Shown here: positions 1 through 64,000 of the stretch, piece after piece
How the letters are laid out: every line of letters begins with the position of its first letter
Numbering within the stretch: position 1 is the first letter of the stretch
Assembly (NCBI GenBank): GCA_021780905.1
Contig: JAJXXW010000030.1
Coordinates: forward strand, 1 to 64,000
Length of the DNA stretch: 64,000 nucleotides
Reading direction: 5' to 3'
From: a bacterium
GTDB lineage: Bacteria > Verrucomicrobiota > Verrucomicrobiia > Limisphaerales > UBA11358
Made by a program: the position numbers and the translations under genes
The notes under the pieces: generated by a model
What the model was told of the DNA's origin: nothing
Seen by the model: only the letters and a program-made list of their open reading frames with translations
Database searches by the model: none

Positions 1-57
1 GTTGCGCAGGATCGCAGCAAATCACCCGCGCCGATACAACTAATTTGGCGCGCCGGA

Positions 58-753
58 TTACTCGCCGCCTTCCATGTGGCAATACATCGTCTGCAGCGCG
101 ATTTTTCCCGGCCCGGTGAACCGGTTCCAGACGATTTGTCCGGCGCTCGCAAAAAACCCGGTGGAAAGTTTTTGGAACATCGTCTGCATCTGCACCGTGC
201 GATCCTTGTAGATCCAGCCGCCTGGCTCGATGTCAATCGCCTCGCCCGCCGCGAGCGTGACCTCGAACACATTGCCGAAACCGTGCAGCCAGAGAATGCC
301 CTCGCGCTGCGGACAGGAAAAGGTGTCAATGAAAAACCCCGTGCCGCCGAGCAGCATGTTCGCCGCGCCGCGCACGCGTGTGAAGGTGTATTCCACATTG
401 TCCGTGGCGGCCAGCCATTGATGCTCACGCACGTCCACGCTCTCGCCGGGCTGGAGATGCAAGCCGAACACATGGCCCGCGCCGTCGCGGCTGAAGGCGA
501 TGCGCCCCGGCCCGCTCGCGCCGGTCAGCAGGAACGGCATCCCGGCGAGCATCCGCTTGAACGCGCCTTTCATCGGGTGCAGCGCGATCTGCACCGCCGG
601 GTCTTTCCACAGCAGAATGTGATGCTCGAAATAAACGCCGGTGTGGCTCAATTCCAGATGCAGCGCCGGCACCAGTTCGCCCTCGATGTGGTAGGTGACG
701 CCGCCGAAGGTTTCGTTCTGGACGTTGGTGGTCAATTGGACGGGGACAGGCAT
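58..753 (-). CDS. AIM24 (DUF124) family protein
   Basis: Translation from MPVPVQLTTNVQ; glycine-rich beta repeats (GPGRIAFSRDGAGHVFGLHLQPGESVDV, GTGFFIDTFSCPQREGILWLHGFGNVFEVTL) typical of AIM24. Start placed at internal Met rather than ORF start 828. Confidence 0.8.
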   Translation of the reverse strand: MPVPVQLTTNVQNETFGGVTYHIEGELVPALHLELSHTGVYFEHHILLWKDPAVQIALHPMKGAFKRMLAGMPFLLTGASGPGRIAFSRDGAGHVFGLHLQPGESVDVREHQWLAATDNVEYTFTRVRGAANMLLGGTGFFIDTFSCPQREGILWLHGFGNVFEVTLAAGEAIDIEPGGWIYKDRTVQMQTMFQKLSTGFFASAGQIVWNRFTGPGKIALQTMYCHMEGGE

Positions 754-997
754 AGATTTTAATTTGATTGAGGTTTGAAGTCGGGCCGCATTGAAAGGCT
801 GCCGGGAGTCGCCGTCAAGTCTTTCCAAACCAGCCGGCCCGAGAGGAGCCGACGGATTCGCCCGGCACGCAAATAATCAAATAAATTCAGCCTACTGCAC
901 CGTCCGTTGGTGCCCGCCGCCGTCTCTTGTAGAAATTGGTCGAGCACCTGGAGATAGCCATCCAGTGAATCGCCGGCATCGGGACCGAGGTCGCGCT

Positions 998-1260
998 TCA
1001 GTTGCCGCAACTGGTCGGCAGCCGACCGGTGATCTCGCAACGGTGCTGGAAGACATTGAGATGTCGCCATGTCAGCACTTCGATGTGGTCGCAGCAGAAA
1101 ACCAACCCACCTTCTTCAGGACAGCACACCCACTCCCAAAGCTTGGCGTCTCGCGGATCTCCAAAAATACCGTCCCGCTTTCCCGCTCCAACCGGCTTTG
1201 GATCACTTCCCAGTTCAAGCCCTACCCCAGCAGTTCGTGAAATAGTTTTTCAGGCGTCAT
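998..1260 (-). pseudogene. N-terminal remnant of an ISL3-like transposase
   Basis: Minus-strand translation MTPEKLFHELLG*GLNWEVIQSRLERESGTVFLEIRET / KLWEWVCCPEEGGLVFCCDHIEVLTWRHLNVFQHRCEITGRLPTSCGN*; TWRHLNxFQHRC-like motif; one internal TAG and one frameshift. Confidence 0.55.
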
Positions 1261-1433
1261 CCCCTCAGCCTATCCAACTCATATTTCTATTCCGCCGAAA
1301 ACAGCGGGAAACCTGGTTTCACAAAATAATTTTTTGATTACCAGGCAGTTATGGCATAATTATGAAATATCTTGGCAACTTTCGCGTCCAATGCTCGTTA
1401 AAAGAACCGAGTGCAAAACTGAATCAACCTTTT

Positions 1434-3023
1434 ATGAAAAATTATTTTATCTCCAAAACCTCCGTCGCCGTGGCGGGCATAATCGCCTTGGCGACCGGCC
1501 CGGCCGGCGTTATCACTGCCCAGCCCGTTACGACGGCGGCGTATGCCGGGACCTTGCCCGCCAACATTCCGCCCGGCAGCCCGGCGGCGGAAGTCGTCAA
1601 ACTCGCACAGGCCGGCGTGGATGCTGGTGTCATCCTGTCGTATATTTCGAGTTGTCCGAGCGCGTTCAATCTCGACGCGGATCAAATCATTTCGCTCAAC
1701 GACGCCGGCGTCTCCACCGACATGATGAACGCCATGATGGCGCACGACCAAAATCTTTCGGCGGCCGTTGCTCCGCCCCCGGCGGAGGCCGGCTCCCCAG
1801 CGCCTGTGGAAAACGTGGACAGCACGCCGCCAGCCACACCGGTCACCGCGAATGATTTTGACAACACGTTGTCGCCTTATGGTCAATGGGTGGTCGTGGA
1901 GGGTTACGGTCGCTGCTGGCGTCCGACCACGGTGATTTACGATTCGGCCTGGCAGCCTTACTGCGACCGGGGACACTGGGTTTACACGGATTGCGGCTGG
2001 TATTGGCAGTCGGATTATGCATGGGGCATGACGTTCCACTACGGCCGCTGGTTTCATCATATGGATTATGGCTGGTGCTGGTATCCGGACACGGTGTGGG
2101 CGCCCTCCTGGGTGACGTGGCGGTCTGGCGGCGATTATTGCGGCTGGGCGCCGCTGCCGCCGTTTGCCGAATATCGTCCGGGCCTGGGCTTTTATTATCG
2201 CGGCGCGAGCGTGTCCATGGGCTTTGATTTTGGACTTGATGCGGGCTGTTTCGCGTTCGTCTCGGCCGACCACTTTTGCGACCGGAATCCACGCAGCTAC
2301 TGTATCTCGCAGGACCGCGTGCCGCAAATTTACCACCAAACAACGGTGATCAATAATTACTATGAGAACAACCATACGATCATTAATCGCGGAATTTCCG
2401 TGCAACGAATCACTACCGTGACGCATCGGGAAATTACGCCCGTCCATGTCGGCTCGCTGCCGAATGCCGAACGGCAAGGCTGGCGTGGCCCGGTGGACAG
2501 AACGGCGGGGCGAAATGTCAGCCCCCACAACAGCCAGATTCGCAACAGCCCGGCCTGGCACAACCATAACAATAACGGCAACGCCGGCCTGCGCCAGAGT
2601 TTCAATCCGACAGCGGAACTCAGGCAACCTGGCAACAGTTCGATTGAGCAGCCCCGCCAGTCGGTGTCCCCGTTTACGCCCTACGCCACGGTGCCGTCGC
2701 ATCACAACTTGCCAACACCCGCTCCGGCCACACCGCCGCCGCTGGAGCAGACTCGGCCACACACCCCCCGCGCGCCGGCCGTGAATCCCGCTTGGCAAAA
2801 CAATGACTGGCAAAATCGCCGAATGACACGCGGTCCCGACAACTACCCGCCAGCGCATGGTGCCTGGCAGTTGGAACAGCATCGTCCCGCCGGGCCGCAA
2901 GCACAGCCCCGACCGGCCGAGCCGGTGCAGCCGCGCAACTACACGGCCCCGGCTCCGGCCGCCAGTCCGTCGCACAGTTCCAGCAACAACCTGGGCTCCG
3001 GCCGGGATTGGCGCAACAACTAA
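1434..3023 (+). CDS. DUF6600-type Trp/Tyr-rich secreted protein with disordered Pro/Asn-rich tail
   Basis: Signal-like N-terminus MKNYFISKTSVAVAGIIALA; repeated GRWFHHMDYGWCWYPDTVWAPSWVTWRSGGDYCGWAPLPP pattern. Confidence 0.7.
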   Translation: MKNYFISKTSVAVAGIIALATGPAGVITAQPVTTAAYAGTLPANIPPGSPAAEVVKLAQAGVDAGVILSYISSCPSAFNLDADQIISLNDAGVSTDMMNAMMAHDQNLSAAVAPPPAEAGSPAPVENVDSTPPATPVTANDFDNTLSPYGQWVVVEGYGRCWRPTTVIYDSAWQPYCDRGHWVYTDCGWYWQSDYAWGMTFHYGRWFHHMDYGWCWYPDTVWAPSWVTWRSGGDYCGWAPLPPFAEYRPGLGFYYRGASVSMGFDFGLDAGCFAFVSADHFCDRNPRSYCISQDRVPQIYHQTTVINNYYENNHTIINRGISVQRITTVTHREITPVHVGSLPNAERQGWRGPVDRTAGRNVSPHNSQIRNSPAWHNHNNNGNAGLRQSFNPTAELRQPGNSSIEQPRQSVSPFTPYATVPSHHNLPTPAPATPPPLEQTRPHTPRAPAVNPAWQNNDWQNRRMTRGPDNYPPAHGAWQLEQHRPAGPQAQPRPAEPVQPRNYTAPAPAASPSHSSSNNLGSGRDWRNN

Positions 3024-3043
3024 CATGTGAGACAGAATACCGG

Positions 3044-3075
3044 AACGCCGCGATGGCAACGTCGCGGCGTTTTTG
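3044..3075 (+). terminator. Intrinsic terminator
   Basis: Perfect 10-bp stem AACGCCGCGA (3044-3053) / TCGCGGCGTT (3062-3071) followed by T-rich run, just after the DUF6600 ORF. Confidence 0.8.
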
Positions 3076-3141
3076 CTTTTGCAAGTTCGCCGCCACTGGC
3101 AAAGTTTCCGCGTGGGAATTTCCGTCCAGCAGTTTGAGCAG

Positions 3142-3723
3142 ATGCAGGCGCGCCTCAACGGCCGGCCAGCGCGTGGCCGCAGCATTTCCCCACTCGTCAC
3201 TCGCCACTCGCCACTCATCACGCCAAAAACCATTCTGGGCATTGATCCGTCGGTGCGTGGCACCGGTTACGGCGTCATCCGCTTGGAGAAATCCGGTCCA
3301 GTCGTGCTGGCGCAGGGAACGATTTCCTGCCCGAAAGATTGGGAGCGCTCGCGCTGCCTGGCTAAAATTTCGCAAACGCTCCGCGAGATTCTGTGTCTAT
3401 ACCAGCCGACGGTTTGTGTGGTCGAAGGACTTTTCTTTGCGCAGAATCTGAAGACGGCCATCATCATGGGCGAGGCGCGCGGCGCGGCGATGGCGGCGAT
3501 TGCCGAGGCCGGCTTGGACATTTATGAAATCGCCACGCGCAAGGTGAAGCAGGCTATCGTCGGCTACGGCGCGGCACAAAAACTTGCCGTCGCCAAAATG
3601 GTGCAACGGATGTTGAAACTCGCCGAGTTGCCCGCGCCCGACGCGGCGGACGCGCTCGCGCTGGCACTGACGCATGCGCAGGAAAATTCGCGGCACGGTT
3701 TGAATGCGCCGAAAAAAATTTGA
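3142..3723 (+). CDS. ruvC: Crossover junction endodeoxyribonuclease RuvC
   Basis: ILGIDPSVRGTGYGVI, VVEGLFFAQNLKTAIIMGEARGAAM, DAADALALALTHAQ. Exact start uncertain because a heptamer tract lies at the N-terminus. Confidence 0.93.
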   Translation: MQARLNGRPARGRSISPLVTRHSPLITPKTILGIDPSVRGTGYGVIRLEKSGPVVLAQGTISCPKDWERSRCLAKISQTLREILCLYQPTVCVVEGLFFAQNLKTAIIMGEARGAAMAAIAEAGLDIYEIATRKVKQAIVGYGAAQKLAVAKMVQRMLKLAELPAPDAADALALALTHAQENSRHGLNAPKKI

Positions 3724-3730
3724 GATATGC

Positions 3731-3823
3731 ATGCCGACAAAGTTTTCTCCATTATTTGCAAGCCCTTTGACGATCATCATTCCACTCGCTGTGATTGTAA
3801 TCATAGGCCTGTATTGGTTTTAG
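3731..3823 (+). CDS. Candidate 30-aa single-TM peptide between ruvC and ruvA
   Basis: ATG...TAG encoding MPTKFSPLFASPLTIIIPLAVIVIIGLYWF; below the size of the supplied ORF track. Confidence 0.3.
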   Translation: MPTKFSPLFASPLTIIIPLAVIVIIGLYWF

Positions 3824-3842
3824 GGGCTGGACAAAAATAAAG

Positions 3843-4445
3843 ATGATAACTTTTCTCCAAGGCAAACTCATCGAATCGCTCCCCACTCAAGTCGTGGTGG
3901 AGGTGAACGGCATCGGCTACGAAGTGCTGATGCCGCTCTCTTCCTTTGACAAACTACCACCCATCGGCGGCGGGGTGAAACTGCTCACGCAGCTCATCGT
4001 GCGTGAGGATGCACATGTTCTTTACGGCTTTGCGACGCCAGCGGAGCGCGATTTGTTCCGGCTGCTCATCAACCATGTCAGCGGCATCGGCCCGAAAACC
4101 GCGCTGAACATCTTGAGCGGCATGAACGTCGTGGCTTTTCGCGGCGCGGTGGCGAACAGCGACGTAAAGTCGCTCTCGCAGATTTCCGGCGTCGGCAAAA
4201 AGACCGCCGAGCGCATCGTCGTTGAGTTGCGCGACAAAATCGGCGCCGCCGGCGCGCTGGAGGCCGCGAGCGCCAAACATTCGCTTTCCCCCGACGACCA
4301 GAAAACCAACGACGCCACGCTCGCGCTCATGGCGCTCGGCTTCAAACAAATCGAGGCGCACGACGCCGTCCGCGCCGCCCTGACGATGCTGGGTTCGACG
4401 GCGACCGTGGAACAACTCGTGCGCGCCTGCCTGAAGAAAGGTTGA
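3843..4445 (+). CDS. ruvA: Holliday junction branch migration protein RuvA
   Basis: MITFLQGKLIESLPTQVVVEVNGIGYEV, HVSGIGPKTALNILSG, ISGVGKKTAERIVVELRDK. Confidence 0.95.
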   Translation: MITFLQGKLIESLPTQVVVEVNGIGYEVLMPLSSFDKLPPIGGGVKLLTQLIVREDAHVLYGFATPAERDLFRLLINHVSGIGPKTALNILSGMNVVAFRGAVANSDVKSLSQISGVGKKTAERIVVELRDKIGAAGALEAASAKHSLSPDDQKTNDATLALMALGFKQIEAHDAVRAALTMLGSTATVEQLVRACLKKG

Positions 4446-4455
4446 AATGGCAAAA

Positions 4456-4546
4456 CCTTCAACCTTCGACGCCCAACATCCAGGGTTGGGACGGCCGGCC
4501 ATTTATTGCGCGCTGAAAGTTGGACGTCGAATGTCGAATACTTGAA
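4456..4546. repeat. Paired heptamer-tract element
   Basis: CCTTCAA-CCTTCGA-CGCCCAA-CATCCAG (4456-4483), 35-bp spacer, GTTGGAC-GTCGAAT-GTCGAAT-ACTTGAA (4519-4546), partly inverted, ending 13 bp before the next start codon. Confidence 0.6.
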
Positions 4547-4559
4547 CTTTTAATTTCCC

Positions 4560-5279
4560 ATGTCCACCATTCCGCTCCAGAAACCGACAACCGGGCCCCA
4601 GCGCCCGAAATCCGGCGTGGTGATTCCGCATCCGCCCAAATGGCACCAGCGGCTGGCGGCGTTTTTGCTTTTCATTTCGCTGCGCGGCCTGTTGCTCACG
4701 GTGCGCTGCCGGTTGAAAACCCGTTCGGAATTTTTTTCGCCGGGTGCCCCGACGCCGGTCATCTTCTGCATCTGGCACAACCGGCTGGCGACGTGCGTAA
4801 AGGTTCTGGATGTCCACCGCCGGCCGCATAATGCCGGCGCGGGCATGGCGGCACTGGTGAGCGCGAGCAAAGACGGCGCGTTTCTGTCCCGCACGCTCGA
4901 ATGGTTTGGCGTCCAGCCCGTGCGCGGCTCCAGCAGCCGGCGCGGCGCGCAGGCGATGCTCGAAATGACGACCTGGGCGCAACGCGGCCATGACCTGACC
5001 ATCACGCCCGACGGCCCGCGCGGGCCGTGCTACGAAGTTCAGGAAGGCATCATCTCGCTGGCGCAATTGACCGGCCTGCCGATTGTGCCGGTGGCACTGA
5101 ATCTAAACTGGAAAATCCGCATCAAAAGCTGGGACCGGTTTCAGATTCCGCTGCCGTTCGCGCGCTGCGAGGTGTGCGTGGGTAAGCCCATCCGGGTGCC
5201 CTCCGACGTGACCGACGATGAACGGAGACAGTTGCGTCAACAACTTCAAGCCGAACTGCGCGCCCTCACGCGCGACTGA
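4560..5279 (+). CDS. DUF374-type lysophospholipid acyltransferase family protein
   Basis: IFCIWHNRL, LVSASKDGAFLSRTLEWFGVQPVRGSSSRRGAQAM, ITPDGPRGPCYEVQEGIISLAQLTGLPIVPV. Confidence 0.85.
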   Translation: MSTIPLQKPTTGPQRPKSGVVIPHPPKWHQRLAAFLLFISLRGLLLTVRCRLKTRSEFFSPGAPTPVIFCIWHNRLATCVKVLDVHRRPHNAGAGMAALVSASKDGAFLSRTLEWFGVQPVRGSSSRRGAQAMLEMTTWAQRGHDLTITPDGPRGPCYEVQEGIISLAQLTGLPIVPVALNLNWKIRIKSWDRFQIPLPFARCEVCVGKPIRVPSDVTDDERRQLRQQLQAELRALTRD

Positions 5280-5282
5280 AAC

Positions 5283-7643
5283 ATGATCGCCCGCGTCAGC
5301 CTGGAAATCGCCCTGCGGAAGGAATTTGATTACTTGATTCCGGCGGCGCTGGCCGGACAGGTGGACGTGGGCAGCCGCGTGCAGGTGCCGTTCGGTCCGC
5401 GCAAACTTCTCGGCGTCGTCACCGCCGTCGCCGAGGAATCCGGCCACGCCAAGCTCAAGCCCATCCTCAAAGTCATCGGCGCGGACACGCTCGTTACGCC
5501 GAAAGTTTTGCGGCTCGCACGCTGGATCGGCGAGTATTACTGCTGCGCGCCGGAGATCGCGCTCAAATCGGTTCTGCCCGAAGCCGTGCGAAAAGAAGAC
5601 GCGGGCTGGCGCGAGCGGCTGTTTGTCCGCGCGCTGGCGGTGAGCGGAGAATTTCCCAAGCTGCCCAAGCGCCAGCAGGAGGTCTGGAACATCGTTGAGG
5701 AACGTCAGGGTATTTTGTTGTCCGAGCTCGTCGAACTGGCGGGAACCACCGCCTCCACGGTCCGCAAGCTGGAAGACCGTGGGCTGATCCGCATCGCCAA
5801 TGAAATATCCGAGCGCGATCCTTACGCGAAGGAAACCATTCTCGCCTCACAGCCGCTGACATTGAATCCGGCACAGGCGGTCGCGCTGGAAAAAATCAAG
5901 ACGGCGATGGATTCAAGAAGCACAGAATGCACCAGGCAGAATGCACAAGTGGCCGGAGCAAAACCGTCAACCGTCAACCATCAACCATCAACCTTTCTTC
6001 TCCACGGCGTCACCGGCAGCGGCAAGACGGAAATCTATCTGCAGGGCATCGCGCACGCGCTGGCAAAAGGCCACGGCGCGATTGTGCTCGTGCCGGAAAT
6101 TGCGCTGACGCCACAGACCGTCGAACGGTTCAAGGCGCGGTTCAGCTCGGGAAAATTGCAGACGCTGGTCGCGGTGTTGCATTCGCATCTGTCTGCTGGC
6201 GAGCGGCATGATGAGTGGCACAAAATCCGGCAGGGGCGCGCGCGCATCGTCATCGGCGCGCGCTCGGCGATTTTTGCGCCGGTCGAGCCGCTCGGCCTCG
6301 TCATTGTGGACGAGGAGCACGAGCAGACTTACAAGCAGGAAGAAGCGCCGCGCTACCATGCGCGTGATGTCGCCGTCATGCGCGGGCAGATGGAAAAAGC
6401 CGTGGTCGTGCTCGGCTCGGCCACGCCGTCACTGGAAAGTTTTTACAATTGCCGGAAGGGAAAATTCGCGCTGCTCGAACTGCCGCAGCGCGTGGATGAG
6501 CAAAAACTGCCGCACACCCGCGTCGTGGACATGCGGCAGACGGCGCGCGACGGCAAAGGTCCACCGCTGTTTTCGCCGCAGCTCAAGGAGGCGATCCAGC
6601 AGCGGCTGGAGCGCAAGGAGCAGACGATTTTATTTTTGAACCGGCGCGGTTATTCCACATCGCTGCAATGCCCCAAGTGCGGCCACGTTTGCGAATGCCC
6701 GAATTGCAGCATTGCGCTCACCTACCATCGCGCCGAACAGAAACTCGCCTGCCACATCTGCGGGCACAACGCGCAGGTCCCCGTCGTCTGCCCGAACGAA
6801 AAGTGCAAGAATCCCGCCATCCGGTTCGCCGGCACCGGCACGCAAAGGGTCGAGGAGACACTTGCGAAAATTTTTCCGCACGCGCGCATCCGGCGCATGG
6901 ACGCCGACACGATGAAGCGCAAGGACGATTACCGCGCGGTGCTCGGTGATTTTCGCGCGGGCAAAATTGACATTCTTGTCGGCACCCAGATGATCGCAAA
7001 GGGGCTGCATTTTCCAAACGTCACGCTCGTCGGCATCATTTACGCGGATTCGGCGCTGCACCAGCCGGATTTTCGCGCGGGCGAGCGCACCTTCCAACTG
7101 CTCACGCAGGTCGCCGGCCGCGCCGGCCGCGGCGATGTGGAAGGCGAAGTCTTCGTGCAGGCGTTCACGCCGTTTCATCCGGCGATCCAATACGCGCGGC
7201 GGCACGACTTCAACGGTTTCTTCGAGCAGGAACTGGAATTCCGCGCCCAGTTGAAATACCCGCCATTCAGCCGTGTCGCGCTGCTCACGCTCAAGGGGCG
7301 CAACGAGGAAAAAGTGAAATTCTCCGCCGAACACCTGAAACGCGAGCTGGAGAAAAAACTCAAATCGCGAGGCGGGGCGGGTGGTCCTTTACCCGCCGCC
7401 GATCGGCTCGCCGGCAACAGCGCCCACGAGGTGAAGCGCCCTGCCGGCTTCAAAGATTTGATGGTCGCCGGTCCCGCGCCCGCGCCGCTGCTGCGCGCGG
7501 AAAACTTTTACCGCTACCAAATCATGCTGCGGACGGGGGCAATGAGCGCGTTGAGCCGCGAACTTGCGGTGATCGTCCAATCGTTGACGCTGCCCGATGA
7601 CGTGACGCTGGCCGTGGATATTGATCCGGTGAGCTTGAGTTGA
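5283..7643 (+). CDS. priA: Primosomal protein N' (PriA helicase)
   Basis: FLLHGVTGSGKTEIY Walker A, IVDEEHEQTYKQEEAPRYHARDVAV, Cys-rich zinc region CPKCGHVCECPNCSIALTYH, QVAGRAGRGDVEGEV. Confidence 0.95.
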   Translation: MIARVSLEIALRKEFDYLIPAALAGQVDVGSRVQVPFGPRKLLGVVTAVAEESGHAKLKPILKVIGADTLVTPKVLRLARWIGEYYCCAPEIALKSVLPEAVRKEDAGWRERLFVRALAVSGEFPKLPKRQQEVWNIVEERQGILLSELVELAGTTASTVRKLEDRGLIRIANEISERDPYAKETILASQPLTLNPAQAVALEKIKTAMDSRSTECTRQNAQVAGAKPSTVNHQPSTFLLHGVTGSGKTEIYLQGIAHALAKGHGAIVLVPEIALTPQTVERFKARFSSGKLQTLVAVLHSHLSAGERHDEWHKIRQGRARIVIGARSAIFAPVEPLGLVIVDEEHEQTYKQEEAPRYHARDVAVMRGQMEKAVVVLGSATPSLESFYNCRKGKFALLELPQRVDEQKLPHTRVVDMRQTARDGKGPPLFSPQLKEAIQQRLERKEQTILFLNRRGYSTSLQCPKCGHVCECPNCSIALTYHRAEQKLACHICGHNAQVPVVCPNEKCKNPAIRFAGTGTQRVEETLAKIFPHARIRRMDADTMKRKDDYRAVLGDFRAGKIDILVGTQMIAKGLHFPNVTLVGIIYADSALHQPDFRAGERTFQLLTQVAGRAGRGDVEGEVFVQAFTPFHPAIQYARRHDFNGFFEQELEFRAQLKYPPFSRVALLTLKGRNEEKVKFSAEHLKRELEKKLKSRGGAGGPLPAADRLAGNSAHEVKRPAGFKDLMVAGPAPAPLLRAENFYRYQIMLRTGAMSALSRELAVIVQSLTLPDDVTLAVDIDPVSLS
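5916..5991. repeat. Two heptamer tracts inserted in frame in priA
   Basis: AGAAGCA-CAGAATG-CACCAGG-CAGAATG (5916-5943) and CCGTCAA-CCGTCAA-CCATCAA-CCATCAA (5964-5991); encode extra residues SRSTECTRQNAQVAGAKPSTVNHQPST just before Walker A. Confidence 0.7.
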
Positions 7644-7647
7644 TATG

Positions 7648-7669
7648 ACCCGGAAATGAGCCGGGTTTT
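7648..7669 (+). terminator. Intrinsic terminator after priA
   Basis: ACCCGG / CCGGGT stem with 7-nt loop then a short T run. Confidence 0.5.
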
Positions 7670-7672
7670 GGC

Positions 7673-7969
7673 GTGCTCCGCCGGGGGAAAATTGCCGCCG
7701 CAATTTTCGTGGCGGAAGTGAAGGCCGCGCGTGGCAAAGTGGCGTTGAAAACCCACCGGTTTGCCGAGGCGACGCAGCTACTCCGCGAGCGCGGCCTTAT
7801 CATTGCCGCAGCGGCCGAACAATTTATCACGCTGGCCGACGGACATTCCACCGCCGAGGTGATCCAGACGCTGGCCGCCGCCGGGTTCGCGATCGGGGGC
7901 CTCTGGCAGCACGAACAGACGGTCGAGAATTTTTATCTGGGCCTGATCAACCGCCAGGAAAAAAATTGA
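7673..7969 (+). pseudogene. C-terminal remnant of an ABC transporter ATPase
   Basis: 98 aa; ends STAEVIQTLAAAGFAIGGLWQHEQTVENFYLGLINRQ, like the C-terminal tail of ABC-2-type ATPases; no Walker A/B or signature motif, and the frame closes upstream at 7646. Confidence 0.5.
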
Positions 7970-7995
7970 ACATCCAACATCCAACGCTAATCATC
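7968..7995. repeat. Heptamer tract
   Basis: GAACATC-CAACATC-CAACGCT-AATCATC; a related, partly inverted GGCGTTG-AGTGTTG tract follows at 8026-8039. Confidence 0.55.
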
Positions 7996-8067
7996 GCAGG
8001 CCAGCTTGGCCGCGCCGCATTCCTGGGCGTTGAGTGTTGCCTGTGAATAATTCTTAATTGCCCCCTG

Positions 8068-8900
8068 TTGCTCGCCCAACTCAAAAATGAGCTGTGGAAG
8101 CTGTTTGGCAAAAAGCGCACCGACATCGGCTTTGGCGCGTTTCTGCTCGCGCAGACGGCGATGCTGCTCGCGTTCAAATACACGCGCTGGCAAAGCGATG
8201 TCGAGCGTCTGCTCAACGGCAACGGCTATCTCGCGGCGGAATTCGTCTCGATCCTCACGGTATCGGTCGTCATGCTGATTCCACAGATCATGCTGCTGAT
8301 GCCGCTCTACGCCACGCTGGTGGGTGGCGATCTGGTGGCCAAGGAGGCCGAGGACGGCACGCTGTGGATGATTCTCTCCCGGCCCATTTCGCGGCTGCGG
8401 CTGCTGTTCGTGAAATGGAGTGCGGGAATCATTTTTGCCGTCGTGCTCGTGCTGATGCCGGGCGGCACGGCGATGGGATTTGCCAGCCTGCTGTTTCCGT
8501 GGAAAGGCATGTTCATGTTTGCCCCCGGCCAGGCGTTCTGTGTTTTGACCGCGCACGAAGGACTGGTGCGGTTCATTTTCTCCCTGCTGTTCATGGCCGT
8601 GAACGCGAGCGTGATGGTCTCGGTCGCATTCATGTTCTCCTGGTTCAACATGAAACCGGCGGCGGCCACAATCCGGGCGCTCTCGTTTCTTTTTGTCAGC
8701 ATGGTCATGGAAAACATCCCGTTTTTGACCGCTACGGGGATTTCTTCATCACGCACCATTTCAAATGCTGGCTGCTGATTTTTTCCGAGCCGGCGCCTTG
8801 GACGCAGATCTGCCAGTCGGAAATCATCCTGTTTGCCGTCAGCGCGACCGCGTTCATCATCGGTGCCGTGGCGTTTCAAGTGCGCAGCATCAAGTCGTGA
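8068..8900 (+). pseudogene. ABC-2 type permease interrupted by a single frameshift
   Basis: Frame of 8068 encodes a multi-TM permease to ...MVMENIPFL; the remainder FDRYGDFFITHHFKCWLLIFSEPAPWTQICQSEIILFAVSATAFIIGAVAFQVRSIKS lies in the other frame. One extra T in the run near 8730 restores ENIPFFDRYGDFFITHHFKCW. Confidence 0.7.
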
Positions 8901-8923
8901 AAGCCCGACCGGGCCGGGCGCGG

Positions 8924-9298
8924 CTAATCTCTGCCTTTTATTTTGAACAGCGCGATGCGCCGCTGGTATTCCGCCTCGGAGACTTCGCGCGGGAAGGCTT
9001 TGCAGGTTTGTTGAAAGCCGGGAAAATTCCAGAGGTTCGGAAAATCCCGGCATTGCTGCGGCTTCACCGGCTGGACAGAGCAACCGTCGCCATCCAGAAA
9101 AACGCAGCCGCCATCCGCCTTTTCCTGCAAGGCCAGTCCGCCGCGATCCCAGCGCAGCCGCGTGAACTGCTGGATGAAATCGGCCTCGCCCAGGCCCTTG
9201 AACGCCGCCAGTCGGGTGATTTCCGCTTCCGTCATCCGCACCTGCCCCGGCCAGCGACAACAGGCCGTGCACCGCTGGCATTCGTAGAAAATCGGCAT
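8924..9298 (-). CDS. YkgJ family cysteine cluster protein
   Basis: FYECQRCTACCRWPGQVRMTEAEI, GCVFLDGDGCSVQPVKPQQCRDFP. Confidence 0.85.
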   Translation of the reverse strand: MPIFYECQRCTACCRWPGQVRMTEAEITRLAAFKGLGEADFIQQFTRLRWDRGGLALQEKADGGCVFLDGDGCSVQPVKPQQCRDFPNLWNFPGFQQTCKAFPREVSEAEYQRRIALFKIKGRD

Positions 9299-9406
9299 GA
9301 AGAAATTTTTGGGGATGGCTTTGGGATCATATTTTCATGCACGAAATTCCGGTTTCCGGTGCCGGCGCATGTAACAATACTTTCCAGATAACCTCCCTAG
9401 AAAAGC

Positions 9407-11386
9407 TCACGCCAGCTTCGGCGTCAGTTGGCTGGCTTCGTGGAAGGTTTCCATCTCGGGATGGAAATGTTCCAGTTCCTCGCCTTTGCGCACGAGCCGC
9501 GCGCTATTGAAAATCACGATGAGCGAACCGACGTTGTGCAGCAACGCCGCCACAATCGGGCCGATGACGCCGAACGACGTGATGGTGAGGCCGACGATGA
9601 TGAACAGCACGCCGAACAGGAAATTCTGGTTGATGACGGCGCGCGTGCTCCGCGAAAGCTTCACGAGGAACGGCAGCCGGCGAAGATCATTGTTCATCAG
9701 CGCAATTGTCGCGCTGTGGATAGCGACTTCGCTGCCGGCCGCGCCCATCGCGATGCTGATGTCGCCGGCCGCGAGCGCGGGCGCGTCGTTCACGCCGTCG
9801 CCGACGACCGCGACTTTGTAGCCCTTCGCCTTAACGGCGCGGACAAAATCCACCTTGTCTTGCGGCAAACAATCGCCTTTCGCTTCTTCGCACGCGATTT
9901 CCGCCGCGACGCGCGTGGCGACGGGCTGGCGGTCGCCGGACACCATCGAAATGCGGCGCACGCCGGCTTCCTTCAACTCCGCCAGCGCTTCTTTCGCCTC
10001 GCTGCGGGTCTTGTCCTGCATACCGACCCAGCCGACGCATTTGCCGTTTTGCGCGACGAAAATTAGGCTCCAACCTTCGGCGTCGTCCACATCCACGGAT
10101 TTTTCAAAACAGGCGTCAATGCCGTTGTCCTTGAGCCACTGCGCGCGGCCAACGAGAATTTTCGCGCCGTTGATTTCGGCTTTCACACCGCGACCGGGCG
10201 TTTCGGTAAAATCTTTTGGCTCGGTCAACGGCACGCCGGCCTCGCCCGCGAGATTGGCGAGCGCTTTGGCGGTTGGATGGTTGCTGTATTTCTCAGCGGA
10301 CGCCGCGAGCAGCAGCAATTCGGCGGGCTTCGTTTCGCCGAGCGGCGCCAGGCGGCTGACGGCAAGCTGACCAGTCGTGAGCGTTCCGGTCTTGTCGAAG
10401 ATAAAGGAATTGATTTTCGCGGCGGCTTCGATGTCGGCGACATTCTTGATGAGAATGCCGAGACGCGCGGCGGCGGAAAGCGCGGCGACCATCGCGGTCG
10501 GCGTCGCAAGAATGAACGCGCACGGGCAGGACACGACGAACACCGCGATGACACGGCTCAAATCGTGATAAAACGCCCAGTTCAGCGCGCCGAGAACCAG
10601 CACCAGCGGCGTGTAAAAGCCCATGTATTGATCCACGATTTTCTGGATCGGCAGCTTGGTTTTTTCGGCGGCGATGATGAGCTCTCGCACGCGGCCGAGC
10701 GTCGTGTCGGTGCCGGCGCGACTGACTTTGATTTCCAGAACGCCGGTGAGATTCTGCGTGCCGGCGAAAACTTCGTCGCCGGTTTTTTTGTCCGCCGGCA
10801 ACGATTCGCCGGTGATGGTGGCCTGATTGAACGAGCCTTGGCCGCTCAAAATAATTCCGTCCGCCGCCACATTGTCGCCGGGGCGGATGCGGATGACATC
10901 GCCGACGGCAAGCTGGCTGGCGGGAACTTCTTCTTCATTTCCGTCCTTCAAAATCCGCCGCGCCTTGGTGGGCGTGAGTTTGATGAGCGATTCGATGGAA
11001 TTGCGCGCGCCCTCGGCGGTGCGGGATTCGATGAGTTCGCCGGTGAGCATGAAAAACGCGACGATGCCGGCGGTCTTGTAATCGCCGGACGCGAACGCCG
11101 CGAGCACGGCGATGGCGACGAGTTCGTTGATGCTCAGGCGGCCGACGCGCAAATCCTTCACGGCGGTGACGACGATGGGATAAATCAGGATGAGCGCGCC
11201 GATCATGGCGCTGGCGCTGGCGAGCGTGCTGCCGGCCTCGAACAGCCAGTCCACGATGAAGGCGTTGAGGACGCAGACGACGCCGAGGACGGCCTGCCAG
11301 AGGTGCACGACGGAATGTTCGTGGTCGTGGCCGCAGCCGCATTTGTCATCGTGCTCGTGCTGGCTTAACAAAGAGGTAACTTGCAT
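9407..11386 (-). CDS. Heavy-metal translocating P-type (P1B) ATPase
   Basis: SCPCAFILATPTAM, DKTGTLT, VGDGVNDAPALAAGDISIAMG; His/Cys-rich N-terminus HEHDDKCGCGHDHEH. Confidence 0.95.
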   Translation of the reverse strand: MQVTSLLSQHEHDDKCGCGHDHEHSVVHLWQAVLGVVCVLNAFIVDWLFEAGSTLASASAMIGALILIYPIVVTAVKDLRVGRLSINELVAIAVLAAFASGDYKTAGIVAFFMLTGELIESRTAEGARNSIESLIKLTPTKARRILKDGNEEEVPASQLAVGDVIRIRPGDNVAADGIILSGQGSFNQATITGESLPADKKTGDEVFAGTQNLTGVLEIKVSRAGTDTTLGRVRELIIAAEKTKLPIQKIVDQYMGFYTPLVLVLGALNWAFYHDLSRVIAVFVVSCPCAFILATPTAMVAALSAAARLGILIKNVADIEAAAKINSFIFDKTGTLTTGQLAVSRLAPLGETKPAELLLLAASAEKYSNHPTAKALANLAGEAGVPLTEPKDFTETPGRGVKAEINGAKILVGRAQWLKDNGIDACFEKSVDVDDAEGWSLIFVAQNGKCVGWVGMQDKTRSEAKEALAELKEAGVRRISMVSGDRQPVATRVAAEIACEEAKGDCLPQDKVDFVRAVKAKGYKVAVVGDGVNDAPALAAGDISIAMGAAGSEVAIHSATIALMNNDLRRLPFLVKLSRSTRAVINQNFLFGVLFIIVGLTITSFGVIGPIVAALLHNVGSLIVIFNSARLVRKGEELEHFHPEMETFHEASQLTPKLA

Positions 11387-11473
11387 GGGAAAAGTGATTC
11401 GTTAAATCGTTGAACCGTTGAATTGGAAAGGCGCGGGGAAAATCCGGCGCAGCGTCACGCAGTGACGATTGAG

Positions 11474-11640
11474 AATAGCCCGCCGTTTTAACGGCGGGAA
11501 AATGACCGTGAGTAAACCAAGTCCCGGAGGGACGGCAGAAATAAAATTACAAGACTCTGCCGCCCCTGCGGGGCTTGATTTCATTCCGGCTTCAACCCGC
11601 CGTTGAAACGGCGGGCTATTTTCTTTTGTCCCTGCGGGAC
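11474..11640. repeat. Composite palindromic repeat cluster
   Basis: AATAGCCCGCCGTTTTAACGGCGGG (11474-11498) and its inverted relative CCCGCCGTTGAAACGGCGGGCTATT (11596-11620), with GTCCCGGAGGGAC (11521-11533), GCCCCTGCGGGGC (11562-11574) and GTCCCTGCGGGAC (11628-11640). Confidence 0.8.
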
Positions 11641-11738
11641 ATAGAAGCGTTTGCCGGCGCTGGCGCTTGAAAAATTTCATGGCTCAAAAAACTCTTTTGC
11701 CGAGAAATGGAAAATGAACATCTAAACTAATCTCCGTT

Positions 11739-12332
11739 TCAAATTCTCTCATAATATTCTGTTTTCGTTATGTCATCTCCGCATCTGTCAGGAGCAACAA
11801 GCGCAAAAACATGGTCGCTACTCACCTTGCGACTAGCCTCATACGCCGTGAATAAAACATATTCACGATTTGCTGTCGGTCTCGTAATCTGCAGCTCTTC
11901 TCCCGTGCTCCGCACTTTTCCCCTGACGTCCACACCGTTTGTTATGCGCTGAATTTCAAACTCATAATTTCCTGTTTCAGCCTTCCATCGTCCATCAATC
12001 GTCCCAGACACATTTGGAGCAGCTTGCAAAACACGCTCTGGAAACCAAGCAACTCGAAAACCCTCAAAACTTTCTGCCAGCATGGGCGGACAATCCTGAA
12101 ACTCTTTATCAGAAACGGTCAAATGAAGGAGATACTCCCCACCATGATAATTGCCTATCCGAATATCCAGAATTTTCCGCTTGGATTTTAGCGCGAATCT
12201 TGTGGCCGCCATGAATGCGATGGCTATGCCATCGCGGGCATGAACATTCCACTCTTGAAAATGAACTCTATTCCGATCTTCGTCGGACAATGCCAGCCAA
12301 TCATCGTATGTTTTGACGGAGCAACTCATCAT
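11739..12332 (-). CDS. Hypothetical protein (197 aa)
   Basis: Intact frame from MMSCSVKTYDDWLALSDEDRNRVHFQEWN; visibly more AT-rich than neighbours; no family recognised. Confidence 0.55.
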   Translation of the reverse strand: MMSCSVKTYDDWLALSDEDRNRVHFQEWNVHARDGIAIAFMAATRFALKSKRKILDIRIGNYHGGEYLLHLTVSDKEFQDCPPMLAESFEGFRVAWFPERVLQAAPNVSGTIDGRWKAETGNYEFEIQRITNGVDVRGKVRSTGEELQITRPTANREYVLFTAYEASRKVSSDHVFALVAPDRCGDDITKTEYYERI

Positions 12333-12334
12333 AG

Positions 12335-13444
12335 TTATTGATTCGCCGCCGATTTCGGCTGCGGCGGTTCGCGGTTCAACTGTAAGCGCAGTTCGCGCGG
12401 TTTGCCATCGGCGCGTTGCGGTAGAAAGATTTTGTCCTGCACATTGGTCAGCACCTCGGCCATGACCTTGGTCAGCTCCAGTTGCGCGTAAAGCTGTGGG
12501 TTGCCCGCGTATTTCGGCAGCAGCGCCTTGAACGCCTCGGCGTCGGACTCGATGCCGGTGACGAAGCGCGTGCGCGCGGATTCGGCGGCGTTGGTGACGG
12601 ACGACGCGGTGGCGCCGGCTTGGCTCAAAATGCGGTTCTGCTCGCCGAGCGCTTCGCTGATGAGCTTGTCGCGGTTCTGGCGCGCGGTGGTGACCATCGC
12701 AAACACTTCCTTCAACTGCCGCGGCGCGATGCTCTGCACCTGGCACTGGTCAATCACCACGCCCAATTTTTCCTGCGCGACAAGTTCTTCCACATGCGCC
12801 CGCACGGTGTCCTGAAAGCCGGCGATGTCGCGCGTGAGAATATCATCCACAGCGAACCGCGCGGCGGTGGCGACCAGGGCGTTGTTCGCCGCGTCCTGCA
12901 CGGCGTTGGAAATGCCGCCGAGATTGAACTGGTGGTTCGTGCCGGCGGCGAAATTGAAGATGGCCGTGCGCGGGTCGTCAATGTGATACGACACGGTGGC
13001 GCGGGTATGGATGATGTTGCGGTCGGCGGTGAGCACATAGCCGTCAATCGCGGGATTCAGCGACGGCCCGGCGGGCGGTTCGGTGCCGGCGAGTTCCATC
13101 TCCGGCGTGGTCAGATACCAGCCGACGGACGAGGTGGCTTTCTGGATTTCGGAAATCGGGATGCGGACGACTTCGTCAATCGGATACGGAAACGACCAAT
13201 ACAACTTGCCAGCGCTCAACAGCATTTTCGGCCCGTCGCCGAGCGGTTTGCCGAAGCGGAGAATGACGGCCTTCTCGCCGGGGTTCACCGTGAAAAATCC
13301 CGCCGCAAAAATAATGACGACGAGCGCCGCCATCGCGATTTTGACGATGACGAAGCTGCTGCGCAACGCCTCGGCGAGCGCCTGCGAACCGGCGTCCTGC
13401 GTCTCGGGCGCGTGCGGATGGTCGTGATGATCGTGGTCGCTCAT
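12335..13444 (-). CDS. SPFH/Band 7 (HflK-like) protein
   Basis: His-rich N-terminus MSDHDHHDHPHAPETQ, one TM helix, NPGEKAVILRFGKPLGDGPKMLLSAGKLYWSFPYPIDEVVRI. Confidence 0.8.
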   Translation of the reverse strand: MSDHDHHDHPHAPETQDAGSQALAEALRSSFVIVKIAMAALVVIIFAAGFFTVNPGEKAVILRFGKPLGDGPKMLLSAGKLYWSFPYPIDEVVRIPISEIQKATSSVGWYLTTPEMELAGTEPPAGPSLNPAIDGYVLTADRNIIHTRATVSYHIDDPRTAIFNFAAGTNHQFNLGGISNAVQDAANNALVATAARFAVDDILTRDIAGFQDTVRAHVEELVAQEKLGVVIDQCQVQSIAPRQLKEVFAMVTTARQNRDKLISEALGEQNRILSQAGATASSVTNAAESARTRFVTGIESDAEAFKALLPKYAGNPQLYAQLELTKVMAEVLTNVQDKIFLPQRADGKPRELRLQLNREPPQPKSAANQ

Positions 13445-13445
13445 G

Positions 13446-14351
13446 TCACTTTCCGGGGTTGACCGCCGGCAGATTTTTGAACAAATCAAACGGCGGCGTG
13501 CGCTCGTCGAAAATCAGCGTGGACTTCTGGCCGAGCGAATTCTTCAGCGCCTCAAGCTGCAACTGGAACACCGCCAGCTCCGGATTTTCCTGGAACACGC
13601 CCAGCGTTTTCGCGGCTTCGGCCACGCCCGCGCCCTCGATGCGCGTGGCGTCGGCCTGCGCGTTGGCGATGAGGTCGGCAGCCTGGCGTTCGGCGGCGGA
13701 CTTGATCTTGGTCGCCTCGGCCTCGCCCTTGAACTGCGCCTCGGTGATGAACTTGGTGCGCTCGGCCTTCATGCGGTCGAACACCGACTGCGTCACATTT
13801 TCCGGCAGGCCGAGTTTTTTGATGCCGAGAAATTCGAGGCTGATGCCGTAATTATTCTTGGCGAGCTCCGCTTCGACGGAAGTTTGAATTTCCTTTTCAA
13901 TGTCGGCGAACTTGAGCTGCGCCGGATCGGAATTCACGAAGTCGGCCAGATTATGTTTGCCGACGACCGCCGCCTTCGCGCTGCGGAGCATGTTTTCCAA
14001 CTGGCGCTGCGCTGCGAGCGTCGAGCCGCCGGGGAACTTCGGAAAAAATTCTTTCGCGTCGGAAATTTTCCAGCCGACGAAGACATTGACGAGCAGCATC
14101 GTGCTGTCGGCAGTGAGCGTTTCGCTGGGTATGTCAGCGAAGGTCTGCACGCGCGAATCAAAGCGGTTGATGCTCTGCACCGGCCACGGCCACTTCACAT
14201 AAAGCCCGGCGTTGGTGATGGTGTCCGTCGGCTTGAGGAACGTCGAGACGACGACGACTTCCGACTGCCGCACCTGGAAGGTGAAGAGCAGCAGCGCAAA
14301 AATCACCAGCAAAACTGCGGCGATGACAAGGGTGATCAGGTTCTTTTTCAT
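13446..14351 (-). CDS. SPFH/Band 7 (HflC-like) protein
   Basis: N-terminal TM, RQSEVVVVSTFLKPTDTITNAGLYVKWPWPVQSINRFDSRVQTF, ERTKFITEAQFKGEAEATKIKSAAERQAADL. Confidence 0.85.
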   Translation of the reverse strand: MKKNLITLVIAAVLLVIFALLLFTFQVRQSEVVVVSTFLKPTDTITNAGLYVKWPWPVQSINRFDSRVQTFADIPSETLTADSTMLLVNVFVGWKISDAKEFFPKFPGGSTLAAQRQLENMLRSAKAAVVGKHNLADFVNSDPAQLKFADIEKEIQTSVEAELAKNNYGISLEFLGIKKLGLPENVTQSVFDRMKAERTKFITEAQFKGEAEATKIKSAAERQAADLIANAQADATRIEGAGVAEAAKTLGVFQENPELAVFQLQLEALKNSLGQKSTLIFDERTPPFDLFKNLPAVNPGK

Positions 14352-16207
14352 GGCGAATTCGTGATGGAAAGGTTCAGCAGGTCGTCGCGGATCTTGTCCT
14401 GCAAATCAAAGATGACGACATCCTGCGTGTTGGTGACGAGCAAAACATACTTCCGCGCGTTCTTGGTCGCGGCGGCAAAATTCTGCAAATACAACCGCTG
14501 CCGGTAAACATCCGGCGCGGCGGCGAACGCCGGAAGTTGGTTCGTGAACAGCGCCGCGCGGGAGAAGGCCGTCGAGATGGTGCGGACGCGGTTGGCGTCG
14601 GCGACATTCGTGACGGTGAACGCCGCCGCGTCGGCCAGCGCGTTCGTGCGGATGGCGGCGGATTCGGCGGTGAGAATGGTGGCGAGTTTGGTCTGTTCCG
14701 CGCCGACGACTTTTTCGTAAGTCGCCGCCACGTCGCTCGCCGTCGGCGGATGAATGTCCTGCAAGCCGACGAAAACGATTTTCGCGCCGAGCCGGCGCTC
14801 GTCTGCCGCCGCCTGAATTTTGTCGCGTAACGCCGTCGCCGCTTCCAGACGGCCGTGCGAAAGGATGTCGTTCAAATCGCTGCCGGCGAGATAACGCACC
14901 ACTTCGCGCTGGGCGAGTGTCTGGAGCAGCTCGTCAGGATTGGAATTATTATAAATCCAGTCGCGCACGCTGGTGATCTGGAATTGCACCGGAATGCTGA
15001 CGGTGATCAGGCCGATGGGTTTGGTGCTGCTGTTGTGGGTGCCTTCCAGTGAGGCCGGCGCGCGGTTGCCGACGACAAAATTTTCCTCTTTGTTGTGGCT
15101 CACCGTCCAAAGAATGATGGCGGCGTTCTCGCTCTGCGAATCCGGCGTGTAGCCGACGGCGAACGACTGGATCTGCTCGGTGCGGAAACGGTAAATCTTG
15201 TCAATGGGCCACGGCAGTTTGAAATGCGCGCCGGCGTTCAGCGTCGCCACCGGCTGGCCGTAATGCTCCAGCACGGCCTGTTCGCCCGCATCCACGAACA
15301 CAAAACAGGTGGACAAAATCAGCGCGGCGAACTGAATCAGCAACAGCGCGGGGAGATTTTTTTGCAGCGCCTGAAAAAACCAGGTTTCAGAAACCTTGAA
15401 GCCGAACTGGTAATCCAGCGTCTGCGCCGCCGTGGTGAACAAACTTTCCGGCTGCGCGAAAATACCGGCCACGCGGCTTTCGTAAAGCGGACGGGCGATT
15501 TTGCCCTTCACGCGTGGACGATAGATTTCCAGCAGCAGCGCTAGAATGTTTTCCACCGCCATCAGGCCGAGCAGCCCGCACAGGCCGCGCGCCACCCAGA
15601 AATCGGCGCGCGGATATTTCGCCTCGACGCCGGCGATGGCCAGCGCGGCAAGCGCGCAAACATAGGCACCGGCCAGCAGAAAACTCGCGCCGGGGCGCAG
15701 CAACCGGTGGTTTTCCAGCCGCGCCATCGTCACGGAAAAACGGCCGATCAAAAACAGCACCAGCGCGAAGATGGCGAACAGCGAGAGCGACGCCGTGGCG
15801 TTGGCGGCCTTGATGGTCTCCGGATTTTTACCGCTCCAAACCCACAGTCCCCACGCGCCGCCGGCTTCCAGCAGCAGCAGCAAGATGGCAAAACCGGGCA
15901 CGAAATATTTCTCGAACTGTTCGCGGGCGTTCTTCGCGGGGAAACTGCCGGAGTCTTTCGCCTCGAACAGCGACGCGCCCCGGCTGCGGGCGAGTTCGTC
16001 GAGTTCGAGTTTTTCCGCGCGTTCGTTTTCCTCAAGCCGCATCTGGAACCAGCTGATAAACGTCACGAGCACGCCGAGGCCGAGAAAAACCGCCGCCGCC
16101 TGTCCGGCGAGCGCTCCGGCCATGACGGTCACGCCGAATCCGGCGAGGAAAACGAGGACGGCCACCGCGAGGTTCACCAGTCCGTTCTTTTGTGTGCTTC
16201 GTTCCAT
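14348..16207 (-). CDS. Large polytopic SPFH/Band 7 protein (619 aa)
   Basis: Several N-terminal TM segments, then SPFH domain VDAGEQAVLEHYGQPVATLNAGAHFKLPWPIDKIYRFRTEQIQSF. Confidence 0.8.
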   Translation of the reverse strand: MERSTQKNGLVNLAVAVLVFLAGFGVTVMAGALAGQAAAVFLGLGVLVTFISWFQMRLEENERAEKLELDELARSRGASLFEAKDSGSFPAKNAREQFEKYFVPGFAILLLLLEAGGAWGLWVWSGKNPETIKAANATASLSLFAIFALVLFLIGRFSVTMARLENHRLLRPGASFLLAGAYVCALAALAIAGVEAKYPRADFWVARGLCGLLGLMAVENILALLLEIYRPRVKGKIARPLYESRVAGIFAQPESLFTTAAQTLDYQFGFKVSETWFFQALQKNLPALLLIQFAALILSTCFVFVDAGEQAVLEHYGQPVATLNAGAHFKLPWPIDKIYRFRTEQIQSFAVGYTPDSQSENAAIILWTVSHNKEENFVVGNRAPASLEGTHNSSTKPIGLITVSIPVQFQITSVRDWIYNNSNPDELLQTLAQREVVRYLAGSDLNDILSHGRLEAATALRDKIQAAADERRLGAKIVFVGLQDIHPPTASDVAATYEKVVGAEQTKLATILTAESAAIRTNALADAAAFTVTNVADANRVRTISTAFSRAALFTNQLPAFAAAPDVYRQRLYLQNFAAATKNARKYVLLVTNTQDVVIFDLQDKIRDDLLNLSITNSP

Positions 16208-16215
16208 TTTTATTT

Positions 16216-16282
16216 AACCGCGAAATATGCGAACTACGCGAAATAAAACTCCGTTTCGTGGATTTGGCGTATTTCGCGGTTT
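16216..16282. repeat. Imperfect inverted repeat
   Basis: AACCGCGAAATATGCGAA (16216-16233) versus TTGGCGTATTTCGCGGTTT (16264-16282); between the permease and SPFH genes. Confidence 0.6.
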
Positions 16283-16290
16283 CAAATTTT

Positions 16291-17253
16291 TCAGCTCAAT
16301 TCCCGGTCGTCAAACAGCACCACGGCCACGGCCAGCGCCGCGCCGGCGTAAAAAATCACATAGCCGAACGCCTTGCCGACATACGCCCAGTGAAATGTGC
16401 TTTTGCCCGTTTCAAGTGCGTCGGCGAGCCAGAAAAGCTGCCAGTTCGGCACGGCACTGTAAAGCGCCGACGCCCACCAACTGCCTTTGGCGGCGGGTAA
16501 TCCGAAGAAATAATCTGACATCAAACCGACCAGAAATACCGCCGAGCAGACCGCCAGCGTCGCGATCATGTCCAGCCGCGTGGAACACGCTACCGCCACC
16601 GCCGCGAAAATCCAGAACGCGAACAAAATCAGCAGCCCTGCCGGAATCAGCCGCCAGTCCACCGTCGCGCGTTCGCCGAGACTTTGCATTTGCACGACGA
16701 ACTGGAAAATAACGAACGCCGCCACCGTTGCCATCACCACCAGCGCGAACACCGCATCGCTCACGAAGGGCCGGCGCAGGAAATAATTGCTGAAACCCGC
16801 CAGCGCGTAAGCCAGCGCGATTGCGCCGCCGAAGATGGCGATGGCCTGCACGTTGGTTTTGCCGTAGGCGTCGAACGCCATCCAGCTCGCGGTCATCACG
16901 CCGATGAGATTGACATAGGCCAGCAGCGTGAGCGCCGCCGCGAGGCCGGCGAACTTCGCCAGCAGAAACTGCGCGCGTCCGACCGGTTTGGACAGCACCG
17001 CCAGCGCCGTGCCGGAGCGGATTTCCCGCGCGAGTGACGCCGACGCGCTCAGCACCGCGCCGAACAAACCCGTCACCAGCATCACCGCCAGCGCGCTGGT
17101 CTTGACCAGCTTCATTTCGTCGCCAAACGCGAAATAGTAGGGGACTGCCAGGAAAATCTCGAACAGCACGGAGCCCGTCATCAGCAGCAGAAAAATCGGC
17201 TGCCGGACGAGTTCCATGAATGCGTTGACCGCAATGTTGCGAAACTGGCGCAT
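16291..17253 (-). CDS. ABC-2 type transporter permease
   Basis: Multi-TM protein with LAREIRSGTALAVLSKPVGRAQFLLAKFAG signature. Confidence 0.8.
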   Translation of the reverse strand: MRQFRNIAVNAFMELVRQPIFLLLMTGSVLFEIFLAVPYYFAFGDEMKLVKTSALAVMLVTGLFGAVLSASASLAREIRSGTALAVLSKPVGRAQFLLAKFAGLAAALTLLAYVNLIGVMTASWMAFDAYGKTNVQAIAIFGGAIALAYALAGFSNYFLRRPFVSDAVFALVVMATVAAFVIFQFVVQMQSLGERATVDWRLIPAGLLILFAFWIFAAVAVACSTRLDMIATLAVCSAVFLVGLMSDYFFGLPAAKGSWWASALYSAVPNWQLFWLADALETGKSTFHWAYVGKAFGYVIFYAGAALAVAVVLFDDRELS

Positions 17254-17431
17254 GAACGTCCGATCATGTTACGGAAAACCACGCCGTTGCCAACGGTTTA
17301 ATCGATCCCGGCGGGTTTCCTGCCGGTGTGCCAGCCCAAGTCTGACAAGTTGATTCCAAGCCGCGAGCTGACGGCGAAAGTGCATTTCGGTTGCGGTGCG
17401 GCTACGGCGGGGACATGATTCCGGGGTATTT

Positions 17432-17830
17432 ATGCTCGCGTATCTCTGGGTGGCAATCGGCGGGGCGCTCGGCAGCGTGGCGCGGTTCGGCCTGAACGGC
17501 CTGATCGCGGCGCGCTTTGGCGAGACGTTTCCCTGGGGCACGCTCATCATCAATGTCACCGGCTCGTTTCTCATCGGCGTGTTCGCCGCCTATGCCGATC
17601 CCGACGGTCGCGTGCTGATTTCGCCCGGCCTCCGGCAATTTCTGCTGATCGGTATCTGCGGCGGCTACACGACGTTTTCTTCGTTCAGCCTGCAAACGCT
17701 GAACCTCCTGCGCGACCGTGAGTGGCTTTACGCCGGCGGCAACATTCTGTTGTCCGTGCTGCTGTGTATGATCGCCGTGTGGCTCGGCTACGCGCTGGGG
17801 ACAATGTTCAATTCCATGAAAGGAAATTAA
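17432..17830 (+). CDS. crcB: Fluoride channel CrcB/FluC
   Basis: GGALGSVARFGLNGL, PWGTLIINVTGSFLIGVFA, GICGGYTTFSSFSLQTLNLL. Confidence 0.95.
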   Translation: MLAYLWVAIGGALGSVARFGLNGLIAARFGETFPWGTLIINVTGSFLIGVFAAYADPDGRVLISPGLRQFLLIGICGGYTTFSSFSLQTLNLLRDREWLYAGGNILLSVLLCMIAVWLGYALGTMFNSMKGN

Positions 17831-17832
17831 AA

Positions 17833-18180
17833 ATGCAAATCCCCACCGACGCCGTCCAACTCCGCATCTTCCTCGGCGAAAGCGACCGCTGGGAACATCG
17901 GCCGCTCTACGAAGCCCTCGTGCTCAAGGCGCGCGAACTGCACCTCGCCGGCGCGACCGTGCTGCGCGGGCCGATGGGTTTTGGCAAGGCCAGCCGCCTG
18001 CACACGGCGAAAATCCTGCGGCTTTCGATGGACCTGCCGCTCGTCATCGAAATCGTGGACAGCGAGGAGAAAATCAACGCCTTCCTGCCCGAACTGGAAA
18101 AAATGCTCGGCGGCGGACTGGTCACGCTGGATAAGGTGAAGGTGCTGCATTACCGCGCTGGCGAAGTGGCAAAACAATGA
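17833..18180 (+). CDS. DUF190 domain protein
   Basis: VQLRIFLGESDRWEHRPLYEALVLKARELHLAGATVLRGPMGFGKASRLHTAKILRLSMDLPLVIEIVD; common crcB neighbour. Confidence 0.9.
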   Translation: MQIPTDAVQLRIFLGESDRWEHRPLYEALVLKARELHLAGATVLRGPMGFGKASRLHTAKILRLSMDLPLVIEIVDSEEKINAFLPELEKMLGGGLVTLDKVKVLHYRAGEVAKQ

Positions 18181-18338
18181 ATCGCAGGTTAAACCTGTAA
18201 GATAATCCCGCACTACTGTCCGGTTTGGAACCCGGTAAACATTGATGATTTTGCGGGTTGGTTGACTGGGATGGTGGTGGAAGCTGAGAAAGAGCCTGTG
18301 AAATGGGATCTTTTCTCAAAGAGCGACAGGCTCAAAAT

Positions 18339-18700
18339 CTATAAAATCGTGTCGAGGCTGGAATTCAAATGCAGGCGTTTCTTCAAAATGGCGACGGGCA
18401 GATCAACGGCGATGGCAGTCCGGCTTTGGGTGCGCACGGCGTTTGGGCTGCTGTCGTATAAGGCGTTGCTGGGCAGATGTTGCTTGAGACATTTGAAGAA
18501 CAGCCCGATTGGCCTGCGGCCCCGATACAGTTGGGCGATGGTCAGCGCCGGCACGGTGAAATTGTTGGTCAGGAAGTCCAACAACTTGCCGGTTGCAGAA
18601 TCACGATAGCCGATGCGGCGGAGTGGGCCGGGATAATCGAGCCGGGCTTTCAGGCCGGTCAGCACGACGGCCTGGTCGAAGCGCAGGCCACCGGCAGCTA
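18339..18700 (-). pseudogene. IS4-family transposase C-terminal remnant
   Basis: LRFDQAVVLTGLKARLDYPGPLRRIGYRDSATGKLLDFLTNNFTVPALTIAQLYRGRRPIGLFFKCLKQHL...TAIAVDLPVAILKKRLHLNSSL; the catalytic Glu region is altered (RRPIGLFFK). Confidence 0.8.
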
Positions 18701-18877
18701 TTAACTATCGGGGGTTTTGAAACTGGCACCCTGGCGTTCGACTTTTTGAAAATTAGAAAGGCGAAGCTTGGCCACCGATAAAACATCGGTCTTTAAGATG
18801 CGCCGGATGAACTTGCCCTTAATCCGCAAACGTGCATAGTAAATGCCCAGATGGAACGTAGCGAATTAAGTTGGCAT
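18701..18877 (-). pseudogene. N-terminal fragment of a tyrosine recombinase/integrase
   Basis: LIRYVPSG / IYYARLRIKGKFIRRILKTDVLSVAKLRLSNFQKVERQ after correcting one frameshift; resembles the arm-binding N-terminus of phage-type integrases. Confidence 0.6.
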
Positions 18878-18994
18878 GTTGGGTTTGGCCGCCGTTGCTG
18901 GCGTAGTTTCAGTTTCATGCGCAAAGTATAAAACGGTATCTAAATTTCAATTCGCCATTTTTTAATCTGATAAAAGCATTGATTTTATTGGGTT

Positions 18995-19071
18995 GCGCCC
19001 GTAGCTCAGTTGGATAGAGCACCTGCCTTCTAAGCAGGTTGTCGCGCGTTCGATTCGCGCCGGGCGCACCA
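18995..19071 (+). tRNA. tRNA-Arg (TCT anticodon), CCA encoded
   Basis: GCGCCCG...CGGGCGC acceptor pairing, TAGCTCAGTTGGATAGAGC D-arm, CCTGC-CTTCTAA-GCAGG anticodon arm, GCGCGTTCGATTCGCGC T-arm, ACCA end. Confidence 0.97.
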
Positions 19072-19121
19072 TTCCACCTGTTTGACTGGTAGCAACAAGT
19101 AGTGAACACGGTTTCCGAACA

Positions 19122-19233
19122 GGTAGTGTAGCCGGGCTGGTGCTGCTGGCTTACAACCTGTGGAGCCTATTCGCGCGGCTGATGGGCTTGAATTTCGGCT
19201 ACCACACCGAAGCGATCAAATCGCGGCGGGTTT
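19122..19233 (+). pseudogene. IS1380-like transposase C-terminal remnant
   Basis: GLVLLAYNLWSLFARLMGLNFGYHTEAIKSRRVF, truncated on both sides. Confidence 0.6.
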
Positions 19234-19240
19234 TCATTGA

Positions 19241-22200
19241 TTATTCGCCGCCGTTGCCGCCGTTGCCTTTTTTCTCCCAGGCGCGCCGGGCTTTTTCCGG
19301 CAGCGATTTGTCCACGACGGCATAATAAGTCTGTTCACCAAACTGGCGATTGGCTGCATGCTCCAGTTCCAGCGACGGCGCGACACTAAAACGCGGGTTG
19401 GTTTCGACAAAAATCGCCCCGCCCTCCGGCCGCAGGAAACACAGGAAGAGCCGACACTTGCCGGGATGCGCGGCGGTCAACTGCTGCACGCGTTCCATGT
19501 CCTCCGGCAGCAAATGCGCCATCGGCAGGCGCAGGTGGACCTGCTTGGTGTATTTCTTCGGCGCGTCGGCGAGCGGCACGATTTCCTGCGGAAAAATCTT
19601 CGGCTTGTCCTCGCCAGTGCTGACTTCGCCGATGACGAGAATCGCCTTGTTCGCTTCGAGCAGCGGACGGAACTTGTCGTAGTCGTTCATCACCAGCAAC
19701 TGCACCGAGCCTTCCAAATCCTCCAGTGTCACCATCGAATAAGGCTTGCCGGATTTTTTGGAGAAACCATGCGTGACCGCCGCGATCATGCCGCCGATGC
19801 GCGTCAAGCTGCGGTTCGGCAGCTCGGCGAGCTTCGCGGTATTTGTCAGTGAATATTTTTCCAGCAGCGGCACCAACGGCGTCAGCGGATGGCCGGTAAC
19901 GTAAAATCCAAGCAATTCTTTTTCATGCGCGAGCAGTTCGTGCTGCGGCCATTCCGGCAGATTGGAAATCGCCTCCGGCATCGGCGGTGCTTTTTCTTCC
20001 AGCGCGCCGAAGAGCGAGCTTTGGCCCTTCTGCTTGTCGGACAGAATGCTCGCCGCGCGCGCCATCGTGCGCTCAATTTGCGCGAAGAGCGTTGCCCGCG
20101 ACTGGCCGAAGCAGTCGCACGCGCCGGTTTTGATCAAGGCCTCCAACGGTTTTCGCGTGAGCGTGCGTCCGTCCACGCGTTCACACAGTTCGGAAAGCGT
20201 CTTGAATCCGCCGCCTTCGTTGCGCGCCTTCAAAATCGTCTCGACCGCCGCTTCACCCACGCCTTTGATGGCCGCAAGGCCGAAACGGATGCGCTGCTGT
20301 GGTAGTGGGACAGGCGTCCCGCCTGTCGAGTTGGCCACGGTTTTGGCACTGGACAGGCGGGACGCCTGTCCCACTACCGATGCGGGCGCGAAGAACACGC
20401 CGCTCTCGTTCACGTCCGGGCCGAGCACCTCGATCTCGAACTCGCGCGCCTCGGCGATGTATTCGGCGAGCTTGTCGGTGTTCGCCATGTCGTTCGTCAT
20501 CATGGCGCAGAAAAATTCCACCGGATAATTCGCCTTCAGATACGCGGTCTGATACGCGACGATGGCATACGCGGCGGCGTGCGACTTGTTGAAGCCGTAA
20601 CCGGCGAATTTTTCCAGCAAATCGAAAATCTGGTTCGCCTTCGTCTTGGGAATCTGGTTTTTCTCGTGGCAGCCCTTGACGAAATCCTCGCGCTGCTTGG
20701 CCATTTCCTCGACCTTCTTCTTGCCCATCGCGCGCCGCAACAGGTCCGCCTTGCCGAGCGAGTAGCCGGCGAGCAACTGCGTCGCCTGCATCACCTGTTC
20801 CTGGTAAATCAGGATGCCGTAGGTCTCCTTGGAAATGGACTCTAGCAGCGGATGCTCATATTTGATCTCAATTTCGCCATGCCGGCGCTTGATGAAATCT
20901 GGAATCAGATCCATCGGGCCGGGCCGGTAGAGCGCGACGAGCGCCGTGATGTGCTCGACGGAACTGATCTGAAATTTTTTGCACAGGTCGCGCATCCCGC
21001 CGGATTCCAACTGGAACACACCAAGCGTTTCGGCGCGGTTCAGCAGGTCGTAGGTTTTTTTGTCGTCGAGCGGCAACTGGTCAATGTTGATCTGCACGCC
21101 GTGCGTCTGCCTAACCATTTCGCAGGTGTTGCGGATGACGGTCAAGGTTTTCAGCCCGAGAAAATCCATCTTCAGCAGGCCGAGATCGCCAACGGGATTC
21201 ATCGCGTATTGCGTGACGATACCGCCGTGTTCGTCCAGCTTGAGCGGGAGCAGGTTCACGAGCGGCTGGTCGCCGATGACCACGCCGGCCGCATGAACAC
21301 TGGCGTTGCGCGTGAGGTCTTCGAGAATGAGCGCGGTGTCCACGAGTTCGCGCGTGACTTCCTCGGTCTCGTATGCCTCCTTGAATTCCGGCGATTGCTT
21401 GAGCGCCTTCGTCAAATCCATTTTCAGATCGAACGGGATCATTTTCGCCAGTCGGTCGCAGTCGCCATACGGCAAACCCATCACGCGCCCGACATCACGC
21501 ACGACGGATTTCGCGCCCATCGTGCCAAACGTGATGATCTGCGCGACAGAATCGTTGCCGTATTTTTTGCGGACATATTCGATGACGTCCGCGCGGCGGT
21601 CGTCGGCGAAATCAATGTCAATGTCCGGCGGATTCACGCGCTCGGGATTCAGGAAGCGCTCGAACAGCAGGCCGTAGCGGATCGGATCCACGTTCGCGAT
21701 TTCGAGCAGGTAGGTGACGATCGAGCCGGCGGCGCTGCCGCGCGCCACGCAGGCGATTCCCTGGCTGCGGCCGTAACGGATGAAATCGCCGACGATGAGA
21801 AAGTAGGAAATGAACCCGGTTTTCTCGATGACCGTGAGCTCGAGTTGCAAACGGTCAATGACGGTTTTAATGGCGGCGCTGACGGCGGGGTCGTTCGCAG
21901 TGGGGCAGGCGTCTCGCCTGTCGTGTTGATTTTGATCTGGAGATGAATTGGACAGGCGAGACACCTGTCCCACTGTAAAAGTCGGCAGCCGCGTCGGATC
22001 GTCAATGCCCGTGACGACAAATTCTTTTCCCTCGGCCTTCGCGTGAATTGTGTAGCGCGTGAACAGGCCTTCCGCGAGCCACTGGCGCAAAAATCCTTCG
22101 CGCGTGAAATGTTCCGGCGGATGAAACACCGGGTAATGCAACTGGCCGAACTTGATCTCCAGATTGCATTTTTCCGCAACCTCCAAAGTGTTCTTCACCG

Positions 22201-22993
22201 CGTCCGGCACCTCGGCGAAGCGCGCCTTCATTTCGTCCGCGCTGCGCAGGTAAAACTGCTCCGGCACATAGCCCGCGCTCATGCGTTTCGGGTCGCTCAA
22301 CAGCGACTGCGTGCCGATGCAGACGAGGCAGTCGTGCGCGTGCGAATGGCTATTCTCGATGTAATGCACGTCGTTCGTCGCGACGAGTTTCAGGCCGAAT
22401 TCCTTGGCGAACTGGATCAACTGCTTATTTACCTTGGCCTGTTCGGGAATACCGTGATTTTGCAGTTCGAGGAAAAAATTCTCCGCGCCGAGCGTCTGCT
22501 TGAAGAAATCCACCGCATCGCGCGCCTTGTCAATCTGATCCTTCATGATCAAATCGGGGATCTCGCTGGCAAGGCAGCCGGACATCGCAATCAGGCCTTC
22601 GCTGTGCCTCGCGAGAATTTCTTTATCAATGCGCGGTTTGTAGTAATAACCCTCCAAGTGCGCGGCGGTGGTGAGCTTGATGAGATTTTTGTAGCCGGCC
22701 TCGTCCTTCACCAGCAGGCCGAGATGATGGTATTTATCGCCCTCGACCTTTTTGCGCTCCAGCCGCGAGCCGGGCGCGACGTAAACTTCGCAGCCGATGA
22801 TGGGCTTGATGCCTTTGGCGCGGGCGGCCTGATAAAATTCGATCACGCCGTGCATTGCGCCGTGGTCGGTGATGGCCAGCGCGGGAAATTTCAGCTCATG
22901 CGCCCGGTCCATCAGCTTGTCCAGACGGCACGCGCCATCGAGCAACGAATACTCGGTGTGCAGGTGCAAATGGACAAAATCGGCGTGCGCCAT
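19241..22993 (-). CDS. dnaE: DNA polymerase III subunit alpha
   Basis: FVHLHLHTEYSLLDGACRL, PDIDIDFADDRRADVIEYV, YGFNKSHAAAYAIVAYQTAYLKANYPVEF. Carries two in-frame 78-bp insertions. Confidence 0.97.
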   Translation of the reverse strand: MAHADFVHLHLHTEYSLLDGACRLDKLMDRAHELKFPALAITDHGAMHGVIEFYQAARAKGIKPIIGCEVYVAPGSRLERKKVEGDKYHHLGLLVKDEAGYKNLIKLTTAAHLEGYYYKPRIDKEILARHSEGLIAMSGCLASEIPDLIMKDQIDKARDAVDFFKQTLGAENFFLELQNHGIPEQAKVNKQLIQFAKEFGLKLVATNDVHYIENSHSHAHDCLVCIGTQSLLSDPKRMSAGYVPEQFYLRSADEMKARFAEVPDAVKNTLEVAEKCNLEIKFGQLHYPVFHPPEHFTREGFLRQWLAEGLFTRYTIHAKAEGKEFVVTGIDDPTRLPTFTVGQVSRLSNSSPDQNQHDRRDACPTANDPAVSAAIKTVIDRLQLELTVIEKTGFISYFLIVGDFIRYGRSQGIACVARGSAAGSIVTYLLEIANVDPIRYGLLFERFLNPERVNPPDIDIDFADDRRADVIEYVRKKYGNDSVAQIITFGTMGAKSVVRDVGRVMGLPYGDCDRLAKMIPFDLKMDLTKALKQSPEFKEAYETEEVTRELVDTALILEDLTRNASVHAAGVVIGDQPLVNLLPLKLDEHGGIVTQYAMNPVGDLGLLKMDFLGLKTLTVIRNTCEMVRQTHGVQINIDQLPLDDKKTYDLLNRAETLGVFQLESGGMRDLCKKFQISSVEHITALVALYRPGPMDLIPDFIKRRHGEIEIKYEHPLLESISKETYGILIYQEQVMQATQLLAGYSLGKADLLRRAMGKKKVEEMAKQREDFVKGCHEKNQIPKTKANQIFDLLEKFAGYGFNKSHAAAYAIVAYQTAYLKANYPVEFFCAMMTNDMANTDKLAEYIAEAREFEIEVLGPDVNESGVFFAPASVVGQASRLSSAKTVANSTGGTPVPLPQQRIRFGLAAIKGVGEAAVETILKARNEGGGFKTLSELCERVDGRTLTRKPLEALIKTGACDCFGQSRATLFAQIERTMARAASILSDKQKGQSSLFGALEEKAPPMPEAISNLPEWPQHELLAHEKELLGFYVTGHPLTPLVPLLEKYSLTNTAKLAELPNRSLTRIGGMIAAVTHGFSKKSGKPYSMVTLEDLEGSVQLLVMNDYDKFRPLLEANKAILVIGEVSTGEDKPKIFPQEIVPLADAPKKYTKQVHLRLPMAHLLPEDMERVQQLTAAHPGKCRLFLCFLRPEGGAIFVETNPRFSVAPSLELEHAANRQFGEQTYYAVVDKSLPEKARRAWEKKGNGGNGGE
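20301..20378. repeat. 78-bp palindromic element inserted in frame in dnaE
   Basis: Perfect 27-bp arms GGTAGTGGGACAGGCGTCCCGCCTGTC (20301-20327) / GACAGGCGGGACGCCTGTCCCACTACC (20352-20378). Confidence 0.95.
21898..21975. repeat. Second 78-bp palindromic element inserted in frame in dnaE
   Basis: Arms CAGTGGGGCAGGCGTCTCGCCTGTC (21898-21922) / GACAGGCGAGACACCTGTCCCACTG (21951-21975), two mismatches. Confidence 0.93.
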
Positions 22994-23203
22994 GGCGGTA
23001 ATTTAACTTTTAACCACCAAGACACCAAGCCGCAAAGTTTTGAAAATTCACAGCAGTCGCGGCAAAATTATTCAGACGCCGTCATTTCCGACCAGCCGTG
23101 TTTGCGCTTCAAATGGACCCAGCGACAACCTGCCCGCCGACTACGCCAATTTGTGATACGCGAAAAGTCGAAGTGCCGACGCTGCGGCTTCAAAGATGAT
23201 CGG

Positions 23204-23935
23204 TTATTTCACCGCCGCCCAGACGCGGTGCACGTCGTCGTGCTCGTCCAGCGCTTCGAGAAATTCGCCCACTTCGTTCTGTTGCGCCTCGGTGAGTTCC
23301 GGAAACTGCTTTGGCACATAGCCGATTTCACTGGTCACGATCGCCCAACCGTTGGCGGAAAGCCACTTGGAAACATTCGCCACTTCCGTGCGCTCGCAGA
23401 TGAACTTGGCACCGGCGACATCCTTAGGAATATCGTCGTTCTGCTCATGCGTCAGCGTCTCAACTTCATTGGCACCAGCCTCGATGGCGGCGGCTTCGCG
23501 ATCAATATTCGCATCGGGGTGATGCGCTTCGACGAGGCCGACGTGGTCGAACAAAAACTTGTTGCTACCGGTCGTGGCAAGCTGGCCCTTCTTGAACAGC
23601 ACGCGGATTTCCGGCGCGGTGCGGTTCACGTTGTCGGTATAAACCTCAACGATCACCGGCACGTTGTGCGGCGCACGGCCTTCAAAGACGACGTGGTCCA
23701 TGACCATCTTTTCGTCGCCGATGCCGGCACCCTTGTTGATGGCGCGCTGGATGGCGTCCTTGGTCACGCTTTCCTTCTTGGCTTTTTCCACGGCGGTGAA
23801 GAGCCGCGCGTTCATCGCGGGATCGGGTCCGCCCATTTTGGCGGCCACCGAAATTTCGCGAACCAGTTTGCCGGTCGTGCGGCCTTTTTTGAGGCCGGCG
23901 ACCAATCGTTTGGCATGCAGCCATTGGCGTCCCAT
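23204..23935 (-). CDS. yebC: YebC/PmpR family DNA-binding regulator
   Basis: VREISVAAKMGGPDPAMNARLFTAVEKAKKESVTKDAIQRAINKGAG, YEGxxPHNVPVIVEVYTDN-like segment. Confidence 0.93.
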   Translation of the reverse strand: MGRQWLHAKRLVAGLKKGRTTGKLVREISVAAKMGGPDPAMNARLFTAVEKAKKESVTKDAIQRAINKGAGIGDEKMVMDHVVFEGRAPHNVPVIVEVYTDNVNRTAPEIRVLFKKGQLATTGSNKFLFDHVGLVEAHHPDANIDREAAAIEAGANEVETLTHEQNDDIPKDVAGAKFICERTEVANVSKWLSANGWAIVTSEIGYVPKQFPELTEAQQNEVGEFLEALDEHDDVHRVWAAVK

Positions 23936-24069
23936 AGGCGGGAAATCTAGCAAGCCGCCCGTGAAGTTTCAACCACGGCCATGACGGGGGCGAAAGGTAA
24001 AACGCCGGGGCACCGGGCCGCCTTGCGCGCCGTTGACTTGTCCGCCCGCTTTGCTAGCGTGTTGGCAAC

Positions 24070-25797
24070 ATGGCCAGCAAACGGTTTTCCCGCCTCATCA
24101 AGATATTTTCCGGTGCCGCCGCCGATGCCGAGGATGAAATTTTCCTGCTCGAAGGCCGGCTGGAGCGGTTCGTGCATTTCTGGGTGCTGGTCATCCGGCA
24201 GTTCATCCGTCACCGCTGCTTCGTGCGCGCCTCGGCGTTGTCTTACTCCACGCTCATCGCGCTCATTCCGCTGCTGGCGGTCGCGCTGAGCGTCACCAGC
24301 AGTTTTCTCAAAACGCAGGATGAGGGGCAATTTCAACAGGCCATCGAGCATTTTGTGGATGCGGTGACACCGCCCGCCGTCATCCACACCAACACCGCCG
24401 TCGCGGAGACCAACCTCGCGGCGGTGATTTCCACGAACGCGCCGCTGTCCGCGCCAACCGGCGAGGAGGCAAATGCCGTGGCCGCCAGCACCAATGCCGT
24501 TTTCGCCACCCCCACCCCGGCCGTTGCTCTGTCCACTCAAAGGGAAATCGCGCGCCAGGTCTGGATGCTCGTCCAAAACACGCAGAGCGCCGCGCTGGGC
24601 GTGACGGGTTTCCTACTGCTCGTGTTCATCTCCATCTCGCTGCTGATCCGCATCGAGGAGACGTTTAACGACGTCTGGGGAGTCGCGCGCGGGCGCACCT
24701 GGATGCAGCGGATCGGCGTGTTCTTCACGCTCGCCTTTCTCGGCCCCGCGCTGTTGATCCTGGCCTTGAGCCTGTCGGGCAGCGCGCATTTCGCGTCGGC
24801 CAAAAACTTCATCGCGCACACGCCGGTGATCGGCAAATTCATTTTTCAACTGCTGCCGATGTTTGTGCTGTGGCTGGCGTTCACGTTTGTCTACCAGTTC
24901 ATCCCGAACACCAAGGTCAATTTTTCTGCGGCGGTGGTGGGCGGCGCAGTCGCGGGCACGCTGCTGCACCTGAACAACGTCTTCGGCTTCCTCTATGTTT
25001 CCGGCGTGGTCACCCGCATGAAATTTTACGGCAGCCTCGGCCTGGTGCCGGTATTCATGATCGGCCTCTACATGGCCTGGGTTTTTCTGCTGCTGGGCGC
25101 GCAAATCGCCTACGCCTATCAAAACCGCGCCGCCTATCTCCAGGACCGGCTGGCCGACAATGTCAACCAGCGCGGGCGCGAATTTGTCGCGCTGCGCCTG
25201 ATGACGTGCCTCGGCCAGCGCTTCCAAACCGGCCAGCGCCCGGCGACCGTTTTGTTGCTCTCCCGGGAACTGGGCATTCCCAGCCGGCTCATCCAATCGG
25301 TTTTGCGCACACTCGCGCACATGCAGCTGGTCACCGAAGTCGCCGGCGCGGAAGCCGCCTTTGTGCCCGCGCGTCCGCTCGACACCATCAACGCCTACGA
25401 TATCCTGCTGGCCCTGCGCACCGGCACCGGCCAGGAACTGCCGCTGCGCGAGGACCCGGCGCTCGCAGAAATCTACGGCGAGTTTTCGCGGATTGAAAAG
25501 GCGGAACGCGAGGCGGCCTCGTCCATTTCCCTGCTGGCGCTGGCCAGCCGCGTCCCCGCGCGCGCCGCGCTCGCCGGGCCGAAGGCGGTGGAAACCGGCC
25601 CGCCGGCCGGCGAACCGGCAATTTCCATCAAGCCGGAAACGGTTGCGCCGGCTCCGGTCGCCCGGGCCGAGGAAACAAGCTCTGAACCGCTGGTGCAAAC
25701 ATCCGAACTCAAAACCGAGGCCTCCGCACCGGCTGCAATGACGGCTGTCCGCCGCGACGTGGTGATGCCGGACGAGAACCGCGAATTCCCGCTGTAA
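24070..25797 (+). CDS. YihY/BrkB family membrane protein with long C-terminal extension
   Basis: FVRASALSYSTLIALIPLLAVALS, FVYQFIPNTKVNFSAAVVGGAVAGTLLHL; winged-helix-like region then Pro/Ala-rich tail. Confidence 0.85.
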   Translation: MASKRFSRLIKIFSGAAADAEDEIFLLEGRLERFVHFWVLVIRQFIRHRCFVRASALSYSTLIALIPLLAVALSVTSSFLKTQDEGQFQQAIEHFVDAVTPPAVIHTNTAVAETNLAAVISTNAPLSAPTGEEANAVAASTNAVFATPTPAVALSTQREIARQVWMLVQNTQSAALGVTGFLLLVFISISLLIRIEETFNDVWGVARGRTWMQRIGVFFTLAFLGPALLILALSLSGSAHFASAKNFIAHTPVIGKFIFQLLPMFVLWLAFTFVYQFIPNTKVNFSAAVVGGAVAGTLLHLNNVFGFLYVSGVVTRMKFYGSLGLVPVFMIGLYMAWVFLLLGAQIAYAYQNRAAYLQDRLADNVNQRGREFVALRLMTCLGQRFQTGQRPATVLLLSRELGIPSRLIQSVLRTLAHMQLVTEVAGAEAAFVPARPLDTINAYDILLALRTGTGQELPLREDPALAEIYGEFSRIEKAEREAASSISLLALASRVPARAALAGPKAVETGPPAGEPAISIKPETVAPAPVARAEETSSEPLVQTSELKTEASAPAAMTAVRRDVVMPDENREFPL

Positions 25798-25867
25798 GCC
25801 TAGCCACGCGGTTTGGCTGGCGGAAAATATCATTGCCATTTTTGCGCGCGGCCGACATTTTTTCGGG

Positions 25868-26596
25868 ATGAGATTCATTCCTTGCCTGGCTCCCGCCCTG
25901 GCGTTGGCTTTGACACTGAATTTGGGCGCCGCCGCAAGTCCGGCGATCAACACGCTGACGGACGCCGAAAAAGCGGCGGGCTGGCAACTGCTCTTCGACG
26001 GCCAGAGTTTCAACGGCTGGCACAATTTCAAAAAAGCCGGCGTCCGGCCCGGCTGGCAAGTCAAGGACGGCACGCTCGTTTGCGTGGACCCGCACAACGC
26101 CGGCGACATCGTCACCTCCAACGAATTTTCATGGTTCGAGCTGCAACTGGACTACAACATTTCCGAGGCCGGCAACAGCGGCATCATGTTTCACGTCACC
26201 GACGCCGGCAACGCCGTCTGGGCCACCGGCCCGGAGTTTCAGCTGGAGGACAACGTCAAGGCCGTGGACCAGATCCGGTGCGGCTGGCTTTACGCGCTCT
26301 ATCAGCCGCCGGTGGACCCGGCGACCGGCAAGATTCTGGATGCCACCAAGCCGGTCGGTGAGTGGAACCACGTCCGCCTGCTCGTCACGCCCAAGAAATG
26401 CGAGCATGAGATCAACGGCGTGAAATATTTTGAATACGTCCCCGGCAGCGACGACTTCAACGCCCGCGTGGCGAAAAGCAAATTCAGCCGGATGCCGTTC
26501 TTCGCCAAGTCCGACACCGGTTACATCGCGCTGCAAGGCGACCACGGCAGCGTGGCGTTCCGCAACATCAAGATTCGGCCCATCCCGGCGAAGTGA
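25868..26596 (+). CDS. DUF1080 (3-keto-disaccharide hydrolase-like) secreted protein
   Basis: GWQLLFDGQSFNGWHNF, FSWFELQLDYNISEAGNSGIMFHV, GYIALQGDHGSVAFRNIKIRPI. Confidence 0.9.
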   Translation: MRFIPCLAPALALALTLNLGAAASPAINTLTDAEKAAGWQLLFDGQSFNGWHNFKKAGVRPGWQVKDGTLVCVDPHNAGDIVTSNEFSWFELQLDYNISEAGNSGIMFHVTDAGNAVWATGPEFQLEDNVKAVDQIRCGWLYALYQPPVDPATGKILDATKPVGEWNHVRLLVTPKKCEHEINGVKYFEYVPGSDDFNARVAKSKFSRMPFFAKSDTGYIALQGDHGSVAFRNIKIRPIPAK

Positions 26597-26602
26597 TTGG
26601 TT

Positions 26603-28717
26603 TTACCCGTTCAGCGCGGCAGCGGTCCGACTGACCCGGAAGACGGCGAGGCAAAACTGCGCGGTGGCCGGGTCGTTCAAACACAACGCGCCGGAACGGA
26701 TGCGCGGCAGCGGTTGAGCTTCAAGTTGCAGCGGAAATTTCGCCGCCAGCGACCGGGCATAATCGGGAAAATTATCAAAACCCTCCGCGCGCAACTGGGC
26801 GGCGTTCACCAGCCGGAACGCGCCGAAGCTGTTCTGACCCGCCTGCCGCATCAGTTCCACCAGCACGCGGCCCATCGTGTAGCGCGGGTTGATTTCCACA
26901 ACCGGCTTCAACTTCACTGCGCCACCGGCATCCCGATAGACAAAGGCGTCGATGCCGACCGGCCCGATGAAATCGACCTCCTGCAATTTAGTTTCCAGCC
27001 GGGCGAACAGTTCGCCGTAAAATTCCAGCAGCCGGCTGGAAATGTCCGCCGGCGCGCGGAACCGCGAAACGATTTCTGCCGGAATCCGCTTGCGAAAATG
27101 CGGCTCGGCGAAGTTGGCGACGAACTGGCCGCGCGCGTCAGTCTGCAGGCCGGTATAGCCGCACAGCTTCAGGCCGGGCGCGGCCATTTCGAGCTGCACG
27201 GAAAAATCCGCCAGCCGTTCCAGCCACGGCTCGACCACCAGTTCGCGGTTTTGCGCGAACGCGTTTTCCATCCAGCGCAGCTGGGCCGGCAAAATCTCCG
27301 GCTCGAACAGCCGCAGCGCGTTGCTGCCGGCCACGCCGAACGATTCCTTTACAACAAGGTTGTGGTGGCCGCGGGCGCGGATTTTGGCAATCGCCGCCAG
27401 CGCTGCCGGGACCGAGTTGGCCGCGACGCCGATTTCGTTCTCGGCGCAAAGCCAGTCCGGGGCGGATGGCGGATGGCGGATGGCGGAATTTTGAGAGATC
27501 AGCTTGCGCAAAAAATCCGCGCTCCAGACTTTGGAATAGAGTTGCGCGATTTCCGCGTTGAATCTTTTTTCGTTCGTGCGTTGTTCGCCGGAAACGCTGG
27601 CCAACAACGGCTTGAGCAGTTCAAAGCTGTCCGGTCCCCACGCCCACGGGCGCAGGCGGCCGAGCTTGCGGCTTTTCAAGCCGCCGGCATTTTCCCACTC
27701 CACAAATTCCGGCAACGGGAAGCCGGCCGACTTGAGGCCGCTCAAAAATTCCACCGACGGTTTTTCGCTCACCAGCACGATGTCGTCTTGCCGACACAAA
27801 AATTGCGGCAGGTTTTCCAGATCGCGCGCGAGCTGCGCCTGACGCTTCGTCGGATTGAAAGTTTTGCCCGCAGCGATGCGGCCTTCGGCGAACGGGTTGA
27901 AAATGAAAATGCTCGGGGTGCGGCCTTTGGATTGCGAATAGACCTGCATCTCCGCGATGAACTGCGCGTCGAATCCGGCGGCCCGGCGCCCCTCGACATT
28001 CAGTGAAAATCCCTTGGCGCGCTGCGGCGAGAGCGGAAATTTGAGCGTGCGACAGAAGGCGTCCCAGTCGGATGCATCCGGATTTTTCCACCGGCGGAAC
28101 CACTGCAGGCCGTAGGCGACGTGGCCGATTTCATCGCGGTAAATCTTTTCGAGCAGCCGCGCGGAATCGGCGTCGCCCACGGTCGCGAAGCGGCGGGCGT
28201 AATCGCCGGCAAAATCCAGATTGGCCTGCTCAAAAGTCAGGCAGAGGCCGGCGACGTAGTCAATCGGATGTTCCATCGGCGCGACGCAGCGCCAGAAATA
28301 GCCGCTCACCGGCAGGTCGCCCAGTTCGACGCCGCAGGATTTCATCCGTTCCAGATAAAGCCGCGTGTGTTCCTGCTCGTCCTGGAGCGTGCGCAACACG
28401 CCCTGCCGGAAGGCGGCCGGCGCGTCGGGAAATTTCAGCAGCACGAGCGCCATCAGCTCGGTGGCGAGCAGTTCGTGGTTGGCGAAAAAATGCAGCAGCC
28501 GGCCGCGAGCGGATTTATTTTCGAGCTGGTGCAGGCCGGGAAAATCGCGCTTGCCGGCGGCGGGTGGCTTGAAAAGCAAGTTGGCCGGCCGGCCCGGCCC
28601 GGCGGGCGTGACGAGCGCGGTCCCAGGCCGCTCGTCGGTGATGGCATCCGGCGCGCGAAGTTTTTCCTCGAGCGACGTGGCGAACAAGACCTGTTCGGCA
28701 AATTCACGCAGTTCCAT
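26603..28717 (-). CDS. DUF455 ferritin-like domain fused to an ATP-grasp-like domain
   Basis: N-term HELLATELMALVLLKFPDAPAAFRQGVLRTLQDEQEHTRLYLERM and IYRDEIGHVAYGLQWFRRW; C-term HHNLVVKESFGVAGSNALRLF and KPVVEINPRYTMGRV. Confidence 0.75.
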   Translation of the reverse strand: MELREFAEQVLFATSLEEKLRAPDAITDERPGTALVTPAGPGRPANLLFKPPAAGKRDFPGLHQLENKSARGRLLHFFANHELLATELMALVLLKFPDAPAAFRQGVLRTLQDEQEHTRLYLERMKSCGVELGDLPVSGYFWRCVAPMEHPIDYVAGLCLTFEQANLDFAGDYARRFATVGDADSARLLEKIYRDEIGHVAYGLQWFRRWKNPDASDWDAFCRTLKFPLSPQRAKGFSLNVEGRRAAGFDAQFIAEMQVYSQSKGRTPSIFIFNPFAEGRIAAGKTFNPTKRQAQLARDLENLPQFLCRQDDIVLVSEKPSVEFLSGLKSAGFPLPEFVEWENAGGLKSRKLGRLRPWAWGPDSFELLKPLLASVSGEQRTNEKRFNAEIAQLYSKVWSADFLRKLISQNSAIRHPPSAPDWLCAENEIGVAANSVPAALAAIAKIRARGHHNLVVKESFGVAGSNALRLFEPEILPAQLRWMENAFAQNRELVVEPWLERLADFSVQLEMAAPGLKLCGYTGLQTDARGQFVANFAEPHFRKRIPAEIVSRFRAPADISSRLLEFYGELFARLETKLQEVDFIGPVGIDAFVYRDAGGAVKLKPVVEINPRYTMGRVLVELMRQAGQNSFGAFRLVNAAQLRAEGFDNFPDYARSLAAKFPLQLEAQPLPRIRSGALCLNDPATAQFCLAVFRVSRTAAALNG
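27461..27488. repeat. Heptamer tract inside the DUF455/ATP-grasp ORF
   Basis: GGCGGAT x3 then GGCGGAA. Confidence 0.75.
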
Positions 28718-28801
28718 CGCGGGACAACTTTAATGGCGGCGGGCGACGGTATTCCAGCTCCGCCGCCCGCCGGCCAGCGCTGTGTTGGTGCCGGCCCGTG
28801 C

Positions 28802-29389
28802 TCACTTGGCATTTGGATCAGGAATGAAGATTTTCTGGCCGACGTAAAGCTTCGCCGGGTCCAGTTTCGGGTTCGCCTTGAGAATCTGACTCACCGTCAC
28901 TTTCACGCCCTGATCGCGATATGCCTTGGCAATGGCGCTGACGGTGTCGCCCGCCTGCACTTTGTAGTCGTAGCCCTTCTGTGGCGTGGCGGGATTGTCC
29001 CCGGCGGGTGGCGGCGGCTCGGTGCCCGCCCGGGGCCGGTGGCTGACGGGCGGGCTGCCACCTTCCTTGCCGAGCAGCTCGAGCTGTTTCAATATGAATT
29101 GCCGGTCTTCCTGCCGCTTTTGGTCTATCTCCTGCACCTGGGCGGCGAGCGCCTTCAAGTCATCACGACTGGCCGTGTCGCTCACGGCGGGCGTATTGAC
29201 CTTGTCGCTCAATTCGCCGAGCCGCTTCTCCAGCGCGTCCAGCCGCTTGCCCTGCAACTCCTGCGCGGCCAGCAGGTCCTGGATTTGTCCGCTCAACTTG
29301 TCCAGTTGCTGCTGCGTGGCCGAGTCCTGTGCCCGCGCGAACGCGGCAATGAAAATCAAAACCGCGAGGCCGATGGAAATCGTTTTCAT
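28802..29389 (-). CDS. LysM-domain protein with coiled-coil N-terminal half
   Basis: YKVQAGDTVSAIAKAYRDQGVKVTVSQILKANPKLDPAKLYVGQKIFIP; signal-like N-terminus. Confidence 0.88.
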   Translation of the reverse strand: MKTISIGLAVLIFIAAFARAQDSATQQQLDKLSGQIQDLLAAQELQGKRLDALEKRLGELSDKVNTPAVSDTASRDDLKALAAQVQEIDQKRQEDRQFILKQLELLGKEGGSPPVSHRPRAGTEPPPPAGDNPATPQKGYDYKVQAGDTVSAIAKAYRDQGVKVTVSQILKANPKLDPAKLYVGQKIFIPDPNAK

Positions 29390-29488
29390 TCGCCGAAAAT
29401 AAACCTCGGCGTGCCGCCGTCAAGGTGAAGTGTTGGGAATTGAACCGCCGCCAGACGAGATTCCACCCGGCAGGGGCGGAAACGGCGC

Positions 29489-29584
29489 TCAATTGCGGGC
29501 AATATGCGGGTGATTCATGAACCAGAGCACGACCACGAACGCCAGCACGGCGATGCCTCCGAAAAATATGGTGAAAAAGGCCAT
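29489..29584 (-). CDS. Candidate 31-aa membrane peptide
   Basis: MAFFTIFFGGIAVLAFVVVLWFMNHPHIARN in an otherwise empty gap. Confidence 0.35.
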   Translation of the reverse strand: MAFFTIFFGGIAVLAFVVVLWFMNHPHIARN

Positions 29585-29773
29585 TTGCCTCTGGTGGCTG
29601 GTCAATCTCCTTTTTCGGTGGGGGCGCAGGTTGCTCACTGCAAGGAATTTATTGCATCACCGCGCTGCTGGCAAATGCTTATCCGCACTTTTTCCCGCAA
29701 CCGGATCGGGAGCCGGACGGGCCTCGTTTGAGGCAGCGAAGAAAAGTTTCCTTTGCCCCGCCTGCGTCATAAT

Positions 29774-31069
29774 ATGCGCCCGCGCATCATGTCGGCCGCC
29801 CAAAAATCTTCGCCGTGGTTGTGGATTCCGACGGTCTATTTTGCCGAGGGCCTGCCGAACGCGCTGGTGGCCACCGTGTCGGTGATGCTTTACAACGACC
29901 TCGGCGTCTCCAACCGGACGACGGCTTTTTTGACCAGCCTGCTCTATTTGCCGTGGGTCCTCAAGCCGCTCTGGAGCCCGGTGGTGGACGTGCTGAAAAC
30001 GCGGCGCGGCTGGATTTGGATCATGCAACTGCTCCTCGCCGCCGGCCTGCTGTGCGTCGCGCTAGCGATCCCCGTGCCGCACGGCCTCCCATGGACCATC
30101 GTGTTTTTTATCCTGCTGGCGTTCAGCTCGGCAACCCACGACATCGCGGCGGACGGTTTTTACCTGCTCGCGCCGACGGAACGCGAGCAGGCGTTTTTCG
30201 TCGGCTGGCGCGGCATTTTTTTCAACGCCGGCAAAATCGCCGCGCAAGGCGGCCTGGTGTTTATCGTCGGCCGGCTGGCCCAGCGCAGCGGCCATCCGGC
30301 CCTGGCGTGGTCGGCCGGCTTTGCGCTCGCGGCGGGAATTTTTGCGGGCCTCGGCATTTATCACCGCTGCATTTTGCCCCGGCCGGTGGCGGACCAGCCC
30401 AAAATCCGGCCGGCGGGTGAAAACTGCTTCGGCGGGTTTCTGGAAACCTTCGCCACCTTTTTCCAAAAGCCGGGGATTGTCGCGATGCTGCTGTTCGTCT
30501 TGCTTTACCGGCTGGGCGAGGCGCAACTCCTGAAAATCATCCCGATCTTTCTGCACGCGCCGCCGGCCGCGGGCGGGCTTGGCCTATCCTTGGAAAAAAT
30601 CAGCGTGATTTACGGCACCGTGGGCGTCGTCGCCTTCATGCTGGGCGCGCTGCTCGGCGGCTGGGCCGTGTCGCGCCGCGGCCTCAAATTCTGGCTGTGG
30701 CCGATGTTGCTGGCGATTCATCTGCCGGATGCGGTGTTCCTCTGGCTCGCGGCGGCACAGCCGGAAAATCTGCCGGCCATCGGCGCGGGCGTCGCCGTCG
30801 AGCAGTTTGGCTACGGCTTCGGGTTCACGGCCTTCATGCTTTACCTGATCCGGCTCGCGCGCGGCCCGCACGCGACGGCGCACTACGCGCTGGGCACCGG
30901 TTTCATGGCGCTGGGCCTGATGCTGCCGGGGATGTGGAGCGGCTGGCTGCAGGAACGGCTCGGCTACAAACTGTTTTTTCTGTGGGTCATCCTCGCGACG
31001 ATCCCCAGCTTCCTGGTCGCAACCAAAATTCCGCTGGAGCCGGAGTTCGGCCGACGCCAGACCCTCTGA
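29774..31069 (+). CDS. MFS transporter, AmpG-like
   Basis: WIPTVYFAEGLPNALVATVSVMLYNDLGVSN, LPWVLKPLWSPVVDVLKTRRGWI, SSATHDIAADGFYLLA. Confidence 0.85.
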   Translation: MRPRIMSAAQKSSPWLWIPTVYFAEGLPNALVATVSVMLYNDLGVSNRTTAFLTSLLYLPWVLKPLWSPVVDVLKTRRGWIWIMQLLLAAGLLCVALAIPVPHGLPWTIVFFILLAFSSATHDIAADGFYLLAPTEREQAFFVGWRGIFFNAGKIAAQGGLVFIVGRLAQRSGHPALAWSAGFALAAGIFAGLGIYHRCILPRPVADQPKIRPAGENCFGGFLETFATFFQKPGIVAMLLFVLLYRLGEAQLLKIIPIFLHAPPAAGGLGLSLEKISVIYGTVGVVAFMLGALLGGWAVSRRGLKFWLWPMLLAIHLPDAVFLWLAAAQPENLPAIGAGVAVEQFGYGFGFTAFMLYLIRLARGPHATAHYALGTGFMALGLMLPGMWSGWLQERLGYKLFFLWVILATIPSFLVATKIPLEPEFGRRQTL

Positions 31070-31122
31070 CGCAAGAAATAAATTGCTTTGAACGCGCCGG
31101 GCCGGACAAAATCCAATTTCCA

Positions 31123-32250
31123 ATGAAATTCAAATGCCTCTGGCTCCTCCTCGCCGCGCTGACGCTCGGCGTGAACGTCCGCGCGGACCTCGCCTCCATC
31201 TTCACCAACGTCGCGCCGGTCGCGCTTGCGCCCCGGCCCAGCATCATCCTCATCCAATGCCACGGCCTCGCGCGCGGCGACTTGAGCTGCTACGGCCAGA
31301 CGAATTACCAGACGCCCAACCTCGACCGGCTGGCGGCGGACGGCATCCGCTTCACGCATTACACCGGCGGCGCGGACAGCGCCGCGACCACCGCGCAACT
31401 GCTCGCCGGCACCATTTCCCCGTTGCCGGATGGCGAACCGAACCTCGCGCAGCGGCTGCAGCAAAACGGTTACCACACCGGCCTCATCGGCGAATGGAGC
31501 CTGGCCGGCCGGCCGTGGGCGCGCGGCTTTGACGAGTTCGCCGGTTTTCTGGAGGACGCGGAGGGGAGAAATTATTATCCCGACCACGTCTGGCGTTGCG
31601 CGCCCAAGAGCATTTTCAATGAGACGAACAAAACCTTCGACACCTTCATCGGCCAGGAACCGATTTACGCCAATCTCGGCGGGAAAAAGGCCCGCTATCT
31701 GCCGGATGTGCTCGTCTTGGCGATGGACAACTTCGTGCGCATCAACGCGCCGACCCCGGCGAATCACCACCGCCCGTTGTTTCTGCTGGTGAATTTTTCC
31801 GCGCCGCGCACCGCCACGGCCGGCGCGGATGATTTTCCCGTGCCCACGGACGCGCCGTTCACCGATGAGTCCTGGCCGCCGGCCGCAAAAAACCGCACCG
31901 CGCTCATTACGCGCCTTGACGCCGGCATCGGCCGGCTGTTCGAGCAGCTCGGCAAATCCGGGCTGACCAACAACTGCGTTATTTTTTTTACGGGCAGTTC
32001 CGCGCCGGGAAAATTCCAGACGCCCCGGCTGAACGCGTTTCTCCCGCCGGAGGATTTTGCCGCCGCCAATCATCCTGCGCCGCGCCTGCCGATGCTGCTG
32101 TGGTATCCCGAGAAAGTCCGCGGCGGGCAGACCAGCGACCTGCCGTGGCGCGCGGCGGATTTTCCGGCGACGGCGCTCGCCATCAGCTACAGCCCGCCGG
32201 TGACGAACTTTGGGGGAATGGCCGTGCTGCCCCGACTGCCGGGCCGGTAA
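31123..32250 (+). CDS. Sulfatase-fold protein, apparently catalytically dead
   Basis: IILIQCHGLARGDLSCYGQTNYQTPNLDRLAADGIRFTHY matches the sulfatase N-terminal pattern, but catalytic motifs are replaced (see findings). Signal-like start MKFKCLWLLLAALTLG. Confidence 0.75.
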   Translation: MKFKCLWLLLAALTLGVNVRADLASIFTNVAPVALAPRPSIILIQCHGLARGDLSCYGQTNYQTPNLDRLAADGIRFTHYTGGADSAATTAQLLAGTISPLPDGEPNLAQRLQQNGYHTGLIGEWSLAGRPWARGFDEFAGFLEDAEGRNYYPDHVWRCAPKSIFNETNKTFDTFIGQEPIYANLGGKKARYLPDVLVLAMDNFVRINAPTPANHHRPLFLLVNFSAPRTATAGADDFPVPTDAPFTDESWPPAAKNRTALITRLDAGIGRLFEQLGKSGLTNNCVIFFTGSSAPGKFQTPRLNAFLPPEDFAAANHPAPRLPMLLWYPEKVRGGQTSDLPWRAADFPATALAISYSPPVTNFGGMAVLPRLPGR

Positions 32251-32409
32251 TCAACGCGCGGGCGCGCTGTCCGGCAGCGGCACGAAGTCGCGCTGCTGTT
32301 CCACATTTTTCGCGGCGACGGCCACCCACGCCACGGCCAGCACGATGGCGAGCAGCACCGCCGCCGCCGCAAACCACGGCCACTTGTATTTTGGTTGTTC
32401 GTCGCCCAT
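32251..32409 (-). CDS. Small single-TM protein (52 aa)
   Basis: MGDEQPKYKWPWFAAAAVLLAIVLAVAWVAVAAKNVEQQRDFVPLPDSAPAR. Confidence 0.5.
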   Translation of the reverse strand: MGDEQPKYKWPWFAAAAVLLAIVLAVAWVAVAAKNVEQQRDFVPLPDSAPAR

Positions 32410-32509
32410 TGTCCCGCCAGTCTCGCACAAAATCGTCCCGCCACCAAGCGGTGGATTTTTTGAAAACTCGACCGGCCGCGGTTTTGCGGTAAATTGCCGG
32501 CCACGTTTC

Positions 32510-33907
32510 ATGCACGAAACCGAAACACCCGACAATCCGCCGCCGCCGCCCGCGACCGCGCCGCATCCCTACGCCATTTTTCGCAACGCCGATTTCAAGC
32601 GTTACCTCATCGCGCGATTCGTCGCCGCGTTCGGAATGCAGATGCTTGTCACCGCGCTGGACTGGGAGCTTTTCAAACGCGCGCACTCCGGCCTGGCGCT
32701 CGGCTTCGTCGGCCTGTCGCTCATGGTGCCGATGTTTTTGTGCACGCTGCCGGCGGGCCAGCTCGCCGACCGTCGCAACCGGAAAAGCATCATTCTCGGC
32801 TCCACGCTCGTGCTGGGCCTGGCCAGCCTCGGGCTGACGCTGGCGTCGGGGCTTATCGCGTTGGACAAAAACGTCGGGACGTTTCAACTGTCCGCCTACG
32901 CGCTGCTGGTGGTCATCGGCGTGGCGCGGACTTTTCTCTGGCCGGCGAGCGCGGCCTTCGTGACCGCGCTCGTCTCGCGCGCGGAGCTGCCGCGCGCGAT
33001 CACCTTTAACAGCGGCGCGTTCCAGCTTTCGTGCGTGCTGGGACCTTCGGCGGCGGGCGTGATCATCTGGCTCACACACGGCGCGTGGCTGGTTTATGCC
33101 GTCAATGTTGTTTTCAGCGCCGTGGCCTTCGCGCTTATTGTCGGCGTCCGCCACGAACATAAAATTCCACCGCGCGAACCTGTCTCGCTCCAGAGCCTCA
33201 TCACCGGTTTTCAATTTGTTTATCAGAACAAGATCATCCTCGGCACCCTCACGCTCGATATGTTCGCCGTGCTGCTCGGCGGCGCGGTGACGCTGCTGCC
33301 GATTTTCGCGGACGGCATCATTCCATTGCACCACGGCGCGGAGGGCGTCGGCCTGGGCCTGCTGCGCGCGGCGATTCCGATCGGCGCTATCGTCTGCGTG
33401 TTTTATCTGGCGCACCGGCCGCCGTTGCAAAAGGCCGGGCGCACGATGCTGCTGTGCGTGGCGGTCTTCGGCGGGGCGACGATTTTATTCGGCCTCGCCA
33501 ACCGCCAGTGCCTCGGCGGATTTTTCCCGGCGGCGGATGGCCTGTGGTTCTGGGTGGCGTTCGGCCTGATGGCGTTGTGCGGCGCGGTGGACAATGTCAG
33601 CGTCGTGGTGCGCGCCACGCTGGTGCAGATTTTGACGCCGGACGAAAAGCGCGGGCGCGTCTCGGCGGTGAACAGCCTGTTCATCGGCACGTCGAACGAG
33701 TTGGGCGGCGCGGAATCCGGCTTCACCGCGCAGATCTTCGGCCCGGTCCTGCATCACGTCCACGAAACCGCCGGCCCGGTTTACGCGCAGGCCATGGCCA
33801 CCGGCGCGATTCTGTCCGTGGTGGTCGGCGGCTGCGGGACGCTGGCGGTGGTGCTGGTGGTCGCGTGGCTCTGGCCGGAAATCCGCCGCTACGGCCGGTT
33901 GTCGTGA
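32510..33907 (+). CDS. MFS transporter
   Basis: About 12 hydrophobic segments; LPAGQLADRRNRKSIILGS; DEKRGRVSAVNSLFIGTSNELGGAESG. Confidence 0.85.
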   Translation: MHETETPDNPPPPPATAPHPYAIFRNADFKRYLIARFVAAFGMQMLVTALDWELFKRAHSGLALGFVGLSLMVPMFLCTLPAGQLADRRNRKSIILGSTLVLGLASLGLTLASGLIALDKNVGTFQLSAYALLVVIGVARTFLWPASAAFVTALVSRAELPRAITFNSGAFQLSCVLGPSAAGVIIWLTHGAWLVYAVNVVFSAVAFALIVGVRHEHKIPPREPVSLQSLITGFQFVYQNKIILGTLTLDMFAVLLGGAVTLLPIFADGIIPLHHGAEGVGLGLLRAAIPIGAIVCVFYLAHRPPLQKAGRTMLLCVAVFGGATILFGLANRQCLGGFFPAADGLWFWVAFGLMALCGAVDNVSVVVRATLVQILTPDEKRGRVSAVNSLFIGTSNELGGAESGFTAQIFGPVLHHVHETAGPVYAQAMATGAILSVVVGGCGTLAVVLVVAWLWPEIRRYGRLS

Positions 33908-33978
33908 AGTCCGTTCGCCATCGCCAGTCACAGGGATTTAAGCTTTGAACTTCGCTTTCACGATTTACTATTCCATGT

Positions 33979-34887
33979 GTGACCGTTCTTGAAGCGATTC
34001 AGAAAAGCACCGAGTTTCTCGCCAAAAAAGGCGTTGAATCGCCGCGCCTGCAAACGGAACTGCTCCTTGCGCACCTGTTGAAACTGCCGCGCATGAAACT
34101 GTATCTGAATTTTGACCGCGGATTAACCGCATCGGAGACCGACGGCCTGCGCGAACTCGTGAAGCGGCGCGGCCTGCGCGAACCGCTCCAGCACATTGTC
34201 GGCTCGACCTCCTTTTGCGGCCACGAAATCGCCGTCAGCCGCGCCGCGCTGATTCCCCGGCCGGAAACCGAACTGCTCGCGGAACTCGGCTGGAAATTCC
34301 TATCCACCAGCCATCAGCCACCAGCCACCGCCCTGGACTTCGGCGCCGGCACCGGGTGCATCGCGATCGCACTGGCGGCGAATTGTCCGGACTCCCGGAT
34401 CACCGCGCTTGATATTTCCGCAGACGCGTTGGCTTTGGCGAAACAGAATGCCGTCCAAAACCAGTTCGCCGGACGGATCGAATTTTTGCAAGGCGACGGT
34501 TTTGCCGCACTACTTTCGGAGGGACGAATTTCGCAAGTCCCCAACCAAAATGATGAGGATTCGCAGGGATCGTCCCTCCGACAATTTGATTTAATCGTCA
34601 GCAATCCGCCCTACATCGCGTCCGCTGAAATCGCGACGCTGGCGCCGGAGGTGAAAGATTTTGAGCCACGCGGCGCGCTGGACGGCGGCGCCGACGGGCT
34701 GGACTATTACCGGCGGCTGGCGGCGGAGGCAAAGCCGTTCCTGAAACCAGACGGAAAAATCATGCTGGAATTTGGCGACGGCCAGGCGGACGACATAAAA
34801 AAAATCTTTGCGGAAGAAAAGTGGGTTGTCGAAGCCGTGCGGGACGATTACAGTCAGCGCGCCAGAATCCTGGTTGCGCGACGCTGA
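33979..34887 (+). CDS. prmC: Release factor glutamine methyltransferase PrmC
   Basis: LIPRPETELL, LDFGAGTGCIAIALA, FDLIVSNPPYI; GTG start. Confidence 0.93.
   Translation: MTVLEAIQKSTEFLAKKGVESPRLQTELLLAHLLKLPRMKLYLNFDRGLTASETDGLRELVKRRGLREPLQHIVGSTSFCGHEIAVSRAALIPRPETELLAELGWKFLSTSHQPPATALDFGAGTGCIAIALAANCPDSRITALDISADALALAKQNAVQNQFAGRIEFLQGDGFAALLSEGRISQVPNQNDEDSQGSSLRQFDLIVSNPPYIASAEIATLAPEVKDFEPRGALDGGADGLDYYRRLAAEAKPFLKPDGKIMLEFGDGQADDIKKIFAEEKWVVEAVRDDYSQRARILVARR
34304..34330. repeat. Heptamer tract in prmC
   Basis: CCACCAG-CCATCAG-CCACCAG-CCACCG; encodes STSHQPPAT before LDFGAGTG. Confidence 0.6.
34516..34581. repeat. 66-bp palindromic element inserted in frame in prmC
   Basis: Perfect 12-bp arms TCGGAGGGACGA (34516-34527) / TCGTCCCTCCGA (34570-34581). 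Confidence 0.85.
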
Positions 34888-34897
34888 TAGTTATCAG

Positions 34898-34987
34898 CCG
34901 CAGATTAACACGGATGAAACACAGACTTTCAGCCGGACGCACGCGCGAAGTTTTTTCATCTGTGCCCGTCTGTGTAAATCGGTGGCC
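34898..34987. repeat. Imperfect inverted repeat between prmC and murA
   Basis: CCGCAGATTAACACGGATGA against TCATCTGTGCCCGTCTGTGTAAATCGGTGGCC. Confidence 0.6.
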
Positions 34988-35006
34988 AATTAAATCTTAA
35001 TTTCTC

Positions 35007-36269
35007 ATGGAAAGTTTTTTGATCAAAGGCGGCGTGCCGTTGCACGGTGAAGTCGCCATCAGCGGCAGCAAAAACGCCGCGCTGCCCATCCTGGCCGCGA
35101 CGCTGCTCACGGACGAGCCGTGCGTCATCCGCCGCGTGCCGGACTTGAGCGACACGCGGTTCATGGTGCAAATCTTGCAGTCGCTCGGCGCGACCGCCAG
35201 ATTTGAAAACGGCACTGTCACCGTCCACGCCAGGAAAATCAAAGGCTATGCCGATTACGAACTCGTCCGCAAAATGCGCGGTTCCATTTGCATCGCGGGT
35301 CCGCTGCTGGCCCGGCTGCGCAAGGCGCGGATTTCGCTGCCCGGCGGCTGCATCATCGGCGCGCGGCCGATTAATTTGCACCTGAAAGGTTTTGCCGCGC
35401 TCGGCGCGAAAATCAAAATCGAGGGCGGCTATGTGGACGCGGCGGCGAAAAAAATCACCGGCTCGACCATGTTCCTCGGCGGCCGCGCCGGCCCGACCGT
35501 GCTGGGCACGGCAAATGTGATGATGGCGGCGACGCGGGCGGACGGCGTGACGGTCATCGAAAGCGCCGCGTGCGAGCCGGAAGTCGTGGACTTGGCCAAT
35601 TTCTTGAATGCGATGGGCGCGCAGATTTCCGGCGCAGGCAGCCCGACGATTACCGTTACGGGCGTGAAAAAACTCCACGGCGCGGAGCATGAAGTGATTC
35701 CCGACCGCATCGAGGCGGCGACGTTTTTGATTGCCGCCGGCGCGACGAATGGCGAAGTGACTTTGAAAGGCGCCCGCGCCGACCACTTGCGAGCGGTAAC
35801 TGATAAATTAAATGAAGCGGGCGTTTCGGTTGAGCGCAGCGGCACGAATCTGGTGGCGCGCCGGAAGGCAGAATTGAAGGCGACGGACATCACGACGCTG
35901 CCATATTCCGGGTTTCCAACCGATGTTCAGGCGCAGATGATGTCGCTGCTGGCGCTCGCGCCGGGCATCAGCATCATCACCGAGCGGATTTTTGAATCAC
36001 GCTTCATGCACGTCAGCGAGCTGGCGCGGCTGGGCGCGGACATCGAAATCGAGGGGCCGAGCGCCATCGTGAAGGGCGGCCGGCCGTTGAGCGGCGCGCC
36101 GGTGATGGCGAGCGATTTGCGCGCGAGCGCGGCGCTGGTCATCGCGGGGCTGGCGGCGAAAGGCGCGACGCAGGTGAACCGTATCTATCATTTGGATCGC
36201 GGCTATGAGCAGATGGACGCGAAGCTGCGGAAGCTCGGAGCGCGGATTCAGCGCGTGGAGGAAAAATAA
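35007..36269 (+). CDS. murA: UDP-N-acetylglucosamine 1-carboxyvinyltransferase
   Basis: GVPLHGEVAISGSKNAALPILAATLLT, DLRASAALVIAGLAAKGATQVNRIYHLDRGYE. Confidence 0.96.
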   Translation: MESFLIKGGVPLHGEVAISGSKNAALPILAATLLTDEPCVIRRVPDLSDTRFMVQILQSLGATARFENGTVTVHARKIKGYADYELVRKMRGSICIAGPLLARLRKARISLPGGCIIGARPINLHLKGFAALGAKIKIEGGYVDAAAKKITGSTMFLGGRAGPTVLGTANVMMAATRADGVTVIESAACEPEVVDLANFLNAMGAQISGAGSPTITVTGVKKLHGAEHEVIPDRIEAATFLIAAGATNGEVTLKGARADHLRAVTDKLNEAGVSVERSGTNLVARRKAELKATDITTLPYSGFPTDVQAQMMSLLALAPGISIITERIFESRFMHVSELARLGADIEIEGPSAIVKGGRPLSGAPVMASDLRASAALVIAGLAAKGATQVNRIYHLDRGYEQMDAKLRKLGARIQRVEEK

Positions 36270-36377
36270 CCGTCGGGTTAAATTCGGCCGGGCTGGCCGC
36301 TGATACGGCGGGCTTTGGCCACCCGCCGCCGGCCGGCGCATTTTGACTTGGCGCCCATTCTTACTTATCCTGTCCCA

Positions 36378-37670
36378 ATGAAAATTGTCCGCCACACCGA
36401 CAAAGATTTTTCCGTCCGGCTCCGCGAAGTTGCCACCGACTCCAGCCTGTTCGACGCCGAAATCGAGCAGCGCACCCAGGCCATCTTGCACGAGGTCTTT
36501 GTCCGTGGTGACGATGCGGTGCTGGAGCTCACCGAAAAGTTTGACGGAGCGAAACTCACCGCCGAACAACTCGCCGTGACGCAGGCCGAACTCATGGCCG
36601 CGTCGCTCAAGGCGGATGAATCACTGCGTGCGGCCGTGGCGGAAGCGGAGGCGAACATCGCCGGCTTCGCAAAAAAATCCGTGCGCAAAGGCTGGCAGTC
36701 GGAAAATTCCCACGGCGCGAGCGTCGGCGAAAAATTCGATCCATTCCAGCGCGTCGGCGTTTACATTCCCGGCGGCACCGCGCCGCTCGTCTCCACGGCG
36801 CTGATGACCATCACGCTCGCCAAAGTCGCGGGCTGCCGGGAAATTGTTGTCACCACGCCGTGCGGCAAGGACGGCTCCATCAACCCGGCGATTCTCTTCG
36901 CCGCGCGCGCGGCGGGCGCAACGGAGATTTACCGCGTCGGCGGCGCGCAGGCGATTGCCGCGCTCGCCTACGGCACCAAGACGATCCGCCGGGTGCAGAA
37001 AATCTTCGGTCCCGGCAACGCCTACGTCAGCATGGCCAAGCGCCTGCTCGTCGGGCGCGTGGCGATTGATCTGCTCGCCGGGCCGAGTGACCTGCTGGTC
37101 ATCGCCGACGGCACGGCGAATCCGAAATTCGCCGCCGCCGACCTGCTTGCCCAGGCGGAGCACGGTTCCGGCCGCGAACGCGTCTGGCTCGTGACCACCT
37201 CCGCAAAAATCTTATCTGCGGTGGAAAAAGAAATTTCCAAACAACTTCCGAAACTCGCACGACGCGATTTGATCCAACGGGTGTTGGAACGCAATGGCTG
37301 GTTGATTCAGGTGGCCGGCATCGCTGAAGCCGTAGGGCTGGCGAACCAGCTTGCGCCGGAGCATTGTGAAGTCATCACGCGCGACGCGCGGCGCGTGAGC
37401 GGTGGCATCGTGACGGCGGGCGCAATTTTTCTGGGCAACTGGTCGCCGACGGTGCTGGGCGATTACATCGCCGGCCCGAGCCATGTGTTGCCGACCGACG
37501 GCGCGGGCGCGTCGTTCGCCGGCCTGACGGTGGATCAATTTCAGCGCCGCACGAGCGTGGTGGAATACACGCGCCCATCGCTCCGACGGGCGCTGAAATC
37601 AGTGAAAAAATTCGCCGAGCTTGAAGGCCTCGACGCGCACGGCCGGAGTGCGGAAGTGCGGCTCAAATGA
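36378..37670 (+). CDS. hisD: Histidinol dehydrogenase
   Basis: VYIPGGTAPLVSTALMTITLAKVAG, GPGNAYVSMAKRLL, DLLAQAEHG, LAPEHCEV, GPSHVLPTDGAGASFAGLTV. Confidence 0.96.
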   Translation: MKIVRHTDKDFSVRLREVATDSSLFDAEIEQRTQAILHEVFVRGDDAVLELTEKFDGAKLTAEQLAVTQAELMAASLKADESLRAAVAEAEANIAGFAKKSVRKGWQSENSHGASVGEKFDPFQRVGVYIPGGTAPLVSTALMTITLAKVAGCREIVVTTPCGKDGSINPAILFAARAAGATEIYRVGGAQAIAALAYGTKTIRRVQKIFGPGNAYVSMAKRLLVGRVAIDLLAGPSDLLVIADGTANPKFAAADLLAQAEHGSGRERVWLVTTSAKILSAVEKEISKQLPKLARRDLIQRVLERNGWLIQVAGIAEAVGLANQLAPEHCEVITRDARRVSGGIVTAGAIFLGNWSPTVLGDYIAGPSHVLPTDGAGASFAGLTVDQFQRRTSVVEYTRPSLRRALKSVKKFAELEGLDAHGRSAEVRLK

Positions 37671-37672
37671 CT

Positions 37673-39541
37673 TCAATCCACGCCGGGCGTTTTCGCCCGC
37701 AGCGCATCCGCCAGCCCGGAGCCACGTTGCAACTGCGTCACGATGGTGGCGCGCAAAATATGTTCGGATGCCAGAATGCGGACGGACTGGCGGGCCCGCG
37801 TCAGGCCGGTGTAAAACAATTGGCGTGTGAGCACCGGATTCATCTGCTCCGGCAGCACCAGCAGGACGTGATCGAACTCGGAGCCCTGGCTCTTGTGGAT
37901 GGTCAGCGCGTAAACGGTCTCGTGTTCCGGCAACCGCGCGCGCGCGACGGCACGGATGCCGCCGGTTTCGCCCGGAAAATAAACCAGCGAAGAAAAACCG
38001 TCTGCCGGCCCGACCACGCCGGTGTCGCCGTTGAACAGGTTTAGCGCGTAATGGTTGGCCGTCACCATCAGCGGCTGGCCCGCGTAGCTGCCGGATTTCC
38101 ATTGGTCCGGCGCGATCAGTCCGGCAGCCGCCAGAATTTCCCCGGCGAGCCGGTTGACGGCTTCGGTGCCGAACGGCCCTTCGCGCACGGCGCAGAGAAT
38201 GCGGAATTTTCCGAGTGCCGCCAGCGCGGCGGCGGGCGATTGGGATTTCAGCACGTCGCCGTAATGCGTGACGACGGCCTCGCGCAACACGGCCTTGAGC
38301 ATTTTGGCGGGCGGCAACGGCTGCCACGCCAGCGCGGTGGCGGGCTGACGCAACAAATCCATCGTCCGGTCCGCGTCGCCGGCATTGACAGCGACGCTGA
38401 TGTCGGTCAACAGCTTCATTCCGCCGGAACGGTGATTCGCGCGCAGTTGAACCACGGTGTCCGCCAGCCCGCCGGAATTTGAACTTTCACCTCCGGCGGG
38501 TGCGGCACCGGCGCAACGCCGGCAATCCTCGCAAAAACTTTTACTGAAACCATCAATCGCCGCCGCGCGGCAGAGGTCGCCCAGCACGTTGCCGGCATCC
38601 ACCGGGGGCAATTGATCCTGGTCGCCGACAAGCACGAGCCGCGCGTGCGGCGGGAGCGCCGCGAGCAGTTTCGCCATCAGCGCCAGGCTCACCATGCTGG
38701 CCTCGTCCACCACCAGCACGTCCACCGGCAGCGGGTTACCTGCGTCGTGGCGGAATTTTGTGGAATTTGGAATTGTGCCAAGCAGCCGGTGAATCGTGGT
38801 CGTCAGGTCTTTCGCCTGCAGCCGCGTTTTGACGGATTCCGAACACGCCAGTCCGGCAAGCGAGCGCGACAAGGATTCCTGTAGGCGCGCCGCCGCTTTG
38901 CCGGTGGGCGCAGCCAGCCGGATCCGCAAATTTTCCCCGCCCGGCTGTTCGAGCTGCAACGCCAGCAACCGCGCCACGGTCCAGGTCTTGCCGGTGCCGG
39001 GGCCGCCGGTGATGACGGAAAACCGCTGGCGCAGCGCCGCGAAGGCCGCGATTTTCTGCCAGTCGGTTTCGTTCGCCGGACCCGGAAATAATTTTTTTAA
39101 GCTGGCCGCAACCATCTTCGTGTCGAGCGGGAACGGCGGTTGCTGGCTACGCTTGCGGATTTCGGCGGCGACGGTTTGTTCGTATTTCCAATAGCGATGC
39201 AGGTAAAGCCGGCCCGCCGCGTCGAGAACCAGCGGCTTGTCGTCGCCCGGTTTGCCAATGACGGAAGCCGCCCGCAAACGTTTTTCCCATTCGCCGCGCG
39301 CCGGGCAAATCAACGCGGGAACGATTCCGGCGGACGGTTCGGAAATTTCCTTGCCGGCAACCTCGGCGAGGCAGAGGCAGGAATGTCCCTCCGCCAGCCG
39401 CCGGCTGACGAGCGCCGCCGCCAGCGTGAGTTCGGGACCATCGCCGCCGGCGAACTGCGCCATCAGCCGGGCAAAGTGGCGGTCCAGCGGTTGCAACGCC
39501 GCGCTTGCCAAAATGCCAGCGGATGACGGAAGCCGGCTCAT
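37673..39541 (-). CDS. recD: Exodeoxyribonuclease V subunit alpha
   Basis: VITGGPGTGKTWTVARLLAL, LVVDEASMVSLALMAKLL, YALTIHKSQGSEFDHVLLVLP. Confidence 0.93.
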   Translation of the reverse strand: MSRLPSSAGILASAALQPLDRHFARLMAQFAGGDGPELTLAAALVSRRLAEGHSCLCLAEVAGKEISEPSAGIVPALICPARGEWEKRLRAASVIGKPGDDKPLVLDAAGRLYLHRYWKYEQTVAAEIRKRSQQPPFPLDTKMVAASLKKLFPGPANETDWQKIAAFAALRQRFSVITGGPGTGKTWTVARLLALQLEQPGGENLRIRLAAPTGKAAARLQESLSRSLAGLACSESVKTRLQAKDLTTTIHRLLGTIPNSTKFRHDAGNPLPVDVLVVDEASMVSLALMAKLLAALPPHARLVLVGDQDQLPPVDAGNVLGDLCRAAAIDGFSKSFCEDCRRCAGAAPAGGESSNSGGLADTVVQLRANHRSGGMKLLTDISVAVNAGDADRTMDLLRQPATALAWQPLPPAKMLKAVLREAVVTHYGDVLKSQSPAAALAALGKFRILCAVREGPFGTEAVNRLAGEILAAAGLIAPDQWKSGSYAGQPLMVTANHYALNLFNGDTGVVGPADGFSSLVYFPGETGGIRAVARARLPEHETVYALTIHKSQGSEFDHVLLVLPEQMNPVLTRQLFYTGLTRARQSVRILASEHILRATIVTQLQRGSGLADALRAKTPGVD

Positions 39542-42500
39542 GATGTCCCCTCCGCGAAGCCGCCGAGCAAGGCCGAGAGCCGCGCGATTTTTTCCGCCGC
39601 CGGCCGGTCGCGGAAAATGCCCAGTTCCGGTTTGGCCGGCGTGACGCCGCGCAGGAAAATGTAGCGGACGCCGCCGTAATGCCTTTCGTAATCGTAGCCG
39701 GCGATCCGCGTCCGCAGGTAGCGGTCCAGCGCCACCGTGTAAAGGTGATATTGGAGATCGTAGCCCCGCTCCGTGATTTCGCGCCGCATCGCCGCCGGGC
39801 CGTAATCCTCGGCGCGGTAGCCGAGCGAATTGGATTTCCAGTCCACGATGTAGAAACGGCCGTTGAACTCGAACACGAGGTCAATGAAGCCTTTCAAAAA
39901 ACCTCCGGCGCGCGGAACCGGCAGCGGTGCCGGCAAAAATTTTTGGTCGCGGATCAAGTCCGTCAATTGCCCGCCGTCGAGCGGGCCGGTCGGAAAAAGA
40001 AATTCCAGTTCGCTCATCCGCCTTGCCCGGCTGACGGCCGCGAGCGTGAAGTCGGGATGTTCCGGAGTCAGTGGCGCGTGGCGCAGCCGTTCCAGCATTT
40101 CGCACACGGCCGCGACGTGCGACGCGGTGGCCAGACCGAACGCCTCCAATTGTTGCGATGCCAGCGCCGTCGCGGAAGCCTTGTCATCATTGGCAAAATC
40201 AAATTGCTCCAGGATTTTGTGCAGGCAGTCGCCGGTGCGCGCGCCGGCGGGCAGTGCAAAAATGCCCGTGGCGGCTTCTTCTTCGGCGGCGGGTTTTGTC
40301 CCGGCGTCGGTCGCGTCATGGTCCGGCAAATCCGGCGCGGCGGCCTGCGCCTGTTGCGAGAGCTGCGTGAAGCTCGACAAAAACCACGACGGCCGGATTT
40401 CGCGGGCGCAGGCTTTGGGCGCCAATTTCGCCGCGCCGGACTTTTCCGGCATCCACGGTTCGCCCGGTTCCATTGGCAGACCGGCGACGGCGATGGCGGC
40501 CGGCGACTTTTCCGCGAGGGCGTGCCAGCGGCTTTGCCAGGCCACCGGATGGACGGGCTGTTCGTCGAGAAATTTCACCGGGTCGGCCAACGGTTCGCCC
40601 CGGCCAGCGAGCAGCCAGGCCAGCGCGGTGGATTTATTTTTGGCGTAAGGCGCGCTGACGAGGTAGCACCGGTGCCGGGCGCGGGTCAACGCGACATAGA
40701 GCAGACGCACTTTTTCCGCAAGTTGCTCCTTGGTGGCCTGCTGGGCGTGCGCCGATGCCGGGTCGGGATTCAAATCCCAGATCAATTCGCCAGTGGTCGC
40801 GTCGTGGAAAAGCACGACGTCCAAAACTTTTTGTCCGTGGCATTTGATCGGGCGCAGGCCGGCGTCCTGGGTGACGAACGGACAGAACACCACCGGGTAT
40901 TCCAGCCCTTTCGCGCGGTGGATGGTGACGATTTGCACCGCGTCCTCGTCGCTTTCAAGCCGGAGCTGAAATTCCTCCGCGGCGGCCTCATCGCTGGCGC
41001 GGCGCTGCTCCAGCCATTGCACCAGCCGCGCCGGGCCGAGGTGCTCCGCGCGGCTGGCGGCCGCCAGCAGTTCGGCGAGATGCAGCACGTTGGTGATGCG
41101 GCGTTCGGCGTCGGGAAAGCGCAGCAGATTTTCCACCACTTTTTCCCGGCGCAACCACTGCGCGAACATGAAATGGAAACCGGCGCGCTCCCAGCTTCCG
41201 CGAAATGCGGCAAATTCCTGGAGGCGCGACTCCCACGCGCCTTCGTTCGCGGTGAGTTTCGACAATTGATTTCCGTCCAGGCCGAGCGCGTCCGTCGTCA
41301 GCGCGCATTTCACGGCGGCCTCGCGGCCGGGATTCAAAATGGCGGCGAGGATCCATTGCAGTTCGCGCGCCTCGGCCGACTCAAACACGGTGGCCATGGC
41401 GTGTTCGACGCTGGGAATCTGCAAATCATGCAACGCTTTTTGCACCCAGCCGGCCTGCCGGTGTGATTCCACCAGCACGGCGATATCGCGCGGATTCAGC
41501 CGGCGACCGCCGATGCGAACCTCCTCGCGCAACAGCCGCGACACCTCGGCGGCGACGGCGGCAGGCAGGAATTTCTGCGCCGACTTTGACGACAACGCAC
41601 CATTCTCCGCGCTCCAACTCCAGACTTGAAACGGTGGCGGACGCTGGCCGTCGCGAAAAACCAGCGGTTCGGCGTCCGCCTGACCGGCCGCTTGCACCGG
41701 CTCAAACGAAATCTTTTCCTCGACGAAGGCGGTGGTTTCGCCGGCATTTTCAAAAATCGTGTTGACGGCCTCGACCAGCGCCGCCTCGGAACGCCAGTTG
41801 GTGCCGAGCGAATATTTATTCTGGTCCGGCGCGGATTCCGCCGCGCGCAGATAAGTGTTCACATCCGCGCCGCGAAAGCCGTAGATGGCCTGCTTGGGAT
41901 CGCCGATGAGATACAGCCGGTGCGCCGGGCTTTTGGCAAAAACAGCGTCAAAGATCTTCCACTGCAACGGGTCGGTGTCCTGCGATTCGTCAATCAGCGC
42001 GGCGCGGAATTTTTTGCGGACGGAATGGGCCAGCGCGGCGCCGGCCGGCCCGGCCAGCGCGGCCGCCAGCCGGCTGATGAGGTCGTCGTAGGATTGGTGT
42101 TTGGCCGCCTGCTTCCTTTCGGCGAGCGCCGCCCGCGCCGTGCGCAGAAAATCCAGCCGTTGCGCCAGCGCAAATTCCGCCGCGAGGGCCACCAGCTTTT
42201 CGCAGCCGTCGAACAAGGGCGGATACGGCTTGGGCATTTCCTTTTTCTTGCCCACGTCTTGCCGGACGGCGGAAAGCGAGAAAAACCGGATGGCATCCCA
42301 GACGCCGGCAGACAGCCGGCGGTCAATCAGGCCGTCATCCAACCGGGACATCTGCCCGGCGATTATTTCGGCTTTGGCATGTTCCTTGATCGCCCATTTT
42401 TTCTCCCGGCCGCTGAAATATTTCACCAGGGCGTCGCGATCTTTCACGCCACGCCGCCATTCGGACGCGCAATCGTCCAACGCCATTTGCAAATCTTCGG

Positions 42501-43128
42501 TCACGGTTTCCAGCGGGCGCGAGGGCGCGGCGGGCAGCAGTTTCAACTCCGGGTAAGTCAGGAATGGTTTCAGCAGCGCGGCGAAAACGTCCGGCGTGAG
42601 TTTCTGGTGCAGCGCGAGGCTGGCCGTCAGCGCGCCGCCGGCATACGCCTGCCGGCGAAAATAATCCGCCGCAATCTCGCCAATGAGATTGGCTTGGCTG
42701 GCAATCAGTTCGACGTTGAACAGGCTGCCGCTTTCAAAGGCGCAGTCCTGCAACGTCCGCTGGCAGAAGCCGTGAATCGTCGCGATGGCTATGAGGTCGA
42801 AGGCTTCAAGCGCATTGCGCAGCGCATTGACGGCGGCCTCGCGCCGCTCCTGCGTTCGGATCAACAGCGCCTGCAACAGGGCGTCGTCCGTCGGCTGGCC
42901 TTCGAGCGCGCGCAACGCCTCCGCCAGCCGGCGGCGGATGCGGTCGCGCAGTTCGGCGGTGGCCGCCTCGGTGAACGTCACGACCAGGATGTCACTTGCC
43001 GGGATTTTTTCCTCGATGAGCAGCCGGAGAAACAGCCCGGCCAGCGCGTGCGTCTTGCCCGTGCCCGCGCTGGCCTCCAGCCGGGTGACGCCCAAATCGA
43101 GCGGCGTATGAACCAGATCGAAGGTCAT
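39538..43128 (-). CDS. recB: Exodeoxyribonuclease V subunit beta
   Basis: LEASAGTGKTHALAGLFLRLL, IDESQDTDPLQWKIF, IVTIHRAKGLEYPVVFCPF, nuclease motif FYIVDWKSNSLG. Confidence 0.94.
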   Translation of the reverse strand: MTFDLVHTPLDLGVTRLEASAGTGKTHALAGLFLRLLIEEKIPASDILVVTFTEAATAELRDRIRRRLAEALRALEGQPTDDALLQALLIRTQERREAAVNALRNALEAFDLIAIATIHGFCQRTLQDCAFESGSLFNVELIASQANLIGEIAADYFRRQAYAGGALTASLALHQKLTPDVFAALLKPFLTYPELKLLPAAPSRPLETVTEDLQMALDDCASEWRRGVKDRDALVKYFSGREKKWAIKEHAKAEIIAGQMSRLDDGLIDRRLSAGVWDAIRFFSLSAVRQDVGKKKEMPKPYPPLFDGCEKLVALAAEFALAQRLDFLRTARAALAERKQAAKHQSYDDLISRLAAALAGPAGAALAHSVRKKFRAALIDESQDTDPLQWKIFDAVFAKSPAHRLYLIGDPKQAIYGFRGADVNTYLRAAESAPDQNKYSLGTNWRSEAALVEAVNTIFENAGETTAFVEEKISFEPVQAAGQADAEPLVFRDGQRPPPFQVWSWSAENGALSSKSAQKFLPAAVAAEVSRLLREEVRIGGRRLNPRDIAVLVESHRQAGWVQKALHDLQIPSVEHAMATVFESAEARELQWILAAILNPGREAAVKCALTTDALGLDGNQLSKLTANEGAWESRLQEFAAFRGSWERAGFHFMFAQWLRREKVVENLLRFPDAERRITNVLHLAELLAAASRAEHLGPARLVQWLEQRRASDEAAAEEFQLRLESDEDAVQIVTIHRAKGLEYPVVFCPFVTQDAGLRPIKCHGQKVLDVVLFHDATTGELIWDLNPDPASAHAQQATKEQLAEKVRLLYVALTRARHRCYLVSAPYAKNKSTALAWLLAGRGEPLADPVKFLDEQPVHPVAWQSRWHALAEKSPAAIAVAGLPMEPGEPWMPEKSGAAKLAPKACAREIRPSWFLSSFTQLSQQAQAAAPDLPDHDATDAGTKPAAEEEAATGIFALPAGARTGDCLHKILEQFDFANDDKASATALASQQLEAFGLATASHVAAVCEMLERLRHAPLTPEHPDFTLAAVSRARRMSELEFLFPTGPLDGGQLTDLIRDQKFLPAPLPVPRAGGFLKGFIDLVFEFNGRFYIVDWKSNSLGYRAEDYGPAAMRREITERGYDLQYHLYTVALDRYLRTRIAGYDYERHYGGVRYIFLRGVTPAKPELGIFRDRPAAEKIARLSALLGGFAEGTS

Positions 43129-46100
43129 GGCGACAACTCCTCGGTTCGATGCGCCAGAAGCGGCGCAATAATTTGCTTCACCAACTGCTCGAATTCATCG
43201 TCCAGCGGGTTGGCGACGTGCCGAAAGCACAGGTTGAAATATGGATCCAGTGATTCGCCCTGGCTGTAATCGCCGAATTCGTCGCCCTCCCATTTTTCCA
43301 GCGCCTGGACTTTGGGTGGCTTTTTCCCTTGCGGACTGGCAAAGGCAAAACTGCTGGCCGGAAAAAACGCCAGCGGCCGGGTGAGGCCGAGAAAATAGAT
43401 TTCCAAAAGCTGGCCTAAAATATTTTTCGCAGTGGGAACCTCGGCAAACTGCCATTCACCGTCCTCGGCGACCAGGCGGCTGGACTTCGCTTCCGGCAAA
43501 TCCGAAAGTTGCAGTGCGAGGTGCTCGATCCACAGCTTTAAAATCGCGGCGGGCTTGATTTTTGCCGGACGGCAGTGGACGAGGCCGACGCCGTGAAACG
43601 GCGACAATTCGCCTTCCAGTCGGAAATCTCCGATGGCCAGTTTCACCGGCCGGCGGATTTTTTCCGCCGTGCCGATGAGCCGTTGCAACGCCTCGTTGAG
43701 CGGTAGCGTCTGGGCGGCGAGATCATGTGCCAGCGCCACGCCCGTTGCGCCGGGCGGCAACCGGCCGCCGCCTTGCCACGCGGTCAAAACTTTCTCCACC
43801 GGCCGGCGGTTCAGAAAGGCCGCGACCAATTCCTGTTTCAAGGCAAACGCGTCCAGGCCGGCCACGGTGAAAGGTTCCTCGTCCGGCCAATTTTCCCGGT
43901 CGTCCGGCAGCCGGAATTCCAGCCGGCGCTGCACGAAAAACTTTGCGGGGTTATTGAAAAAATGTTGCAGGTCGGCCAGCGAAACGGTTCGCCATTCCGT
44001 GTCCGGCTGGGTGAGCGGCTCCGGCAAAAATGATTTGCCGGCGCTGCGGCGGGCGCGGGCGGCGAGCTGGCGGCTGATTTCCGCATCGGCGGGCGAATAG
44101 CTGAACAGCCGGGAATTTTCATTTTTCTCCGAATGAAAATACACCGGGTTGAAACCGTGCAGCCGGTGGCGCGTGACCAGCAGTTCGCCGACCAGGGGTG
44201 TTTCCTGCGGCTGTGATTTCGCGTCGGGCGTCGTGCCCGCCAGCCGGAATCGCGCACCGAGATAGTCGAGCAGTTCGCTGACCACGACCGAGGGCGGACG
44301 CGGGCGGTTGTCGGCGACCGACTGGCCGACGTAGCTGACGTAAAAAAAATTGCGCGCGGCAAGCAGCATCTCGAGAAAAAGATAACGGTCGTCGTCACGG
44401 CGCGAGGCGTCGCCGGTTTTCGGTTTCGCGGCCAGGAGATCAAAACTTAACGGCGCGGGGCGGCGCGGAAACTTTTGGTCGTCCATCCCCAGCACACAGA
44501 CGGCGCGGAACGGCACGTTGCGCATCGGGTTCAGGCCGGAAAATGTCACGCGCCCGCGCAGGACCGCCTTGCCGGACGGCGCTTCCGCGAGTTTCGGCAA
44601 AACGCGTTCGAGGATGACCGGGAACGGAACTTTTTCGTTGAAGCCGGATTGGAATTGCTGCTGGCGCAAACCGTCGAGGATTTGGCGGAGGGCGTTCGCG
44701 GCCAATTCCTCATCCGGTTCCGGCAAAAATAATTTGTCCAGAATTCCGGTCAGCGTCGCCGCCCAGTTTTCCAGCGTGCGCGGCGCGGCGAGTTCGTCCA
44801 GCGCGGCGAAAAACTGCGTTTGGAAATCCAGCCAGCGGCCGAGCAGTTCCGTGGCCGTGCCTTCGATGCCGGCGCAGGGCCAAAGTCCGTCAAAGGCGGC
44901 GCTGTCATCGGCCATCGCGTAGCCGAGCAGCAGCCGGCGGTGGCCATGTTCCCAGGAATGCTCGGCAAACGCGGGCAGGCCGAGCTGCGCGCGTTGCGCG
45001 GCATCGCGTCCCCAGCGGATGCCGGCGACCTGGATCCATTCGCGGATTTGCGGCAGTTCGCTTTCGGCGATGCCAAAACGGCGGCGCACCGGCGGCACTT
45101 CCAAAAAATCCATGACGGCGGTGGCCGGGAACCGGCTGCCGGCAAGCTGCAGCCAGTCGGCGAAGGCGTTGACGAGCGGACTTTCCTGCCGTGCGCCCTG
45201 GTCGGCGAGCGTGCAGGGAATCGCCGGCGAACCCGGCTCGGACATTTCAAACACGCCTTTGACGAACGGCGCGTAAGCCTCGACGTCCGGCAACATCACC
45301 AAGATGTCCTGCGGCGACAGGGTCGGGTCGGCGGCAAACCATTCGAGCAGGTGGTCGCGCAGCACCTGCAGTTCGCGCAGCGGGCTGTGGCAATTATGAA
45401 TTTGGATCGAGCGGTCGGTGCGGCTGATTTCCGAAAGATTTTCGGCCGGCCGGTCTTCGAGCTTCAGGATGGCGCGCTGGACGCGGCCGAGCAGATTATT
45501 TTGCGCCGGCTCCTGGAAATCCTCGACCTGATCGTTCACCATTTGCAGGTCGGTGACGAGCCGTTGAAATTCCCGGCCGGACTTGCCCCACGCCGCGAGC
45601 AGCGGGTGGCCGCGTTCCAGGTGCAGTTCGCGCGGACTCAACCCGCCCCGGCCGGCGACCGCCTGAATCGCCTGATCCTCAAGTGCCGAGGTGATGTCGC
45701 CCCAATACTCGGCGCACGGCGAAAGCCAGAACAGATGCACCGGCAGGTGTCGCGCCAGCCACTGAAACACTTCGAGATAAACCGGCGGCAGACTGGCCGG
45801 GCAAAAAATCGCCAGCCGTTCCGGCAATTTTCCCGGATCGCAGTCCGGCCGTTTGAGCGCGGTGAGCAGCTCGAACAGAAATTTGCCCTGGCAGGCCAGC
45901 CCGTCGCTCATCGCCGCGCGCCACAACTGCGCCTGCCAGTGTGTTTCCCGGCCGCGCTGCCAGGCCTCAATCCACTCCGGGCGATAGACGCTGTATTGGT
46001 CGAACAGGCCGGCGATTCTTTCGGCGAGCTGGAAGCGCCGGCGCGGATCGTTTGAGCTGGCGAGGTAATCATTGATTTCCCGAAACGCCGGCTGGCCGAG

Positions 46101-46409
46101 CAGCGGCCCCAGTTTTTCCATGAGCCGCCAGGTCAGGGCTTCCGGCTCGATCAAGCCGGTGCGCGTTTCCGCCGGCAGCAATCTTTCCATCAGGCCGAAA
46201 AAAAACGCGCGCGGAAACGTCAGTTCCAGGTTGGCGGCGATGCCGTGACGGCGGGCGAGTTCGAGCTGGAGCCATTGCGCCAGGACCTGTGTCGGCACGA
46301 TGATTTGTTCCGGCGCGAACGGCGAGCCGAGCGGCGACCGGAGGGTGTCGCGGGCCAGCCGCTCCGCCAGGTTTTCCAGCCGGTTGCTTTGGTAGAGAGT
46401 CAGGCTCAC
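43125..46409 (-). CDS. recC: Exodeoxyribonuclease V subunit gamma
   Basis: LTLYQSNRLENLAERLA, IIVPTQVLAQWLQLELARRHGIAANLE, VCVLGMDDQKFPR; 4-nt overlap with recB. Confidence 0.93.
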   Translation of the reverse strand: MSLTLYQSNRLENLAERLARDTLRSPLGSPFAPEQIIVPTQVLAQWLQLELARRHGIAANLELTFPRAFFFGLMERLLPAETRTGLIEPEALTWRLMEKLGPLLGQPAFREINDYLASSNDPRRRFQLAERIAGLFDQYSVYRPEWIEAWQRGRETHWQAQLWRAAMSDGLACQGKFLFELLTALKRPDCDPGKLPERLAIFCPASLPPVYLEVFQWLARHLPVHLFWLSPCAEYWGDITSALEDQAIQAVAGRGGLSPRELHLERGHPLLAAWGKSGREFQRLVTDLQMVNDQVEDFQEPAQNNLLGRVQRAILKLEDRPAENLSEISRTDRSIQIHNCHSPLRELQVLRDHLLEWFAADPTLSPQDILVMLPDVEAYAPFVKGVFEMSEPGSPAIPCTLADQGARQESPLVNAFADWLQLAGSRFPATAVMDFLEVPPVRRRFGIAESELPQIREWIQVAGIRWGRDAAQRAQLGLPAFAEHSWEHGHRRLLLGYAMADDSAAFDGLWPCAGIEGTATELLGRWLDFQTQFFAALDELAAPRTLENWAATLTGILDKLFLPEPDEELAANALRQILDGLRQQQFQSGFNEKVPFPVILERVLPKLAEAPSGKAVLRGRVTFSGLNPMRNVPFRAVCVLGMDDQKFPRRPAPLSFDLLAAKPKTGDASRRDDDRYLFLEMLLAARNFFYVSYVGQSVADNRPRPPSVVVSELLDYLGARFRLAGTTPDAKSQPQETPLVGELLVTRHRLHGFNPVYFHSEKNENSRLFSYSPADAEISRQLAARARRSAGKSFLPEPLTQPDTEWRTVSLADLQHFFNNPAKFFVQRRLEFRLPDDRENWPDEEPFTVAGLDAFALKQELVAAFLNRRPVEKVLTAWQGGGRLPPGATGVALAHDLAAQTLPLNEALQRLIGTAEKIRRPVKLAIGDFRLEGELSPFHGVGLVHCRPAKIKPAAILKLWIEHLALQLSDLPEAKSSRLVAEDGEWQFAEVPTAKNILGQLLEIYFLGLTRPLAFFPASSFAFASPQGKKPPKVQALEKWEGDEFGDYSQGESLDPYFNLCFRHVANPLDDEFEQLVKQIIAPLLAHRTEELSP

Positions 46410-46610
46410 GTCATTTCGTTGGACGGAATGGTTTTGATGATCGCGCCGGCAAGGGTTGAACCGGGGAATTTTCCCGCCGGCGGGGACATATACAGCGGAA
46501 CGCGGCGGATTCCAACCTGAAAAACCGGCGGCCGTAAAAGAATGTCCCGGCCAAATTTCGCGGGTGCGTTTTTGCAGAATTTATGTTTAGCTTGGGCAAA
46601 ATCAATTGCC

Positions 46611-47315
46611 ATGCGAAACCCCATCATCGCGGCCCTCGACGTGCCGACCGCCGAACAAGCGTTGAAACTGGCCGGCGACCTCGCGCCGGCGGTCGGCGCG
46701 TTCAAGATCGGCAGCGAGCTGTTCACCGCCGCCGGGCCGGACATCGTGAAAAAAATCCGCGCGACCGGCGCGAGCGTCTTTCTCGATTTGAAATTTCACG
46801 ATATCCCGAACACCGTCGCCAAGTCGGTGACGGCCGCCGTGCAACTGGACGTGCAGATGCTCACCGTCCACACCAGCGGCGGATTTGAAATGCTCCGCGC
46901 CGCCGAGCAGGCCGCCGGGGAAATCGCGCGGAAACTGGGGCGCGTCCCGCCGCTGGTGCTGGGCGTCACCGTGTTGACCAGTCTGGACACGCCCGCGCTG
47001 CGCGAAATCGGCCTCGACGGGAACGTGGAATCTCAGGTGCGCCGGCTGGCCACCATCGCCACGCGGGCCGGTCTGCGCGGCCTGGTGTGTTCGCCGCAGG
47101 AAGTCGCCCAGTTGCGGCCATACATTCCGCCCGCGATGCAGCTGGTCACGCCCGGCATCCGCACCGGCGCGGAAAAAGCCGACGACCAGAAACGCACGCT
47201 CACGCCCCAAGAAGCCATGCAAGCGGGCGCGAACTGGCTCGTGATTGGCCGGCCGATTTACGCGGCGGAAAATCCGCGCGCCGCGGCGGAGAAAATCCTG
47301 GAATCCATTTCCTGA
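46611..47315 (+). CDS. pyrF: Orotidine-5'-phosphate decarboxylase
   Basis: IIAALDVPTAEQALKLA, VFLDLKFHDIPNTVAKSV, LVTPGIRTGAEKADDQKRTLTPQEAMQAGANWLVIGRPI. Confidence 0.95.
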   Translation: MRNPIIAALDVPTAEQALKLAGDLAPAVGAFKIGSELFTAAGPDIVKKIRATGASVFLDLKFHDIPNTVAKSVTAAVQLDVQMLTVHTSGGFEMLRAAEQAAGEIARKLGRVPPLVLGVTVLTSLDTPALREIGLDGNVESQVRRLATIATRAGLRGLVCSPQEVAQLRPYIPPAMQLVTPGIRTGAEKADDQKRTLTPQEAMQAGANWLVIGRPIYAAENPRAAAEKILESIS

Positions 47316-47332
47316 ACCGGCTGGAATCGTGG

Positions 47333-48106
47333 TCAGGGCCGGAGCGCGGCGTTCACCGCCGCCACGAGCGCGTTGACCCGGACCGGCAGCGGAAAATCCG
47401 AAGGCGCTTCCAGCGTGTAACCGAGCCGTGACTTGTGACTGATGAGATACAGCGCCTCCGGCCAGTCGGGCCGCTCCGCCGGCGAAATGTTCGGACGGAT
47501 GATGCCGCCGTGCGCCGTGCGGCCTTCAATGATTTCGGACGGATCCACCGGACAGACTTTTTCCACGGCCGAGATGATTTTTCCCGCGCGCGAGACCTGC
47601 CGGTCCGGGTTCTGTTCGTAAAGATAGAAGCCGTGCGATTCCCAGTCCTCGTGCAGGCAGAGGTAAAGATCAAAGGCCGGCTGGCGGTCCAGCCACGCGA
47701 GGTGCGCACGGACTTCGGCGGATTGCGGATTGCGATAATCGCGGTTGAGGTCCAGACCGTCGGCGTTGCCGCGCTGGTTGCGCAGAAAGCCGAGCGGATT
47801 CAGACAGGGCAGCAGGAAAATCTCCGCGTCCGGCCAGCGATTTTCCCGGATTAACCGGAGCGCGGCGAGCGGGCCAGCCGGCTCATCGCCGTGAATGCCG
47901 GCGGAGATGTAAAATCTCAAAACCGTTTCTGGATTTTGAGCTGCCGGCCTGCGATGCAGTGCCAGCCAGCGAAAATCATCGTGATGGTGAAATGTTTCCG
48001 AAGTCCAGCCGTGACCGGCAGCGGCGCTTTGAACGTCGCGGAGCACGGCGCGGATATCAATCGTCTCGCCGTGGTAGCCGCCGTAGTTCTGGCCAAGTTT
48101 TTGCAT
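47333..48106 (-). CDS. M14 family zinc carboxypeptidase-like protein
   Basis: YISAGIHGDEPAGPLAALRLI, LLPCLNPLGFLRNQRGNADGLDLNRDY, LYLCLHEDWESHGFYLYE. Confidence 0.85.
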   Translation of the reverse strand: MQKLGQNYGGYHGETIDIRAVLRDVQSAAAGHGWTSETFHHHDDFRWLALHRRPAAQNPETVLRFYISAGIHGDEPAGPLAALRLIRENRWPDAEIFLLPCLNPLGFLRNQRGNADGLDLNRDYRNPQSAEVRAHLAWLDRQPAFDLYLCLHEDWESHGFYLYEQNPDRQVSRAGKIISAVEKVCPVDPSEIIEGRTAHGGIIRPNISPAERPDWPEALYLISHKSRLGYTLEAPSDFPLPVRVNALVAAVNAALRP

Positions 48107-48214
48107 GCGGGGAATTTCACGCAAAGACTGACGGAGGCAAAGCAGTTTTTTACGTAAAAAGGCCAACGCTCAAGCCAAGCTTTTCAGCCGCGCTTTTCGC
48201 ATCTTCGCCGGTGA

Positions 48215-49588
48215 TTAATTCCCCAGATACTCGCGCGGGTCGGTGACCTTGCCGGTCAACGCGCTCGCCGCCACCGTGGCCGGCGACGCGAGAAACACCT
48301 TGGATTCCTTGTCGCCCATGCGGCCGGGGAAATTCCGGTTGGTCGCGCTGATGCAGTTGATACCGCTCTTGTTGATGCGGCCGAACGTGTCCACCGGGCC
48401 GCCGAGGCACGCGGCGCAGCCGGCGTTCTCCGTCATCTGCACGCCGGCGTTCACGATGATCTGCCAGATGGTTTCGTTGCCCCAATAAGTCGTCTGCAAA
48501 TCGCGGACGATGTCCGGTGTCGCCGGCACGCCGAAGGTGTCAATGACCACTTTCTTGCCGCGCAAAACGCGGGCGAACTCGATGAAGTCGCTCGTCTTGC
48601 CGCCGGTGCAACTGCCGACGTAGGCGCGATCCAATTTCTGATTCATCTCCTTCGCTTTTTTGCGCTGGCCCGGATCGGGATGGCAGGCGACGGTGGGTTC
48701 GAGCTGGCTCAAATCCACGACGAGTTCATAGACGAACTTTTGATCTTTGTCCGCTTCGACCGGTTGGTAACTGGATTTCGTGCCGTTCAATTTGACGCGG
48801 GCGTCGACGTATTCCGCCGTGCGCGAATCAAATTCAAAAATACCGTTCTTGCCACCGGCTTCAATCGCCATGTTCGCGATGGTCATGCGGTCGTCCATCG
48901 AAAGCGTCTTCGCACCTTCGCCGTCGAACTGCATCGCGCGATAGGTCGCGCCGTCAAAACCGATTTCGCCGATGCAATGGAGGATGATGTCCTTCGCCAT
49001 CACGCCGGGCTGGAGTTTGCCTTCGAGGCGGAAGTGCATAGTTTCCGGAACCTTGATGAGCAATTTGCCCGTGCCCATGACGAAGCCGGCGTCAGTATTG
49101 CCGATGCCGGTGGCGAACTGGTTGAACGCGCCGGCCATGCAGGTGTGCGAGTCGGTGCCGAACAACACTTCGCCGGGCCGCGTGTGTCCCTTGGCCGGCA
49201 GCGCCGCGTGGCAGACGCCAGCGTAGCGGGAGCCGTATTGTTTTTTCATCGCGCCCTTGGTCACGTCGAATTTCCACTGGCCTTTCGGGTCGTCAATGAC
49301 GTCGTAGAAATAGGGCAATCCCTGCTCGTTGGCGAAATCGCGCAGAATGTCCACGTTGCGGTTGGACTTGGAATCGGCGGTGAAAATGTAGTGGTCGGGG
49401 ATGATGACAATTTTATTTTTGTCCCAGACCTTGGCGGTCTGGCCGAACTCGCGTTTGAACACGCCGATGGTGCCCGGGCCGCAGACGTCGTGCGTCATCA
49501 GCACGTCGGCGTTCACCCAGATATTGTCGCCGGCCTGCACGCTGGTCTTGCCGGCCGCGCGGGCGAGGAGTTTTTCAGTCAACGTCAT
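48215..49588 (-). CDS. leuC: 3-isopropylmalate dehydratase large subunit / aconitase family
   Basis: GEVLFGTDSHTCMAGAFNQFATGIGNTDAGFVMGTG, RAYVGSCTGGKTSDF, NAGCAACLGG, CISATNRNFPGRMG. Confidence 0.88.
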   Translation of the reverse strand: MTLTEKLLARAAGKTSVQAGDNIWVNADVLMTHDVCGPGTIGVFKREFGQTAKVWDKNKIVIIPDHYIFTADSKSNRNVDILRDFANEQGLPYFYDVIDDPKGQWKFDVTKGAMKKQYGSRYAGVCHAALPAKGHTRPGEVLFGTDSHTCMAGAFNQFATGIGNTDAGFVMGTGKLLIKVPETMHFRLEGKLQPGVMAKDIILHCIGEIGFDGATYRAMQFDGEGAKTLSMDDRMTIANMAIEAGGKNGIFEFDSRTAEYVDARVKLNGTKSSYQPVEADKDQKFVYELVVDLSQLEPTVACHPDPGQRKKAKEMNQKLDRAYVGSCTGGKTSDFIEFARVLRGKKVVIDTFGVPATPDIVRDLQTTYWGNETIWQIIVNAGVQMTENAGCAACLGGPVDTFGRINKSGINCISATNRNFPGRMGDKESKVFLASPATVAASALTGKVTDPREYLGN

Positions 49589-49792
49589 AATCCAAGCAGA
49601 ATAGCCGATGCGCGCGGCCAGTTCAACTGCGGCTTTGCGCCGGCCGGGCCTGAATTTTCCAAGCGTCTGCCGCCGCCCGCGCGTTTCTTTTTTCACCAAA
49701 AGTTGCGGGTCGGCATTGACTTTTGCGCCGGCAAATGAAAGCTTTCTCACCCGCAATTCCCGAATTCAATTGTCGGGCGGCGGTAAAATCTC

Positions 49793-51499
49793 GTGGCAGA
49801 AAAAGACGATTATTTGCTGGACCTGCTGGTTGACCTCGGCTTCACCACCGCCGACGTGGTTGACAAGGCCCGCGAAGAGGCCAACGCCGCCGGCGTGGGC
49901 GTGGTGGATTTGTTGGTGGCCAACAAGGTCATCCGCCCCGGCGACGTGACCCAGGCCAAGGCCGCGCAGTTCGGCGCGGAAGTCGTCCACCTGGCCAACC
50001 TCAAGATTGAGGACGATGTCATCGCCATCGTCCCGCGCGATATCGCCAAAAAATACCGCGTCGTCCCCGTTTTCAAAAATGCAGGCAAGGTGGCTGTGGC
50101 CATCGCCGATCCTTCCGACCTGAACACGATTGATTCGCTGACGCACCTGCTGAACGCCGAAATCGAACTGCGGGTGGCCTCGGAGCAGGACATTGAGAAC
50201 GCGCTGACCAAATATTACGGCGGCGAAAAAAAATCCATGGACGCGGGCATCTTCAAGGATGTCATGCAGGAGCTGACGGAGGAAAACGTCCACGTCGCCA
50301 AAGTCGAGGACGGCGGCGAAGTCGAGGCCGACGCGCCGCTCATCCGGCTGGTGAACCAGATCATCGTGGACGCCTTCAAGCTGCGCGCGTCGGACATCCA
50401 CCTCGAACCGCTGGAGAAACGCTTCCGCCTGCGCTACCGGATTGACGGCGTGATGCAGGAAATGAAGTCACCGCCGAAACGCCTCCAGGCCCCGGTCATC
50501 GCGCGTTTGAAAATCCAGGCCGGCATGGTCATCTCCGAACACCGCGTGCCGCAGGACGGCCGCATCCAGTCCAAAATCGGGAGCAAGTTGATTGACCTGC
50601 GCGTGTCCTGCCTGCCGACGAACCACGGTGAAAGCATCGTGATGCGTATTCTCGACAAGGAGGGGCTGCGGCTCGGTCTGCCCGAACTCGGCTTTTTGAG
50701 CGACGATCAAGCGACCTTCGAGCGCATCATCAATTTGCCGGACGGCATTCTGCTCGTGACCGGCCCGACGGGTTCCGGCAAGACCACGACGCTGTATTCC
50801 TGTTTGAACTTCATCAACCGGCCCGACCGCAAAATCATCACGGTCGAGGATCCGGTGGAATATGTCTTGTCCGGCATCAACCAGGTGCAGGTGCATGAGG
50901 CCGTGGGTTTCACCTTCGCCGCCGCACTGCGCGCGATCCTGCGCCAGGCGCCGAACATCGTGATGATCGGCGAAATCCGCGACCTCGAGACCGGCTCCAT
51001 CGCCATCAACGCGTCGCTGACCGGCCATCTGGTGTTCTCCACGCTGCACACCAACGACGCGCCCGGCGCGGTGACTCGGCTGGTGGACATCGGCGTGAAA
51101 CCGTTCTTGGTGGCGTCATCCACCCGCTGCCTGATGGCGCAGCGGCTCGTCCGCAAAATCTGCAAGAAGTGCATGGCCCCCTATACGCCGACCGAGCAGG
51201 AGATGCGTTCGCTGGGCCTGACCCTGGACGAGGTGAAAAACGCGAACATTCAGAAAGGCCGCGGCTGCCAGAATTGCAACAACACCGGCAACCGCGGGCG
51301 CTTCGGCATCTTTGAGATTTTCGTCGTGGAAGACGAGGCGCGGAAATTGATTTATGACCGGGTGCCGACCACGGTGCTGCGCCAGCGCGCCCGCGAGATG
51401 GGCATGCGCACGTTGCGCGAGGACGGCATTCGCAAAGTGCTGGCCGGCCTAACGACGCCGGAGGAAGTCATCCGCGCCACCGTCGGCGACGAATCCTGA
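49793..51499 (+). CDS. PilB/GspE-type assembly ATPase (copy 1)
   Basis: MshEN-like N-terminus, [39 protein letters not shown]...CQNCNNTG zinc motif; GTG start. Confidence 0.93.
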   Translation: MAEKDDYLLDLLVDLGFTTADVVDKAREEANAAGVGVVDLLVANKVIRPGDVTQAKAAQFGAEVVHLANLKIEDDVIAIVPRDIAKKYRVVPVFKNAGKVAVAIADPSDLNTIDSLTHLLNAEIELRVASEQDIENALTKYYGGEKKSMDAGIFKDVMQELTEENVHVAKVEDGGEVEADAPLIRLVNQIIVDAFKLRASDIHLEPLEKRFRLRYRIDGVMQEMKSPPKRLQAPVIARLKIQAGMVISEHRVPQDGRIQSKIGSKLIDLRVSCLPTNHGESIVMRILDKEGLRLGLPELGFLSDDQATFERIINLPDGILLVTGPTGSGKTTTLYSCLNFINRPDRKIITVEDPVEYVLSGINQVQVHEAVGFTFAAALRAILRQAPNIVMIGEIRDLETGSIAINASLTGHLVFSTLHTNDAPGAVTRLVDIGVKPFLVASSTRCLMAQRLVRKICKKCMAPYTPTEQEMRSLGLTLDEVKNANIQKGRGCQNCNNTGNRGRFGIFEIFVVEDEARKLIYDRVPTTVLRQRAREMGMRTLREDGIRKVLAGLTTPEEVIRATVGDES

Positions 51500-51594
51500 A
51501 GAAAGGCAGAAGCAAGAATGAAGAATTGAAGGCGGCGCGCGCGGATAATTTTCGCGTGCCGGGGGCGGTTTCCGCATTCTGCATTTGAAAATTT

Positions 51595-52719
51595 ATGTCA
51601 TACGCCATGTCAGACTTGTTGCAGTTGGTCGTCTCGGAAGGCGCGTCCGACCTGCACATCCGCGTCGGCACGTCGCCGACCATCCGTGTCCACGGGACAC
51701 TGCACCGGGTCGAGGGGCCGGCACTGACGCCGGAGGCGGCCGAGGAACTGATGCGCAGTCTCACCTCCGAGGAACACATCCAGCAGACGCGCGAGCGTGG
51801 CGGTGCGGACTTCGCCTTTGCGTTCGGCGAGGCGGCGCGTTTCCGCGTGAGCGTGTTCAAGGAGAAGGGCAATTTCGGCATGGTGCTCCGGCAGATACCG
51901 AACAAGATGCTCACGTTCGAGCAGATCGGCCTGCCCGAGTCCGTGAAGCAGTTGTTGTTCAAGCCGCGCGGCTTGATCCTGGTCACTGGCCCGACCGGTT
52001 CCGGCAAATCCACCACCCTGGCGTCACTGCTGAATATCGTGAATGAGACGCGCGAGGAAGTGCACCTCATCACGATTGAAGACCCGATCGAATATTATCA
52101 CAAGCACAAGAAAGCGTTGATCACCCAGCGCGAAGTGCATGTGGACGTGCCGAACTTCGCCGAGGCCCTCCGCCGCGCGCTGCGCCAGGACCCGGACATG
52201 ATCCTGGTCGGCGAAATGCGCGACCTGGAAACAATTGAAGCGGCCATCACGGCGGCGGAAACCGGCCACCTGGTGTTTGGCACACTGCACACCACGGGCG
52301 CGGCCAAGACGATTGACCGTTTGACCAACGCGTTCCCGACGAACCAGCAGGAAATGGTGCGCATCCAGCTTTCGACGGTGCTCCAGGCGGTGATTTCGCA
52401 GTTGCTGATTCCCCGCGTGGACAAGCCGGGCCGCGTGGCGGCGTTCGAGATCATGATCAACACGCCGTCCATCGCCGCGCTCATTCGCGACAACAAGACG
52501 TTCCGCATCCAGTCGGACATCCAGACCGGCGCGAAATTTGGCATGGTGACGCTGGACGCGTGGCTGATTGAGCTCTACCTGAAGGGCATGATTGCGCGCG
52601 AGGAAGTCATCAACAAATCCCAGGATCCGACCACGATTCTGGCGAAACTCCAGGAACTGGACCTGGCGCAAGCCGTGGATCAGGGCGGCAAGGGGGCCGC
52701 GCCGGGCAGCAAAAAATAA
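51595..52719 (+). CDS. pilT: Twitching motility ATPase PilT
   Basis: [79 protein letters not shown]. Confidence 0.93.
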
Positions 52720-52728
52720 TTTTGTTTC

Positions 52729-54429
52729 ATGACCGACGAAATCAACATTCCGTTGCTCTCCCTGCTCCGCAGCCAGGGCATGCTGGACGACCTCCAGTTT
52801 GAGGAGGTGGCCGCCGAGCTGCGGCGCAACGCGGCGCCGGTGATCCAGGTGCTGCAGGATTTCGGCATCATGAAGCTCGACGACATCCTGCACGTGGAGG
52901 CGACGGCGCTGGGCACGGAGGTGGTGTCGCTGAAAGACCGCCCGATCCCGGCGGAAGTCCTGAGTTTGATCCCGGCGAAGGTGGCGCAGATGTATCACTG
53001 CCTGCCGGTGGGCTTCGCCAATGGCATGTTGCAGGTGGCGCTGGCCGAGCCGCTCGACCCGGCCAAGGCGGACGAGATCAATTTCATCGCCAAGCGCGAC
53101 GTGCAGATCGTGGTGGCCGATCCGGCGGAAATCGGGCGCGCGATCGAGCGGAACTACGGCCAGGAGGAGAACGAGAGTTTTGCTGAAATCCTCAAGGAGC
53201 TGGGTGATGAAAAGTTGGAGCGCGTGGCCAAGGCGGCGGGCGAGGACGCGCGCGCGGCCGAGGATCTGGCGAACCAGGTGCCCATCGTCAGGTTCGTGAA
53301 TCTCGTTTTGCAGCAGGCGGTGCAGGACCGCGCGAGCGACATTCACTTCGAGCCGTTCGAGACGGAATTCCGCATCCGCTACCGCGTGGACGGCGCGCTC
53401 TACGAAATGGCCCCGCCGCCCAAGCACCTCGCCCTGCCGGTCGCCTCGCGCATCAAGATCATGGCGAACCTGAACATTTCCGAAATGCGCCTGCCGCAGG
53501 ACGGGCGGATCAATTTGAACCTGAACGGCAAGCCCGTGGACTTGCGCGTGAGCACGCTGCCGACGGCGTTCGGCGAATCCATCGTGCTGCGCGTGCTGGA
53601 CCGTTCCTCGGTGAACCTGGAACTGGAGTCGCTCGGGTTTCCGAAATACGTCCATGATTTCGTGACGGAGGTGATCCAGCGGCCGAACGGCATTTTCGTC
53701 GTCACCGGGCCGACGGGTTGCGGCAAGACGACGACGCTGTATTCCTGCCTGCGCCGGGTCAACACGATTGACTCCAAGCTGCTGACGGCGGAGGACCCGG
53801 TAGAATTTGACATCGAGGGCATCATGCAGGTGGCCATCAACGACGCGCAGGGCATGACGTTCGCCAAGGCGCTAAAATCGTTTTTGCGCCAGGATCCGGA
53901 CATCATCATGGTCGGCGAAATGCGCGACCTGGAGACGGCGCAGATTTCCATCCAGGCGTCGCTCACCGGCCACTTGGTCTTGAGCACGCTGCACACGAAC
54001 GATTCGCCGGGGGCGGTGACGCGGTTGGTGGACATGGGGGTGGAGCCGTTTTTGATTTCCTCGACGCTGATGGCGGTGCTGGGACAGCGGCTGGTGCGGA
54101 CGATTTGCAAGAATTGCCGGACGCCGTTTGAGCCGACGGAGCAGCAGCTGGCGTTGCTCGGGCTGTCGCCGCATGATTTGGGAGACAAGGTTTTCCATTA
54201 CGGGCGCGGCTGCTCGACGTGCAATGACACGGGTTACAAGGGGCGCAAGGGTATTTATGAGCTGCTGGTCGTGAGTGATGCGATCCGCAACCTGATCAAT
54301 GACCGGGCGCCGACGGTGGTGGTGCGGCAAAAGGCGGTGGAGCTGGGCATGATCACTTTGCGCGAAGACGGCTTGCGCGGTATCTTCGACGGTGATACAA
54401 CGATTGAGGAAGTGGTCAAATACACCTGA
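52729..54429 (+). CDS. PilB/GspE-type assembly ATPase (copy 2)
   Basis: [65 protein letters not shown]...CSTCNDTG. Confidence 0.93.
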
Positions 54430-54433
54430 AGAA

Positions 54434-54503
54434 TAGTGATGAGTGCTGGGTGACGAGTGATGAGCCAATACAAACCTACTTGTCCCTCATGACTCATAAC
54501 TGA
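54434..54503. repeat. Paired heptamer-tract element upstream of pilC
   Basis: TAGTGAT-GAGTGCT-GGGTGAC-GAGTGAT (54434-54461) and TCCCTCA-TGACTCA-TAACTGA (54483-54503). Confidence 0.6.
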
Positions 54504-54507
54504 TTTT

Positions 54508-55803
54508 ATGCCAAAGTATAATTATGTGGCCCTGGACGCCCGTGGAGCGGAAACGAAAGGCACCATTGAAGTGGGCAGCCAGAACGAGGCCATTGGCCGC
54601 GTGAAGGAGATGGGGTTGTTTCCGACGAAGATCACCGAGGCGGACAAGGCGGACCTGGCGGCGGGCAAAAAGGCCAAGGCCAAACCGGCGGCCAAGGCCA
54701 AGGCGGGCAAAAAGGGCGGCGGGATGAATTTCAACATCCGGATTCCCGGCCTCGGCGGGAAGGTGAAGCCGAAGGTGCTGACCACGTTCACGCGCCAGCT
54801 CGCGACCCTGGTGGACGCCGGCCTGCCGCTCTTGCGCGGCCTGCGCGTCCTGGAAAAGCAAGAACGCAATGTCAACCTGAAGAAAATCCTGGGCGAGCTG
54901 TCCACCTCCATTGAGGGCGGCAGCACGTTCTCCGAGGCGCTCGCGCAGCATCCCAAAGTTTTCAACCGGCTGTTCGTCAACATGGTCAAGGCGGGCGAAC
55001 TCGGCGGCGTGCTGGAAGTCGTGTTGAAGCGCCTCGCGGAGTTCTCCGAAAAAGCGCAGAAGATCAAGGGCAAGGTCAAGGCGGCGCTGTTTTATCCCAG
55101 CGCGGTCCTGATCGTGGCGGTGGGCATCATGATTCTGCTGATGTGCTTCGTGGTGCCGAAGTTCAAGGACGTGTTCAGCGGCATGGGCTTCAAGCTGCCC
55201 GGATTTACCCTGTTCGTGCTTTGGGTGAGCGACACCATCAAGAACAACATCCTCGGCACGATGGGCGTGGTGGCGGTGCTGGTGATTTTGTTTCTGCTGT
55301 TCATCCGGACGAAATTCGGCCGGCACATGTGGGACAAAACCAAGCTCACGATGCCGCCAACCGGGCAGGTGGTGTCCAAGGTTTCCATCTCGCGCTTCAC
55401 GCGCACCCTCGGCACGCTTGTGAGCAGCGGCGTGCCGATTTTGCAGGCACTCACCATCGTCAAGGAAACCGCCGGCAATGTCATCATCGCCAACGCCGTC
55501 GCCCAGGTGCATGAAAGCGTGAAGGAGGGCGAAACCATCACCGCGCCGCTCGAGGCCTCGGGCGCGTTTCCGCCGATGGTCATCAGCATGGTGGACGTCG
55601 GTGAACAGACCGGTGCCCTGCCCGAAATGCTCCTCAAAATCGCCGACAACTACGATGAGGAGGTGGACAACGCCGTCGCCGCCATGACCTCGCTGCTGGA
55701 ACCGATCATGATTGTGGCGCTGGCGGTGATCGTCGGCAGCATCGTCATCGCCATGTTCCTGCCCTTGATCCGCATGATCGAAATAATGAGCGGTCCCACC
55801 TGA
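54508..55803 (+). CDS. pilC: PilC/GspF-type inner membrane platform protein
   Basis: LTTFTRQLATLVDAGLPLLRGLRVLEKQ, VNMVKAGELGGVLEVVLKRLAEFSEKAQKIKGKVKAALFYP, MVDVGEQTGALPEMLLKIADNYDEEVDNAVAAMTSLLEPIMI. Confidence 0.94.
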   Translation: MPKYNYVALDARGAETKGTIEVGSQNEAIGRVKEMGLFPTKITEADKADLAAGKKAKAKPAAKAKAGKKGGGMNFNIRIPGLGGKVKPKVLTTFTRQLATLVDAGLPLLRGLRVLEKQERNVNLKKILGELSTSIEGGSTFSEALAQHPKVFNRLFVNMVKAGELGGVLEVVLKRLAEFSEKAQKIKGKVKAALFYPSAVLIVAVGIMILLMCFVVPKFKDVFSGMGFKLPGFTLFVLWVSDTIKNNILGTMGVVAVLVILFLLFIRTKFGRHMWDKTKLTMPPTGQVVSKVSISRFTRTLGTLVSSGVPILQALTIVKETAGNVIIANAVAQVHESVKEGETITAPLEASGAFPPMVISMVDVGEQTGALPEMLLKIADNYDEEVDNAVAAMTSLLEPIMIVALAVIVGSIVIAMFLPLIRMIEIMSGPT

Positions 55804-55860
55804 CCTTTGGGGACTAATCCGGTTTCGGTTCAATCCAAAGTGAATTCATCTTCCAAATCC

Positions 55861-55896
55861 TTGACAAAAACCCGTCCGGCGTGTAAATACATTGTA
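55861..55896 (+). promoter_or_regulatory. Candidate promoter/operator of the BrnT/BrnA-like operon
   Basis: TTGACA (55861-55866), 17-bp gap, TAAATA (55884-55889), overlapping palindrome TACA-T-TGTA (55888-55896). Confidence 0.4.
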
Positions 55897-55935
55897 ATCA
55901 CATTGCGTGGCCGATTTATTTACAACTGAGCCGTT

Positions 55936-56217
55936 ATGGAGTTCGATTGGAATAATCCGGCATTTGAGCTTGGTTCTTTGACCCAACGGGAAATAGAAGA
56001 GTCGTTTGAGGATCCGTTCGCGGTGCGGCTGATGCCGGACACGCCGCGGTTTGGAGTGCAGGCGCGATTTTTCAATCTGGGTATGTCGGCGGGCGGTGTC
56101 GGCATCTACAGCGTGTATCGGACCAACGGCCGGCTGGTGCGCGTGATGCTGGCGCGGCCGTTCGAGCCGGAGGAACGGTTCTTCTATCAGCGCAAACTGG
56201 ACCAGACCCTGGCCTGA
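55936..56217 (+). CDS. BrnT-like toxin
   Basis: 93 aa: FDWNNPAFELGSLTQREIEESFEDPFAVRLMPD...GVGIYSVYRTNGRLVRVMLARPFEPEERFFYQ; short, followed by a CopG-like gene. Confidence 0.6.
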   Translation: MEFDWNNPAFELGSLTQREIEESFEDPFAVRLMPDTPRFGVQARFFNLGMSAGGVGIYSVYRTNGRLVRVMLARPFEPEERFFYQRKLDQTLA

Positions 56218-56254
56218 ACCGGAACGGGAAACCGGCCAGCGATCAATTTTAGCC

Positions 56255-56530
56255 GTGCAAACTTTTGCCAACTGGGATGACGTGCCGCTGTTCGACAGCG
56301 AGGCGGCCGAGGCGGTGTTCTGGTCCGAGAACCGCCCCGCCGTGCGCCTCATGGAGGCGGCGGTCGCCGGCAGCACCGAGTCGTCTGAATCGGTCACGGT
56401 GACGCTGCGGTTTGATCCGCGGATGCTCGCGCGCATCAAGCGGCTCGCCCGGATGCGGTATCTGAATTATCAGAGCATGGTCAAGCAATGGTTGAGCGAG
56501 CGGATGGAGCAGGAATTGAAAGAACGATGA
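56255..56530 (+). CDS. BrnA/CopG-like antitoxin
   Basis: VTVTLRFDPRMLARIKRLARMRYLNYQSMVKQWLSERMEQEL, a CopG-antitoxin-like RHH segment; GTG start. Confidence 0.65.
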   Translation: MQTFANWDDVPLFDSEAAEAVFWSENRPAVRLMEAAVAGSTESSESVTVTLRFDPRMLARIKRLARMRYLNYQSMVKQWLSERMEQELKER

Positions 56531-57273
56531 AGATGAAATTAAAATGCGGCCGGCGGCACGAGGTGTTTGCCGATCACTCGGCACGCCTGGCTCATTCCTC
56601 TGCGGCCTTCACCCTGGTCGAGCTGCTCGTGGTCATCTCCATCATCGGCGTGCTGGCGGGGTTCACGCTGGTCGCGCTCAAGCCGGCCAGGGCCCTGCAA
56701 TACAAAAAAGTCGCCACGGCGGAAATGAACCACCTCGAAACCGCGCTGGAAAATTACAAGGCCAAATACGGCGCGTATCCGCCCAGCAACCAGAACGCCC
56801 CCGGTGTTTATCCCGCGCCGCTGGATCGCTCGCAGTTCAGCCAGCTTTACTACGAACTGGCCGGCACCACAATCAGCGGCGGCAATTTTGCCACCCTGGA
56901 CCGCAGCGCCGCCATTGCGATTGGCAATGTGAAGACGGCCTACGGCGTGGGCGGCTTTGTCAACTGCACCACGGGCGGGGCGGAGGACGGGACCGTGGCC
57001 CAAAACTTTATCGCCGGCTTGAGTTCCAGGGAGATTGGCGCGGTCTCCAACAATGCCGTGCCCAACACCGTCGTGCTGGGCACTTCTGTCGGCGGGCCGG
57101 ACGGCGCCTACCAGCCGATCGGCGTGCCCGGATTGAATCCCTTCCGCTATGTTTATCCCGGCGTCTACAATCCCGGCGGCTACGACCTGTGGGTGCAGCT
57201 CGTCATCAACGGCCAGACCAACCTCATCTGCAACTGGAGCCGGCAGGTGCAGATCAACCGCCCGCTTCCCTGA
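56527..57273 (+). CDS. Prepilin-like protein
   Basis: SSAAFTLVELLVVISIIGVLAGFTLVALKPARALQYKKVATAEMNHLETALENYKAKYGAYPPSNQN. Confidence 0.88.
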   Translation: MKMKLKCGRRHEVFADHSARLAHSSAAFTLVELLVVISIIGVLAGFTLVALKPARALQYKKVATAEMNHLETALENYKAKYGAYPPSNQNAPGVYPAPLDRSQFSQLYYELAGTTISGGNFATLDRSAAIAIGNVKTAYGVGGFVNCTTGGAEDGTVAQNFIAGLSSREIGAVSNNAVPNTVVLGTSVGGPDGAYQPIGVPGLNPFRYVYPGVYNPGGYDLWVQLVINGQTNLICNWSRQVQINRPLP

Positions 57274-57323
57274 TCATGATTTTAAAGGCCAGCCCCCGGC
57301 GGTGGATCCATTCTTTCCAAGCT

Positions 57324-58016
57324 ATGAAAATGATCACCAACCCTCGTCCGTCGCCCGCCGGAAAGGCGAAAGCCTTCACCCTCGTCGAAATGCTCGTCGT
57401 GATTGCCATCATCGGCATTCTCGCCGCCATGCTGCTGCCGGCGCTGGCTTACGCCAAGATTGCCGCCCAAAAAGCCAAGGCCAGAACGGAGATGAGCACC
57501 CTCGTCACGGCCATCCAGGCTTACAACCAGGATTACAGCCGGTTCCCCACCACGCAAAATCCCCCGGCGGGCGATTTCACCTACGGCGGCACCGTGCTGC
57601 CCTCGGCCCCCACGGCCAACGCCGAGGTCATCGCCATTCTGATGGACATCACCAGCACGGCGGTGGATGCCGGCCATCAGAAAAATCCCAAGCAGGTGCA
57701 TTATCTCACGCCCACGGTGGTTTCCGATCCCACGCAACCCGGCGTCTGCAATGCCGACTGGATTTATCGCGACCCGTGGGGCAATCCTTATGTCATCAGC
57801 CTGGATTTGAATTATGACGGCGTCTGCGAAGACGCCTTCTATGGGTTGCCGGCCGTTTCCGGCGGCGGCCTGAATGGACTCATTTTGCAGTCGGATGGCA
57901 ATTACGCCTGTCGCAGCACGGTGATGGTCTGGTCCGCCGGGCCGAATGGAAAGATTGACCCCAGCAGCCCGGCCAACCAAGGCGTCAACAAGGACAACGT
58001 GATCAGTTGGCAGTAA
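57324..58016 (+). CDS. Prepilin-like protein
   Basis: GKAKAFTLVEMLVVIAIIGILAAMLLPALAYAKIAAQKAKARTEMSTLVTAIQAYNQDYSRFP. Confidence 0.9.
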   Translation: MKMITNPRPSPAGKAKAFTLVEMLVVIAIIGILAAMLLPALAYAKIAAQKAKARTEMSTLVTAIQAYNQDYSRFPTTQNPPAGDFTYGGTVLPSAPTANAEVIAILMDITSTAVDAGHQKNPKQVHYLTPTVVSDPTQPGVCNADWIYRDPWGNPYVISLDLNYDGVCEDAFYGLPAVSGGGLNGLILQSDGNYACRSTVMVWSAGPNGKIDPSSPANQGVNKDNVISWQ

Positions 58017-58017
58017 T

Positions 58018-58869
58018 ATGCAAACCAGCAGTGACCAGTGGCCGGTGACGGGTGACAGACGGGCGGGGCGTTTCGCGCCTGCCTGCCACGCCTCCCGCCT
58101 CTCGCCTCTCGCACCGGCCTTTACGCTGATCGAGCTGCTGGTCGTGATTGTGATCCTCGGTCTGCTGGCGGCGCTGGCGGTGCCGGCGCTCAAGAACCTC
58201 GGCAAGGCCAACATCCAGGTCAGCGCCGCGCGCCAGTTGCTCGACGACCTCGGCCACGCGCGCCAGCTCGCCATCAGCCAGCACACGACGGTTTACATGG
58301 TCTTTGTGCCGGGAATCTGGAACTTTCCAGCGGGGCAGCAGACGCCGGCGCTGGCGAACCTCTTGGACAAGCAATACACCGGCTATAATTTCCTCTCGCT
58401 CCGGTCCGTGGGCGACCAGCCCGGCCAAAGCACCGTGCAGTATCTTTCCGACTGGAAGTCGCTGCCGGACGGCGCGTTCATCGCGTTGAACAAGTTTTCC
58501 GGCATCACCTACATCACGGACGCCGCCGCCGGCGTGACTTATCAGGTGAACCCCTTTTATTACAGCGCCGGTTTTCGGTTCCCCAACGCGACCAATGCCG
58601 CCGGTCTGGTCAACCTGCCTTACGTCGCCTTCAACTATCTCGGCCAGCTCACGGTGGACGGTGTGAGCGCCTCGACCGCCGACGAATTCATTCCGCTGGC
58701 GCAGGGCACGGTGGGTTACGCCGCCGACCCGAACACCAAGGCGCTGCTTTTTGCCGCGCCGGACGTCACCGAAAATCCGCCGGGCAACAGCACCAACTCG
58801 ATGTTCGACCTCATCCGGGTGGATCACCTCACCGGTCGCGCCACCCAGTTGCAGCAAAAGGTCCCATGA
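58018..58869 (+). CDS. Prepilin-like protein, Verru_Chthon cassette D-like
   Basis: APAFTLIELLVVIVILGLLAALAVPALKNLGKANIQVSAARQLLDDLGHARQLAISQHTTVYMVFVP. Confidence 0.8.
   Translation: MQTSSDQWPVTGDRRAGRFAPACHASRLSPLAPAFTLIELLVVIVILGLLAALAVPALKNLGKANIQVSAARQLLDDLGHARQLAISQHTTVYMVFVPGIWNFPAGQQTPALANLLDKQYTGYNFLSLRSVGDQPGQSTVQYLSDWKSLPDGAFIALNKFSGITYITDAAAGVTYQVNPFYYSAGFRFPNATNAAGLVNLPYVAFNYLGQLTVDGVSASTADEFIPLAQGTVGYAADPNTKALLFAAPDVTENPPGNSTNSMFDLIRVDHLTGRATQLQQKVP
58029..58111. repeat. Paired heptamer tracts in a prepilin leader
   Basis: CAGTGAC-CAGTGGC-CGGTGAC-GGGTGAC (58029-58056) and TGCCACG-CCTCCCG-CCTCTCG-CCTCTCG (58084-58111). Confidence 0.7.
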
Positions 58870-59681
58870 AATTTCAAATTCCAAATTTCAAATTTCAAAT
58901 CGTTCGCGCCCCAGCCGGGCGTGGTCGGGAAATTCGCCCTTCGCCCTTCGCCGTTCGCCGTTCCGCCGCTTTCACGATGATCGAGATCGCGATTTGCCTG
59001 GCCATCATCAGCTTTGCGCTCGTGGCCATCATTGGCGTGCTGCCGCTGGGCATGAACACCCAGCGCGACAACCGTGAGCAGACCGTGATCAACCAGGACG
59101 CCACCGTGCTGGTGGAAGCCGTCCGCACCGCCGCGAGCGGCGCGGACTACCTGACGAATTACGTTTATGCCATCGTCAACACCGGCAACAACACCGGCTA
59201 TTACAACCCGGCGGTCGCCCGCCAGATGAATTTCAATGCCGTCACCGCCGCCTATCCGGGAATGTCCTGGAATCCCTATCTCATCAGCGGTTCCGGAATC
59301 GTCGGTCTTTTGAGCACGCCGGAATATGCCAATGGCATCACCAACCACATCCTCGCCTACGTCCGCTCCCTCAGCGGCCTGGCGTCCGAGCAGCCGCCGC
59401 AGACCAATGCCATCATGGTCGGCGACGCGTTCTCCTATCGGGTGTATTGCGTGAACGCGCCGGTGGCGCAGGACAACCCCGGCTCCCTCTACGGCCGGCA
59501 ACTGAACGCCGGCCTGCACGAGTTGCGGCTGACGTTCCTCTGGCCGCAACTCCCCAACGGCAACGTCGGCAACGGCCGGCAGACCTTCCGGGCGTCCATT
59601 GCCGGCCAGCTCGTGGCGGATCCAGCCAACCAAAGCCTGCTGTATTATTACCGCCCGCAATCCTTCACCCCCGCGCCATGA
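58866..59681 (+). CDS. Prepilin-like protein, Verru_Chthon cassette B-like
   Basis: AAFTMIEIAICLAIISFALVAIIGVLPLGMNTQRDNREQTVINQDATVLVEAVRTAASG. Confidence 0.8.
   Translation: MKFQIPNFKFQIVRAPAGRGREIRPSPFAVRRSAAFTMIEIAICLAIISFALVAIIGVLPLGMNTQRDNREQTVINQDATVLVEAVRTAASGADYLTNYVYAIVNTGNNTGYYNPAVARQMNFNAVTAAYPGMSWNPYLISGSGIVGLLSTPEYANGITNHILAYVRSLSGLASEQPPQTNAIMVGDAFSYRVYCVNAPVAQDNPGSLYGRQLNAGLHELRLTFLWPQLPNGNVGNGRQTFRASIAGQLVADPANQSLLYYYRPQSFTPAP
58872..58962. repeat. Paired heptamer tracts in a prepilin leader
   Basis: TTTCAAA-TTCCAAA-TTTCAAA-TTTCAAA (58872-58899), 35-bp spacer, CGCCCTT-CGCCCTT-CGCCGTT-CGCCGTT (58935-58962). Confidence 0.8.
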
Positions 59682-60838
59682 AATTTAAGCATCCCATTCA
59701 GGCGCCCCGCTTGTCTGGCATCGTTGCTGGTCGTGACAGCGTCATTGCCGGTCGTGACAGCGTCATTGCCGGTCGTGACGGCGTCATTGCCGGTCGTGAC
59801 GGCGTCATTGCCGGTCGTGACGGCGTCATTGCCGGTCGTGACAGCGTCATTGCCGGTCGTGACAGCGTCATTGCCGGTCGGGACAGCGGCGTTGCTGGTC
59901 GGATAATGAGGTTCAGTGAACGGGAAAAGACCTCGGTATCCATCAAAAACAGTCAAAACGGCCAGTTTTACCCCCGACGGGTCTGTCGCGCCTTCACGCT
60001 CATCGAGGTGATGGTGGTGGTGACGCTGCTGGCGCTGATCGTGCTGGCGCTGATGTCGGTGTTCAGCAGCACGCAGCGCGCATTCCGCGCCGCCGTCACG
60101 CAGACGGACGTGCTAGAAGGCAGCCGCGCCGCGATGGACCTGATCGCCGCCGACCTGCGCGGGGTGACGCCGTCCTACGCGGCATATTATTCCGGGGCGG
60201 TAAATTTTTTTGTTACGAACAACGCCAGTTATTCCCAGCCGCTGGTGCAGTCGCTGCCGGGCGGCAATGCCAGCCGGTCCAACCTGCTGCAGGAGATATT
60301 TATTTTGAACCGGCAAAACACCCAGTGGTGGGGTGTGGGTTATGCCATCTCCTTCAATTCATCGGGCAACCTGTATTCCCTCTACCGTCTGCAAGCTCCG
60401 TTGCCTCCGGGCACCACTGACCCGACCGTGATTTTTAACAGCCCGGCCTTTCAGAATTTTTTCCAGAACCCGGCCAATCCGGCCAACGGCGGGAGCCATC
60501 TGCTCGACGGCGTGGTGCATCTGGTGGTTCGCGCCTATGATCCGAACGGCGTGTGGATTGCGCCCGGCTATGCGCTCTACACCAATTTTCTGAACGAAGC
60601 CACGCTGCCTTTCCCGCTGGCGGGCGGCGAAGCCGGCTTTGTCATGTATAGCAATGTGGTCCCCGCCGCGGTGGAGCTGGAAATGGGCGCGCTGGAAGAC
60701 CAGGTGCGGGCGCACGCGGAAGCGCTACCCGGCGGCTCGGCGGCGCAACTGCAATACCTTTCGCAGCAGGCGGGCGCGGTGCATCTGTTCCGCCAGCGCG
60801 TCACCATCCCCAACGTGGACTCCACGGCCTACCAATGA
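59678..60838 (+). CDS. Prepilin-like protein, Verru_Chthon cassette C-like, with repeat-bearing leader
   Basis: RAFTLIEVMVVVTLLALIVLALMSVFSSTQRAFRAAVTQTDVLEGSRAAMDLIAADLRGVTPS. Alternative start ATGAGGTTCAGTGAA at 59906. Confidence 0.8.
   Translation: MKFKHPIQAPRLSGIVAGRDSVIAGRDSVIAGRDGVIAGRDGVIAGRDGVIAGRDSVIAGRDSVIAGRDSGVAGRIMRFSEREKTSVSIKNSQNGQFYPRRVCRAFTLIEVMVVVTLLALIVLALMSVFSSTQRAFRAAVTQTDVLEGSRAAMDLIAADLRGVTPSYAAYYSGAVNFFVTNNASYSQPLVQSLPGGNASRSNLLQEIFILNRQNTQWWGVGYAISFNSSGNLYSLYRLQAPLPPGTTDPTVIFNSPAFQNFFQNPANPANGGSHLLDGVVHLVVRAYDPNGVWIAPGYALYTNFLNEATLPFPLAGGEAGFVMYSNVVPAAVELEMGALEDQVRAHAEALPGGSAAQLQYLSQQAGAVHLFRQRVTIPNVDSTAYQ
59723..59902 (+). repeat. 8 x 21-bp tandem repeat plus partial ninth unit
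   Basis: Unit ATTGCCGGTCGTGAC(A/G)GCGTC, encoding IAGRD(S/G)V; first unit and last partial unit begin GTTGCT. Confidence 0.97.
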
Positions 60839-63800
60839 AAACAAACAGTGACAAGTGGCAAGTGACCAGCGACCCGCAACCCCGTCCGGTGCGCCGCGCA
60901 GAGGCCTTTGCCCGCCACGCAGCACGCGTCGCTCACCCCTCCGAAACGGGCATCGCGCTGGTCATCACGCTCATCTTGCTGGCGGTGACGCTGGTCATGG
61001 CCGTGGCGTTCCTGGCCCTGGCGCGGCGCGAGCGCAACGCCGTCAACACCTCCACCGACACCGCAGTCACGCGGCTGGCCACCGATTCCGCGCTGGCGGC
61101 GGCCCAGGCGCAGATCGTCGCCAACCTCCTCGCCGCCAGCAGCCCCTACAATTACGGCCTGCTGGTCTCCACCAATTACCTCCCGACATTCCCCTACGAT
61201 CCGTTCAACGTCGGCAACATCCTGCCCCGCCCGCCGGTCTATGTCCCGACCAACGGCGGCTATGATTTCCGGTTCTATCTCGATCTGAACCGCAACGGGC
61301 AGGACGATCCGAACGGGCTGGTGCCGAACGTGGACAATGCCGGCAACACCAACGGCAGCATTTTGGAGGTGGGCGATCCGGAATGGATTGGCGTGCTGGA
61401 GCATCCCGACCAGCCGCCCGGGCCGAACAATCATTTCGTGGCGCGCTACGCGTTTGGCGCCCTGCCCGCCGGGAACACGCTGGACTTGAATTATATTCAC
61501 AACCAGACGCTGAATCCGAGTCTGGCTCCGGCAACAGATGGCTTTTTCCGCAATGAAAGCGTCGGCTCGTGGGAGTTAAACCTCGCGGCGTTCCTCGCGG
61601 ATTTGAACACCAACCAGTGGAACACCGTTTTTTCGCCCTATAATTATTCCCGGTGGTTCAACAACAACTTCAACGGCGGCGGCGCGTTTAACGACGCCCT
61701 TTCACTTTTGTCCTGGCGTTACGCCTACAATTACAGCTCGCTTGTCGCACCGCCGTTCAGCCTTTACAGCGCGATCTTGGGGTCTGGCGTGGACGCTTAC
61801 AATCTGGGCGGCTTGATGACCAACACCTTTTTGCCGGTGCCCAATCCGCCCGGTGGACCCAGCGCGCCGTGGGCCGGTTCCAGCAGCGCCAACCAGTTTT
61901 TTGCGCTGCCCTCGGATTTGTTCGACCCGACCAAAAGCTCGTCCGGTTTCACCAACCGGCTGATGAGCGCCGGCAACAGTCCGGCCACCTACGACCGCTA
62001 CACCTTTTACCAGTTGCTGAACCAGCTCGGCACCGATTCCACGGCCGACGACGGCCGGATGGATGTGAATTACCGAAACATCACCAACGGCGTGGTGGTG
62101 TCCGGCATGGAGACGAATTGTTATCCCTGGGATCCGCTGGAATTTTTCCTCAACGCGGCGAACCGGCTGCTGACGAATGCCACCACCACCTGGCTGGCGG
62201 CCGATTACACCGCCTACACCAACACCTTTGGCGCGTCCGTCACCACCGCCTTTGGCGTGGGGAACATCCCGGTCTATGTCAACGGCCAGTTTGTCTATAC
62301 GCCCGCCGTCAACCGGCTGCTCCAGCTCGCGGCGAACATGTATGACGCCACCACCACCAGCCGGTTCCCGTCCGTCTTCCGGCCGGTCTTCACGCGGATT
62401 CCAGATGGCGCGAACCAAAACGTGTTCATCATCGGCTACAACCAGATCACCAACGTAACCACGGCCACCATCAACACGGATCCGGCCAACCCGTTGTATC
62501 ATCCCTTCAGCCTGCCGGACATTGCGGCCACGATGGCCACCGGTGTGCCGAACTACATCAACATCTACGGTGTGCCGTGGATCATCGGCGCGAAAAAAGG
62601 CTTCCCCAACTTCAACGAGTTCGCGATGGAGAACACCTTCACCGTCACGCGGCGGCTGAACATCACGCGGGCGATCAATGGCGGCACGTCGGTCCTCACC
62701 GGCACGAACCAGATGTATATGATCAGCCTGAACAGTTCCCTCGGCGTGGAACTGTGGAATTCCTACACTAATTACTATCCCGGCAATATCACGGTGGGCT
62801 TGAACGAGATTGCCTGGATGTCCATCACCAATGACGATCCGGGATTTGCGCAGCATCCGGGCATTGCCCAGCCGATCCCCTTTTCCACCAACGGCCTCTA
62901 TGCCATCAACAACTGGCCCGGTTCCGGCACCCGGCTGGCGAGCGGCTATGCCAATCCCGGCTCGTTCATGGTGGCCAGCTTCGCGGGGCCGACGCTGACG
63001 AACGCCGTTTACCGGTCGCCATTTGCGAACAGCTTGACGATGCCGCCGGGCCTGGTCGCGCCGTGCCTGATTCCGACCAATTATTTTGCCTACCTCGGCC
63101 TGCCGCTGCTGTTTGAGGCCAACTCGCCGAACGGTTTTCATTTCCCGCAGTTTGGCGTGACGCTGACGAACCGGTTGCAGGTTTATATGATTGACACGAC
63201 CACCACGCCCAATCACGTCATTGACTATGTGAGCTTCGCCGGGCCGGACGGCGGTTTCAATGTGAACTCCAACCTGGCTGACACCGACGCCAGCCTGGTC
63301 GGCGCGAGCTACGGCGTGTGGAACATGAATTATCCGGCCGGCAGTTCCGGCCCCAATGGCGTGACGCTGGGCATCCAGAGCCAGATCCAGGCTTCGAAGA
63401 CCGGCAACGTGCCGGGCGAGGACGGCCCTTGGAATGCCGATCCCGAGGCGGTGCCGCTGGGCGGCACGGCGTGGCAGCAGGCTGGTTATTTCAGTGCGTT
63501 CATGAAGGGCACCACTTATGCCGGCCGGCCCATTCCGCTCTTGAGCATCCAGGCGCCGTATTCGCCGACCCGGTCGGTGGTGCAGTATTTCTCGTGGCAG
63601 GCCAACGACCCGCTGGTGCATTACCTGGCCAGCGACATCGCCGCGCCGCCGCCCGTGCCCAACAACTCGACCATTCCGCAACTGGGCGTGAACCATTACA
63701 ACCCCAATCAGGTCCTTTTGCCCCTGACCTCGCTCAACCTCGGCCAGTTGAATGAGAAGTATATGCCCTGGGGCGGCAACCCGGTTTACGGCAACGCGCG

Positions 63801-64000
63801 CGGCGCCGTCAATTACGACACCATCAACGCGACCAATTTTCTGGTCAAGGACCCGTTGATCTACCAGTCGGACAACTGGGCGTTTCCGGCCGGCAAACTG
63901 CCGACGGTGGGCTGGCTCGGCCGCGTCCACCGTGGCACGCCGTGGCAGACGGTCTATCTCAAGGCCAGCGACACGGTGGCCGGCGACGGCGGCGCCGACT
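60835..64000 (+). CDS. Very large prepilin-type N-terminus protein, Verru_Chthon cassette A-like; incomplete at window end
   Basis: Frame open from ATG 60835 (ATGA overlap with upstream stop) to 64000, over 1050 codons; ETGIALVITLILLAVTLVMAVAFLALARRERNAVNTSTDTAVTRLATDSALAAAQAQIVANL. Not in the ORF track because it has no stop in the window. Confidence 0.75.
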   Translation, partial: MKTNSDKWQVTSDPQPRPVRRAEAFARHAARVAHPSETGIALVITLILLAVTLVMAVAFLALARRERNAVNTSTDTAVTRLATDSALAAAQAQIVANLLAASSPYNYGLLVSTNYLPTFPYDPFNVGNILPRPPVYVPTNGGYDFRFYLDLNRNGQDDPNGLVPNVDNAGNTNGSILEVGDPEWIGVLEHPDQPPGPNNHFVARYAFGALPAGNTLDLNYIHNQTLNPSLAPATDGFFRNESVGSWELNLAAFLADLNTNQWNTVFSPYNYSRWFNNNFNGGGAFNDALSLLSWRYAYNYSSLVAPPFSLYSAILGSGVDAYNLGGLMTNTFLPVPNPPGGPSAPWAGSSSANQFFALPSDLFDPTKSSSGFTNRLMSAGNSPATYDRYTFYQLLNQLGTDSTADDGRMDVNYRNITNGVVVSGMETNCYPWDPLEFFLNAANRLLTNATTTWLAADYTAYTNTFGASVTTAFGVGNIPVYVNGQFVYTPAVNRLLQLAANMYDATTTSRFPSVFRPVFTRIPDGANQNVFIIGYNQITNVTTATINTDPANPLYHPFSLPDIAATMATGVPNYINIYGVPWIIGAKKGFPNFNEFAMENTFTVTRRLNITRAINGGTSVLTGTNQMYMISLNSSLGVELWNSYTNYYPGNITVGLNEIAWMSITNDDPGFAQHPGIAQPIPFSTNGLYAINNWPGSGTRLASGYANPGSFMVASFAGPTLTNAVYRSPFANSLTMPPGLVAPCLIPTNYFAYLGLPLLFEANSPNGFHFPQFGVTLTNRLQVYMIDTTTTPNHVIDYVSFAGPDGGFNVNSNLADTDASLVGASYGVWNMNYPAGSSGPNGVTLGIQSQIQASKTGNVPGEDGPWNADPEAVPLGGTAWQQAGYFSAFMKGTTYAGRPIPLLSIQAPYSPTRSVVQYFSWQANDPLVHYLASDIAAPPPVPNNSTIPQLGVNHYNPNQVLLPLTSLNLGQLNEKYMPWGGNPVYGNARGAVNYDTINATNFLVKDPLIYQSDNWAFPAGKLPTVGWLGRVHRGTPWQTVYLKASDTVAGDGGAD
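60846..60873. repeat. Heptamer tract at start of the cassette A-like gene
   Basis: CAGTGAC-AAGTGGC-AAGTGAC-CAGCGAC; encodes NSDKWQVTSD. Confidence 0.7.

Follow-up and report, generated by a model that had tools for sequence, protein, structure and literature searches.

The window analysed here, a 64,000-nucleotide stretch of a draft genome from the order Limisphaerales, carries short heptanucleotide tracts whose unit sequences differ from place to place. These tracts raise the question of what could hold the period at seven bases and leave the sequence of the unit free.

Period, length and placement of the tracts

We scored lag-7 periodicity at the 14 sites of the window listed in the first-pass annotation, using a +1/−1 scheme. 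Nine sites were strong, two were moderate, two were weak, and one (5916–5943) gave no signal. These scores indicate that heptanucleotide tracts with a single period are real, and that the site at 5916–5943 does not belong among them. The features are as follows.

3191–3221, + strand: CACTCGY, 4 copies, in the N-terminal extension of RuvC (Pfam PF02075); score 18
4454–4539, no strand assigned: weak pair of heptamer arms between ruvA and an acyltransferase gene; scores 8 (4454) and 9 (4514)
5916–5943, + strand: first noted priA tract, with no lag-7 segment; an imperfect 14-bp word, CAGAATGCAC, is repeated
5962–5993, + strand: AACCRTC, 4.6 copies, in the inter-domain linker of PriA directly before LLHGVTGSGKTE; score 23
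7962–7985, + strand: AACATCC, 2.4 copies with a degenerate flank, downstream of priA; score 11, also a TRF hit
27461–27487, − strand: perfect GGCGGAT, 3.9 copies, inside a DUF455-containing gene (26603–28717, − strand); score 20
34304–34329, + strand: CCAYCAG, 3.7 copies, in PrmC directly before the methyltransferase domain; score 15
54435–54464, + strand: degenerate AGTGATG, 4.3 copies, closely upstream of the gene starting at ATG 54508; score 11
58029–58056, + strand: CAGTGAC, 4 copies, encoding part of the prepilin leader peptide of gene 58018–58869 (mature start PAFTLIELLVVIVIL); score 13
58089–58112, + strand: CGCCTCT, 3.4 copies, in the same prepilin leader peptide; score 15
58869–58900, + strand: AAATTTC, 4.6 copies, in the leader of a second pseudopilin, gene 58866–59681 (mature start AAFTMIEIAICLAII); score 21
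58933–58963, + strand: TTCGCCS, 4.4 copies, in the same pseudopilin leader; score 22
60847–60882, + strand: degenerate AGTGRCM, 5 copies, where the fourth gene of the run begins (ATG 60836); score 17

At a threshold of at least 13, the window gave nine segments at lag 7, one at lag 6, two at lag 9, and none at lags 8, 10, 11, and 13. The genome statistics were drawn from 864 kb of the 3.89 Mb genome, which gave 19 segments of at least 16 at lag 7 (+1/−2 scheme), none at lags 6 and 8, and three at lag 9. Perfect lag-7 arrays of at least 24 bp numbered 20 in 1.26 Mb of the source genome and its relatives, where the control lags gave at most one perfect array at any one length; 200 kb of Escherichia coli gave none at lag 7. 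Perfect arrays reached 39 bp, and long runs were nearly absent at the control lags. The enrichment was confined to lag 7 and its multiple 14, in coding and intergenic DNA alike. Lag 8 was mildly raised in one wider array survey, and a few octamer arrays exist (e.g., in the priA linker of the congener G026), so seven is a preference and not an absolute. Autocorrelation at lag 7 thus exceeded that at neighbouring lags in the 864 kb and in the relatives, and the proposed combination of fixed period and free sequence held genome-wide and among congeners.

The arrays had a median length of 30 bp and a maximum of 39 bp (57 arrays), typically about 24–33 bp or 3 to 5 units, so that the noted copy number close to four stands. 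We found 50 different unit classes among 67 arrays, and 22 pairs of loci with identical units against 4 expected. Twenty-one of 26 arrays (81%) lay in genes, where they occupied loops, linkers, leader peptides, and N-terminal extensions, and 23% of arrays fell in the first 30 codons compared with 7% of random positions, which agrees with the tracts having been described at gene starts and inside genes. Partial units of 2–5 nt ended 140 of 187 arrays. Microhomology would leave such ends, whereas blunt 7-bp duplication predicts remainders of 0–1. A peak at 33 bp had hinted at a sharp 5+2 core-spacer design, but this pattern softened after removal of duplicates; remainders of 2 to 5 were all enriched, and the claim is therefore limited to microhomology of 2–5 nt.

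Orthologous sites in congeners

Congeners carried heptamer arrays with differing units at one and the same site in the ThiE loop, the GT9 (heptosyltransferase-family) loop, the RuvC N-terminus, the PriA linker, and the LipA loop. Congeners lacking an array also existed for the sites compared, and some genes that are otherwise conserved had an array in a single lineage. The tracts did not align base by base across distant orthologues.

The ThiE loop was of equal length in all 29 congeners, none being shorter or longer, yet it held five unit families. Base differences in this loop recurred 7 nt away at 0.275, compared with 0.02–0.09 at lags 2–6 and 8–13 and a permuted maximum of 0.176, and the arrays aligned codon by codon with array-less congeners. 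Different unit families occurred even in the sister pair G079/G090 (84% support), the one comparison for which we used the species tree, many of whose nodes are weakly supported. In regard to GT9, the lag-7 statistic reached 0.356 among seven congeners of equal loop length, where permutation gave 0.164 at most; this class exceeds the array-less class by exactly 21 nt (three units). We demoted a candidate equal-length array birth in the GT9 gene of the source genome, since it may descend from the longer array class, in which case a −21 contraction may account for it.

LipA had no array in 28 of 30 congeners; the two arrays, at one shared loop, added 18 nt in G000 (AAACGCA) and 15 nt in G002 (ATTCAAA) relative to the others. 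The LipA unit of the source genome resembles what the array-less form has at that place (AAACGC..AAAAC). Arrays at the RuvC N-terminus were present in 14 of 30 congeners with units other than CACTCGY, and the PriA linker likewise had other units in other species. In a pseudouridine-synthase/methyltransferase fusion, one congener had a 12-bp seed (AAATC-GG-AAATC) and its relatives had 33-bp arrays and 21 additional nt. The closest pair, G003/G016 (approximately 90% identical), gave no array births; the arrays compared aligned at every base and differed by nothing but point substitutions. A unit that changes between species while its place does not points towards a copying error with a backward step of seven bases.

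Inverted partners and known repeat systems

A same-unit inverted partner arm lay near 25 of the 67 arrays (37%) compared with 6% in the control and 0% for direct partners; the arms were thus more alike than expected, as in quasipalindromes. Neighbouring array pairs numbered 17 against 0.9 expected, 10 being inverted and none same-strand. The arms at 4454–4539 are mutual imperfect inverted repeats (TTCGACGYCCAAC) with a modest predicted stem (z −1.6). Some inverted pairs folded far better than shuffles (z −5.4 for L078 and −3.6 for L043), and the pairs of the window folded not clearly better than shuffles. The slipped hairpin proposed as a structural element has support only at the roughly 37% of arrays with an inverted partner. 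The noted spacing of 35 bp (5×7) is arithmetically correct for two pairs, but it is no rule: neighbouring arrays lay 2–55 bp apart, and the distances between their starts showed no modulo-7 preference. The exact 35-bp spacing is a coincidence.

Arrays of the same class, with many units, turned up in a scatter of lineages from at least eight phyla; within the phylum of the source genome they were restricted at the order level. The unit (AGAAGYC)n recurred across phyla; a shared cross-phylum vocabulary was rejected, since the number of units that the group has in common with other phyla (8 vs 6.4 expected) was at the level of chance. Literature searches gave no specific report of heptanucleotide repeats in Verrucomicrobia and no relevant one of nucleotide heptad repeats in Geobacter.

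Cyanobacterial STRR are also short heptamer arrays, but they have one or few unit sequences in common, unlike the 50 units in 67 arrays here. The analogy drawn in the first-pass annotation was apt; the uniqueness it implied is lost, because many-unit arrays span these phyla and heptamer over-representation is published. As related in PMC4679880 and PMC4692102, Mrazek, Guo and Shah (2007) found heptameric long simple sequence repeats over-represented in prokaryotes and proposed slippage and a polymerase footprint. The present arrays resemble that class in that the seven-nucleotide period is more frequent than other unit lengths and the repeats are longer than expected for the genome; they differ in their free, degenerate units, their length of about four units, their location mostly in genes, and the replacement of units at fixed sites in congeners. 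As a tendency rather than a defining trait, units whose length is not a multiple of three are reported to sit mainly outside genes (PMC4679880), unlike the arrays here. The TAACTGA repeats of Beggiatoaceae likewise have few copies (2–6) near start codons, but they share one unit, are mostly intergenic, and have related heptamers that are rarely repeated (PMC4679880). The GGGNATC quadruplex repeats of Xanthomonas and Nostoc are also heptamers, with a mode of four units, species-variable length, and inverted (convergent) pairs, and are mostly intergenic (PMC4692102); the unit list here has no G-rich consensus, no run of at least three G per unit, and no one shared unit. In quasipalindromes, template switching onto the nascent strand homogenises the arms and yields multinucleotide changes in coding DNA (PMC7202029, PMC8604942). 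Preliminary results indicate that direct repeats also promote such changes (PMC8604942), but these reports do not describe direct repeats being homogenised at a fixed 7-nt step.

Origin of the tracts

We lean towards template switching (stutter) that is primed by microhomology, recurs, and steps by 7 nt, its outcomes being filtered by reading-frame selection. The tracts would be traces of a mutational process that acts repeatedly and does not depend on sequence. The nascent 3′ end would slip back during DNA synthesis, with a strong preference for 7 nt, and re-anneal through a few bases of microhomology; one short template would then be copied several times (about 26–33 nt in total) before rejoining. 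A like switch onto an inverted partner (snap-back) would homogenise inverted arms, for which PMC8604942 and PMC7202029 provide precedent, coding DNA included. Arrays would arise in place and persist, with units overwritten in register (concerted evolution). Within genes only frame-keeping outcomes would survive, and arrays would therefore build up in loops, linkers, leader peptides, and N-terminal extensions. The suggested copying or slippage mechanism that counts seven is, given the orthologue evidence, the best-supported reading; we infer template switching as its cause, the length of the microhomology, and a mutational rather than selected origin. This account leaves the choice of seven as the step unexplained.

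Ordinary slippage of heptamer microsatellites, with whole-unit gain and loss, point mutation, and frame selection but no template switching, is possible, if rather unlikely. Most genomes contain more heptamers than any other class of long simple repeat, and a polymerase footprint that would favour seven was proposed by Mrazek and co-workers (related in PMC4679880 and PMC4692102). Slippage over several units would also suit the 21-nt steps in GT9 and in the fused methyltransferase. However, a random walk would give a decaying length distribution, whereas lengths peak near four units and none in the group exceeds 39 bp. Steps of 7 bp are frameshifts in genes, the coupled inverted arms are left unexplained, and ThiE keeps one length despite unit turnover, although paired −21/+21 slippages can also reach that constancy.

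It is improbable that the tracts are elements with a function in DNA or RNA (binding of proteins, control of translation, hairpins) that selection keeps periodic. The excess near gene starts, the well-folding inverted pairs, and the TAACTGA repeats upstream of start codons in Beggiatoaceae (PMC4679880) speak for such elements, but the number of unit classes leaves nothing for sequence recognition, most source-genome arrays lie in genes, some congeners lack arrays at the sites compared, and the window's own pairs do not stand out clearly from shuffles in folding.

Insertion of dispersed cassettes or a MITE/REP-like mobile element carrying an array or inverted pair is very unlikely. Inverted arms that enclose a loop of some 30 bp look like a small hairpin element, and units recur between loci and, for (AGAAGYC)n, across phyla. 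The copies, however, have no common sequence, their loops differ, and both the codon-by-codon alignment of ThiE and the local resemblance of the LipA unit argue against insertion. Among these undated arrays, neither a full-length copy linked to a transposase nor target-site duplications were seen.

Still less probable is protein-level selection for a heptad or amphipathic 7-residue repeat, with a 21-nt and incidentally 7-nt DNA periodicity. The ThiE and GT9 loops keep hydrophobic residues seven apart (x-E-L-...-x-L-x-I), but such a repeat gives lag 21, which was not clearly above other multiples of three; codon-permuted controls fall short of the observed lag-7 statistic, and intergenic arrays largely refute it. 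An assembly artefact is hardly credible even for a 96-contig metagenome-assembled draft with 6.65% contamination, since dozens of independent assemblies have the same sites in frame with conserved flanks, and named strains (Okeania hirsuta, Chlorogloeopsis fritschii, and Pedobacter montanisoli) carry arrays too.

That bacteria have an excess of heptamers was reported in 2007, and why heptamers dominate bacterial repeats has been a question since then; unit-free, in-gene, in-register turnover appears to be a new form of this phenomenon. The process behind the tracts has left comparable footprints at shared sites in dozens of congeners, including fixed-length conserved enzymes, so its mechanism, step size, microhomology, and rate are measurable. 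More tentatively, a polymerase or repair step of some lineages may rewrite patches of about 30 nt from a neighbouring 7-nt template, length-neutrally and independently of sequence, on direct and inverted neighbours, and so drive the evolution of protein loops. The tracts are a hazard for gene alignment and for their own reading as regulatory sites, and the process would alter whole protein loops, of up to about 12 codons, in a way that escapes ordinary substitution models.

The heptanucleotide signal and its position in genes

We re-read the sequence of the 14 degenerate heptanucleotide tracts of the first-pass annotation (3191–60873) and then scored base matches between the sequence and itself 7 nt on (lag 7). 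Nine tracts were strong, two were moderate (7962 and 54435) and two were weak alone (4454 and 4514), but 5916–5943 had no lag-7 signal. Most were independently listed by Tandem Repeats Finder, which also reported two 24-bp tandem duplications (42028–42074 and 48419–48464). The single period of 7 was confirmed: nine segments of the window scored ≥13 at lag 7, whereas lags 8, 10, 11 and 13 gave none, lag 6 gave one and lag 9 gave two. Only lags 7 and 14 (2 × 7) were in excess when 864 kb from the window's genome and 400 kb from relatives were analysed, and 20 perfect lag-7 arrays of ≥24 bp were found against at most one at any single length for each control lag. No lag-7 array was found in 200 kb of E. 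coli K-12. Array lengths were unimodal with a median of 30 bp and none above 39 bp (n = 57), in agreement with the proposed copy number near 4. The 67 arrays classified by unit used 50 of 1172 possible unit classes.

According to a simple codon-usage gene caller, 21 of 26 arrays of the window's genome lay within predicted genes, and an excess within the first 30 codons upheld the earlier description of tracts at gene starts.

Arrays in genes of the window
RuvC: N-terminal extension
PriA: linker
PrmC: ahead of the methyltransferase domain
Consecutive pseudopilin genes 58018, 58866 and 60836: leader peptides, 5' of the mature motif (e.g. AFTLIELLVV)

The third pseudopilin gene (ATG near 59679) carries 8.5 copies of a 21-bp unit in its leader (59724–59901, coding (GRDSVIA)n) and the motif RAFTLIEVMVVV near 59990; repeats lie close to the start in all four genes of this run. 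At another locus (L012), matching AAGGCTG arrays (6645–6674 and 8895–8924) with similar right flanks lie near the starts of two genes about 2.2 kb apart, which are possibly paralogues.

Different units at the same site

The PriA linker ahead of LLHGVTGSGKTE contains CCRTCAA in the window and CAGAAGY, AAGGATG, CAACCAT, GGAACGC, GATGGAA and others in relatives. Arrays with drifting units occurred at the RuvC N-terminus in 14 of 30 congeners. The ThiE loop preceding GLSTH is 12 codons long in all 29 congeners recovered, 18 of which have arrays there (unit types CAATTGS, AAYTNAA, TCAGAAG, ATTGCGG and CTCCCAT). Of the base differences between two species in this loop, 27.5% were repeated at a distance of 7 nt, compared with 2–9% at lags 2–6 and 8–13, maxima of 15% and 17.6% under column and codon permutation, respectively, and 1.3–3% in the flanking sequence. 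A glycosyltransferase-9 loop gave the same pattern (35.6% at lag 7) in a class of congeners whose loop exceeds that of the array-less class by exactly 21 nt. In lipoyl synthase, 2 of 30 congeners have arrays with differing units in one loop and the others have none there. Relatives carry 33-bp arrays in a pseudouridine-synthase/methyltransferase fusion; at that site, one congener has a 12-bp seed (AAATC-GG-AAATC) instead. Existing arrays aligned base by base in the closest pair (~90% identity), which indicates that turnover at the small number of sites seen is slow relative to this divergence.

Inverted arms and a proposed mechanism of array formation

Terminal partial units of 2–5 nt were found in 140 of 187 arrays. 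Array pairs ≤100 bp apart numbered 17 against 0.9 expected; 10 of these were inverted copies of one unit (≥5 of 7 bases), and none were same-strand copies. An inverted arm lay near 37% of arrays, compared with 6% in a control using the units of other arrays, and no such arm was found in direct orientation.

The 7-nt-step arrays, same-unit inverted arms, partial ends, birth from seeds and in-register replacement fit recurrent template switching. The nascent strand would repeatedly switch template through short microhomology with a direct step of 7 nt, arrays would be born from local seeds and their units replaced in register, and reading-frame selection would filter the outcomes in genes. Plain replication slippage, the main rival, accounts for expansions but does not explain turnover at constant length, the peak in copy number or the coupling of inverted arms. 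The slipped hairpin suggested earlier finds support only in the 37% of arrays that have an inverted arm. Some inverted pairs fold into long hairpins (loci L078, z −5.4, and L043, z −3.6), but those of the window itself are unremarkable. Template switching is established as a means of homogenising inverted arms in E. coli and yeast, coding DNA included (PMC8604942, PMC7202029). For the step of 7, our literature search found a single published proposal, the polymerase footprint of Mrazek et al., as cited in PMC4679880 and PMC4692102.

Two Acido-Lenti-1 RNAs (RF01687), a family named from Acidobacteria and Lentisphaerae, lie inverted about 100 bp apart at 11453–11498 (−) and 11596–11641 (+).

Distribution across bacteria

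Heptamer over-representation is already known, as are single-unit heptamer systems in Cyanobacteria, Beggiatoaceae and Xanthomonas (PMC4692102, PMC4679880). In the open-licence papers that we read, we found no description of unit-free heptamer arrays in conserved genes, of constant-length in-register turnover among congeners or of systematic inverted pairing over many units; earlier ones may exist.

The window comes from a 3.89-Mb draft genome, in which it is contig 64, and the helicase part of its PriA is 89% identical in a relative labelled "uncultured Verrucomicrobia subdivision 3 bacterium". Lag-7 enrichment was strong in the genus and order of this genome; other orders of the class yielded no array in 120 kb, and other classes of the phylum yielded three in 280 kb. 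The recurrent unit AGAAGYC matched at least 119 contigs in a scan of GTDB genomes, and the matches listed included Acidobacteria, Cyanobacteria, Nitrospirae, Nitrospinota, Deltaproteobacteria, Planctomycetes, Bacteroidetes, Chloroflexi and Verrucomicrobia. Octamer arrays such as GGGGAAGA occurred at a low rate at the same kind of site (the priA linker of relative G026, L038, and AGAAGYC contigs among the matches listed), which indicates that a step of 7 is preferred without being fixed. Outside the matched array, the AGAAGYC contigs among the matches listed contained plentiful lag-7 arrays of other units (61 at score ≥20, compared with 8 at lag 8 and 0–1 at lags 9–13). The presence of these other-unit arrays in contigs of many phyla indicates that the phenomenon is patchy across bacteria and not peculiar to the window's genome.
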